Below are positions 1 to 27,438 of a DNA stretch of 27,438 nt, one piece after another. The notes beneath the pieces were generated by a model. That model saw nothing but the letters and a program-made list of their open reading frames with translations, did no database searches and was not told the DNA's origin. Origin of the DNA: a virus. A program made the translations under genes and the position numbers. Location of the stretch: positions 1-27,438 of the IMG/VR virus record IMGVR_UViG_3300008120_008032. One strand, written 5' to 3'. Within the stretch, counting starts at the first letter, position 1, and the number at the start of each line of letters is the position of its first letter.

Positions 1-1055
1 GTGATTAATTTATGGCACTCAAAATGGCGAGGGGTATCTTCATGCTCAGGACACCAACGCCAATCACCTTTATTAAATCTAAACTTAGGGTCATTCCAAC
101 ATGAGTTACAAATTGACTCATCGTATATCCTCACTGTATTTATTGAAAACTCATGCTCTTTATTAGTGAAGTTTGATATTAAGTACACCTTTTTACGCAA
201 GGCATACGATAGCCATGATAATCCACTAGATAAGCCTATGAAAAACTCACTATGGTAAATCGTATTCATAGTGTTTTCCAAAGATTTGTCTACAAATGGA
301 GTTAATCCCTTAAGGTCGCTAGTTTTTTGATACATCATCTCATCTTCCTTAGAAATTTCTAGCACCTTATATCCTTTACCTATTAAGAAATCAATAACAT
401 CTTGCCAATAGTACCACAACTTGCATTGAGAAGTAGAGTATATAGAGATACACACATACTTTTCCTCTATGGGTCTTGTCTTGGGTACAAAATCAATTAT
501 GGGAACAATCTCCCTATGAGGAATATGCAATATGTTGGAAGCACTTTGTTGGAGTGGTATTAAAACTGGGTTTACAGGCTCTCTATTTTTATCCCAATAC
601 CAACCTATCTCGAACATACCAATAAGGTCGCTAACTACCTCACCTCTTTCTACGAACTCTAACTCTGGGTAACTATTCTTAAACAAGAAGTTTTTAAATG
701 TTGAAACTATCACTTTACACTCATAGTGTTTTGCAAATTCAAGGCAATAAGGAATCCAAGCAAGTGTATCACCTAGTGCTTTGCTCTCAAATGAAATAAA
801 AACCCTTTTGCCTTTTATCCTATCAAGGAAGTTGATTTGTTCAATCGTTCTACCCTCGTATCTAATTATGATGGAAATATCCGATAAATATTTTCTATCG
901 AGTCTTGCCCATCCTCCCTTTTTCATTTGTGTTTTAAAGAGAGTTTCCTTCGTTTGCCTATCTAAGAAAGATACTTCGTATTCCCTATTTTTTCCCTCAT
1001 CCCCAGTTAATTCAAAGTATAGACCCTTTACATGATGTAGGATATATGTTAACAT
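1..1055 (-). CDS. TibC/BAHT-like autotransporter-type protein O-heptosyltransferase (3' end cut by window edge)
   Basis: Reading the minus strand from ATG at 1055 gives 351 open codons that run off the left edge. The protein resembles the bacterial autotransporter heptosyltransferase family, which transfers heptose from ADP-heptose to Ser/Thr of beta-solenoid proteins. Family-like blocks are FESKALGDTLAWIPY (residues 89-103), an NPVLIPLQ stretch near 162-169, FFIGLSSGLSWLSYAL (271-286), and a cysteine region CNSCWNDP (316-323), WCPEH (334-338), FEC (345-347). Cys316, 319, 335 and 347 fit the iron-finger cysteines known from TibC; the spacing of the first three looks the same. The start overlaps the stop of the upstream GT4 gene by 7 nt, so it is the distal gene of the operon. 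Finding such an enzyme beside heptose-synthesis genes in a phage-like context is unusual. The family call is from recognisable motifs, not a search. Confidence 0.75.
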   Translation of the reverse strand, partial: MLTYILHHVKGLYFELTGDEGKNREYEVSFLDRQTKETLFKTQMKKGGWARLDRKYLSDISIIIRYEGRTIEQINFLDRIKGKRVFISFESKALGDTLAWIPYCLEFAKHYECKVIVSTFKNFLFKNSYPELEFVERGEVVSDLIGMFEIGWYWDKNREPVNPVLIPLQQSASNILHIPHREIVPIIDFVPKTRPIEEKYVCISIYSTSQCKLWYYWQDVIDFLIGKGYKVLEISKEDEMMYQKTSDLKGLTPFVDKSLENTMNTIYHSEFFIGLSSGLSWLSYALRKKVYLISNFTNKEHEFSINTVRIYDESICNSCWNDPKFRFNKGDWRWCPEHEDTPRHFECHKLI

Positions 1056-2080
1056 TTCTCTGTATTTGTATAAACATTTACATAGCGATTCTTAATCGTT
1101 TCGCTATCTAGATTATGAAATTTAGTTACTGCTTTGTACATATCGTTAAGCCTCTTTGAAACATTCATCCAATCATATTTCTCACGAACAAACATCATGC
1201 GATTTATAGTTTCATCATAACCATCAATAATCTCCTTAACCCTTGAAACGACCTCACTAGTAGTTATTTGATTTAATTTAAATAATCCTACTATTTCCAT
1301 AGAGCCATTGTAGGTAGCAGCCATAGGGATGCAACAACTAGCAGCCTCCATCAAGGTTAAATTTGGATGCCCTGCCTCAAGCATTGAAGGATGTAAGAAA
1401 ATAGTGTGGCTATGATATATCTTTAATAACTCATCTTCACTAGGGTTAGTAGCAACTAGATTTAATTTTTCATAGGATAACAAGTCCTTGTGTATATCAA
1501 AGAACTTTTGATTGGCATCAGTTCCCACTATGGTAATAGGCAAACCTAATTCCCTCGCTGCCTCTACACCAAACCTAAAGCCTTTTCTATCGAAGCCATA
1601 ATCCCCCGCCAATCCATTGTTTGCAACCATAAGCAACCTATGGTTAAGAGGTCTAGTTGTATTAGGTATGAAATATGAGGTATTGACCCCATGAGGTAGG
1701 TAAAAAAGTTTATCCGTTTCATCGAAGTAGTTTAATAAATGTTCAGCGTGAGTTATTGAGAAAATAGATTTTTTCATAGCATCAAGGTTATGCTTAAAGC
1801 AATAACTATCCTTACCATAGTGCTCAGTGTGATGGTCATGTAAAGAAAACACATAGGGTACTCCCTTCCTATGTAATTCTAAGGCTAGATTACCCATGTG
1901 TACATGAACAAAATCATATTGATTTGGCTCGACCTCGCTCAAAAACTTAATATCTACATCGTTACCAAATGTTTCTAGACAATTCCTATACTCTCTAGTA
2001 ATCTTTTCAACAGCACCCCATCCCATTTGACCAATAGGTTTAATAGGTATCATTCCTGTTGCTACTTGACATATTTTCAT
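1049..2080 (-). CDS. GT4-type glycosyltransferase (GT-B fold)
   Basis: This 343-aa protein looks like a family 4 retaining glycosyltransferase. The N-terminal half has the Rossmann-like start MKICQVATGM and a conserved-looking H-D-H-H segment at 81-84. The C-terminal half has PITIVGTDA (181-189) and the donor-binding region HPSMLEAGHPNLTLMEA (230-246), where two glutamates (235, 245) sit where the family's E-x7-E type motif is expected. There is no membrane segment, so a cytosolic enzyme is likely. The start ATG at 2080 overlaps the 901-aa gene's stop by 4 nt (ATGA), which indicates translational coupling. Donor and acceptor cannot be read from the sequence; the neighbouring heptosyltransferases suggest it extends a heptose-containing glycan. 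Confidence 0.8.
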   Translation of the reverse strand: MKICQVATGMIPIKPIGQMGWGAVEKITREYRNCLETFGNDVDIKFLSEVEPNQYDFVHVHMGNLALELHRKGVPYVFSLHDHHTEHYGKDSYCFKHNLDAMKKSIFSITHAEHLLNYFDETDKLFYLPHGVNTSYFIPNTTRPLNHRLLMVANNGLAGDYGFDRKGFRFGVEAARELGLPITIVGTDANQKFFDIHKDLLSYEKLNLVATNPSEDELLKIYHSHTIFLHPSMLEAGHPNLTLMEAASCCIPMAATYNGSMEIVGLFKLNQITTSEVVSRVKEIIDGYDETINRMMFVREKYDWMNVSKRLNDMYKAVTKFHNLDSETIKNRYVNVYTNTEKC

Positions 2081-4782
2081 AAGAACCTTTTATCTTGTTT
2101 ATCAATAAGAGAATATCCATTTACTTGAGAAGTAAGTCTTTGCTTGACAATACCCATCTTATAAGGACTATTCTTAAATATCAAGTTGAAATACATATCA
2201 CTTGCATCCCATTTTTCTTTTCTAAATTTCTCCTTGAGCCACTTTTCAACAAACTTGGGGAACATGATACATTGTAAACCTATAATGTGGTTAGTGATAA
2301 ATAATAGGTTTTGATTAGCGACCTCTTGAATCACAGGAGATTGTAACCATCCATGTTCTAATGTTCTAGTGTCACCAAAACTAAAGTAGCCTATATTATT
2401 ATCATCAATGATTCTACAAGCCTCAAAAACCTTATTGGCAAACTCATCAATAGGAACTTCTATAATGCAATCCCCTTCGCATACTATAAGAAAGTCACAA
2501 TCATTAAATTCACTCAACACTGCGTTTTTGAACGCTTCGTAGCATCCGTAGTGGGGTGGGGTGAGGGCTGTTCCGAGTTTATGTACAGTATTGTCATCAA
2601 AGAGTTCCATTGAAACGCATTGAGGTCGTTGACAGTTGAATTTTGGTGGTAAATCCTTATAGGGTTCGTTAGTGTGGAGGATGTACTCGATTCCGTGTTG
2701 CGTGACCCTTTGGAGCGATTCCCTACTCGCTTTTTCTCTCTCATCGTTTATCGTTGTCTGTATGTGAACTAATTTAACCTTTGGCTTTTTATTGACCCAT
2801 TTAAATGAGCCAGTTCCATTATAGGTGTTTAAGTTCTTTGAATTTAGTGAATATTTTTCATTTTTATATATTGAATCGCCATCAAAGAAATCAATCGATA
2901 TATCAATAGGCTTACCATTGTAGGTAAACTCCTTTCTAAACTCACGACTTTTGCTTATTTGGAAACTACCATTATAAAACTCACCCCCATCTTCCTTCAT
3001 AGTAACTTGCACCTTCCTATCATCTACATTGTAGGTATAGAAATAGAACATATATTGATTGGGGTGCTTATCTATTGGAACAATAGAGTAGTATTCACTA
3101 TTAGAGGCGACCCCCAAACCACTATTAACCAATAGTGTTTCTTGAGGGTTATCTATCAATACTACATCATTAATTCTAGTGTTTATTTTCTTAACTAGGT
3201 AATCCTCTAGGAAATTTTGAGCACCTATGTTATAACACACTCTATTATAATCATCACTTGTCCTTACATCATCAAATAGGTTCAAAAAGAAATCAACATC
3301 AAAGGTCATACCATTCGTTTGAATACCCCTACCAAAAGGTGTTTTCAAACTACCTAAATATGCAGTGTTTGATTGCTCTACACTTTGAAAAGATGCCTCA
3401 ATAGTAGGAGCATCTAATTCGTTTAGGATTACATCGTATGTAGTATAAAAGAAACGCTTGTAACCTAAATCCTTTGCAAACTTAGTTGCTGTAAATAGGT
3501 TTACTAGTACAGTTAGTGATTGGTTGCTATGCTTTAATCCATTTATATTTACATCAACATGGTATTCATTAGTATGGCGATAAAATCTAGTGTAATAAGA
3601 ATGGTGAGTCAAGGGATTATAAGCATCGAATATGTAGTAATCAACCATCCTTTGAATATCAGCATCCACAGGGTAGTGAGAGATGAGAACAATCTTCCTA
3701 CCTAAAATTTTTAAACTTTGTATAGTTTCTTTAGTTAGTTGAACTCTACTTTTTAGATTAGGGTATGTTCCAATTACTATGACCTCCTCCTTGTTTTGCT
3801 CTTTTTTAGGATTAGTGAGTTCAAGTATCATTTTTGCATCCTCATCCACATTACCAGTTAGGTAATTCATTCCTTCAATGCCATCATACCTATTCAAATA
3901 AACATCTAGGTTATACATCAACTTTGGTAAAGTAGGGTATTGTAAAGCCTCTTTAATTACAATAGGGTTTAATTCTTTATTACCCCTATCGCCTTTTGAT
4001 GGAAACAAAAATAGGTCTGCAGCCATCATGAAGTCGTTAATATCACTTCTCTCTCCCCACACTACACAATTATTTAGCCTTTCATTCTCCTCCTTCCAAT
4101 CCATCAATGGTTTCCAATATGATTGAAAGTTCTCTGCTTGATTACCCAAAAAATGAAACTTTAACTTATACTCATGTAATTTATCGCATAGTTCAAAAGC
4201 ATACTTTTGGTTCTTTCTAGGAGTAAATAAGCCTACTATCACTATGTGCTTATAATCATTTTGTAGACCCAATTTCTTTCTATACGCACCCTTATCTTGG
4301 GGTTTTATGTCTACTGGGTATTCTATTACTTCGTAAGGAACATTTAGGTGCAAGTACTTAAGGGCATTGTATGGACTAACAAATACAAATTTGTCAGGCA
4401 TATAAATCTTGCTCAATGGATTAAAACTACTATCATGCGTAGTTTCTATTATTGTATAAGGTCTATCGTTTCTATATACCCAATCGCTTAATTCATTACT
4501 CATGAACATCTCTGGGAACTCCTCCATAGATATAACATCAGGGGAGAAGGAGGTTACTATTTCTTGAAACTCACTCGTTTTATTTTCTCCTAGTGATTTG
4601 AATTTATCATTACCAACTAGTTCAATAATTTTATTCCTTTGAACTACAAACTTCCACGCAACGAATGAGTGCTCAACTACAAGAACATCAAATTCATTCT
4701 TTAGTAGTTCGACTTTATTGGCAGTTACTTGAGGAGCACCACCAGTACTTAAGTGAGGAGTTACTATTAAAAGTTTTTTCAT
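2077..4782 (-). CDS. 901-aa multidomain glycosyltransferase (GT-B domain plus GT-A-like C-terminal domain)
   Basis: This is the largest gene in the window. Residues 1 to about 330 form a GT4-like GT-B domain, with start MKKLLIVTPHLSTGGAPQ, a central HIVIVGLFTPRKNQ segment and DLFLFPSKGDRGNKELNPIVIKEA near the donor site. A middle part from about 333 begins with a second Rossmann-like strand (VIVIGTYPN) and contains FFYTTYDVIL, which looks like a nucleotide-sugar-binding strand. After a probable beta-rich linker, the C-terminal part has DFLIVCEGDC ending at residue 772, in which E-G-D could be the metal-binding DxD-like motif of a GT-A enzyme. It may therefore add two or three sugars in sequence. 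It overlaps both neighbours by 4 nt. The GT-B assignment is firm; the domains after residue 333 are inference. Confidence 0.75.
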   Translation of the reverse strand: MKKLLIVTPHLSTGGAPQVTANKVELLKNEFDVLVVEHSFVAWKFVVQRNKIIELVGNDKFKSLGENKTSEFQEIVTSFSPDVISMEEFPEMFMSNELSDWVYRNDRPYTIIETTHDSSFNPLSKIYMPDKFVFVSPYNALKYLHLNVPYEVIEYPVDIKPQDKGAYRKKLGLQNDYKHIVIVGLFTPRKNQKYAFELCDKLHEYKLKFHFLGNQAENFQSYWKPLMDWKEENERLNNCVVWGERSDINDFMMAADLFLFPSKGDRGNKELNPIVIKEALQYPTLPKLMYNLDVYLNRYDGIEGMNYLTGNVDEDAKMILELTNPKKEQNKEEVIVIGTYPNLKSRVQLTKETIQSLKILGRKIVLISHYPVDADIQRMVDYYIFDAYNPLTHHSYYTRFYRHTNEYHVDVNINGLKHSNQSLTVLVNLFTATKFAKDLGYKRFFYTTYDVILNELDAPTIEASFQSVEQSNTAYLGSLKTPFGRGIQTNGMTFDVDFFLNLFDDVRTSDDYNRVCYNIGAQNFLEDYLVKKINTRINDVVLIDNPQETLLVNSGLGVASNSEYYSIVPIDKHPNQYMFYFYTYNVDDRKVQVTMKEDGGEFYNGSFQISKSREFRKEFTYNGKPIDISIDFFDGDSIYKNEKYSLNSKNLNTYNGTGSFKWVNKKPKVKLVHIQTTINDEREKASRESLQRVTQHGIEYILHTNEPYKDLPPKFNCQRPQCVSMELFDDNTVHKLGTALTPPHYGCYEAFKNAVLSEFNDCDFLIVCEGDCIIEVPIDEFANKVFEACRIIDDNNIGYFSFGDTRTLEHGWLQSPVIQEVANQNLLFITNHIIGLQCIMFPKFVEKWLKEKFRKEKWDASDMYFNLIFKNSPYKMGIVKQRLTSQVNGYSLIDKQDKRFL

Positions 4783-5717
4783 ATCAAAGATTTAATGCTT
4801 TCAAAAACTTGTTCTACACTAGGGTGACATTCAAATGTTGGCTTGTTTTCTAAGCACTTAATAAGAGGAGCAACGCCTTGTATGTTTCCCCATTCTTTAA
4901 TACCATGCTTGGCATTAGACCCACACTCCAATCCACACCCCCCACGAACATATTTATACCTATAATCTTGAGAGCCATTTCTATAAGGAATACGAAACTC
5001 AGGCTTAATAGAAGAACCTAAATGAACTATTGGAGTTTCTGTCGTACCTGCTAAATGCAATAATCCACTATCCATAGTTATAAAACACCTAGCCTTATTA
5101 ATCAAATGCCAACATTGGCTTATAGAGGTCTTGTTCATTAGGTTTAACCCCTTCTCTATATGAAAGTTAAATACAGGCTTTTTTACATTAAAGAAACCAG
5201 TTTCACTTGAATCCTTCCCTATGGAGATAACATTTAAACCTATATCGTTTAACATTTGAGTCAAATTCATCCAATTAATTGATTGCCATGTTCTTGTCGC
5301 CCATGTGCTCACTGGATGAATTAACACATACTCTTTTGGGATTTCAATATTTAGTTCCTCTATGGGTCTATAATAACACTCCATCTCATCTTTAGCCAAC
5401 ATGAATCCTAAATGGATAGCATGGAATTGCCTTATATCAATCATGTTATGCTTGTACTCAATACCCCTTTCATTTTTCTTTCCTACATTATAAAATGAGT
5501 TATGTACTATGTAGTTTTGATTGAAATAACCCATGTCTACGCTACTAAATTTGTAACTAGCCTCCACATAAGGGTTCATCTTAAATACCTCTGCCATTCG
5601 AGAAATGATAGTTACCTTTCTCTCGTAGTAATCATGTAGTTTCTTTATTGTAGGAGTAGCACATATAAGGTCGCCTAACCCATTACAATCTTCTAAGTTT
5701 AATGCTATTGGCTTCAT
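4779..5717 (-). CDS. GT9 family ADP-heptose heptosyltransferase-like protein
   Basis: This 312-aa protein resembles glycosyltransferase family 9, the ADP-heptose:LPS heptosyltransferases. Visible family features are the N-terminal glycine-rich NGLGDLICATPTI (residues 12-24), YVLIHPVSTWATRTW (130-144) in the middle, and the donor-site block TMDSGLLHLAGTTETPIVHLG (around 214-234) with the D-S-G-x-x-H signature at 216-221. The C-terminal region contains a cysteine-rich patch, GGCGLECG near 260. The enzyme should use ADP-heptose, which the 24028-26925 genes appear to make. It is encoded in tight coupling with the sulfotransferase upstream (1-nt overlap) and the 901-aa glycosyltransferase downstream. 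The acceptor, LPS core or a viral protein, is unknown. Confidence 0.8.
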   Translation of the reverse strand: MKPIALNLEDCNGLGDLICATPTIKKLHDYYERKVTIISRMAEVFKMNPYVEASYKFSSVDMGYFNQNYIVHNSFYNVGKKNERGIEYKHNMIDIRQFHAIHLGFMLAKDEMECYYRPIEELNIEIPKEYVLIHPVSTWATRTWQSINWMNLTQMLNDIGLNVISIGKDSSETGFFNVKKPVFNFHIEKGLNLMNKTSISQCWHLINKARCFITMDSGLLHLAGTTETPIVHLGSSIKPEFRIPYRNGSQDYRYKYVRGGCGLECGSNAKHGIKEWGNIQGVAPLIKCLENKPTFECHPSVEQVFESIKSLI

Positions 5718-6535
5718 TAGTATCTAAAATAATCGTAAAACCATTTGTATCTATTAACGACCCATTCACACACACCTTTTCCTAATATATCTTGTGCATC
5801 GGATTGTTTCATCTCTAAAGAGTTTCTAATGATGTGGTCGCCATATCCCATATTTACAGCATCATTCTCATGTGTGATTTGAGGAATAAAATCAAAATTG
5901 TGTTGAAAGTAGGGTATCTCTAAGTAATTATAAATCCTAGCAATTTGTTGCTCTGGGTTTAAACAAAAATCTTCATATTTTACAAAAAGTATTTTATGGT
6001 CATCCTTAGATTGTATAATTGCTTCTAGTCGTTCTATTGCAATTCCTACTGGAATACCTTTTGCCCAAAAATCTATCCTTTTTGGTACGGTGTTATTCTT
6101 TAATTCATGCCACTCAATTAAAGTTTCTTTGTTGGGGTTTTTTCTAAAAGCCTTTTCCATGCTACAATAAACATCTCTTAAATCTCTAATCATACAAATC
6201 ATTTTAGGTTTGTATGCTAAGAAATGCTCGACCCATCTTATGTAAAAAGACCATGAACGCCCTTTATCTAAAAAGTATTTCTTATCGGTAAGCACATTCG
6301 CATAAGCGTGTATACCAGCATTGCATAGAGCAGAAAATGCTTTGTCGTGTAACTCAGGCGTAAGGCTAAATTTGTAATCATCTACATTAGTGAAATTATG
6401 TTTTGCACCATAAAGCAATTCCATTAATCCACTAGTGGGAGTAGCATAAATATCAGGGTTTTGACCCATAATATTTTGTAAAAGGGTTGACCCGCTTCTA
6501 GGAAGGCTAGATTGAAAAAATATCTTTTCTACCAT
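5717..6535 (-). CDS. Sulfotransferase family protein (PAPS-dependent)
   Basis: This 272-aa protein has the layout of PAPS-dependent sulfotransferases. The 5'-phosphosulfate-binding loop is SLPRSGSTLLQ at residues 10-20, directly after the first beta strand. The 3'-phosphate-binding strand and helix are MICMIRDLRDVYCSM at 112-126, with Arg117 and Ser125 in the expected places, and KILFVKYEDF lies further on. No membrane segment or signal is visible, so it is probably cytosolic. It sits among glycosyltransferases. The PAPS it needs could come from the APS kinase and ATP-sulfurylase-like genes transcribed divergently at 7491-8302. A sugar on the glycan built by this operon is the likely target, but a protein tyrosine or a lipid cannot be ruled out. 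Confidence 0.85.
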   Translation of the reverse strand: MVEKIFFQSSLPRSGSTLLQNIMGQNPDIYATPTSGLMELLYGAKHNFTNVDDYKFSLTPELHDKAFSALCNAGIHAYANVLTDKKYFLDKGRSWSFYIRWVEHFLAYKPKMICMIRDLRDVYCSMEKAFRKNPNKETLIEWHELKNNTVPKRIDFWAKGIPVGIAIERLEAIIQSKDDHKILFVKYEDFCLNPEQQIARIYNYLEIPYFQHNFDFIPQITHENDAVNMGYGDHIIRNSLEMKQSDAQDILGKGVCEWVVNRYKWFYDYFRY

Positions 6536-6536
6536 A

Positions 6537-7037
6537 TCAATAGTTTATATAATAACCATACTTATCATCCCCTACAAGTAGTTTCATCATAGGGTATCTT
6601 TCCAAAAATATCTCTGGCGTAAGGTCGGGTTGTAAATGTGTTTCGTGAACATTATCCATATAAGTACCTTGCTCATAGTTATAGGGAACAGCAATCAAAC
6701 AAAGAATATCTAGGTCTTGAATCCTCTTGATTACTTGTTGGGCATCCTTCACACTTAAATGCTCAAGTACATCACCCATGATTATGTAATCATAATCTCT
6801 AAAATCAAACTCACGAATATCTCCTAAAATAACTTTGTTATACTTACTATTTAAATCAAATTGTTCTATGTAGTTTGCAAATATTTCAATCGCATCCATA
6901 TTGGGAAAATGCTCCTTTAGTAAATGCGAGTATGTACCACAACCTGGACCAACATCCAAAATGCGAATACGCTTTACTAGATTCTTTAAGAAATGTTCTT
7001 TTACTTCCTCTTTGTAAAGGGTGTAACTATAAGGCAT
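6537..7037 (-). CDS. Class I SAM-dependent methyltransferase
   Basis: This 166-aa protein is a short class I methyltransferase. Motif I is IRILDVGPGCGTYSHLL (residues 24-40), the glycine-rich SAM loop. The acidic end of strand 2 is MDAIEIF, and the motif IV region is YDYIIMGDVLEHL, like many small-molecule and sugar methyltransferases. It is shorter than the usual 200-250 residues but keeps the core strands. It lies 1 nt upstream of the sulfotransferase gene and 3 nt downstream of the DUF6165 gene, inside the glycan-transfer operon. O-methylation of a sugar in the same glycan is the simplest role. The substrate cannot be read from the sequence. Confidence 0.8.
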   Translation of the reverse strand: MPYSYTLYKEEVKEHFLKNLVKRIRILDVGPGCGTYSHLLKEHFPNMDAIEIFANYIEQFDLNSKYNKVILGDIREFDFRDYDYIIMGDVLEHLSVKDAQQVIKRIQDLDILCLIAVPYNYEQGTYMDNVHETHLQPDLTPEIFLERYPMMKLLVGDDKYGYYINY

Positions 7038-7040
7038 AGG

Positions 7041-7424
7041 TTAGTATTTTTTATGTGACTTTTCCTCTACTATTGATGAACCATACTTCTCATTAATTTT
7101 TCTCTTAATCTTTGCTCTCAAATCATTTTTCTTATACACACTACGAGCAAGTTCAATGAAAGAGGAATCAAACTTTTTCTTTCTTTCACATTCTCTTTTA
7201 CCATCTTCTATGTGCCACAACTCCTCATTAACATTAGATAGTTCTTTGAAGTATTTTGTCTTATGGTAATTGGGGTCAATTTTCTTAGCAATCTTAACCA
7301 ACATAGTCCACTCCTTATGAATGTTGATATGTTTAGATGGCTCTTGGATATACTTTAACTTGTTCTCTAGTATAGAGATTTTGTCAAATAATTCACCTAT
7401 GGAAACAGGAATCCTAATATTCAT
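7041..7424 (-). CDS. DUF6165-like protein
   Basis: This 127-aa protein starts with IPVSIGELFDKISILENKLKYI, closely resembling the DUF6165 pattern (I-P-V-S-x-G-E-L-x-D-K-I-x-I-L-E-x-K). The family is often encoded in lipopolysaccharide or glycan gene clusters, and its function is unknown to me. The rest is helical and rich in Lys and Glu, with a conserved-looking LWHIED segment. It is the first gene of the minus-strand glycan operon, preceded by a promoter-like sequence in the 7425-7490 divergent region. The family call is by memory of the signature and is moderately safe; no biochemical role is proposed. Confidence 0.7.
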   Translation of the reverse strand: MNIRIPVSIGELFDKISILENKLKYIQEPSKHINIHKEWTMLVKIAKKIDPNYHKTKYFKELSNVNEELWHIEDGKRECERKKKFDSSFIELARSVYKKNDLRAKIKRKINEKYGSSIVEEKSHKKY

Positions 7425-7446
7425 TGTAATTATCTCTAAAAGTCTT

Positions 7447-7454
7447 TAATTTTG
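7447..7454 (+). promoter_or_regulatory. Bacteroidota-type -7 box for the sulfate-activation operon
   Basis: TAATTTTG matches the Bacteroidota -7 consensus TAnnTTTG. An ATTG at 7423-7426, 20 nt upstream, is close to the -33 TTTG. Transcription would start near 7461, about 30 nt before the APS kinase ATG at 7491. Confidence 0.5.
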
Positions 7455-7460
7455 ATGAGG

Positions 7461-7468
7461 CTAAGATA
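7461..7468 (-). promoter_or_regulatory. Candidate -7 box for the minus-strand glycan operon
   Basis: On the minus strand TATCTTAG (one mismatch to TAnnTTTG) lies 20 nt downstream of an ATTG. It would start transcription about 25 nt before the DUF6165 ATG at 7424. The match is imperfect, so this is tentative. Confidence 0.3.
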
Positions 7469-7490
7469 GTGAAAATTAAAATTCGTTTCA

Positions 7491-7934
7491 ATGATAATTT
7501 GGCTTTTTGGACAACCTTGTAGTGGAAAAACTACAATCGCTCAAGTATTAAAAGACAAGAGAGAAATTATTGGGCGACCTCATTTGATAGATGGTGATGA
7601 GTTTAGGGAGATATTCCAAAACAAAAAGTATGGGAGAGAAGGTAGGATTGATAATATAAGAAAAGCAGTAATTGTTGCCAAATACATGGAGCATTGTGGA
7701 TTTACTGTAATTTGTTCTTTCGTTACCCCTTATAAAAGCATGAGGGATGAGATAAGAGAAATCTTAGGGGATGTTAGGATGATATACTTAGACTATCAAG
7801 GGGAGAGGGGTAGGGAAAACTACCATGTAGAGGATTTCGATATACCCTCCTCACAAGAGGAAAATTTCTTACATTTAAGAACTAGCGACCTTACGCTAGA
7901 TTCCTGTATTTCTAAAATTAAATCGATACTATGA
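7491..7934 (+). CDS. cysC: Adenylylsulfate (APS) kinase
   Basis: This 147-aa protein would phosphorylate APS at the 3' position to make PAPS, the universal sulfuryl donor. The P-loop is GQPCSGKTT (residues 7-15). LIDGDEFREIF corresponds to the CysC LDGDxxR block, GREGRIDNIRKAVIVAKYM to the REENIRRxxEVAK helix, and CSFVTPYKSMRDEIR to the SPxxxxR region. It is shorter than typical CysC (about 180-200 aa), with a trimmed C-terminus. The next gene starts 4 nt before its stop (ATGA). Together with the nucleotidyltransferase at 7931 and the sulfotransferase at 5717-6535, it completes a sulfate-to-sulfated-product route. Confidence 0.85.
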   Translation: MIIWLFGQPCSGKTTIAQVLKDKREIIGRPHLIDGDEFREIFQNKKYGREGRIDNIRKAVIVAKYMEHCGFTVICSFVTPYKSMRDEIREILGDVRMIYLDYQGERGRENYHVEDFDIPSSQEENFLHLRTSDLTLDSCISKIKSIL

Positions 7935-8302
7935 GTTTAAAGAAACACGCACTATTCATTGGGAGATGGCAAAACCTTCACGAAGGGCATTTATGGTGTT
8001 TTAACCAAAAATTAAAAGAGGGATTACCCATCATAATTGCTATTAGGGATGTAGAGGTCGATGAAAATAATCCAAGAACTGCTAAAGAGGTTAAATTTAT
8101 ACTAGACCTTCATTTTCAAGAACTTATAGAAATAGGAAAGGTAAAAATCATGATTATACCCGATATTGAAGGGGTATATTATGGTCGTTCTGTTGGATAT
8201 AAAGTGGAGGAGTTAGTACCACCTAAAGAAATAGCAGAGATTAGTGGAACTAAGATTAGACAACAACTTAAGGAACAAGAGGACAAAAAAACCAATATAT
8301 GA
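7931..8302 (+). CDS. Short HxGH-type nucleotidyltransferase, candidate ATP sulfurylase
   Basis: This 123-aa protein is a minimal nucleotidylyltransferase-fold enzyme. FIGRWQNLHEGH (residues 9-20) carries the HxGH motif at 17-20, and EISGTKIRQQL (103-113) resembles the ISGTxxR motif at the end of the catalytic domain of Sat-type ATP sulfurylases. It is far shorter than classical ATP sulfurylase (about 400 aa or more), so only the catalytic core is present. The position between APS kinase and DUF2061, with 4-nt overlaps on both sides, argues for APS synthesis. A cytidylyl- or pantetheine-phosphate-type activity would be the alternative. The fold is confident; the substrate is inferred from context. 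Confidence 0.7.
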   Translation: MSLKKHALFIGRWQNLHEGHLWCFNQKLKEGLPIIIAIRDVEVDENNPRTAKEVKFILDLHFQELIEIGKVKIMIIPDIEGVYYGRSVGYKVEELVPPKEIAEISGTKIRQQLKEQEDKKTNI

Positions 8303-8514
8303 TAGTTGAAAAAAAGAGGCACATAGCCAAAACTATAAGTTATAGGGTCATAAGTTCTGGCATTGGATTCATTGTTATGTATTTCGCCACAGGAAGTATA
8401 AAAGCAGGAGCAATATTCTCGATTGCTGAACTTGTCTATAAACCCCTTCAATACTATATCCATGAGCGAGTATGGTATAGGTATATAAAATTTGGATTAA
8501 AGAAAGAACAGTAA
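8299..8514 (+). CDS. DUF2061 two-helix membrane protein
   Basis: This 71-aa protein matches the DUF2061 pattern: an N-terminal KTISYRVISSGIGFIVMYFATG helix, then AGAIFSIAELVYKPLQYYIHERVW. The K-T-x-S-x-R and Y-x-H-E-R-x-W signatures are both visible. The family often occurs beside, or fused to, sulfate-activation enzymes. Two membrane helices are likely, with both ends basic. It starts 4 nt before the end of the nucleotidyltransferase gene, so it is the third gene of a coupled cassette. A role in sulfate entry or in anchoring the activation enzymes has been guessed for such proteins, but I do not know of proof. Confidence 0.8.
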   Translation: MIVEKKRHIAKTISYRVISSGIGFIVMYFATGSIKAGAIFSIAELVYKPLQYYIHERVWYRYIKFGLKKEQ

Positions 8515-8535
8515 TGTTTTTTTGATTAAAATACC

Positions 8536-8543
8536 TATTTTTG
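8536..8543 (+). promoter_or_regulatory. Bacteroidota-type -7 box for the 8579-13704 operon
   Basis: TATTTTTG fits TAnnTTTG and lies 35 nt upstream of the first ATG of the operon. A clear -33 TTTG at the usual distance is not present (a T-run lies near 8516-8524). The gap 8515-8578 holds nothing else that I recognise. Confidence 0.45.
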
Positions 8544-8578
8544 ATATGGTTATGCGACTTCGTGCTAAATGAAAATTT

Positions 8579-8869
8579 ATGGCTGCAGAAGTTGCGGATT
8601 TATTGTATATAAAGCAAATGCTTGTCCAACTATCCGAAAAACAGGATAGCATGAATGACAGGCTTAATGACATTGATACGCACCTAACTAAAATTTCCAC
8701 AACAGTTATTGGAGATGAAAAGTTTGGTCACAAGGGATTGGTATCTCAAGTTGCCAAACTAAATAAGTATGTTGACAACGACAAGATTAGGAACGCTAAA
8801 ATTGTTGGAGGTCTTGGCGTAGTCGGTATGCTATGGACAATATTTTTAAAATGGTTTGCAAGTAAATAA
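8579..8869 (+). CDS. Coiled-coil protein with C-terminal membrane anchor (XhlA-like)
   Basis: This 96-aa protein has an amphipathic helical N-terminal part (residues 5 to about 45) with heptad-like spacing (MLVQLSEKQDSMNDRLNDID). A short middle part follows, then one membrane helix at about 74-92 (KIVGGLGVVGMLWTIFLKWF). This layout resembles XhlA-type lysis accessory proteins and other tail-anchored phage proteins. It is the first gene after a promoter-like box and heads a series of tethered proteins. It could be a holin accessory or a minor membrane protein of the virion. No catalytic motif is visible. The match is by architecture only. Confidence 0.6.
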   Translation: MAAEVADLLYIKQMLVQLSEKQDSMNDRLNDIDTHLTKISTTVIGDEKFGHKGLVSQVAKLNKYVDNDKIRNAKIVGGLGVVGMLWTIFLKWFASK

Positions 8870-8874
8870 TCAAA

Positions 8875-9234
8875 ATGAAAAATCAAGGAGTAAAAATAGC
8901 ATTAATAATTTTTGGAGTACTTGCATTAGGGGCAGGTGCTTATTTTATATTCAAACCTAAGAAAGATGATTTACTAGATGACAATGATGACAAAGATGAT
9001 AAGGATGACAAAGATGATGATGATAAGAAATTTGAAAAGTATATAATTGCTACACAAAAGGGCAATCTAAATTTGAGAGATATTCCCTCTACAAGTGGCA
9101 ACATAAAACAATCATTACCAAAAGGAACTGAAATACTTGCTAGACCTAGCGAAAAGGAAGGATGGCATGAAGTAAGTGATGATGGTAAAAAAATAGTTGG
9201 ATTTGTTTCATCTCAATACATAACAAAAAAATAA
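8875..9234 (+). CDS. Membrane-anchored SH3b-domain protein
   Basis: This 119-aa protein has three parts. A membrane helix spans residues 7-26 (KIALIIFGVLALGAGAYFIF). A highly acidic Asp/Lys linker spans about 30-53. A bacterial SH3 domain spans about 55-118, with the typical LNLRDIPST (start of the fold), a LPKGTEIL turn, GWHEVS and the closing GFVSSQYI. Bacterial SH3 domains usually bind cell-wall peptides or glycans, so the protein would be fixed in a membrane with its domain reaching toward peptidoglycan. It has no catalytic residues. It begins 5 nt after the preceding gene, and the next gene follows within 3 nt. Confidence 0.8.
   Translation: MKNQGVKIALIIFGVLALGAGAYFIFKPKKDDLLDDNDDKDDKDDKDDDDKKFEKYIIATQKGNLNLRDIPSTSGNIKQSLPKGTEILARPSEKEGWHEVSDDGKKIVGFVSSQYITKK
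8971..9027 (+). repeat. GATGACAAA-type coding repeat (acidic linker)
   Basis: Imperfect 6-9-bp repeats of GATGAC and AAAGAT encode an Asp/Lys tract between the membrane helix and the SH3b domain of the 8875 gene. The repeat stays in frame and probably acts as a flexible, charged spacer. Confidence 0.6.
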
Positions 9235-9237
9235 AAA

Positions 9238-9441
9238 ATGAATAACGGTTTAAAATGGGCATTGGTTAGCCTACCAATTTTAGTTGGGGGATTCATTGTA
9301 TATAGAACTCTTACTAAAGAACAAAGAGAAGCGAAAAAAAAGGCAAAAGAACAAGGAGGTAATAACACACCTATAATCACTAGTGGTGGTGGTAGCGGTA
9401 GTGGTAGTGGTAGTGGTAGTGGTGGGAAGTCGTGGTTCTAA
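9238..9441 (+). CDS. Membrane-anchored N-terminal part of a frameshifted peptidoglycan-binding protein
   Basis: This 67-aa reading frame has one membrane helix (residues about 4-22, LKWALVSLPILVGGFIVY), a basic Glu/Lys stretch, and a Gly/Ser tail encoded by GGTAGT repeats. It then stops at 9439-9441. The downstream peptidoglycan-binding domain continues at once in the next frame and lacks its own credible start. A +1 shift within about 9421-9441 would join them into one protein of about 230 aa with the same plan as its neighbours: anchor, linker, wall-binding domain. This could be programmed frameshifting, a real inactivating mutation, or a sequencing error. Confidence 0.65.
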   Translation: MNNGLKWALVSLPILVGGFIVYRTLTKEQREAKKKAKEQGGNNTPIITSGGGSGSGSGSGSGGKSWF

Positions 9442-9934
9442 GGTAAAGGAATTACAACAAGCAATAGTTGATGATGGACAACCTAATGTAGTTTCTTTAT
9501 TGGGTAAAAATCCTACTGATGGTCAATTTGGAACAGGTACAGAGAAGGCAGTAAAAGCACTTTTAGGTAAAACTAAAATAGATTCTCAAGCAGACATTGA
9601 TAAAATAAAAGGTCTTAAAGCAACAAGAAGTTCTCAACAAAATACTATAAACAAGCAAATTGAGAGAATTGCACTTGCAAATAGATTAATTGCAACATTT
9701 AATAGTAATCCATCCGCATACTATTTCTATTCCGTTAGAAGGCATAGTGGAACTGTGGGAAATGTGACCTCTGATGGTAGACAAGTTAGAAGTGCTACTA
9801 AAGTTTGGCAAGATGGAGAAAAGGTAGGGTTCACTAGATATGCAAAATTCAAAGTGGATAGAGTAGGTAATATCACAGCGACAGATGGAGATAAGTTTGC
9901 ATTTTTTAACCCAGAATGGGTGGAAGTAAAATAA
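9383..9934 (+). CDS. Peptidoglycan-binding-domain part, in +1 frame to the 9238 gene
   Basis: This frame is open from 9383, but its first 14 or so codons are only the Gly/Ser repeat read out of frame as valines, so the GTG there is not a believable start. The meaningful part begins at about 9426 (GSRGSKVKELQQAI). It shows a PG_binding_1-like pattern (LQQAIVDDG, then DGQFGTGTEKAVKALLG), a helical part with AnRL-type repeats, and a C-terminal beta-rich region ending FFNPEWVEV. The domain should bind peptidoglycan. It probably forms one protein with the 9238 membrane anchor after a +1 shift. Confidence 0.6.
   Translation: MVVVAVVVVVVVVVGSRGSKVKELQQAIVDDGQPNVVSLLGKNPTDGQFGTGTEKAVKALLGKTKIDSQADIDKIKGLKATRSSQQNTINKQIERIALANRLIATFNSNPSAYYFYSVRRHSGTVGNVTSDGRQVRSATKVWQDGEKVGFTRYAKFKVDRVGNITATDGDKFAFFNPEWVEVK
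9391..9420 (+). repeat. Five tandem GGTAGY hexamers
   Basis: GGTAGC is followed by four GGTAGT units, then GGTGGG. The hexamer encodes Gly-Ser. Gain or loss of whole units keeps the frame, so hexamer slippage alone cannot explain or repair the nearby frameshift. Confidence 0.85.
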
Positions 9935-9944
9935 AAATATAGTC

Positions 9945-10409
9945 ATGAAAAAAGATAATACACTTTTATGGGTTGGATTAGGTAGTGTCCTCGTTGTAGG
10001 GGTCGTTCTCTTTTTTGTTTTAAGGAATCCAAATAAAAAGGGGAAGGACAAAAATGCAAAAGGTGACAAGCCTGAAATTGATGTTTTAGGAGAAGGTGAT
10101 ATAACCGCAGAAGGGAATAACATCGTTGTAGGGGATAAAAAAATAAAAATTGACCCTAATCAATTTAAGATTGATTTTGAGAAAGTAAAGCAAATCCTTG
10201 CTCAACCTGTATCTAAAGAAAAGAAGTATGAGATACTAAAGCAATCTGGTATTTCGGATAAAACGCTCACACTAGTTAAAAATGCGGATGCCGCGGAGCA
10301 ACAAAAGAAATTAAGCCTTGCTATAAAGAATATTCAACAAAAAGAAAGAGATGCAGAGTTTGAAAGACTTACAGGTATTAAGCCTCGTAAGTTCAATCTA
10401 GGTGTGTAA
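9945..10409 (+). CDS. N-terminally membrane-anchored protein of unknown function
   Basis: This 154-aa protein has a membrane helix at residues 7-26 (LLWVGLGSVLVVGVVLFFVL) followed by a basic linker (NPNKKGKDKNAKGDK). A short beta-rich segment comes next (EGDITAEGNNIVVGDKKIKIDP). The helical C-terminal half (about 75-140) has the EKKYEILKQSGISDKTLTLVKNAD pattern, reminiscent of a small helical bundle. I do not recognise a family. The plan matches its neighbours: a single anchor, a charged linker and a soluble domain. A virion membrane protein or a host-envelope protein are both possible. Confidence 0.65.
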   Translation: MKKDNTLLWVGLGSVLVVGVVLFFVLRNPNKKGKDKNAKGDKPEIDVLGEGDITAEGNNIVVGDKKIKIDPNQFKIDFEKVKQILAQPVSKEKKYEILKQSGISDKTLTLVKNADAAEQQKKLSLAIKNIQQKERDAEFERLTGIKPRKFNLGV

Positions 10410-10422
10410 GGTAAAAAAGAAG

Positions 10423-10890
10423 ATGATAGTAATAAGGGCGGTGAATATCCTCAAAATAGAGGATTATATAAAGTGTGCATGGAAAGGAGATAGTGAGTTA
10501 GATAAGTTCTATGACAGGTCACTACAAAGGAGAACCCTAGAGGGGATGGTGAAAGATACGAGTCGAAAGATTCGTGATATGATGGAACTTGATGAACAAC
10601 TATCCCTACTAGGAATCGAATTTGAAAGCAAATCGATTGGGTTTATCGTTTTAAGCGAGAAACTATCGATGCTTTATAGTTTTGGTATTAATGTAGAGTA
10701 TAGAAAAAAGGATATACTTAGTTCTATATTTAACTATATTAAGGCAAAACTAAAATATGAATTTTATAGTGTTATGTATGAATACAATACGAGGGCGATT
10801 AAATGGCTATGTAGTTGTGGCTTAGAAATTGACCCCTTGTTAAAACCATCACACAATACTATTTACTTAAAATATGATATATGCCAGTAA
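10423..10890 (+). CDS. GNAT-like acyltransferase-fold protein
   Basis: This 155-aa protein resembles small phage GNAT-fold proteins. The strand FESKSIGFIVLSEKLSMLYSFGINVEYRKKDI fits beta4 and beta5 with the acetyl-CoA-binding turn that follows (the expected R/Q-x-x-G-x-G/A is degenerate here). A helix then ends in NTRAIKWLCSCGLEI, the usual C-terminal N-x-x-A-x-x-W/L-x-x-x-G-F motif. An upstream in-frame GTG at 10402 overlaps the previous gene. I chose ATG at 10423 because it follows a purine-rich AAAAAAGAAG and leaves a normal gap. It is the only clearly soluble protein in this part of the operon. The substrate is unknown. Confidence 0.6.
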   Translation: MIVIRAVNILKIEDYIKCAWKGDSELDKFYDRSLQRRTLEGMVKDTSRKIRDMMELDEQLSLLGIEFESKSIGFIVLSEKLSMLYSFGINVEYRKKDILSSIFNYIKAKLKYEFYSVMYEYNTRAIKWLCSCGLEIDPLLKPSHNTIYLKYDICQ

Positions 10891-11210
10891 GTGCATCATT
10901 AGCAGTAGTAAGTGCGGGTACTCAAATAGCGAGTACCGTAGCGGGTATTAAGGACATGAATAAGCGTAGGGATATAGAAATGGCTATATCTCGACTTAGT
11001 GCTGACGACCAAAAGAAGTTAAATCAAAAAATCGCTAGGGCACAAAACCAAAACGAGAGGCTTAACATACTTGCGGAGGAAATCACTAAAGTTCAAATTG
11101 AGCAACTCAAAGAAAAAAGAAAAAAGGAAACCACCACTGCTATCATAATCATTGGAGGTTCTCTAGTTTTACTAGTTGCTGTATTTTTATTAACTCGTTC
11201 AAAAGATTAA
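10881..11210 (+). CDS. Coiled-coil protein with C-terminal membrane anchor
   Basis: This 109-aa protein begins with a small-residue-rich, alanine/valine segment (residues 3-23). It continues with a long charged helix (about 24-80, DIEMAISRLSADDQKKLNQKIARAQ and onward) and ends in one strong membrane helix (about 87-104, AIIIIGGSLVLLVAVFLL) plus RSKD. It overlaps the GNAT-like gene by 10 nt. The tail-anchored form is the mirror image of the N-terminally anchored neighbours. No enzyme motif is visible and I do not recognise a family. Confidence 0.65.
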   Translation: MPVSASLAVVSAGTQIASTVAGIKDMNKRRDIEMAISRLSADDQKKLNQKIARAQNQNERLNILAEEITKVQIEQLKEKRKKETTTAIIIIGGSLVLLVAVFLLTRSKD

Positions 11211-11211
11211 G

Positions 11212-11565
11212 ATGGGCAATGAAACATTAACAAGAGGTGAGGGTCAAATAGTTCTTGATGATATTAAAAAAGAAATCAAGAGATTAGATGCTTTAATTAA
11301 AGAAAAGAAAATAGTTGGTGCAACAGTAGAAATACTAGATGAGAAAAAAGATTTACTACAAAAGCAAATCGATGCTATCTTAAAAAAGGGTGGTTTAATA
11401 ACAGAGGAGGACTACAATAAATCATACAACCTAATTAGAGGGCAAGAGGAAAAGGAATTGCTTGACCTTAGTAAAAAGGCTAAGAGAAGGATTATAATGT
11501 TTGCCCTAATTGGATTAGGTATTATTGGTGCTTATTATTTACTCGCAAAAAAAGAAACAAAATGA
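11212..11565 (+). CDS. Helical protein with C-terminal membrane anchor
   Basis: This 117-aa protein consists of charged helices (residues 5-55, rich in Lys/Glu/Asp with Leu/Ile heptads), an LITEEDYNKSYNLIR segment that resembles a SHOCT-like short helix-loop, and a membrane helix near 94-110 (IIMFALIGLGIIGAYYLLA). It starts 1 nt after the preceding gene, and its stop overlaps the next start by 4 nt. A short oligomerisation domain hung on a membrane helix is a reasonable reading. Function is unknown. Confidence 0.65.
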   Translation: MGNETLTRGEGQIVLDDIKKEIKRLDALIKEKKIVGATVEILDEKKDLLQKQIDAILKKGGLITEEDYNKSYNLIRGQEEKELLDLSKKAKRRIIMFALIGLGIIGAYYLLAKKETK

Positions 11566-11906
11566 ATGATAACATAAAGAAGGCGATTGTTGTAATTGGA
11601 GGAGGTGTTCTCCTTTTTTGGCTTGTAAAGGATTTTGGAATCATGGGTAAGGAGAAGAAAAAAACTAAGAAAGAAGATGAGCCAAACATCGACCCAAAAG
11701 AATTAAAGAATAAAAGAAAGGCTAACGCATTTGTGGCAGTTAAGGCTTACATAGATGCCATCAATAATAGAGAGAGCGAGAAAGCACTTGATGAACTCAA
11801 TCGTGAATTTGCAAAAGAATTGAAAGTGAGGGTTTATCGTAGAAGCAAGGATGGTGTTATTGTAGCAACTGACCTACAAGGAAATGTTATTTTGGAGAAT
11901 AAATAA
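11562..11906 (+). CDS. N-terminally membrane-anchored protein of unknown function
   Basis: This 114-aa protein has a membrane helix at residues 7-23 (AIVVIGGGVLLFWLVKDF), then a very basic and acidic linker (KEKKKTKKEDEPNIDPKELKNKRK). A small soluble domain (about 52-113) follows, ending in two beta strands (RVYRRSKDGVIVATDLQGNVILEN). The start overlaps the previous gene by 4 nt, and the stop shares one base with the next ATG (TAATG), so expression is coupled. No family is recognised. Confidence 0.65.
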   Translation: MNDNIKKAIVVIGGGVLLFWLVKDFGIMGKEKKKTKKEDEPNIDPKELKNKRKANAFVAVKAYIDAINNRESEKALDELNREFAKELKVRVYRRSKDGVIVATDLQGNVILENK

Positions 11907-12550
11907 TGAAAAGGATTCCTACTTGGGTATATGTGTGGGTTGCTACCGCAATAGGAGTGGGTCTTTTTCTTGCTTTTAGAAATAAGCCTAAAAAACCTAA
12001 GAAAGTTTTATTCGTAGGAGATTCTATTACTGCTATTGAGTTTAATGGTAAGCCAACAGGAACTTATCCCTTAATCATAAGGAAGCAAAACCCTAGTTTA
12101 ATTATTGATGTACTAGCGGTGGGTGGGAAAACAACAAAATGGATGCTTGAAAACCTACCTAGCAAAATTGGTAATGGTTATGATAGGGTATACATATATG
12201 GTGGAGTCAATGATGCTTTTAGCAACGCCAATCTAGATGGGGTAGTGGCAAATGTTCAAAAGATGGTTGATATTGTAAAGAGTAATGGTGCAACCCCCTA
12301 TGTAGTTCTAGGATATGAGCCTAATGGATTCATGGAGTATAAAAAAATGCCTACTACTAGGTATGTGGGAACGAAAGAAGGCTATATACCATTAATCGCT
12401 AGATACAAGGAATTGCAGTCAAAATACTTAAATGTAAAGGGTGCTATCTTTGTACCTAAATTTCAATTAGGGTCTAACACTAGTGATGGAACACATCCAA
12501 ATGGTAAAGGACAATCAATTATTGCTAACGATATAATGAATACATTTTAA
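11906..12550 (+). CDS. Membrane-anchored SGNH/GDSL-type hydrolase
   Basis: This 214-aa protein has an N-terminal membrane helix (residues 7-24), a short basic linker (NKPKKPKK) and an SGNH hydrolase domain. Block I is VLFVGDSIT (34-42, nucleophile Ser40). The block II glycine is in AVGGKTTKWM (Gly73/74). Block III is YIYGGVNDAF (97-105, Asn102), and block V is SDGTHPNGKG (193-202, Asp194 and His197). All catalytic positions are present. The family cleaves esters, including O-acetyl groups on peptidoglycan or polysaccharide. Anchored here beside wall-binding proteins, it may de-acetylate or de-esterify a host envelope glycan. Substrate is inferred only. Confidence 0.85.
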   Translation: MKRIPTWVYVWVATAIGVGLFLAFRNKPKKPKKVLFVGDSITAIEFNGKPTGTYPLIIRKQNPSLIIDVLAVGGKTTKWMLENLPSKIGNGYDRVYIYGGVNDAFSNANLDGVVANVQKMVDIVKSNGATPYVVLGYEPNGFMEYKKMPTTRYVGTKEGYIPLIARYKELQSKYLNVKGAIFVPKFQLGSNTSDGTHPNGKGQSIIANDIMNTF

Positions 12551-12552
12551 TT

Positions 12553-13020
12553 GTGCCATCATTTGCAGTAACCATAACAATCACAACCACACCAGCGGTA
12601 GCAGTCACTGCTAGTAATGTAACCTATGATGAAATTCGTAGGTCGTTGGGGGATTATGTGTACTTAGTAGAGAGGGTTTACCTATTTAGTAATAGTTTTC
12701 AACAAATAAATGGTGTCGTTAAGTACGAACATTATAATGTAGATGGAAATATTGTTGTAGAAAACTTAACTCCTACAATAGACCCGTATCAAACTCAAAA
12801 ATCATTATTCTATGATACAAAAAAGTTTGATGTAATTTTAGATGGACAAAGTAGTTTGGATTTTGATTTATTACCAAATGCAGAGATAAAATTAGAGTTT
12901 TTCACAAATAGATTGGCTAAAAGAGATGCTCTTGACATACTTACTCCTAACAACTTTAAGACTCTTGAGAGTTCGATGGGCAGATTCTCTTTTTTTGAGG
13001 ATTGGGAAACTCAACTATAA
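12553..13020 (+). CDS. Probable minor structural protein, beta-rich
   Basis: This 155-aa protein starts at GTG 12553, 2 nt after the preceding stop. An ATG alternative would remove the Thr/Val-rich start (FAVTITITTTPAVAVTASNV), which looks like part of the fold. The rest alternates short beta strands (VERVYLFSNSFQQINGVVKYEHYNVDG) and ends with FFEDWETQL. No signal or membrane helix is visible. The Thr/Ser/Asn-rich, strand-dense composition and its position between tethered proteins and another beta-rich protein suggest a virion surface or vertex component. I do not recognise a family. Confidence 0.6.
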   Translation: MPSFAVTITITTTPAVAVTASNVTYDEIRRSLGDYVYLVERVYLFSNSFQQINGVVKYEHYNVDGNIVVENLTPTIDPYQTQKSLFYDTKKFDVILDGQSSLDFDLLPNAEIKLEFFTNRLAKRDALDILTPNNFKTLESSMGRFSFFEDWETQL

Positions 13021-13029
13021 TTTATTGAA

Positions 13030-13704
13030 ATGGCTAAAGAATATATTTCTATAAACATCAAGAATAATACAAATGGTAAGATACCCATGAGTATCATGAG
13101 TAATCCTTCCAATTTAACTGATATATCTAATCAAACTACAGAATATAGTTGGGATGTAACTACGCTATCAATAACAACTGAAAATTTTGTAGTTATAGAA
13201 TATAGACCCAATGCCTTAGTAGATTTTGATTCGTATAGTACTCCACTTCTAACCCCAACTTTGCAAGGGGTTTTAGATGCCCTAAATACATTAGGTATAG
13301 GTTCATTCTTTTCTACTACTAGCGGTGGTAATACCTATATTAAGAACTATGACAATGATTATGTCTTTGGGCAATTAGATGTATTTGACTCAACTGGCAC
13401 TGTTGTTACATGGAATGTTAATTGTATTGGTACAACAGGTAATAATGATGTTCAATGTGGATTTTTCTTTATATCTCAATCAAATCCTTATAATGCTAGT
13501 ACAACTGTGCCTGTATCTTTTAGTGGGCAACAAGTTGATATTACTGGCGTAACATCAAATCAACCTACAACGAAGATTAAGATTAAAAATCTTACCACTA
13601 ATACTTTTATACTAAACACAGGACTTGGGTCTGGTGTTGCGTATACCTATTCATTTAACGCAATATATGGTAACGCATACCTAATTGATATTTATGATTT
13701 TTGA
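13030..13704 (+). CDS. Probable structural/surface protein, Thr/Asn-rich
   Basis: This 224-aa protein is rich in Thr, Ser, Asn and Gly and nearly lacks helices. It begins with ISINIKNNTNGKIPMSIMSNPSNL and contains a second similar unit near 184-200 (TKIKIKNLTTNTFILNT), so the fold may contain a repeated small beta unit. LQGVLDALNTLGIGSFF (about 79-95) is the only clear helix. The composition is typical of phage capsid or spike proteins, and such Ser/Thr-rich beta proteins are the usual targets of autotransporter-type heptosyltransferases. It is the last gene of the operon and ends back-to-back with recT on the other strand, with no visible terminator between them. Confidence 0.6.
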   Translation: MAKEYISINIKNNTNGKIPMSIMSNPSNLTDISNQTTEYSWDVTTLSITTENFVVIEYRPNALVDFDSYSTPLLTPTLQGVLDALNTLGIGSFFSTTSGGNTYIKNYDNDYVFGQLDVFDSTGTVVTWNVNCIGTTGNNDVQCGFFFISQSNPYNASTTVPVSFSGQQVDITGVTSNQPTTKIKIKNLTTNTFILNTGLGSGVAYTYSFNAIYGNAYLIDIYDF

Positions 13705-14532
13705 TTAGGATTGCTCCTCACTAGAATTAAGTGTTCCATAAATATTCCTATATCTACTTTGCTTGGGATGTCCATTCTCTATAATCTTAACGCCATTATT
13801 TTCATCTAGTGTAATTAAAGACCCACTTTCAATTAGTGAATCCATGCCTATTGCCTTTTTAGAGTAGTAATCTTTGGGTAGCATCTTACTAAGTTGAATA
13901 AGGGCACATTTTCTTTCCATCCATCTATTTGGATTATTCTTATCGTTAAAGTATAGTTCATTAGGAATTTTGCTCATATCTCTAATCGCCTCAATCTCTT
14001 TTCTAGAAACTACTGCAAATTGATATTCTCCTTGTTTATTCTTAGCAACAGCATACGCATGAGTTATAGTATCACTAGTTCTATCTACTTTGAAATTTGG
14101 CTTATGAACAATATTTGGTTCTAACCCATAAACAGGTTGAAACTTATCGCCCTTATAAACGACCTCTGTGTGGATTCTAGTTATATCACCACTCCTCAAA
14201 AGAATACTTACTAATCCCTTGTACCCTATTGTTGGAAATACAGTCATTTTATATCTACCATCACTTTGCCTAATTGATTTAGGTATTAGAAAGAACTCCC
14301 CAATCATATCACTAGGTATGAGTCCTATCTCTGCCCCCGCTAATATTGATGCGAATAAGGATGATGGATTATCTATGAATGATTGAATAAGTTTTTCGTT
14401 CTTTTTAACCTCACTTAATACAACCTCTACAAATTGATTAGTATCTATACCATGTTTGCTTAGTAATAATGGTAAGTGAATGTTTTTATATTTATATAAT
14501 GATGTCTTAAACTCGTTGATAATTTCTTTCAT
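13705..14532 (-). CDS. recT: RecT-family single-strand annealing protein
   Basis: This 275-aa protein matches RecT/Redbeta-type annealases. Family-like blocks are SLFASILAGAEIGLIPS (residues about 58-74), GEFFLIPKSI, TVFPTIGYKGLVSILLRSGDI (about 95-115), ITHAYAVAKNKQGEYQF and VSRKEIEAI. A C-terminal SS-E-E-Q-S acidic tail is present. RecT anneals complementary strands after 5' resection. The likely partner nuclease is encoded at 15079-15867, two small genes upstream in the same operon. It starts one base into the stop of the 102-aa gene before it. Confidence 0.9.
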   Translation of the reverse strand: MKEIINEFKTSLYKYKNIHLPLLLSKHGIDTNQFVEVVLSEVKKNEKLIQSFIDNPSSLFASILAGAEIGLIPSDMIGEFFLIPKSIRQSDGRYKMTVFPTIGYKGLVSILLRSGDITRIHTEVVYKGDKFQPVYGLEPNIVHKPNFKVDRTSDTITHAYAVAKNKQGEYQFAVVSRKEIEAIRDMSKIPNELYFNDKNNPNRWMERKCALIQLSKMLPKDYYSKKAIGMDSLIESGSLITLDENNGVKIIENGHPKQSRYRNIYGTLNSSEEQS

Positions 14533-14840
14533 TAGAATAATTTTAGTTGGTTCTCAATCATCTCCATGCTTATTTCTCCTGCTTTTATTTGTCTTAACTC
14601 CCATTCTCTACCTCTCAACTCAGGCATATTTTCTTGAACCTTTCTCCATACCCTAGAGATAGTTCGCACATTAGAAAGTGTATTAGAGAAAAACATATCG
14701 TAGTAATCCTCTTTTGTTTTCTTTAGTACCCCTAATTCAAAGTCATGGATTGTTTTAATTACTACCATTATATCATCTCTAGCAATTTCATTGTTTCGTA
14801 GTATAGATACTACCAATTTAGTTATGTAACGATTAAGCAT
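14532..14840 (-). CDS. Hypothetical helical protein in the recombination operon
   Basis: This 102-aa protein is predicted helical, with a segment SNVRTISRVWRKVQENMPELRGREWELRQIKAGEISM in its second half. Small phage proteins with such W-R/K-V-Q-E-x-x-P-x-L-R-G patterns commonly occur next to recombination or replication genes, but I cannot name the family. No cysteines or membrane helices are present. It shares one base with recT and lies 2 nt downstream of the 73-aa gene, so it is co-translated with RecT and may be an accessory factor. Confidence 0.65.
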   Translation of the reverse strand: MLNRYITKLVVSILRNNEIARDDIMVVIKTIHDFELGVLKKTKEDYYDMFFSNTLSNVRTISRVWRKVQENMPELRGREWELRQIKAGEISMEMIENQLKLF

Positions 14841-14842
14841 AA

Positions 14843-15064
14843 TTAATTTTTAGGTATTAAAGATTCTCCCGCTGTGGGATTGCCATAAATTTGTAAATCG
14901 TTTTGGTCAACAGTTCTTACCTCGCCTGTGTGATAAAATCGAACAACAAATTGGGGATTAGAGTGAATACTTCCAGCAATCATAAATAATGCTACCCCAT
15001 GACCTAGATGCTTTACTTCAACATCAAATGGGTTCACGATTTCGTGAATAGTTTGAATAATCAT
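14843..15064 (-). CDS. Hypothetical small beta-rich protein
   Basis: This 73-aa protein has alternating strands: VEVKHLGHGVALFMIAGSI, PQFVVRFYHTGEVRTVDQNDLQIYGNP. The latter resembles the small barrel of phage proteins that carry a Y-x-x-G-x-V-x-x-V-x-x-x-D motif, but I do not assign a family. It lies between the nuclease and the 102-aa gene in the recombination operon, with gaps of 14 and 2 nt. No catalytic or metal-binding residues stand out. Confidence 0.55.
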   Translation of the reverse strand: MIIQTIHEIVNPFDVEVKHLGHGVALFMIAGSIHSNPQFVVRFYHTGEVRTVDQNDLQIYGNPTAGESLIPKN

Positions 15065-15078
15065 AAATGTATGTTTTA

Positions 15079-15867
15079 TTAATAGAATACTTCCTCAACT
15101 AAGGGGAAATCGACCTTGTATTTGCACTTGTGATTGATAGGGCAACTATTACATTTTACAAGGGATGGATAGGGTGTAAAACCTTTCTCAATATCTTTAG
15201 ATAGTTTTCCTAATACATTATTGATGGCAACTATGTGCGATTGCCTTCTACTCTCATCAACTTCTTGCCTAATAATTTTTACATTGTTTGGGTCTTGTGT
15301 GCTAAAAACAAAATAAAAGAAAGGTATATCATGGATGCCTAGACAATCATTCGCTAACATTTTATAGTGTACTCCTTGAATCATTAGAGAATCCTTCATG
15401 TGTAAACTCTCTAAATCCCATCCCATCTCATTCCACTTGTCATCAATTAATCCACTATACTTAAGGTCAATAAATACTTCCTCACCATCCCAATCAGCGT
15501 GTATATCTACTACTCCATTGCAATCTTTTGTTTCAAGTAGTAAACCTTTGTTAAGTATTTTAATTTTATAGTGTTCCATGATTTTGTGAAAAATCTTAGA
15601 ACTTGCTATTGCTCTCTCGTATGGAGCGGCAATCTTTTCTCTATTTGTTCCTTTGTAAGAAATCTCAGGCTCAGGGGTTTCTCCACTTTTGGGTAATGCA
15701 CCTGTGCATAGGTACTCAAAATAAATTCCTGCCTTCATTGAATCACTAGGAGGGGATTGTGCCTCTGGGTCTTTATCTATATAGTTCGCTTTAAAATAAA
15801 CGCCACACAATTTTCCATTTAGATAATCTACATAAGCCTTCATTAAACTTTGACTAATCTTTACCAT
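15079..15867 (-). CDS. PD-(D/E)XK exonuclease with probable 4Fe-4S cluster (RecE/Cas4-like)
   Basis: This 262-aa protein has the RecB/Cas4-type nuclease core. GIYFE ends at Glu51. GVVDIHADWDGEE carries Asp121, and VFIDLKYSG supplies the D-x-K at 134 and 136. MIQGVHYKM (162-170) gives the Q-x-x-x-Y motif (Gln164, Tyr168). Cys239, Cys242 and Cys248 (C-x2-C-x5-C) near the C-terminus, with Cys21 near the N-terminus, reproduce the split cysteine arrangement that holds a 4Fe-4S cluster in Cas4 and AddB-type nucleases. As partner of the RecT three genes downstream it would resect double-strand ends. It overlaps the preceding membrane-protein gene by 14 nt. Confidence 0.85.
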   Translation of the reverse strand: MVKISQSLMKAYVDYLNGKLCGVYFKANYIDKDPEAQSPPSDSMKAGIYFEYLCTGALPKSGETPEPEISYKGTNREKIAAPYERAIASSKIFHKIMEHYKIKILNKGLLLETKDCNGVVDIHADWDGEEVFIDLKYSGLIDDKWNEMGWDLESLHMKDSLMIQGVHYKMLANDCLGIHDIPFFYFVFSTQDPNNVKIIRQEVDESRRQSHIVAINNVLGKLSKDIEKGFTPYPSLVKCNSCPINHKCKYKVDFPLVEEVFY

Positions 15868-16093
15868 AGTATTTAATTTGTATAAAAAGAATAAGTAAGA
15901 AATTAATAGGTGATAATAAAATGAATGTTGACAAACCTAAAGAGCAAACAATAATCTTGTTGATTAAAGAAGTGTTTTTAATAAATAAAACCATTCTTAT
16001 AAATAAATCATCTCTTAAGTATAACCCCTTTTGTACTATGTAGGTCGCTACATACAAAGAGCATATAAGTAATATGGCTATAAGATGTATCAT
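15854..16093 (-). CDS. Small two-helix membrane protein
   Basis: This 79-aa protein has two hydrophobic segments: residues 2-19 (IHLIAILLICSLYVATYIV) and about 45-72 (IIVCSLGLSTFILLSPINFLLILFI), separated by a charged hydrophilic piece. Its start overlaps the stop of the 16090 gene by 4 nt, and its end overlaps the nuclease gene, which supports a real, coupled gene. It could act in the host inner membrane early in infection, for example in superinfection exclusion, but nothing in the sequence shows this. Confidence 0.6.
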   Translation of the reverse strand: MIHLIAILLICSLYVATYIVQKGLYLRDDLFIRMVLFIKNTSLINKIIVCSLGLSTFILLSPINFLLILFIQIKYYGKD

Positions 16094-16476
16094 TTGTATT
16101 TATAGTAAAAGTATTTTACATCCTCATATTCAACTGTGCATAGGAAAACTCCATCATCATCTTTGTACATAGCAAAAATGCACTTATTATATTTTTTGTC
16201 CTTACATAGAACAGTGAATACTTCATAATCATCTTTGTATTCTACTTTACTTTTTTCGATTGGGGTATAAGTCGAATTATTATTGTTATCTAAATGAATG
16301 ATTCCATCACGAACCTCTATTTCAATATCATCGTATGTCCTATTGATTGTAACCCACTTGGTTGATGTACGCTTACAAATTTCATTCTTAGCGGTTGTCA
16401 TTATGAATGTTGATTCAACTTGACCAAATGAAAACGAGGAGATAAAAAGGGTAAAAATGAATATTAATTTTCTCAT
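16090..16476 (-). CDS. Secreted protein with Bacteroidota-type signal peptide
   Basis: This 128-aa protein starts with a clear Sec signal peptide: MRKLIFIFTLFISSFSFG followed by Gln, a common flavobacterial cleavage context (F-x-F-G-Q). The mature part of about 108 residues is beta-rich and charged. It contains four cysteines (in KNEICKRTS, FTVLCKDKKYNKCIF, VFLCTVEY), which could form disulfides in the periplasm. It lacks a lipoprotein cysteine at the cleavage site. A phage early gene that exports a small protein to the periplasm is consistent with an effect on the host envelope. No family is recognised. Confidence 0.65.
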   Translation of the reverse strand: MRKLIFIFTLFISSFSFGQVESTFIMTTAKNEICKRTSTKWVTINRTYDDIEIEVRDGIIHLDNNNNSTYTPIEKSKVEYKDDYEVFTVLCKDKKYNKCIFAMYKDDDGVFLCTVEYEDVKYFYYKYK

Positions 16477-16497
16477 GATATAAATTTAATTATTTAG

Positions 16498-16617
16498 GAG
16501 TTAGTGTGGGGGTCGAACCCACATGAGGGGCAATTCTGCATATTCCCTCTTTCTATGGTGCACCATATCAGCGTTTTCCACAAGTAGGTTATTCCTACAA
16601 ACTTTCGCCAACTAACT
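16498..16617 (-). ncRNA. tRNA-like RNA with class II outline but no canonical anticodon loop
   Basis: Read on the minus strand, AGTTAGT at the 5' end pairs perfectly with ACTAACT at the 3' end (7-bp acceptor). The T arm is GTGGG, loop TTCGACC, CCCAC, a textbook T stem and loop. TG follows the acceptor, and a 3-bp GCG/CGC D stem encloses a 32-nt D loop containing a GTAGG/CCTAC hairpin. The anticodon position holds a perfect 14-nt palindrome, TATGGTGCACCATA, which cannot form a 5-bp stem with a 7-nt loop. A long variable arm GAGGG/CCCTC follows. The discriminator is C and no CCA is encoded. It lies between the AP2-like gene and the secreted-protein gene in one transcript. It may be a tRNA mimic, a decayed tRNA or a decoy. 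Confidence 0.6.
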
Positions 16618-16626
16618 CGCCATCGA

Positions 16627-16656
16627 GTCATCTAGTGAGAACTTCACTTCGATGAC
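16627..16656 (-). other. RNA hairpin just upstream of the tRNA-like RNA
   Basis: On the minus strand GTCATC pairs with GATGAC and AGTGA with TCACT around a 5-nt AGTTC loop, with a small internal mismatch. It ends 9 nt before the tRNA-like 5' end and has no T-run after it, so it is not a simple terminator. It may be a processing signal or part of a larger structured RNA. Confidence 0.55.
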
Positions 16657-16659
16657 TTA

Positions 16660-16809
16660 CTAAAATCCAATTTTTTTCAATCTATGAGCAAGGGCATCTT
16701 CAATACTCAAAAAACTTTTACTATGAGTTTTACCCTTTCTTTTAAATCGAACACGAAAAGAATTACCCTCACGATAAATGTTTTTCATGTTCACTTTTTT
16801 CTTTGCCAT
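16660..16809 (-). CDS. 49-aa AP2-like DNA-binding domain protein
   Basis: ATG at 16809 opens a 49-codon gene. After a basic start (MAKKKVNMKN) comes IYREGNSFRVRFKRKGK followed by HSKSFLSIEDALAHR. This three-strand-plus-helix pattern is that of AP2-type or integrase-arm DNA-binding domains (x-x-G-x-x-Y/F-x-V-R-x, then K-x-F-x-x-x-E-E-A-x-x-x-R). The protein is only that domain, with no nuclease or integrase attached. It is the first gene after the 29-bp phased-repeat site at 16842-16870 and lies just upstream of the structured RNA. It could be a small regulator, perhaps of the phased-repeat sites. Confidence 0.65.
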   Translation of the reverse strand: MAKKKVNMKNIYREGNSFRVRFKRKGKTHSKSFLSIEDALAHRLKKIGF

Positions 16810-16841
16810 GATTACATGATTTTAGGTTAGTATTAAGTTAG

Positions 16842-16870
16842 AGTGCTAAACTATGCCAAATCATGCTAAG
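16842..16870 (-). promoter_or_regulatory. 29-bp phased-repeat site, copy C
   Basis: On the minus strand, units TTAGCAT, TTGGCAT and TTAGCAC begin 10 bp apart, and the site ends TTAGCACT. It overlaps the last codons of the 103-aa gene and lies 32 nt upstream of the AP2-like ATG at 16809. The same arrangement occurs at 20886 and 27335. An operator or a phage-specific promoter is likely. Confidence 0.6.
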
Positions 16871-17177
16871 TTCCAAGACTTTCATACTTTTTTTTGTAAA
16901 CTTCTATATCCATCCAACCTGTCTTGGAAAATCCCTTTCCTACCCACACTAGGGTCTTATCCCCCTCCTTACGCTTAGAAACCCCAAATATGGGTACGCT
17001 AACTGTTTGTCCAATAATCCTACTCGCTTGGTATGGCTTGGCTAGATTGTTCCAAATCCTATCTATGGTGGCTCTAGCCTCCTTTTCATTGTAGGCTTGA
17101 ATGGTTATTGGGGTCGAAATACCCAAAAAATAGAACCTATATAGCCTTATGGTAGGCTTCTCGAAGGAGAAATTCAT
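16866..17177 (-). CDS. Hypothetical protein
   Basis: This 103-aa protein begins with a strand-rich region (TIRLYRFYFLGISTPITIQAYNEKEARATIDRIWNNL) that looks like a small beta-alpha domain with an NEKEAR-type helix, often seen in phage proteins that modify or bind amino-acid or nucleotide ligands. The second part has VSVPIFGVSKRKEGDKTLVWVGKG and a C-terminal TGWMDIEVYKKKYESLG helix. No metal or catalytic motif is clear. It starts 4 nt before the end of the zinc-finger gene (ATGA) and ends inside copy C of the phased-repeat site. Confidence 0.6.
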   Translation of the reverse strand: MNFSFEKPTIRLYRFYFLGISTPITIQAYNEKEARATIDRIWNNLAKPYQASRIIGQTVSVPIFGVSKRKEGDKTLVWVGKGFSKTGWMDIEVYKKKYESLGT

Positions 17178-17449
17178 ACCTCAAAATCCCCCTTTTGTTT
17201 GATTACATCCCTTAAATCTATCCCTACTTGTGCTTTAGCCAACTCCTCCTCATTAATAAGTCTATGATTTTCACATAAATAGAAGGATTTTACTATCGCA
17301 AAAACTGTCTTTTTTAGCGTATAAGCAAAGTATAATCTCTTAAATTGGCAATATCCCATCTTATCCATTCCATCAATAGGTTGAAAATGCTTACAGTTAA
17401 AGCAAGACCTTATGATTGGTTTACCATTGATATTTCTGTAAGTTTTCAT
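17174..17449 (-). CDS. Probable zinc-binding small protein
   Basis: This 91-aa protein has Cys16 and Cys19 (SCFNCKHF), Cys34 (GYCQFKR), and Cys59 with His62 (YLCENHR). This resembles a CxxC...C...CxxH zinc-binding set seen in small phage proteins. The remainder is basic and helical. It is the first gene after the hairpin terminator at 17514-17541 and may have its own promoter in the 17450-17513 gap, though I see no clear TAnnTTTG there. Its downstream neighbour overlaps by 4 nt. A DNA- or RNA-binding role is plausible. Confidence 0.6.
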   Translation of the reverse strand: MKTYRNINGKPIIRSCFNCKHFQPIDGMDKMGYCQFKRLYFAYTLKKTVFAIVKSFYLCENHRLINEEELAKAQVGIDLRDVIKQKGDFEV

Positions 17450-17513
17450 TTTTTTTCCTACATTTGGAGTGGTTTAGAACTCCCCTTTGAAGGTGTGATT
17501 GTCAAAAATAGTG

Positions 17514-17541
17514 AACCCCTTATGCAAGGGGTTTATTTTTT
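17514..17541. terminator. Rho-independent terminator, best formed on the plus strand
   Basis: AACCCCTT, loop ATGC, AAGGGGTT forms a perfect 8-bp stem, followed on the plus strand by TATTTTTT. On the minus strand the stem is followed after 4 nt by ATTTTT, so it may end transcription both ways. It separates the palm-like gene (stop 17556) from the zinc-binding gene (start 17449). Confidence 0.65.
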
Positions 17542-17555
17542 CCCTCAACTCAAAT

Positions 17556-18266
17556 TTAACTTAATTGCTTATATGTCAAACTATTTTTGTCAAAATATTG
17601 ATTTACAATTTCTCTATTCTCCTTTGTGTCTACATAGTAAATACAATCTGTCTTATAAGCAATAAAATCATCACCAAGTAACTTTTTAACCTTTGCCATG
17701 TGTTTGAAGCAAGTGAATCGAATCAACTTGTAAACTCTCTGCAAATCCACATCATCCCCAAAGGTTACTGTTGAATTACTAATTTTCCCACCATTTATTT
17801 GCCTAAATGTTCTACCCATACCTAGCGTAGAGAGAGAAGCGAGTCTTACATTCTTGAACTTCTTTGGCAATCCTCGTTTATAAGTAGCAAGGGTAATTAT
17901 TCCTATATTATAAGCAATACGCCAATACGCATGGTTTAAGTCTGTCGCACAAACCTTAACATTAGAATTAGGAACATCATCATTATACAATATCGACCTT
18001 TCTTCTCTAGGTAATTTTATAGTTGGGTTCTTTCTCAAAAAATCTTGAGCCTCCTTACGAACCTTACCAAATAAAAACAAACCTGCACGAAAAACTCCAT
18101 AATCTTTTTTACCTATCGATGGATAGATAAATGATTTGTTTCCCCAAATAATCTCTGTGCTAAAAGTACCACGCTTGATGTAGGCATCCTCTTTCAATTC
18201 GCCCAACATTTCTAGCATAGGTTTGTCGCTTCTACCAAAGCAGACTTTTCTAGTTTTAATTTTCAT
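17556..18266 (-). CDS. Minimal polymerase-palm-like protein (candidate family B-type DNA polymerase remnant)
   Basis: This 236-aa protein carries three motifs in the order and spacing of family B palm domains. CATDLNHAYWRIA has Asp109, like motif A D-x-x-S-L-Y-P. KNVRLASLSTLGMGR (138-152) looks like a motif B helix with Lys and Arg. DDFIAYKTDCIYYVDT (199-214) has Asp207, like motif C Y-x-D-T-D-S, here K-T-D-C. There is no room for an exonuclease or for full thumb and fingers, as family B enzymes are usually over 500 aa. The gene overlaps the basic 318-aa gene by 11 nt, a pairing that recalls terminal protein plus protein-primed polymerase. The assignment is by motif only and could be wrong. 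Confidence 0.5.
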   Translation of the reverse strand: MKIKTRKVCFGRSDKPMLEMLGELKEDAYIKRGTFSTEIIWGNKSFIYPSIGKKDYGVFRAGLFLFGKVRKEAQDFLRKNPTIKLPREERSILYNDDVPNSNVKVCATDLNHAYWRIAYNIGIITLATYKRGLPKKFKNVRLASLSTLGMGRTFRQINGGKISNSTVTFGDDVDLQRVYKLIRFTCFKHMAKVKKLLGDDFIAYKTDCIYYVDTKENREIVNQYFDKNSLTYKQLS

Positions 18267-19212
18267 TGAACTTATCGTAATTTTCTTTCAAACTAGCCAT
18301 AGCCTTATCATACTTTGCTTTTGATATAAGACCTTTGGATAGGTAATTATCTAATTTCTTTTTTGCTCTCTCGTAGTTCTTAGCGAAATCCTCAATAATC
18401 TTAAACTCGTTTCTAGGAGTAACTTTCTTATTTACAATCTTAGTAATCTTCTTATCATCCTTCTTGATTTGTCTAAATGCTCGACCTTTTGCCTCTTTCT
18501 CTTTTGTGAGTTTGCTTAAAATTTTGTCTAATTTATTATTAACCTTAGTAGCAGTTTTTTTTATGTTCTTAGTTTCTACCTCATCTTGTCCTTGATACCT
18601 AGTTATCTTGCCTAATGTTGATTGTGGTGTAGCCGTTCCTCTTTTTGGTTGTATATATAAAATTAAATCTAAGTAGTAACTATCAGCCTTGCCATCGTTT
18701 TTCATTTTGGGTCGTAGCATTTGTCTACCACTATAAAATGCACTACCACTTTCGTTGCCTACTTCTTTTCTTATGTTCTCTGTTATTTGCTGAACACCAT
18801 TAAAGTAATAGTTATAATTACGAGTATTAAAAATCTTGGTGCTACCAAATCTACCAGCATTAACCTTTACATAAATACAATCAGGTAATCGCCTTTGTAA
18901 GAACTCATCAATCTCAAACCACTCAATCTCTTGATATTGGCTTGGTGATATGTAGTTAAGGTTACAAAGGTTAGGGTCACGAGTAGGAATTAAGGCTATT
19001 TGCCCTTTGATGATTTCATCAATTTGCTTGACCCTTATTTTGGATTTTGGAGTAGTGGAGAGAGCAGGAAGGATTCCTTGTTTGATTAATTGCCTTCTCC
19101 TTTGAATCGACAGTTTTTGTTCCTCTGGCAACTTATTGTTAAGTGCCGTGAACTTTTTACTTACCTTTTGATATAGAGTAAGTTTTTTTGATGTCGATTT
19201 CTTTTTAGGCAT
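18256..19212 (-). CDS. Large basic protein paired with the palm-like gene
   Basis: This 318-aa protein is very rich in Lys (N-terminus MPKKKSTSKKLTLYQK). It has an N-terminal helical part, a central beta-containing part (about 95-205) with PDCIYVKVNAGRFGSTKIFN, SGSAFYSGRQMLRPK and YYLDLILYIQPKRG, and a long charged coiled-coil C-terminal third (KNIKKTATKVNNKLDKILSK onward) with KAKYDKAMASLKENYDKFNEN at the end. I do not recognise a family. Its size, basicity and 11-nt overlap with the palm-like gene make a terminal-protein or replication-initiation role worth testing. It is 1 nt downstream of the HTH gene. Confidence 0.6.
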   Translation of the reverse strand: MPKKKSTSKKLTLYQKVSKKFTALNNKLPEEQKLSIQRRRQLIKQGILPALSTTPKSKIRVKQIDEIIKGQIALIPTRDPNLCNLNYISPSQYQEIEWFEIDEFLQRRLPDCIYVKVNAGRFGSTKIFNTRNYNYYFNGVQQITENIRKEVGNESGSAFYSGRQMLRPKMKNDGKADSYYLDLILYIQPKRGTATPQSTLGKITRYQGQDEVETKNIKKTATKVNNKLDKILSKLTKEKEAKGRAFRQIKKDDKKITKIVNKKVTPRNEFKIIEDFAKNYERAKKKLDNYLSKGLISKAKYDKAMASLKENYDKFNEN

Positions 19213-19213
19213 A

Positions 19214-19423
19214 TCAATTTACCGCTACACTTTTTTCTTCTAACCATTTGTCTAAGTCGAACTTGTTGAAAAGGATTTTATAACCTAATCGATTGTGAGG
19301 TATACCTTTCCTTGCAACCAACTTATACAGATAAGAAGTTGAAAGTTTAGTGTAAACTGAAGCCTCATGAATATCTAGTAAGTAGGAATTTTCTAGGTAT
19401 TCTTTTTTAATGTTGTCTGCCAT
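19214..19423 (-). CDS. Excisionase-like helix-turn-helix protein (MerR-type winged HTH)
   Basis: This 69-aa protein matches the small HTH_17/excisionase family: LLDIHEASVYTKLSTSYLYKLVARKGIPHNRLGYKILFNKFDLDKWLEEK. The recognition helix is STSYLYKLVARKGIP and the wing is NRLGYKILFNKFDLDKWL. Such proteins act as DNA-binding adaptors or repressors. No integrase gene is in the window, so a transcription or replication role is more likely than excision. It is immediately upstream of the basic replication-like gene and may regulate it or the phased-repeat sites. Confidence 0.85.
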   Translation of the reverse strand: MADNIKKEYLENSYLLDIHEASVYTKLSTSYLYKLVARKGIPHNRLGYKILFNKFDLDKWLEEKSVAVN

Positions 19424-19457
19424 ACTTGTAATTATGAAGGATTACAAAAATATATTT

Positions 19458-19628
19458 TTATGCGTTCATTTTTGAAGGTGTGTATATGTAAATTTCATAA
19501 TTGTGGTTTTTCAAAGCATATCGCCTTTTCCATTGCTCTACCACTTTCTTAACCTCACTCACATTTACATTCCTTTGAGTCGTAAGTTTATGATTTACAA
19601 AGAGTTTAATCGTATACTTCCTTTCCAT
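19458..19628 (-). CDS. 56-aa hypothetical basic protein
   Basis: ATG at 19628 shares one base with the previous stop (TAATG) and opens a 56-codon gene. The sequence has two short strands (RKYTIKLFVNHKLTTQRNV, YEIYIYTPSK) flanking a basic helix (SEVKKVVEQWKRRYALKNHN). This resembles a compact nucleic-acid-binding or peptide-binding alpha/beta fold, but I assign no family. It has ordinary base composition for the region. The following 34 nt before the HTH gene hold no other feature that I can see. Confidence 0.55.
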   Translation of the reverse strand: MERKYTIKLFVNHKLTTQRNVNVSEVKKVVEQWKRRYALKNHNYEIYIYTPSKMNA

Positions 19629-19843
19629 TAATTCAAACTTGCGTTATAAGAAGCAATCTTTTGCAAAACCTCCTCTATAACATGAGGATGTGCCATTAAG
19701 TAATCTACAATCATATCCATGCTTCTCTCATGGTCTGTAATTACAGAAATCTTTTTGCCTTCATTCACTAGACAAAAGAAACCATACGACCTTACTATCT
19801 TTTCACTTAACTCCGCTACGGTTACTGGGTTTTTATCACTCAT
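19628..19843 (-). CDS. Hypothetical small protein
   Basis: This 71-aa protein has a short strand-helix start (PVTVAELSEKIVRSYGFFCLVNEGKKISVITDHERSMDMIVDYLMAHPHVIEEVLQKI). The pattern of two strands followed by an amphipathic helix fits a small regulatory or sensor-like domain. No cysteine cluster or membrane helix is present. It lies 3 nt downstream of the 138-aa gene and is coupled to the 56-aa gene. It is probably an early gene of unknown role. Confidence 0.55.
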   Translation of the reverse strand: MSDKNPVTVAELSEKIVRSYGFFCLVNEGKKISVITDHERSMDMIVDYLMAHPHVIEEVLQKIASYNASLN

Positions 19844-19846
19844 ATC

Positions 19847-20263
19847 CTATTTTTTAAAGGTTTTAATAATATCTCTATTTAAAAAAATTTGAACCTCGAA
19901 ACTATTTCCATCCTCGCTATTCTTGAAAAACATGACCTTGCCCATATCTAATATGGTTTGAACAGGTACTACATAGGTGGTGCAATCATCCTCGTTTATA
20001 GAAACCCACTTAAAGGATTTAGCCTTTTTAAGAAGGTTGTAATTGAAACCATAAGAGTTAGTTTTTCTAAGCAAGTGCTTTTCGATTGACCTATCTACAA
20101 AAAGCATCTCATCTTGTATCACCCCTATTTTTCTCTCCCTATTCTCTGTGTTTATCTTAATACTTACTCTACCATCTTTATAACAAATCAAAGCGTTGTG
20201 TGTTGGGTCTACTATTGCCACCCTTATTGAGTTGTCGTTCTTTAATTTTTCTACTAATTGCAT
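19847..20263 (-). CDS. Hypothetical protein
   Basis: This 138-aa protein is beta-rich with short helices: RVAIVDPTHNALICYKDGRVSIKIN, then VPVQTILDMGKVMFFKN and FEVQIFLNRDIIKTFKK. No catalytic motif is visible. Its first 86 nt overlap the 3' end of the 74-aa membrane gene in another frame. The start at 20263 is kept because the segment after it already shows a regular strand pattern, but a later start cannot be excluded. It is the middle gene of an operon of small early proteins. Confidence 0.5.
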   Translation of the reverse strand: MQLVEKLKNDNSIRVAIVDPTHNALICYKDGRVSIKINTENRERKIGVIQDEMLFVDRSIEKHLLRKTNSYGFNYNLLKKAKSFKWVSINEDDCTTYVVPVQTILDMGKVMFFKNSEDGNSFEVQIFLNRDIIKTFKK

Positions 20264-20402
20264 ATTTTATTTTGATTAAAAAATTGAATAACCTAAATAC
20301 TTCATAAGATATAGTAAAGATTAGCCACATACTAATAGCAACTGGGAAACAAATTATTGCTATGTATAGAAAATCTATAATCTTATTAAAAAACTTTCCC
20401 AT
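20178..20402 (-). CDS. Small single-pass membrane protein (overlaps next gene)
   Basis: This 74-aa protein has one long hydrophobic segment at about residues 12-34 (YIAIICFPVAISMWLIFTISYEV), flanked by amphipathic parts, and a basic C-terminal tail (RKIKERQLNKGGNSRPNTQR). It begins 2 nt after the 77-aa gene's stop and fills a gap that would otherwise be empty. The 86-nt overlap with the 138-aa gene is longer than usual here. It is a probable, but not certain, gene. The basic tail after the helix suggests N-out, C-in topology. Confidence 0.5.
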   Translation of the reverse strand: MGKFFNKIIDFLYIAIICFPVAISMWLIFTISYEVFRLFNFLIKIKYAISRKIKERQLNKGGNSRPNTQRFDLL

Positions 20403-20404
20403 GA

Positions 20405-20638
20405 CTAATTTGCTATGTAAATGATTGCCTCCTTTTCGATATACTTTGATAACAATGAATCCTCCACTTCTCTAATATCTTTCAAGGGTATTCCTTTGAT
20501 GGCTAGTTGACCCAAGAATAATGTAATCAAAAATCTAGCGGAGTGTAATTGTTCCTCCGTGAAGCACGAATCAATTACTTTAATAATCCATGCTTTTTGT
20601 GTTTCTAAATCTATCATAAGAGTAGTTTTATCCAACAT
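20405..20638 (-). CDS. Hypothetical helical protein
   Basis: This 77-aa protein is mostly helical (DLETQKAWIIKVIDSCFTEEQLHSARFLITLFLGQLAIKGIPLKDIREVEDSLLSKYIEKEAIIYI). The TEEQLHSARFLITLFL piece resembles a helix that packs in a small bundle. Only one cysteine is present. It overlaps the zinc-ribbon gene by 11 nt and is followed by the small membrane-protein gene. It belongs to the early minus-strand operon that starts at the 20886-20914 site. No family is recognised. Confidence 0.6.
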   Translation of the reverse strand: MLDKTTLMIDLETQKAWIIKVIDSCFTEEQLHSARFLITLFLGQLAIKGIPLKDIREVEDSLLSKYIEKEAIIYIAN

Positions 20639-20879
20639 TGTTTTTCTCGAAATATTTTAATTCAACATCATTCCATTTTCCTCTAGGGCATCTATTCATG
20701 TATGGGGTAAATACTTTTTTACCTAATGGACATCCACAATCCTTGCAATAAATAATAGGATTCGTTTCTTTAGCCTCACACGAATCGCACACTTTCATAC
20801 GAATAGCGGCTAACTCATTTTGCTCTTGAGTGGGGTCATAAGCAATCGCCCACGATTTAAATATCTCTACTATGTTCAT
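20628..20879 (-). CDS. Zinc-ribbon-type phage protein
   Basis: This 83-aa protein has cysteines at 31, 34, 45, 48, 50 and 64: VCDSCEAKE, IIYCKDCGCPLGKKVF, NRCPRGKW. The C-x2-C...C-x2-C-G-C-P-L pattern is that of a treble-clef or rubredoxin-like zinc knuckle common in small phage proteins. The N-terminal half is an amphipathic helix (MNIVEIFKSWAIAY). It is the first gene of the early operon, and its ATG lies 6 nt downstream of copy B of the phased-repeat site. It likely binds nucleic acid or a host polymerase. Confidence 0.7.
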   Translation of the reverse strand: MNIVEIFKSWAIAYDPTQEQNELAAIRMKVCDSCEAKETNPIIYCKDCGCPLGKKVFTPYMNRCPRGKWNDVELKYFEKNNVG

Positions 20880-20885
20880 AATTGG

Positions 20886-20914
20886 AGTGCTAAGTTATGC
20901 TAATTTATGATAAA
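20886..20914 (-). promoter_or_regulatory. 29-bp phased-repeat site, copy B
   Basis: On the minus strand TTATCAT, TTAGCAT and TTAGCAC start at 10-bp steps. The site ends 6 nt before the zinc-ribbon ATG. If it acted as a promoter, the transcript would be almost leaderless. It shares the TTAGCACT end with copies A and C. Confidence 0.6.
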
Positions 20915-21057
20915 TAGCAATAGGGTTGTCAACAAATTAGTAAAATAAATTAACAGAAATGCTTATTATTTATCAACAAGGAATTTGTTAGACCCATAAA
21001 TTACTGCCATTTTAGGCTAAAAAAATAAAAATCTTTAAATTTGAGAAAATTAAGTAT
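20915..21057. other. Divergent intergenic region, AT-rich, with DnaA-box-like words
   Basis: This 143-nt gap is strongly AT-rich. It contains TTGTCAACA and TTATCAACA (one or two mismatches from the DnaA box TTATCCACA). It also carries the plus-strand promoter for the lysis operon at its right end. I see no gene in it. An origin or regulatory role is possible. Confidence 0.4.
21036..21043 (+). promoter_or_regulatory. Bacteroidota-type -7 box for the 21058-24038 operon
   Basis: TAAATTTG fits TAnnTTTG exactly, with a TTTA at 21011-21014 as a weak -33 element 21 nt upstream. Transcription would start near 21050, only a few nucleotides before the ATG at 21058. This implies an extremely short leader. 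Confidence 0.6.
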
Positions 21058-21555
21058 ATGTATTCACTTGCTGTAAAGAATAGAGCGACCCAATTCATCA
21101 AGGACTATGGAAAGGGTATTGCTCAAGCCATCAAAGGAACAGGCTTATTTTTCCCTACAATCGTTGCCCAAAAAGCCCTAGAAAGCGGTTGGGGTCAAAG
21201 TAGTTTAACCAAAGAGGCAAACAATTTTGGAGGTATCAAATATGCACCATCATTGCCTGGTGTTACTGGTTTTGTAACAAAAGATACCACAGAATACATA
21301 CGAGGGAAAAAAGTAAATGTAAAGGCAAAATTTAGCAAATTCAAAGATGTAGAATCTGGTATTCGTGCTACTATAACTGTTTTGCTTAACGATAGATATA
21401 AAAATGCTCGTTTAAACGCAAAAACACCAGAGGAGCAAGTCTTAATGATTGCTAGAGCAGGTTACACTACAACACCACCTCAAAAATACTTGGCTTCAAT
21501 GCAAGGTATCATTGAGGCAACTCAAGATTTAACTGGCTTAGGTCGAATAAACTAA
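21058..21555 (+). CDS. GH73-type endo-beta-N-acetylglucosaminidase (no membrane anchor)
   Basis: This 165-aa protein is a compact glucosaminidase domain that cleaves the glycan strands of peptidoglycan. The catalytic region IVAQKALESGWGQSS (residues 35-49) has the conserved Glu42 in the ALESGWG motif. It is followed by NNFGGIKY (about 56-63), as in the family's N-N-L-F-G-I-K, and by FRKY-like FSKFKDVESGIRATITVL. The C-terminus has YTTTPPQKYLASMQGIIEA, the usual Y-A-T-D-P-x-Y-x-x-x-I pattern. There is no signal peptide or membrane helix, unlike its neighbours. It may be virion-packaged or act with a holin. Confidence 0.9.
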   Translation: MYSLAVKNRATQFIKDYGKGIAQAIKGTGLFFPTIVAQKALESGWGQSSLTKEANNFGGIKYAPSLPGVTGFVTKDTTEYIRGKKVNVKAKFSKFKDVESGIRATITVLLNDRYKNARLNAKTPEEQVLMIARAGYTTTPPQKYLASMQGIIEATQDLTGLGRIN

Positions 21556-21560
21556 TCAAT

Positions 21561-21704
21561 ATGAAAAAAGGAACAATCATTACAATTTTATCACTCGCTG
21601 CCGTGTATGCGGGAATTTATTTTTATCAACGCTATCAGCGTCAAAAGGCAAACGAGAGGAAAGCAACTCTCAAAGAGGCTGATGAAATAATTGATAATCT
21701 ATAA
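21561..21704 (+). CDS. 47-aa membrane-anchored microprotein
   Basis: ATG at 21561 opens a 47-codon gene that ends with a stop sharing one base with the next ATG (TAATG). Residues 4-21 form a membrane helix (GTIITILSLAAVYAGIYFY), followed by a basic segment (QRYQRQKANERK) and a short acidic amphipathic end (TLKEADEIIDNL). It has the same anchor-plus-charged-tail plan as the larger proteins nearby but no folded domain. It could be a spanin-like, holin-like or virion-membrane microprotein. It was found by reading the gap between the GH73 and L,D-transpeptidase-like genes. Confidence 0.7.
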   Translation: MKKGTIITILSLAAVYAGIYFYQRYQRQKANERKATLKEADEIIDNL

Positions 21705-22384
21705 TGGAATACACACTTAAAAATATTGTCAAGAGTGTTGAGAACAAAGGTTATCAAATCGATAGGCGACCTTACAAGTTAAATATTGTTGGAGTAAGAA
21801 CCAATAACCCAATAAGCCAAGACAAGTTTGATGATAAACTTGCCTATTTCTATTTTGATGATAAAGGTAATCTTCAAGGTAGAGTAGCAATCGCAACCAC
21901 AGACCCATCTACACATTTCTTAAAAAACCCCATGAATAGGGGTGGTGCTGCGATTCTAAAAGGGGGTCAATATAAAGATACCTACACGCTAGGTACACAC
22001 GCAGGTAAGTATAGAGCACTCGTTCAAAGATTAGGAAAGGTAACTGTCTTTAGAGATAATGATAGAGATGGATTCACAAACTTCAATAATGTTGAGGAGA
22101 GTGGATTATTTGGCATTAATATCCATAGAGCAAGTCGAGGAAAAAGAAATGAAGCCATCATAGGTAAAGATAGTGCTGGCTGTCAAGTATTTCAAAACGA
22201 GGCTGATTTTAATGATATGATGAGGTTGGCAGAAAAGTCTGCTCAACTACATGGTAATAAGTTTACCTACACTCTTATAGATGAGAGAGATTACATTCGT
22301 AAGAGAAACACATGGATTGTAATTGCTTTAGTTGGTGGTGGTGCTATCGCACTCACCTATTTACTTTATAAAAAGTTGAGATAA
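21704..22384 (+). CDS. Membrane-anchored L,D-transpeptidase-like protein
   Basis: This 226-aa protein has an L,D-transpeptidase-like catalytic pair: GINIHRAS with His141 and GKDSAGCQVF with Cys160, matching the H...S-x-G-C motif. The last Arg of the typical S-x-G-C-x-R is replaced. The N-terminal part (1-100) is beta-rich, with AYFYFDDKGNLQG like the start of such folds and THAGKYRALVQ. One membrane helix sits at the C-terminus (203-222, TWIVIALVGGGAIALTYLLY) followed by KKLR. It could cross-link, or more likely cleave, peptide stems in the host wall, or attach virion proteins to the wall. It is coupled to genes on both sides. Confidence 0.8.
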   Translation: MEYTLKNIVKSVENKGYQIDRRPYKLNIVGVRTNNPISQDKFDDKLAYFYFDDKGNLQGRVAIATTDPSTHFLKNPMNRGGAAILKGGQYKDTYTLGTHAGKYRALVQRLGKVTVFRDNDRDGFTNFNNVEESGLFGINIHRASRGKRNEAIIGKDSAGCQVFQNEADFNDMMRLAEKSAQLHGNKFTYTLIDERDYIRKRNTWIVIALVGGGAIALTYLLYKKLR

Positions 22385-23028
22385 TGGTCAACATAAATAA
22401 TGCCATACAAATTGCTAAACCACTCATAAAAAATTATGAAGGTTTGGCTAGTGGAACGCCTCCTTGTGGAACAGATACCGATTGTCTAGGGTATATGGCT
22501 AAAACTGGAAATCCCAATCAAAAAGTCTATGCTTATTGGGATAGGTTTGCAAAAATTTGGACTATTGGATGGGGAAGCACATACTTAAATGGTCGCAAAG
22601 TTCAAGAGAACGATGTAATAACAAGAGAGGAGGCTGAGAGGATATTTGAACAAGAAGTTATACAGCAAGAAAAATATGTACGCCCAACAGTAGATTTAAA
22701 TAAGTTAAACGATAATCAATATGCGATTTTAATATCGCTATCGTATAACGCTGGTATTGGTAATTTAAAAAAGACTCGAATACTACCCGCTATTAATAGT
22801 GGCAAATCTCCACAAGAGGTTAGTGCAATAATTAGAGATAGCCTTACTACTTCTAGAGGTGCAACAGTACCTGGACTTGTTAGAAGGAGGAGAGAGGAGG
22901 CTGATTTTTATTTATCACCCGTAATCGCTGCCCTCAAAACCCCTAAAGGCATTGGAGTCGCCATAGGCATTTTGTTAGTTTTGGGAGGGATTAGTTACTA
23001 TTTATACAATAAACTTATTAAGAAATAA
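22384..23028 (+). CDS. Membrane-anchored GH24-type lysozyme (muramidase)
   Basis: This 214-aa protein resembles phage T4/lambdoid-type lysozymes. Glu19 in LIKNYEGL is the catalytic acid, YWDRFAKIWTIGWGST (51-66) supplies Asp53 and Thr60 and the GWG loop, and LNDNQYAILISLSYNAGIGNL and VPGLVRRRREEADFY match later family blocks. A 30-residue insertion with Cys28 and Cys34 (SGTPPCGTDTDCLGYMAKTGNPNQ region) lies between Glu19 and the Asp, which is unusual. A C-terminal membrane helix (190-209, GIGVAIGILLVLGGISYYLY) anchors it with the catalytic domain N-terminal. It overlaps its neighbours by one base on each side. Confidence 0.9.
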   Translation: MVNINNAIQIAKPLIKNYEGLASGTPPCGTDTDCLGYMAKTGNPNQKVYAYWDRFAKIWTIGWGSTYLNGRKVQENDVITREEAERIFEQEVIQQEKYVRPTVDLNKLNDNQYAILISLSYNAGIGNLKKTRILPAINSGKSPQEVSAIIRDSLTTSRGATVPGLVRRRREEADFYLSPVIAALKTPKGIGVAIGILLVLGGISYYLYNKLIKK

Positions 23029-23366
23029 TGGCTTATAAATTTGACATTTCTCGTGGAGAGGAAGTTTTGCTTAAAATCGCTGCCATAAGCACTGCGCTAC
23101 TAGGATTAGCGGCAGTATATACATTTTATAGAAATAATGTTTGGGAGCCGAGAATTGAGGTAGTGAATGTTGACTATGAAAGAGGATTGGCAAATCTAAA
23201 AATTAATGGTACTCCCTTTTTACTAAAGGGCGACTCTACTTATCTCATCACCGCTGATTGGGGAATTAAATTTGGATTTACACCTACTAAAGATGGTAAG
23301 AGAATAAATGATAGAATCGAAATACTAAAAAGAGGAATGGTACAAAGAGTACTTGCACACGCATAA
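23028..23366 (+). CDS. N-terminally membrane-anchored protein of unknown function
   Basis: This 112-aa protein has a membrane helix at residues 13-31 (LLKIAAISTALLGLAAVYTFY) after a short charged start. A beta-rich domain follows: RIEVVNVDYERGLANLKINGTPFLLKGDSTYLITADWGIKFGFTPTKDG. This resembles a small immunoglobulin-like or OB-like fold. No active-site residues stand out. It shares one base with the lysozyme gene before it. It may bind wall material or another virion protein. I do not recognise a family. Confidence 0.65.
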   Translation: MAYKFDISRGEEVLLKIAAISTALLGLAAVYTFYRNNVWEPRIEVVNVDYERGLANLKINGTPFLLKGDSTYLITADWGIKFGFTPTKDGKRINDRIEILKRGMVQRVLAHA

Positions 23367-23375
23367 AATCATTTT

Positions 23376-24038
23376 ATGGATTTAAAAAAAGGTTTACTTG
23401 TATCTAGTGGCATAGCCGCTTTAATTGTTTTGGTGGTTATTGTTGCTAGGGGGCAAAGTAAAAAAGGTGGTAAGAGTTTAGACCCTAAAGTTGCAGACCC
23501 AGAGTTGAGTAAAAAATTCAACTTTCATTTAATACCCGATGGTAAGGGTAATTATCGCTCTGCACAATTTACAGCAAACGAATTACCACAAGTAATTAAG
23601 AAGTACAACATAAAAAGAATTATTCGCTTCAATGGTGATGGAAACGATAGCAAACATAGAAGTGCCTATCCTCAAACACCAATAAGCGAGGAGAAAAGAA
23701 TCGCTCAATCTCTAGGGGTTGAGCATCATTTTATGTCTAGCCACTCTGGTTATAAGAGGGGTCAAGGATATACTAAGAGTGTTGAAAACGCGGGTGCTAT
23801 TTTAGATAAGGGGAATACTCTAGTTCATTGTGCACATGGGGCAGATAGGACAGGAGGTATTGTTGGAGGCTATCTAAAAACAAGAGGTTATATGACCAAT
23901 CTTAATGAGTTATGGAATTACACGACTCAATACAATGGTTGGATGAGCATGATTCGTAATGGTAAGTTTTTTGGTAGTGGGTACGATAAATACGCAGACA
24001 CTTTTTATCCTATTGACCAACTAAAGGCTAAATACTAG
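23376..24038 (+). CDS. Membrane-anchored dual-specificity-type phosphatase
   Basis: This 220-aa protein has a membrane helix (about 6-24, LLVSSGIAALIVLVVIVA), a basic linker and a cysteine-dependent phosphatase domain. The signature HCAHGADRTG (151-160) gives Cys152 and Arg158, as in H-C-x5-R. YRSAQFTANEL (60-70) matches the Y-R-S-x-Q start of bacterial dual-specificity phosphatases. A plausible general acid is Asp89 or Asp92. It should hydrolyse phosphate monoesters on proteins or lipids at the membrane. This is rare in phage lysis-type operons. It ends overlapping the heptose-kinase gene on the other strand by 11 nt, with no visible terminator. Confidence 0.85.
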   Translation: MDLKKGLLVSSGIAALIVLVVIVARGQSKKGGKSLDPKVADPELSKKFNFHLIPDGKGNYRSAQFTANELPQVIKKYNIKRIIRFNGDGNDSKHRSAYPQTPISEEKRIAQSLGVEHHFMSSHSGYKRGQGYTKSVENAGAILDKGNTLVHCAHGADRTGGIVGGYLKTRGYMTNLNELWNYTTQYNGWMSMIRNGKFFGSGYDKYADTFYPIDQLKAKY

Positions 24039-24798
24039 CCACCCCCCTTTTTCTTACGACCTCTCCTGCTATTTGGTTGGCAAATTCTATTGCCATTACA
24101 ATATCCTTACTCGTAAGGTAATTTAAGGCTAGGGCACTTAAAAAGGTATCACCCGCCCCACTTACATCCATTGTAACCACCTTTTCCCCTTTAAAAACCT
24201 TTCCATTGTACTCGACCCCATCTCCACCCATTGTTACAATAATCTTTTGATTAAAGCCTCCCAAATCCTTCAAGATGTGATTGTGGGATTCAAACTCTAC
24301 CTTATTGAACTTAATGAAATCCACAAAGTACAAGGTATCTTCATATACCTTCTTTTTTGTGTCTAAAAAAACTACTGCATTTTTCTTTTTTGCCTTGCAA
24401 ATGTTTTGAATATCGCTAAAGGATATAAACCCCTTGTCATAGTCACTAATGATGATGCAATCAGCCTCACCAATAAGCCTATCAACACGATTTTCCTGTA
24501 AGTTTAGTTTATCACGGTTCTCTCCACTATCGACCCTAATAAAGTAGTGATTTGAGGCATCATCTACATACCTTGTTTTGGTAACATTGTTGGAACTTAA
24601 AATGCTATCCACTACAAAAGAGGGGTTGTACTTAGCAATTAACGATGATAGGTTATTGAACACATTACCGCCCATTCCTTCATTTTTGACCTCTCTCGTT
24701 GGGGTGAAAATGGGTATGGGTGCTTCAGGGGATAATCTATTAACCTTACCATAGATAAATATATCAATACACGAATCGCCTATAACTAGAAATTTCAT
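24028..24798 (-). CDS. rfaE1: RfaE1/HldE-type heptose-7-phosphate kinase (PfkB family)
   Basis: This 256-aa PfkB-family sugar kinase has the start VIGDSCIDIFIYGKVNRLSPEAPIP (residues 5-29), matching the RfaE1 D-x-x-x-D-x-x-x-x-G-x-x-x-R-x-S-P-E-A-P pattern. GMGGNVFNN (41-49) follows, then ISDYDKG (117-123). The ATP and catalytic block is VSGAGDTFLSALALNYL (212-228) with Asp217. In the ADP-heptose pathway it phosphorylates D-glycero-beta-D-manno-heptose 7-phosphate at C1. It is about 50 residues shorter than typical. The matching adenylyltransferase is encoded upstream at 25282-25692, so the usual HldE two-domain protein is split into two genes, as in many bacteria. The last gene of its operon. 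Confidence 0.8.
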   Translation of the reverse strand: MKFLVIGDSCIDIFIYGKVNRLSPEAPIPIFTPTREVKNEGMGGNVFNNLSSLIAKYNPSFVVDSILSSNNVTKTRYVDDASNHYFIRVDSGENRDKLNLQENRVDRLIGEADCIIISDYDKGFISFSDIQNICKAKKKNAVVFLDTKKKVYEDTLYFVDFIKFNKVEFESHNHILKDLGGFNQKIIVTMGGDGVEYNGKVFKGEKVVTMDVSGAGDTFLSALALNYLTSKDIVMAIEFANQIAGEVVRKRGVASI

Positions 24799-24800
24799 GC

Positions 24801-25091
24801 CTAATCTTTTTTATTGATAAGTAATGTTTGTTCTTTTCGTGAACTCTCAATAATAAGGTCGTAAACACTAGTTATTAAACTAATAGATATTCCATCCCTA
24901 TTTGCCCATTGGCTTACCCTATGTAGTATATCCCTCTTTCTATTCTCACACATCTCACTAATACCATGTTCTTTTTTAAGTTCTCCTACTTTGTTTGTTA
25001 ATGATATTCTTTGTCGAATAGATAAGTACAATGCTTCATCTATCAAATCAATAGACCCTCTTAGTTCTTCTAATTCCTCTTTGTAACTCAT
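24801..25091 (-). CDS. AroQ-class chorismate-mutase-like protein
   Basis: This 96-aa protein aligns without gaps, as I recall it, to the chorismate mutase domain of E. coli PheA. Arg11, Arg28, Lys39, Arg51, Ser84 and Gln88 of the active site all line up (LEELRGSIDLIDEAL, IRQRISLTNKVGELK, ENRKRDIL, LIIESSRKEQ). Two active-site acids differ: Asp48 becomes Cys and Glu52 becomes Lys. The enzyme would convert chorismate to prephenate, but why that should sit in a heptose operon is unclear. It may be active, altered in substrate, or a structural helix-bundle protein. It lies 2 nt upstream of the kinase gene and 0 nt downstream of the 62-aa gene. Confidence 0.8.
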   Translation of the reverse strand: MSYKEELEELRGSIDLIDEALYLSIRQRISLTNKVGELKKEHGISEMCENRKRDILHRVSQWANRDGISISLITSVYDLIIESSRKEQTLLINKKD

Positions 25092-25280
25092 TTAATTTTC
25101 TTTTTCCATTTCAAAAACTCTATACACAAATGAATCCCCTAAGTTATTTATTAAATGTTGGGGATAGCCATTTCTAACTAGCCATTTGTAAATATCTTTT
25201 ACATCGTCAGGCAACTCCTTTGGGAAACCATATAAATTCCCATGTGGAGGGTCTATCATCTTTACAATTTTCTTTTCCAT
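25092..25280 (-). CDS. Hypothetical protein
   Basis: This 62-aa protein has IDPPHGNLYGFPKELPDDVKDIYKWLVRNGYPQHLINNLGDSFVYRVFEME. The P-P-x-G-x-x-Y-G-F-P-K-E-x-P-D-D-V pattern is one I have seen in short phage hypothetical proteins with no known function. It has no metal motif or membrane helix. It lies between the adenylyltransferase and chorismate-mutase-like genes, both within 1 nt, so it is translated with the pathway. It could be a regulatory or binding subunit of one of these enzymes. Confidence 0.6.
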   Translation of the reverse strand: MEKKIVKMIDPPHGNLYGFPKELPDDVKDIYKWLVRNGYPQHLINNLGDSFVYRVFEMEKEN

Positions 25281-25281
25281 A

Positions 25282-25692
25282 TCAATCCATTACTACTGTT
25301 GATTGAATTTTAGATACTACATTGCTAGTTGACCAATTACCCATTCTAGGATAAAAAATCAACTCTTTAGCATATTGTCTACCTATTACTTCCTTATCAC
25401 GATACTCCTCACCAACAATCATGTAGTCAGGAGATAAATCCTCAATCAATTTCTCCAATTCTTTTTTACTATTGAAAATTTGTACATCCTTTACGAATAT
25501 CAAAGATGATAGTATAAGTTTCCTCTCATTTTGAGGGAATATGGGTCTAAAAGCACCTTTCATGGTTTTTATCCTTTTGTCACTATCGATACCCAAATAC
25601 ACATCCCCTAGAGAGTGAGCATGAACTAGTAATGCAATATGCCCTGCGTGTAAAACATCAAAGCAACCATTAACCCAAACCTTTTTATTCAT
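25282..25692 (-). CDS. rfaE2: RfaE2/HldE-type heptose-1-phosphate adenylyltransferase
   Basis: This 136-aa nucleotidyltransferase has VNGCFDVLHAGHIALL (residues 7-22) with the HxGH motif at 15-18. LGIDSDKRIKTMKG and the RPIFPQNERKLILSSLIFVKDV region follow, the usual R-P-x-x-P-x-x-x-R-x-x-x-L-x-x-L-x-x-V-x-x-V of RfaE2. DYMIVGEEY is close to the family's P-D-V-x-V-K-G-x-D/E-Y. It would make ADP-D-glycero-beta-D-manno-heptose from the 1-phosphate and ATP. The next gene upstream, the cupin, shares one base. It supplies the donor expected by the GT9 and TibC-like enzymes at 1-5717. Confidence 0.85.
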   Translation of the reverse strand: MNKKVWVNGCFDVLHAGHIALLVHAHSLGDVYLGIDSDKRIKTMKGAFRPIFPQNERKLILSSLIFVKDVQIFNSKKELEKLIEDLSPDYMIVGEEYRDKEVIGRQYAKELIFYPRMGNWSTSNVVSKIQSTVVMD

Positions 25693-26105
25693 TAGTTTCC
25701 TTTTTCAATTCTATAACTATCACTATCATAATGTGGGGTCGAAACCTCCATAATCTCACTATCCTCATAGGCTAGTAGTTGGTGTGGGCAACCTTGAGGT
25801 ACAACCACGCAATCTCCTACATTTAAATCAACCCCATGCCATTTACCCACTTTGGGGTCAATCCACACAAGAGATAATTTACCCTTAAGAACATACCATG
25901 TTTCATGTTTCTCTATATGATAGTGTAGAGAGAACTTCTTGCCCTCATTAATCACTAAAATCTTCCCACAATAAGATTCTCCATTGTAGATAATCTTCTC
26001 ATGACCCCATCCCTTTTTAACAATCTCTGGTTTTCTTAAACGAATAACTACATCTCTTTCCTCTTTCCCTGTAATAATGTCGTAAAGATTTGTTTGTTCT
26101 AGCAT
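25692..26105 (-). CDS. Cupin, sugar-phosphate isomerase-like
   Basis: This 137-aa protein has both cupin motifs. Motif 1 is the G-x5-H-x-H-x4-E-x6-G pattern at 55-75 (His61, His63, Glu68), and motif 2 is the G-x5-P-x-G-x2-H pattern at 97-108 (His108). These would bind one metal ion. The start and overall length resemble the C-terminal domain of type II mannose-6-phosphate isomerase. GWGHEKIIYNG (32-42) also fits. It could isomerise or epimerise a sugar phosphate, perhaps in place of the missing GmhA or GmhB, but that is only a guess. It lies 7 nt downstream of the epimerase gene and shares one base with rfaE2. Confidence 0.75.
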   Translation of the reverse strand: MLEQTNLYDIITGKEERDVVIRLRKPEIVKKGWGHEKIIYNGESYCGKILVINEGKKFSLHYHIEKHETWYVLKGKLSLVWIDPKVGKWHGVDLNVGDCVVVPQGCPHQLLAYEDSEIMEVSTPHYDSDSYRIEKGN

Positions 26106-26112
26106 AGTTTAT

Positions 26113-26925
26113 TTATTTTTTATTAAGATAATCCAAGTATTTATTTAACCCTTCCTTCAAATTATACTTTGCTCTCCAATTAGTCATAAATCTACTCTCA
26201 CTTGCCCTAGTATAGAATTGATAGTTTTTAGGTAGTACGAAATCATCACCATAGTAATCCCATTGAATACCCATAATTTCCAAACCCTCCTCAAAAGGTC
26301 TAGCCTCTCCTGTTCCCACATCAAATGTTTTACCTTTAAAAAATGGGTAGAAATCCCAAGCATATAAATTTGCATCAACCACATCATCTATGTAAATGAA
26401 ATCCCTCATAGGATTCATTTTGATTAATTTAGGTATGACCCCATCTTTGTTCTTTACATAGGATTGATAGAACATAGAAGCCATTTTACCCTTGTGTTCC
26501 TCTCCTGGACCATAAACATTGAAATACCTTAACGATACACCATTACACATAGTAACTAGAGATTCCCCAGCATACTTACTCCAAGCATACAAGTTCATTC
26601 CCAAACCACCTCCATAAATCGCTGCACTAGAGGAGTAAATAATTGGTATATCATAGGCTTGACACCATAGAGTTAATCCATAGGTGAAATCGAAATTTCT
26701 CGACATCATGTGAGAAATATCTTGCTCTAGTGTATCACTACAAGCACCTACATGAAAAATACAAGAAGGGCGAATTTCAGTTAATAACTCATCTAACTTA
26801 TCCCTCCAATCAACATCATCAAAAATAGATTCATCAATACCAAATACATTGTGCCTTCTCTCCTCTAATACTCTTTTTAAGTTTGACCCAATAAAACCAT
26901 TGTGTCCTGTTACTAATACATTCAT
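26113..26925 (-). CDS. hldD: HldD-like ADP-glyceromanno-heptose 6-epimerase (NAD-dependent epimerase family)
   Basis: This 270-aa protein begins MNVLVTGHNGFIGSNL, with the dinucleotide-binding G-x-x-G-x-x-G at 7-13. Tyr113 and Lys117 (YAWSK) form the catalytic pair, with SSSAA at 98-102. SLRYFNVYGPGEEHKGKMASMFYQ (131-154) closely follows the HldD signature R-Y-F-N-V-Y-G-P-x-E-x-H-K-G-x-M-A-S. PMRDFIYIDDVVDANL matches the later R-D-F-x-Y-x-x-D-V. It would convert ADP-D,D-heptose to ADP-L,D-heptose. The open frame continues upstream to 26985, but a start at 26925 fits the domain and an ATGA overlap with a 35-aa gene. It is slightly shorter than bacterial HldD. Confidence 0.85.
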   Translation of the reverse strand: MNVLVTGHNGFIGSNLKRVLEERRHNVFGIDESIFDDVDWRDKLDELLTEIRPSCIFHVGACSDTLEQDISHMMSRNFDFTYGLTLWCQAYDIPIIYSSSAAIYGGGLGMNLYAWSKYAGESLVTMCNGVSLRYFNVYGPGEEHKGKMASMFYQSYVKNKDGVIPKLIKMNPMRDFIYIDDVVDANLYAWDFYPFFKGKTFDVGTGEARPFEEGLEIMGIQWDYYGDDFVLPKNYQFYTRASESRFMTNWRAKYNLKEGLNKYLDYLNKK

Positions 26926-27029
26926 TTTTGAATTAAATGATAAAGTCCGTATAAAAAAATAATTGCTACAACTATGAAAATACATCCACTATCGTTTTCC
27001 CCATCGTAGGGAGGCTCATTGAATTTCAT
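26922..27029 (-). CDS. 35-aa single-pass membrane microprotein
   Basis: ATG at 27029 opens 35 codons (MKFNEPPYDGENDSGCIFIV then VAIIFLYGLYHLIQK). It has a hydrophilic start and one membrane helix at about 17-32. It overlaps both neighbours with ATGA: the 102-aa gene's stop upstream and the epimerase start downstream. The two 4-nt overlaps support a genuine translated gene in a chain. The function is unknown. As in the other operons here, a tiny membrane protein sits next to enzymes. Confidence 0.6.
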   Translation of the reverse strand: MKFNEPPYDGENDSGCIFIVVAIIFLYGLYHLIQK

Positions 27030-27334
27030 AAATTATAAATATAAGTGAAACAAGGAATGACATTTGTAAATTTCCTCCTATTCAATTCAGGCAACCACCA
27101 TCTCCATCTCCTTATAGCAACTAGAGGAGAATAGCAAGGTCTATTATCATGCTTAACAACATCATCTTGCAAGTGAATATGCTCTTGGATATACCCATCA
27201 CGATTGTAATAATACTTTTCATCTCTTGTCAAAGAAGCACAACGAACCCTATCATTGAGCACTCGACAATAAGAAAATCTATTCAACTTATAGTTGACCC
27301 TAGCAAGTCTTTTATCTCTCATTCCAGTGAACAT
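27026..27334 (-). CDS. Hypothetical basic protein, first gene of the heptose operon
   Basis: This 102-aa protein is basic and rich in Arg, Tyr and Asn: MFTGMRDKRLARVNYKLN, then VRCASLTRDEKYYYNRDGYIQEHIHL, and LVAIRRWRWWLPELNRRKF. No family is recognised. The ATG abuts copy A of the phased-repeat site, and its stop overlaps the 35-aa gene by ATGA. A nearby ATG (codon 5) could be used instead if the transcript is nearly leaderless. The tight coupling to the heptose genes is the main reason to accept it as real. Confidence 0.6.
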   Translation of the reverse strand: MFTGMRDKRLARVNYKLNRFSYCRVLNDRVRCASLTRDEKYYYNRDGYIQEHIHLQDDVVKHDNRPCYSPLVAIRRWRWWLPELNRRKFTNVIPCFTYIYNL

Positions 27335-27363
27335 AGTGCTAAGTTATGATAAAATATGCCAAA
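27335..27363 (-). promoter_or_regulatory. 29-bp phased-repeat site, copy A
   Basis: On the minus strand TTGGCAT, TTATCAT and TTAGCAC start at 10-bp steps, and the final TTAGCACT is followed at once by the ATG of the 102-aa gene. It has the same length and end as copies B and C. If this is a promoter, the heptose operon is transcribed almost leaderless from here. Confidence 0.6.
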
Positions 27364-27438
27364 TGAAACAACGAAAATTAACAAAAATAGGGGGTATTTA
27401 TCCACAAAAAATACAGAAAAGACTTTTATAAAAAATAG
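27364..27438. other. AT-rich end of window with a perfect DnaA-box word
   Basis: TTATCCACA at 27398-27406 is identical to the DnaA-box consensus. The flanking sequence is AT-rich and no gene is visible up to the window edge. A single box is weak evidence for an origin. Confidence 0.35.

Follow-up and report, generated by a model that had tools for sequence, protein, structure and literature searches.

A virus contig with a heptose-synthesis-like cassette and a predicted TibC/Aah-type heptosyltransferase: a proposed two-part system for virion glycosylation

Genes resembling those for making an activated heptose and genes resembling those for transferring it lie near opposite ends of one viral sequence. 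This raises the question of whether the two sets serve a single purpose in the virus and, if so, what they glycosylate. The window analysed here is an entire IMG/VR record, IMGVR_UViG_3300008120_008032 (27,438 bases), which is classed as a virus record and is probably a fragment of a larger genome. The initial annotation had placed RfaE1-, RfaE2- and HldD-like enzymes at 24028-26925, a GT9 heptosyltransferase at 4779-5717 and a TibC-like enzyme at the left end. All of these were found where they had been placed: the three synthesis enzymes matched TIGR02198, TIGR02199 and TIGR02197 far above chance, and the GT9 and TibC-like enzymes both exceeded the cut-offs of their profiles (Table 1). The gene calls were right, but the cupin, the chorismate mutase and the 62-aa ORF of the same operon had been missed.

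Table 1. Predicted genes of the glycosylation block (3-7424) and of the heptose-synthesis operon (24028-26925)
Feature	Positions	Strand	Evidence
TibC/Aah-type O-heptosyltransferase (BAHT), cut by contig edge	3..1055	-	TIGR04414 4e-73, 246.5 bits
GT4-type glycosyltransferase	1049..2080	-	PF13692 4e-5, below cut-off; 53-54% to G001/G002
901-aa glycosyltransferase, GT4 domain	2077..4782	-	PF00534 7e-9; 71% to G002
GT9 heptosyltransferase-like enzyme	4779..5717	-	PF01075 1.7e-16, 60.8 bits, cut-off 22; 72% to G001, G002
Sulfotransferase	5717..6535	-	PF13469 4e-17, PF00685 1.5e-15
SAM-dependent methyltransferase	6537..7037	-	PF13649 7e-8
DUF6165 protein	7041..7424	-	PF19662 9e-12
Short D,D-heptose-7-phosphate kinase-like (RfaE1/HldA type)	24028..24798	-	TIGR02198 7.9e-36, 124 bits
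Chorismate mutase, type II	24801..25091	-	PF01817 1.2e-15
62-aa ORF	25092..25280	-	open frame fitting between neighbours; no Pfam match
RfaE2/HldC-like nucleotidyltransferase	25282..25692	-	TIGR02199 2.8e-27, 95 bits
Cupin, candidate sugar or sugar-phosphate isomerase	25692..26105	-	PF01050/PF07883
Short HldD-like ADP-heptose 6-epimerase	26113..26925	-	TIGR02197 1.5e-49, 169 bits; PDB HldD 1e-28

The synthesis cassette is a tight operon of six minus-strand genes, with intergenic gaps of 7, -1, 1, 0 and 2 bases. Read from 26925, it encodes the epimerase, the cupin, the nucleotidyltransferase, the 62-aa ORF, the chorismate mutase and the kinase; 26925 is the likely start of the epimerase gene, for which the mechanical ORF start is 26985. 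Because the kinase, the nucleotidyltransferase and the epimerase score below the curated equivalog cut-offs (345, 181.5 and 274.6 bits for TIGR02198, TIGR02199 and TIGR02197, respectively), their exact reactions are predictions. TIGR02198 is nevertheless the best family for the kinase by far. The AF2 model of the kinase (pLDDT 93.4) gave B. cenocepacia HldA for all of its seven best PDB fold matches, the best at 1e-18, and the RLSPEAPxP, SDYxKG and GAGD motifs are present. The enzyme falls about 45 residues short of the HldA-type length, and in a tree the short-kinase clade split from the full-length kinases with a support of 100. The epimerase is about 40 aa shorter than bacterial HldD and conserves Ser116, Tyr140, Lys144 and Lys178 together with the 'HKGKMAS' motif. 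The nucleotidyltransferase scored 95 bits against the RfaE2 profile compared to 46 bits against the glycerol-3-phosphate cytidylyltransferase profile. It does not have the Lys of the HldE2 'VKGGDY' motif and carries an Arg in 'PRxGxxST', like glycerol-3-phosphate cytidylyltransferase (TagD reference). These motifs were considered as proof of CTP use and rejected as not discriminating, because the Lys/Arg swap may only shift a phosphate contact.

Set against the bacterial pathway (GmhA, HldE, GmhB and HldD), the window has equivalents of the kinase, adenylyltransferase and epimerase with their key motifs. It differs in that the kinase and transferase are unfused, the kinase and epimerase are shorter and there is no GmhA or GmhB. 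As had been noted initially, the GmhA and GmhB models have no match in the record, probably a fragment; supplying the first intermediate would therefore fall to the host or to some non-homologous enzyme, the cupin for instance. Fold matches to the AF2 model of the cupin (pLDDT 91.9) were to various cupins, phosphomannose and D-lyxose isomerases among them. The cupin was not retained as the GmhA replacement, since the fold search gave general cupins in which the isomerases were present but not top-ranked. The type II chorismate mutase had one weak match only among 50,697 phage records. By eye, most of its active-site residues seem to be kept, with a Cys at the position of E. coli Asp48.

The enzyme at the left end is predicted to be a TibC/Aah-type O-heptosyltransferase (BAHT). 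It exceeds the curated TIGR04414 equivalog cut-off of 200 bits and aligns with the solved TibC structure in the PDB over nearly its full length (2e-45). Equivalents of Asp110, Thr226, Lys230 and Trp305, that is, the catalytic Asp and three of the four donor residues, are conserved, and all four iron-finger Cys (339, 342, 358 and 370) align with the same spacing (numbering and roles from Yao et al. 2014, PMC4358343). The window enzyme has in common with the TibC/Aah family the equivalog profile, the catalytic Asp, the phosphate-binding Thr/Lys, the Trp and the four Cys. It departs from the family at Arg286, which is required in TibC and contacts adenine (Yao et al. 2014, PMC4358343). This residue is a Thr in the BAHTs of the window and of two related loci, L001 and L002, and was kept in two (L014 and L151) of the seven other viral BAHTs aligned. 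Pro300 is replaced by Ser, the state found in Aah; with Ser at this stereoselectivity position, D,D- and L,D-heptose donors are both accepted (PMC4358343). A further difference from the family is that related viruses do not have the autotransporter target repeat.

On the minus strand from 7424 to 3, the BAHT gene closes a block that encodes the DUF6165 protein, the methyltransferase, the sulfotransferase, the GT9 enzyme, the 901-aa glycosyltransferase, the GT4-type enzyme and the BAHT. The window has this block in common with the related contigs G001 and G002, and the arrangement DUF6165-(sulfotransferase)-GT9-901-aa glycosyltransferase-GT4-BAHT is repeated in the nearest viral BAHT relatives. 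Among 80 viral BAHT loci, the 901-aa glycosyltransferase was found in 45 and DUF6165, a constant member of the block, in 37. BAHT relatives are encoded in at least 589 viral stretches, and a cultured phage, Microcystis phage Mel-JY01, carries a BAHT. Judged by such matches, BAHTs are common in viruses and the block is not unique to the window. Beside the sulfotransferase gene, APS-kinase-like, NMN-adenylyltransferase-like (HxGH...ISGTKIR) and DUF2061 genes stand in a row at 7491-8514 on the plus strand; the same row occurs in G002 and in other BAHT loci, and it is possibly a minimal PAPS supply for sulfation.

The initial annotation had suggested that the two gene sets could lie close together if the ends of the sequence were joined. 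This was rejected: the ends have no repeat in common, and the BAHT frame, carried over a virtual end-join, meets a stop after four residues without giving a BAHT tail. Following the BAHT gene, L001 and L002 have a 2OG-oxygenase-like gene or a carbamoyltransferase gene, not the heptose cassette. The contig breaks off within the window's BAHT gene, so the window's own acceptor and the neighbour beyond base 1 lie out of view. The closest relative of the window, G002, has replication genes in common with it besides the glycosylation block. Two neighbouring genes at 17556-19212 on the minus strand are conserved in G002 and have no Pfam function; the first shows, by eye, polymerase-like 'DLNxAY' and 'KTDC' motifs. 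Terminase_6N was absent from all 19 records closest to the window by BAHT, a set that includes the window, G001 and G002. An ATPase-like protein of G001 (L004:14640-15461), without a clear Pfam or PDB match, is common to G071, G072, G074, G077 and G082. Many small membrane-anchored proteins were seen among G000-G002 and G071-G088. With these features, the records may represent a group of non-tailed viruses.

The likely acceptor was sought in related loci. A long Gly-Thr/Ser-x repeat protein is encoded in 61 of the 80 viral BAHT loci (L189-L268; L001 is among those showing the linkage). After BAHTs were collapsed at 90% identity, a Gly-Ser/Thr repeat ORF remained in 36 of 47 loci, and 31 of the 37 distinct loci with at least 4 kb of downstream sequence carry the repeat gene. 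In nearly all cases it runs convergently to the BAHT gene, 0.3-6 kb downstream of it. Control loci picked by the kinase had the repeat gene in 2 of 70 cases (Fisher p ~5e-18, a rough value because viruses share ancestry). All three repeat proteins tested matched Pfam Collagen, and one exceeded the cut-off for Peptidase_S74. In two long records, G101 and G105, the repeat matches are all confined to a single cluster, 1-7 kb away from the BAHT gene; in a third, some matches also lie away from it. The AIDA-type autotransporter target repeat (TIGR04415) was found in 0 of 48 BAHT-bearing viral records, a set to which the window does not belong; such a repeat is what the enzyme modifies and forms no part of it. 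In place of the Gly-Ser/Thr fibre, G002 encodes a poly-Thr, mucin-like (TTTTTTAAP) protein (L007:14637-16670), the N-terminus of which resembles the window at 13030-13704. Collectively, these results suggest that the BAHT target in the relatives is the virus's own Ser/Thr-rich fibres. The genomic linkage of viral BAHTs to collagen-like fibre genes is new here; our literature search found no paper describing BAHTs of viruses or phage fibres that carry heptose.

The synthesis cassette has its own distribution. Single-sequence scans of the viral collection with the window's HldD-like epimerase and kinase returned no close relatives, and alignments were therefore needed. A short-kinase profile had at least 559 matching stretches in the viral collection and also matched MAG contigs including those of CPR bacteria. 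In 80 viral loci, genes no more than 4 kb from the kinase were listed; we found RfaE2-like genes in 41, epimerase-like genes in 38 (part of which are distant enzymes without Lys178), cupins in 37 and small HAD genes in 29. By these profile matches, kinases of the short clade are common among aquatic viruses, and the window is not alone in having the cassette. Homologous cassette genes are clustered in the cyanophages P-SSM2, S-SM2 and P-TIM68 and in the marine virus AG-345-O18, and heptose genes were already known in a cyanophage, where they were termed LPS-related (PMC7378029). The cyanophage cassette (P-SSM2 PSSM2_309-313; S-SM2; P-TIM68; SynMITS9220M01, PMC7378029) unites genes for a short kinase, an RfaE2-like enzyme, a cupin and an epimerase, as in the window, with identities of 36-42%, 43-45%, 43-48% and 29-32%, respectively; the window epimerase is nearer the forms in L020 and L050 (44-47%). 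GmhA is absent from the cyanophage cassette too. Unlike that cassette, the window's has a chorismate mutase and the 62-aa ORF, does not have the small HAD and dehydrogenase/TPP genes, and is accompanied by a BAHT. No GmhA exceeded the cut-off in 53 records, three complete cyanophage genomes included (one weak 19-bit match), and no GmhB did so in 12 records (one 59-bit match, in AG-345-O18). The cyanophage gene annotated 'phosphoheptose isomerase' (L011:9719-10063, L009:11272-11610) encodes a small HAD-like protein that HAD capsule phosphatase models match weakly, and this annotation is likely a misannotation. In Kaiserbacteria, Yonathbacteria and Parcubacteria (L019, L021, L026 and L039), the short heptose kinase adjoins zinc dehydrogenase and TPP-enzyme genes.

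The analysis shows what the genes are, that catalytic residues are conserved, how the operon is built and which genes are linked in relatives. On this basis we favour, with some confidence, a two-part system for virion glycosylation, with the virus supplementing the sugar donor itself. The host, or a route via the cupin, would supply the starting sugar phosphate. The short kinase would phosphorylate heptose-7-phosphate at C1, and the RfaE2-like enzyme would then add a nucleotide, probably AMP. A phosphatase of the host, or a small HAD enzyme such as related cassettes encode, would take off the C7 phosphate, and the HldD-like enzyme would invert C6 and finish the activated heptose. The 3-7424 block would use such donors, the BAHT placing heptose on protein Ser/Thr and the GT9, GT4 and 901-aa glycosyltransferases, the sulfotransferase and the methyltransferase lengthening and decorating it. 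In relatives, the likely acceptor would be a Ser/Thr-rich virion fibre, either collagen-like (Gly-Ser/Thr-x) or poly-Thr. We infer the activities, the nucleotide, the acceptor and a purpose in host recognition or virion shielding.

The replacement of Arg286 by Thr counts against ADP as the nucleotide in this scheme. It is one reason to consider that the cassette yields a different NDP-sugar, such as one linked to CDP or GDP or a heptose in modified form, and that the donor of the viral BAHTs changed accordingly. L001 and L002 share the replacement with the window, and the position is non-Arg in most of the viral BAHTs checked. The cytidylyltransferase-like Arg in place of the 'VKGGDY' Lys is consistent with the same idea, as are the E1-like TPP and zinc dehydrogenase genes added to the cassettes of other viruses. 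However, the RfaE2 profile score is twice that of the cytidylyltransferase profile, Lys178 and 'HKGKMAS' are kept in the epimerase, and the nearest fold of the kinase is HldA. We consider a different NDP-sugar unlikely, if worth keeping in view.

It is also rather improbable that the two halves are unrelated cargo. In that reading, the cassette's sugar nucleotide would serve to remodel the host surface (LPS or capsule) or to exclude superinfection, and the BAHT block would draw on host ADP-heptose. A host-surface role is the usual proposal for cyanophage LPS genes. The short kinase was found in 0 of the 46 other records of the window's BAHT clade, in a search run without a separate positive control, although the same profile matched elsewhere. 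Both halves together are thus rare in that clade, and since they are usually separate, the pairing in the window may be coincidental. In addition, three complete cyanophage genomes have the cassette without a BAHT, and in a cyanophage it has been described as LPS-related (PMC7378029). Against separate functions, a BAHT exceeds the cut-off in 6 of the 46 other kinase-bearing contigs, and in three divergent phages the genes share one run. There (L150, L160 and L171), a large protein, one or more small ORFs, a glycosyltransferase, the BAHT, the RfaE2-like enzyme and the short kinase are encoded in that order by adjacent or overlapping genes, and the BAHTs are 68-71% identical. The large ORF upstream in L150 encodes 1933 aa, is Thr/Ser-rich and appears, by eye, fibre-like with an S74-type chaperone-like C-terminal tail; its record, G032, carries a terminase and is therefore a tailed phage. 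These runs are the best independent evidence that the cassette product may feed the BAHT as donor.

ADP-heptose is a ligand of ALPK1, and this established fact is the sole support for the initial suggestion that the virus raises host ADP-heptose and signals through ALPK1 in an animal; nothing points to an animal host, and the relatives with names comprise cyanophages, one Microcystis phage and MAG contigs, most of them from aquatic or groundwater sources. With a genomic link in relatives to virion fibre genes, and genes already accounted for by glycosylation, ALPK1 signalling is without support here and highly improbable.

Beyond the two-part system favoured for the window, we propose tentatively, at a little under even chances, that the BAHTs of viruses make up a large family, apparently not described before, which O-glycosylates collagen-like, Ser/Thr-rich virion fibres with heptose, and that a subset of viruses, including that of the window, acquired donor synthesis of their own, in which the heptose kinase is miniaturised. 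Protein-bound heptose is known from a few bacterial adhesins, and the sugar genes of aquatic phages are often filed as LPS or auxiliary metabolism. Should it prove true of many aquatic viruses that they heptosylate their own fibres, and of some that they also make the sugar, a bacterial adhesin enzyme would have become a virion-modifying enzyme, and the role of the sugar genes common in aquatic phages would be testable through a specific acceptor.

Follow-up and report, generated by a model that had tools for sequence, protein, structure and literature searches.

We identified a viral gene set that is likely to constitute a phage-encoded sulfation cassette, in which a small nucleotidyltransferase (NT), an APS-kinase homologue (KIN), a PAPS-type sulfotransferase (SULF) and a DUF2061 membrane protein are combined with linked glycosyltransferases. 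The genes lie in a 27,438-nt stretch of DNA (the window; IMG/VR virus record IMGVR_UViG_3300008120_008032, positions 1 to 27,438), a contig from an uncultivated bacterial virus, probably a fragment because terminal repeats are absent. We read the arrangement GT9-SULF-KIN-NT-DUF2061 as a widespread phage cassette present across dozens of unrelated contigs. With the balance tipping modestly in its favor, we further propose that NT, an NMNAT-related enzyme of 110–140 aa, constitutes a third class of ATP sulfurylase that arose in viruses, that NT, DUF2061 and an APS kinase of reduced length together make up a mobile phage cassette yielding a sulfated glycan, and that most phage cysC genes of the KIN subfamily serve sulfation.

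Gene content of the window

An earlier note on this DNA had described a divergent pair of operons encoding sulfate activation and sulfation next to four glycosyltransferases and a methyltransferase. We recovered the open reading frames (ORFs) of KIN, NT, DUF2061 and SULF, all four with the coordinates and strands it gave, and also found the methyltransferase. Pfam placed only three ORFs among the glycosyltransferases, one of them weakly. The annotated features are as follows:

1049–2080, minus strand: 343-aa probable glycosyltransferase, weak (PF13692, 4.2e-5, below cut-off; phrog_33732, glycosyltransferase, 2.3e-5)
2077–4782, minus strand: 901-aa protein with an N-terminal glycosyltransferase group 1 domain (PF00534, 7.3e-9)
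4779–5717, minus strand: GT9-family glycosyltransferase (heptosyltransferase family; PF01075, 1.7e-16)
5717–6535, minus strand: SULF, PAPS-type sulfotransferase, 272 aa (PF13469, 4.2e-17; PF00685, 1.5e-15; both over cut-off)
6537–7037, minus strand: SAM-dependent methyltransferase (PF13649, 7.1e-8)
7041–7424, minus strand: DUF6165 protein (PF19662, 9e-12), recurring beside the cassette in other phages
7491–7934, plus strand: KIN, APS-kinase homologue with a shortened lid, 147 aa (PF01583, 3.5e-18)
7931–8302, plus strand: NT, 123-aa HxGH nucleotidyltransferase of a virus-specific family (phrog_10255, 6.9e-10)
8299–8514, plus strand: DUF2061 small membrane protein (PF09834, 8.3e-15)
24028–24798, minus strand: HldE-kinase-like protein (TIGR02198, 7.9e-36, below equivalog cut-off)
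25282–25692, minus strand: HldE-adenylyltransferase-like protein (TIGR02199, 2.8e-27, below equivalog cut-off)
25692–26105, minus strand: cupin, within the probable sugar-donor group
26113–26985, minus strand: HldD-like epimerase (TIGR02197, 1.5e-49, below equivalog cut-off)

The KIN and NT ORFs overlap by 4 bp, as do those of NT and DUF2061, and SULF shares one base with the downstream GT9 ORF. Scans for promoters and terminators returned no more sites than in shuffled sequences. The minus-strand group at 24028–26985 probably comprises sugar-donor genes, possibly supplying the GT9 enzyme and thereby connected to sulfation. A DNA-level search with positions 5700–8600 against 50,697 phage records yielded no relatives, and scans with the window proteins starting at 12553, 13030 and 21704 found none directly; relatives were reached via the protein at 17556–18266. 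DUF6165 was matched by two of 113 neighbor proteins.

KIN scored 66.5 bits against PF01583 (gathering cut-off 21.1), and its best relatives among solved structures were APS kinases (1.9e-18). Aligned to two genuine CysC proteins, it retains the P-loop GQPCSGKTT, DGDEFR (DGDxxR), GRIDN (GRxxN) and TPY ((S/T)PY). The CysC lid segment KGLYKKARAGEI..FTG is shortened throughout the viral KIN family, and the equivalog model TIGR00455 gave 62.1 bits against a cut-off of 138.7; for these two reasons, we file KIN as an APS-kinase homologue rather than a proven CysC equivalog. Homology and motifs nonetheless give strong support to a conversion of APS to PAPS by KIN.

SULF reached 63.6 bits against PF13469 (Sulfotransfer_3; cut-off 27) and carries the 5′-PSB and 3′-PB motifs as an S10-x-P-R-x-x-S-T loop and R117/S125; across 66 aligned sequences, S10, R13, S16, T17, R117 and S125 were invariant. 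Two further sulfotransferase-looking neighbor families could not be firmly placed as such by Pfam and PDB profile searches, which returned one weak Sulfotransfer_1 match and one match to a heparan-sulfate 2-O-sulfotransferase (8e-4).

The PAPS could alternatively serve sulfation of a virion protein, for example on tyrosine in a tail or capsid component, instead of a sugar. SULF faintly resembles tyrosylprotein sulfotransferases (E 0.026), and some tailed-phage cassettes adjoin genes for tail sheath, fiber and 2OG-oxygenase proteins, so a protein acceptor is possible. We regard this as unlikely, however, as the nearest and commonest SULF neighbor is a GT9-like gene, found in 86 of 106 distinct SULF loci and usually abutting (58 of 65 adjacent pairs lie ≤20 bp apart). 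The window GT9 protein itself scored 60.8 bits against Glyco_transf_9 (cut-off 22) and matched two members of this GT9-like family in phmmer at ~1e-5; one PF01075 match in the family exceeded the cut-off. A PDB profile search with the family gave no match. An hhalign value of 3e-119 was circular, the template alignment having contained family members, and was left unused; the family as defined excludes sequence L225:8189-9133. A glycan stays our preferred acceptor.

Recurrence of the cassette in viral loci

Genomic co-occurrence gives the strongest support for the cassette. IMG/VR contains at least 416 phage KIN homologues. A search seeded with KIN delivered 62 distinct phage loci, of which all contained NT, 55 DUF2061 and 44 SULF. 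Seeding with SULF instead recovered the whole set within ~5 kb in 27 of 80 loci and at least KIN in 46 of 80; among whole contigs from this search, 15 of 45 encoded NT. At 114 distinct NT loci, KIN was present in 106, DUF2061 in 104 and SULF in 68, with median gaps of −8 bp between KIN and NT and −4 bp between NT and DUF2061. Of the 73 pairs in which SULF and KIN are neighbors, 44 abut. All four genes co-occur in 29 loci whose SULF proteins are <75% identical, and KIN and NT form a single protein in Stenotrophomonas and Clavibacter phages. Kinase followed by adenylyltransferase, the order in this fusion, is also the domain order of animal PAPS synthases. The association has exceptions: over one-third of SULF loci have no KIN and NT in the vicinity, a Sulfotransfer_3 protein is absent from two phage records that encode the fused KIN-NT, and four contigs, all fragments, encode NT and DUF2061 without an APS kinase.

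The DUF2061 protein of the window (55.4 bits against PF09834; gathering cut-off 23.1) is linked to sulfate activation in cellular genomes. In Bacteroidota, DUF2061 adjoins CysH/CysD/CysN genes in most sampled loci; in one genome it adjoins CysQ-CysC-CysD-CysN, and in another it is fused to CysC beside Sat. With this link and the conservation of the operons far beyond the window, the proposal of a viral PAPS supply and a sulfotransferase tied to glycosyltransferases is well supported, apart from its ‘mini ATP sulfurylase’ component discussed below.

Phage APS-kinase genes (cysC) have been read as helpers of assimilatory sulfate reduction (PMC10914622, PMC9529941 and PMC8190135), and the cysC passages found in these papers mention no tie to NT, DUF2061 or a sulfotransferase. 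In such a scenario, the phage gene would raise host PAPS for cysteine synthesis, which would agree with DUF2061 occurring in reductive cys operons of Bacteroidota. We consider this quite improbable for KIN: CysD, CysH, CysN and Sat were found in none of the 62 KIN-seeded phage loci, and the sulfotransferase in 44 of them would use up PAPS for sulfation, which counts against an assimilatory role. In our reading, phage ‘cysC’ genes of the KIN subfamily are better read as sulfation supply than as assimilatory reduction.

Affiliation of the small nucleotidyltransferase

NT had been labeled a mini ATP sulfurylase in the earlier note, which proposed structure prediction and profile comparison with Sat as a check. 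Both spoke against the label. The AF2 model (pLDDT 88.7) matched NMNAT and PPAT folds, with archaeal NMNAT the nearest, and hhalign to Sat gave a probability of 16 over 21 columns around SGTxxR only. The window NT had no match to PF01747 (Sat) at E 0.1, and 19 of 62 relatives matched weakly (best 3.5e-4). The Sat motifs QxRNPxHRxH and GRDHAG are absent, with GRWQNLHEGH and YGRSVGY in their place. As NT and Sat have only the superfamily motifs HxGH and SGTxxR in common, and the nearest profiles and folds are those of NMN adenylyltransferases, descent as a shrunken Sat was rejected.

Membership in the HxGH superfamily is well founded: HxGH and SxTxxR show little or no variation across 62 sequences, and the model has a Rossmann-like fold. 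The family is conserved at 41–58% identity across 61 other viral or virus-like loci and is therefore not a chance ORF; its invariant residues are H17, R39, N47, P48, G85, R86, Y90, S105, T107 and R110. It is nearly limited to viruses, with one match in a pattern scan of ~85,000 genomes, and phrog_10255, matched by NT, is a fused kinase plus NT. The score against Pfam CTP_transf_like was under the cut-off (15.3 versus 21 bits).

Pairing of NMNAT with a kinase is known from NadR, and NMNAT profiles matched 62 of 62 NT family members. Together with the nearest fold, this would fit NAD+ salvage, with NT as NMN adenylyltransferase and KIN as a NadR-like nucleoside kinase rebuilding NAD+. We rate this as very improbable. 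NT scored below cut-off with an NMNAT-like profile (6.9e-8) and fell short of the curated cut-offs of the NadM models PRK01153 and TIGR01527 (32.3 versus 127 bits, 24.4 versus 181 bits), while scores of as much as 42 bits are seen with the same NMNAT model for other nucleotidyltransferases of Bacteroidota genomes. Read from two HMMER blocks, the segment for acceptor binding, which separates the DIE motif from the GY motif, spans ~32 residues in 4yp7 and ~7 in NT, leaving ~25 residues missing between the matching blocks. Moreover, KIN resembles APS kinases rather than ribosylnicotinamide kinases, and the genes that accompany the pair encode DUF2061 and a sulfotransferase. Cut-offs, missing segment and gene context led us to reject a true NMN adenylyltransferase. 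Least probable is that the pair makes another 3′-phosphoadenylyl compound as a signal or anti-defense molecule, with the sulfotransferase-fold protein a separate enzyme: the remodeled NT acceptor region, unlike any known family, and phages with KIN-NT but no detectable sulfotransferase would fit, but DUF2061 ties the gene set to sulfate activation in cells and SULF frequently abuts KIN.

By sequence and model, NT is an HxGH nucleotidyltransferase that comes nearest to archaeal NMN adenylyltransferase and whose acceptor region is shortened; it may do the job of Sat by non-orthologous replacement.

Predicted pathway and known systems

In the sulfation pathway that we favor, NT would adenylylate sulfate with ATP to APS, as suggested by its context, and DUF2061 might assist sulfate activation or supply. 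KIN would then phosphorylate the 3′-OH of APS, and SULF is predicted from homology and motifs to use PAPS as donor of the sulfuryl group. The acceptor would most likely be a sugar made by the GT9-family and other linked glycosyltransferases, either on the host surface or on a component of the virion. The purpose would most likely be altered surface glycans of virions or infected hosts; a shield for virions or a change in adsorption, as suggested in the earlier note, might follow. Against sulfation, NT has no homology to Sat beyond superfamily motifs, its closest profiles being NMN adenylyltransferases, and KIN has a shortened version of the lid with which CysC closes over its substrate.

Phage-directed sulfation as a pathway was not described in the literature searched. 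Should NT prove to activate sulfate, a core reaction of sulfur metabolism would have a new enzyme class, with a protein about one-third of the usual size, and the phage cysC genes that are widely assigned to the sulfur cycle would need rereading. The cassette also points to a role for DUF2061, a family with none assigned. Distinct viral loci with the cassette number in the dozens, and those with KIN-NT-DUF2061 about a hundred.

In bifunctional PAPS synthases (human PAPSS, Aquifex Sat/CysC), kinase and adenylyltransferase are likewise paired or fused, whereas the adenylyltransferase part of the phage pair is an NMNAT-like protein of 123 aa whose relation to Sat goes no further than the superfamily. 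Archaeal NMN adenylyltransferase (MtNMNAT, 1m8k/1ej2), the nearest fold and profile, has GRxQxxHxGH and SGTxxR in common with NT; NT is ~45–60 residues shorter, with most of the segment preceding the GY motif absent, and RDVEVDENNP and YGRGVGY are conserved motifs of its own. Sulfotransferases of cyanophages and marine phages (S-SKS1, S-SRM01; OM43 phages, PMC10580990) are 24–30% identical to SULF over most of the length, but they appear as individual gene entries, and no PAPS supply of their own is described for them. The sulfated-capsule cluster of Cobetia marina (PMC11766843), like the phage cassette, unites PAPS genes, a sulfotransferase and glycosyltransferases for a sulfated polysaccharide, but it is chromosomal, activates sulfate with CysD plus CysN/CysC and includes CysQ and a sulfate permease. 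Moumouvirus australiensis is a eukaryotic giant virus with an orthodox Sat-CysC bifunctional enzyme, and the compact operon containing NT and DUF2061 that recurs in phages has no counterpart there; its glycan cluster, encoding the SAT/APS kinase Ma457 and the sulfotransferase Ma461 (PMC10117803), is nonetheless the nearest viral precedent, combining, like the phage cassette, predicted PAPS synthesis and glycan sulfation within a glycosylation cluster.

Gene layout of the window

An ORF check bore out the coordinates of the four genes proposed in the earlier note, listed here with the abutting glycosyltransferase gene.

Cassette genes in the window
7491-7934, plus strand: KIN, APS-kinase homologue
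7931-8302, plus strand: NT, 123-aa HxGH nucleotidyltransferase
8299-8514, plus strand: DUF2061, small membrane protein
5717-6535, minus strand: SULF, PAPS-type sulfotransferase
4779-5717, minus strand: GT9, glycosyltransferase

KIN/NT and NT/DUF2061 overlap by 4 bp each. The minus-strand run comprises genes for DUF6165, a methyltransferase, SULF, GT9 (sharing one base with SULF), a 901-aa glycosyltransferase and a 343-aa probable glycosyltransferase. KIN, DUF2061, SULF and GT9 exceeded Pfam gathering scores. KIN additionally found APS kinases as its best matches among solved structures (1.9e-18) and retains the P-loop, DGDxxR, GRxxN and PY motifs, plus a YExP-like element near its end; the lid is shortened throughout the viral family. 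SULF, with >100 relatives in viral contigs, conserves the PAPS-binding motifs SxPRxxST, R117 and S125.

This 27,438-base IMG/VR virus contig has no end repeats and no recognised gene for terminase, portal or major capsid protein, so it is probably incomplete. It also encodes RecT, an exonuclease-like protein and several lysis enzymes. Five related virus contigs (L208-L212) have the RecT, exonuclease and structural genes in common with it; L208 carries NT and DUF2061 with an adjoining partial KIN, and L212 carries SULF. A 236-aa protein lacking a Pfam match (17556-18266, minus strand), 42-47% conserved in these five relatives, has motifs that by eye resemble a DNA polymerase palm domain. About ten small proteins (8875-12550 and 21704-24038), among them a lysozyme, a GDSL hydrolase and a phosphatase-like protein, each have one terminal hydrophobic stretch; judged by eye, they may be virion or lysis proteins anchored in a membrane.

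The cassette across viral loci

Because scans were seeded by peptide patterns and covered the best 80 loci each, de-duplication, of identical sequences only, was confined to the sets called distinct here, and many contigs end inside the cassette region, locus proportions are descriptive: the 62 distinct KIN-seeded loci contained NT in 62, DUF2061 in 55 and SULF in 44 cases (CysD, CysH, CysN and Sat, the orthodox ATP sulfurylase, in none), and the 114 distinct NT loci contained KIN in 106, DUF2061 in 104 and SULF in 68. Among the best 80 SULF-seeded loci, the triad of KIN, NT and DUF2061 lay within reach in 27 and KIN in 19 more. All four genes occur in 29 loci whose SULF proteins are <75% identical. 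Overlapping reading frames are the rule across the NT loci. Of 106 distinct SULF loci, 86 have a GT9-like gene, which usually abuts SULF, and the most frequent arrangement is GT9-like, SULF, KIN, NT, DUF2061.

Exceptions exist. More than one-third of the best 80 SULF-seeded loci lack a nearby KIN, some contigs carry NT and DUF2061 without an APS kinase, and the DLP_6 and Clavibacter 33 records, both with a fused KIN-NT protein, yielded no Sulfotransfer_3 match. Such phages may rely on the host for PAPS or CysC, carry sulfotransferases of other families or put the products to another use. In L011, L014, L016 and L034, NT and DUF2061 without KIN are flanked by AP/UV-endonuclease-like and peptide-deformylase-like genes; no APS kinase was found on the L011, L014 and L034 contigs or the related L020. 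In eight distinct loci (L086-L100), a divergent APS-kinase-like gene lies immediately upstream of SULF on the other strand, with no NT or DUF2061 nearby. In large phages, two unannotated families adjoin the triad (A3 and A4; L017:8570-9358, L018:5375-5989 and relatives), showing sulfotransferase-like P-loop motifs with weak profile support and accompanied by carbamoyltransferase-, tryptophan-halogenase- and 2OG-oxygenase-like genes.

Identity of NT and cellular context of DUF2061

NT had sub-threshold Pfam matches only. The fused kinase-nucleotidyltransferase family PHROG 10255 matches KIN with its first half and NT with its second (about 5e-10 to 7e-10). Viral relatives conserve GRWQxxHxGH, RDVEVDENNP, IIPDIESVNYGRGVGY and SxTxIR motifs. 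When 84,980 bacterial and archaeal genomes were scanned by pattern, a single relative turned up, on a 9-kb MAG contig that also carries KIN and DUF2061 and is itself possibly viral.

Two AlphaFold models of NT agree (pLDDT 85.5 and 88.7; last 25 residues weak). The closest solved folds are archaeal NMN adenylyltransferases (NMNATs; TM-score about 0.5, E about 7e-4), followed by phosphopantetheine adenylyltransferases. All 62 family members examined matched NMNAT profiles; the window NT scores far under the NMNAT cut-offs, and in 137 of 148 Bacteroidota genomes the same NMNAT model also hit proteins (up to 42 bits), most of those extracted appearing CoaD-like. The NMNAT-NT alignment falls into two blocks separated by about 32 residues in the NMNAT structure versus about 7 in NT, a region which in MtNMNAT holds NMN contacts. 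The earlier description of NT as a mini ATP-sulfurylase-like enzyme did not hold as homology: Sat is absent from the first 50 structural matches, and hhalign aligned only the SGTxxR neighbourhood. Fold and profile proximity to NMNAT, the shortened inter-block region and this confined Sat match thus identify NT as an HxGH nucleotidyltransferase whose acceptor site is remodelled, and not as a Sat.

DUF2061 occurs in 22 of 198 sampled Bacteroidota genomes. Across 20 Bacteroidota neighbourhoods, it adjoins a PAPS-reductase/CysD family gene in 13 loci and CysN in 12, with representatives confirmed by Pfam. One genome places two tandem DUF2061 domains (L181:5039-5458) between a CysQ-like phosphatase and CysC-CysD-CysN; in another, a Sat-CysC operon includes a 240-aa DUF2061-APS kinase fusion (L182:7265-7987; 9.2e-18 and 6.2e-49). 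This context is the best independent evidence for a role of the viral triad in sulfate activation. Mentions of DUF2061 are few in the literature searched, and a report that includes one assigns it no function.

Proposed sulfation route and known systems

From the genes present, the homologies and motifs of their products and the conserved gene order, we propose that NT would make APS, KIN would convert it to PAPS and SULF would transfer the sulfate, probably to a sugar. A sugar acceptor is suggested by the abutting GT9-like gene (GT9 is a heptosyltransferase family), the window's glycosyltransferase operon and heptose-type donor genes.

Probable heptose-type donor genes in the window
24028-26985, minus strand: ADP-heptose-like set of HldE kinase-like, HldE adenylyltransferase-like, cupin and HldD-like epimerase genes, below equivalog cut-offs
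24801-25091: chorismate-mutase-like protein within this set

For the epimerase, an internal ATG near 26925 is the probable start. A probable heptose-donor set and a GT9 enzyme share one phage genome. Cassette flanks in tailed phages also hold tail sheath, tail fibre and 2OG-oxygenase genes, so a protein acceptor is possible.

Phage cysC is known (62 genes in freshwater phages, PMC10914622) and, in the available text of these reports, is read as assimilatory sulfate reduction (PMC10914622, PMC9529941, PMC8190135); phage sulfotransferases have been noted as single genes (PMC10580990). Their combination with KIN, NT and DUF2061 was not found in the literature searched, mainly open-access journal articles, and NT within this cassette is possibly a new enzyme class. 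The nearest viral parallel, predicted in 2022, is a giant-virus glycan cluster holding Sat/APS kinase and a sulfotransferase (PMC10117803), whereas the phage cassette carries NT in place of Sat.

Follow-up and report, generated by a model that had tools for sequence, protein, structure and literature searches.

We describe a family of small proteins of uncultured phages that are predicted to be built around a B-family-like polymerase palm and little else, and that are encoded downstream of a basic partner protein. We regard the gene family, the palm-like model and the basic partner as real, with high confidence. The palm protein probably works as an initiator, and we lean towards a reading in which the two proteins start protein-primed replication or telomere patching while a host polymerase carries out elongation. 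The window, which is the whole stretch of DNA analysed here, corresponds to a virus record of 27,438 bp that IMG/VR has classified, and is probably a fragment of a larger genome. Two open reading frames (ORFs) on its minus strand, of 236 and 318 amino acids, overlap by exactly 11 nt. The first-pass annotation had read DLNHAY (D109) and then KTDCIYY (D207) in the shorter product, and an ORF check confirmed both frames, the order of the motifs and the overlap. The two genes and their principal residues are as follows:

17556–18266, minus strand: PolB-like palm-only protein of 236 amino acids, pI 9.8 (ORF with 39 distinct homologues and an AlphaFold2 model)
18256–19212, minus strand: basic protein of 318 amino acids, pI 9.96, net charge +35, candidate terminal (primer) protein (found at 48 of 48 palm loci)
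17940–17942, minus strand: codon of Asp109 of the palm protein, a motif-A-like carboxylate at the end of a beta strand (invariant in 39/39; strand E105–110 in the model)
17844–17855, minus strand: codons of the motif-B-like helix residues K138 to R141 (KxxRLAxLSxLG; identified by conservation, helix 135–146 in the model)
17646–17648, minus strand: codon of Asp207, a motif-C-like carboxylate in a hairpin turn (invariant in 39/39; turn between strands 201–205 and 208–212)
18838–18840, minus strand: codon of Thr125 of the basic protein, candidate priming hydroxyl, inferred (Thr in 38/39; loop in the model)

Conservation of the palm protein family

Profile searches of viral contigs identified 48 loci at first and then 60, on about 60 IMG/VR contigs, and the family comprises 39 distinct members of 228–259 amino acids, the window protein counted. 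The near-constant length across these members indicates that the whole family is small and that the size does not result from truncation, and rules out a truncated or frameshifted larger polymerase. D109 and D207 are invariant in all 39 proteins, excluding chance motifs, and K138, L142, L145, R183, T206, C208 and Y210 are invariant as well; position 141 is Arg in 37 of 39 members and Arg or Lys in all. The motif around Asp109 is TD[LVI][NDE][HGS]A[YF]W (DLNHAY in the window) and that around Asp207 is [YW][KRN]TDCIYY (KTDCIYY in the window). Between them lies a motif-B-like helix, K138xxR141LAxLSxLG, which had not been recognized in the first-pass annotation. In distant members the A-like motif reads TDINSAYW, which, judged as sequence, is very close to the B-family DxNSxY. 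The B-like motif reads R..LxxLG as against K..NSxYG, with NSxYG changed to LSxLG or similar, and the first Asp of DTD is replaced by Lys or Arg, or by Asn in two members. The palm protein is under purifying selection (dN/dS 0.02–0.12 in close pairs).

Sequence searches of Pfam, PHROG and PDB with the palm protein returned nothing convincing (at best a weak match to phrog_31909, E = 0.014); neither Pfam DNA_pol_B nor DNA_pol_B_2 was matched, and none of the three collections gave a function-telling match for either the 236- or the 318-amino-acid ORF. The profile-level match to PolB that the first-pass annotation had envisaged did not emerge from a comparison of the palm family with ten protein-primed B-family polymerases (pPolBs), which scored no better than shuffled columns: hhalign gave a probability of 0.1%, similar to that for shuffles, and the best local profile match, in a comparison that was not significant, paired motif C with motif C. 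Relatives of the palm protein were absent from 50,697 phage records, 72,556 plasmids and 84,980 prokaryote genomes, and since neither scan of genome contigs returned a match, they name no host; Flavobacteriia are a guess. In the literature searched, which was covered in part, we found no description of the palm family.

Predicted fold of the palm protein

AlphaFold2, run on the 39-sequence alignment, yielded a model with a pLDDT of 91.5 and a pTM of 0.81. The D109 strand is followed by the K138/R141 helix, a hairpin, a long helix and a second hairpin with D207 in its turn, a predicted layout that is that of a polymerase palm, and beyond the motif C hairpin the model continues for only one helix and one strand. 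As modelled, the palm, whose fingers are minimal, follows an N-terminal region some 100 residues long. A Foldseek search of the model against PDB gave no match with E < 0.001, and the informative structure searches were VIA-align re-ranking and BFVD only. The VIA-align list consisted mostly of palm polymerases, with moderate Z values (VIA-align cautions on Z < 8), the best being Pol alpha (Z 9.5), KOD (8.9), E. coli Pol II (8.8) and phi29 (8.5, over 218 residues). Six BFVD matches had E < 0.001, of which the best (E = 1.8e-5) was to an unnamed 315-amino-acid viral protein and the next to a protein named 'divergent family B DNA polymerase'. The model and these structural matches to B-family polymerases bear out the palm fold that the first-pass annotation had proposed. 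In the phi29 alignment, model residue 236 pairs with phi29 residue 487; D207 lies 29 residues before the former and phi29 D458 lies 29 residues before the latter, and these equal offsets, taken from the ends of the aligned range, suggest that the two aspartates superpose. The model suggests that D109 and D207 stand at the positions of the B-family catalytic aspartates.

The VIA-align matches also included, at Z 8.4, an HSV helicase-primase subunit, which we take to be UL8. UL8 is a subunit of the HSV helicase-primase and a PolB relative without activity. Its place among the better structural matches favours the very improbable reading of the palm protein as a B-family remnant that has lost catalysis and serves as a structural or loading factor like HSV UL8 or poxvirus F12, and an inactivated poxvirus PolB relative has been published (PMC4304020). 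Both aspartates and the motif-B-like K/R rank with the best conserved positions in these proteins, which would not be expected once catalysis had been lost and thus counts against a dead remnant. UL8 and F12 resemble the present case in that a B-family fold has been reused in a virus, but they are much larger and inactive, whereas the palm protein, roughly one-third as large as UL8, has retained the aspartates.

Of the hallmarks of a pPolB, the palm protein has the palm fold and the two aspartates at catalytic positions (AlphaFold2 model, structural matches and 39 of 39 members). Its motifs B and C, R141LAxLSxLG and [YW][KRN]TDCIYY, stand against KLMLNSLYG and YCDTDS; 228–259 amino acids leave no room for an N-terminal 3'-5' exonuclease domain or a C-terminal thumb; the A-to-B spacing is 32 residues (D109 to R141), too short for TPR1, compared with 134 in phi29 (D246 to K380); and the KxY strand is also absent. 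Because of the missing domains and TPR1 and the altered motifs B and C, we do not file the protein as a pPolB; its build resembles that of a reduced B-family palm. A beta hairpin at residues 152–169 of the model, between the B- and C-like motifs, appears, by inferred position, to occupy the place of the phi29 TPR2 insertion. The phage protein divPolA2 is likewise a palm without an exonuclease domain or a recognisable thumb, but it belongs to the A family and is found beside a full PolB, with no basic partner or inverted repeats reported, whereas the protein described here is B-like (PMC11348598).

A basic partner upstream of the palm gene

The coupling to a basic protein that had been noted in the window extends to 48 of 48 palm loci, each of which has an upstream ORF on the same strand that encodes 284–354 amino acids with net positive charge. 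The two genes are directly adjacent at most loci (−4 to +51 nt, with the 11-nt overlap in the window); an extra gene lies between them at L007, and the gap is 267–552 nt at L043, L059, L078 and L079. The corresponding distance between the terminal protein (TP) and polymerase genes is 22 nt in phi29 and 3 nt in PRD1, and the genes of Cp-1 overlap by 4 nt.

The basic protein diverges much faster than the palm protein. Its dN/dS is 0.02–0.25 in close pairs. Thr125, present in 38 of 39 basic proteins, is the best conserved Ser/Thr/Tyr, missing at that place in L079, the most divergent member; Arg148 is found in 39 of 39. Thr125 lies in a loop of the predicted structure (pLDDT 88.7). Structure searches with this model matched no known fold; alignments were confined to its C-terminal helices, with ribosomal protein S20 and similar proteins (Z < 8), and a C-terminal SHOCT-like stretch scores below the Pfam cut-off. 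By analogy of position only, the basic protein may be a terminal protein, with Thr125, on grounds of conservation, the best candidate for the residue attached to the DNA 5' end.

Inverted repeats at contig ends

We compared contig ends in 25 relatives, the window itself being a fragment. Exact inverted terminal repeats, which had not been part of the first-pass annotation, were present in 6 of the 25 relatives' contigs (653, 127, 123, 114, 57 and 50 bp), and each of the six touches at least one extreme contig end. The 653-bp repeat lies at both extreme ends of contig G011 (74,101 bp) and contains no convincing gene. The palm gene lies 3–14 kb from a contig end in the six contigs. Long direct terminal repeats were found in none of the 25 contigs; the other 19 had no terminal repeat (shared ends of at most 18 bp), perhaps because they are fragments. 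Among cross-contig controls, 595 of 600 shared less than 40 bp, and the five reaching 40 bp were all near relatives. Several near-identical contigs end within a few hundred bases of each other. Together, these data suggest that the genomes are linear and end in inverted repeats several hundred base pairs long. Inverted repeats also fit hairpin-ended genomes; the protelomerase family ResT-TelK (PF16684) was absent from 26 records, and a resolvase of another kind may be present.

The pair resembles phi29 gp2/gp3, PRD1 P1/P8 and Cp-1 orf5/orf4 in several predicted or apparent respects: a palm fold with two aspartates at catalytic positions, a gene for a TP-size protein directly upstream, and a linear genome with inverted terminal repeats and the module near its end. 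It differs from these systems in having no exonuclease domain, thumb or TPR1, in its altered motifs B and C and in the absence of significant sequence similarity; their polymerases are 553–572 amino acids long as against 236 here, and their genomes measure 15–19 kb as against contigs of 74–101 kb. The protein-primed replication pair proposed in the first-pass annotation gains indirect support from the inverted terminal repeats and from the gene order shared with phi29, PRD1 and Cp-1; significant sequence homology to pPolBs was not found.

Search for other replication genes

The palm gene had been noted as the only polymerase-like gene of the window. The window is a fragment, and the search for a full polymerase covered the records of relatives; these records reach 101 kb and include the 74-kb contig bounded by inverted repeats, and none was found. 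DNA_pol_B (PF00136) was absent from 25 records of relatives, and DNA_pol_B_2 (PF03175), DNA_pol_A (PF00476) and DNA_pol3_alpha (PF07733) were absent from 26, as were DnaB_C (PF03796) and the AEP primase Prim-Pol (PF09250). The searches for polymerase, DnaB, primase and protelomerase all detected their targets in control genomes. For PolA, PolB and Pol III alpha, a full polymerase elsewhere in the relatives' records is rejected.

That records of up to 101 kb hold no further polymerase, and that the hairpin at 152–169 has the inferred position of TPR2, would accord with a complete protein-primed replicase, in which initiation and the copying of the entire genome would both fall to the palm protein, with the basic protein or another phage subunit acting as the thumb. 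We consider this improbable: no thumb, proofreading domain, TPR1 or KxY strand is found in 228–259 amino acids, and processive copying of 75–100 kb seems doubtful.

A conserved exonuclease–RecT module

The palm gene of the window belongs to a conserved module, also not part of the first-pass annotation, that ends in a RecT gene:

17174–17449, minus strand: 91-amino-acid protein with Cys pairs, same module as the palm gene (homologues in 4 of 7 genomes compared)
16866–17177, minus strand: 103-amino-acid protein, same module as the palm gene (homologues in 4 of 7 genomes compared)
15079–15867, minus strand: putative Cas4/PD-(D/E)XK-type exonuclease, downstream in the module (core in 7 of 7 genomes)
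13705–14532, minus strand: RecT-family single-strand annealing protein, module end (Pfam RecT, 6.5e-22)
19214–19423, minus strand: 69-amino-acid HTH_17 DNA-binding protein, just upstream, module membership not established (Pfam HTH_17, 1.5e-9)

The palm, basic, exonuclease and RecT genes form the core set in all seven genomes compared. The putative exonuclease has a weak match to a PHROG exonuclease (E = 0.013), and its IDLKY and C-terminal Cys are invariant. The exonuclease gene lies downstream of the palm gene at 43 of 45 testable loci and the RecT gene at 42 of 45; both are downstream on the same strand at 42 of the 45 loci with enough DNA.

This arrangement, and the failure to find an AEP primase or DnaB in the relatives' records, would suit a palm protein that is an active primase or short gap-filling polymerase for recombination-dependent replication with the Cas4-like exonuclease and RecT, a role we regard as possible if unlikely; phage polymerases that derive from PolA and consist of a palm with no recognisable thumb have been described (PMC11348598). 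The basic protein would then be a DNA-binding or clamp/thumb partner and not a terminal protein, which we likewise think unlikely. Such a role leaves unexplained both the inverted terminal repeats and the constant presence of a basic partner at the position of a TP gene. The exonuclease and RecT neighbours also fit a recombination role.

Elsewhere in the window, positions 1049–7424 and 24028–26985 contain gene clusters that by eye are glycosyltransferase-, sulfotransferase-, epimerase- and sugar kinase-like, and that apparently serve surface glycan modification. At 9383–9441, reading frames overlap around a GGTGGTGGT-type repeat, inside which ORF 9383–9934 starts; this ORF may be an out-of-frame continuation of ORF 9238–9441, or its true start may lie inside.

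Traits of the phage lineage

The lineage, apparently undescribed, encodes many small proteins with a single transmembrane segment, including within window positions 9238–13704. A P-loop ATPase at L104:205–1053 (G011:38205–39053, minus strand) has no Pfam or PHROG match and by eye resembles HerA/FtsK packaging ATPases; Terminase_6N had no match in the lineage. These viruses may be tailless phages that contain a membrane and whose linear genomes are unusually large. Short motifs similar to one another, such as YSNASG, FSNANG or LNADG, occur in several L103/L104 ORFs of G011 (for example 31889–32515, 36585–36977 and 37051–37839, minus strand), and in these presumed virion proteins they perhaps mark a maturation-protease site. 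An AAA ATPase ORF at L104:13986–16457 (minus strand) carries a LAGLIDADG/homing-endonuclease insertion that is probably an intein, and L104:18003–19895 (minus strand) encodes a polyvalent protein with an ART-PolyVal ADP-ribosyltransferase domain and DUF5661.

A proposed route to protein-primed initiation

In our preferred reading, the palm and basic proteins would act as an initiator pair at the ends of a linear genome with inverted repeats. A two-metal site formed by D109 and D207 would join the first nucleotide or nucleotides to a hydroxyl of the basic protein, for which Thr125 is the best candidate, using the terminal repeat as template, and the basic protein would remain on the 5' end of the DNA. 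The palm protein, being without a thumb, exonuclease domain, TPR1 and KxY strand, would probably stop after a short protein-linked primer and leave its extension to the host replicative polymerase; the phage exonuclease and RecT may process or recombine the ends. We infer the catalysis, the TP role, the priming residue and the hand-off to a host enzyme.

The nearest functional precedent is Streptomyces Tap/Tpg, whose genes are adjacent, as here; we know of no sequence relation between Tap/Tpg and the palm pair. By hypothesis, the likeness would extend to the order of events, with a dedicated synthesizer making a short TP-linked primer for a cellular polymerase. Tap adds up to 13 nt to Tpg, after which DNA polymerase extends the product (PMC4513846). 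The priming site of Tpg is also a threonine, Thr114, located in a coil (PMC3572947), and the candidate here is Thr125. The authors of the Tap study report no recognisable polymerase motif in Tap (PMC4513846), whereas the protein described here has a predicted PolB-like palm and is viral.

We rate as evenly balanced the broader proposal that, throughout a lineage of linear phages of about 75–101 kb, the genome ends are replicated by a two-protein system: a palm-only, B-family-like enzyme of 230–260 amino acids would nucleotidylate a terminal protein of a new kind, and the phages would encode no full polymerase. If this is true, these proteins would be among the smallest known replication starters, initiation would be split from elongation in protein-primed replication, and the family would show how small a part of a B-family polymerase suffices for beginning a DNA chain on a protein. 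The pair provides testable residues (D109, D207 and Thr125) and a compact system for in vitro replication, as well as a replication marker for this apparently undescribed phage lineage.
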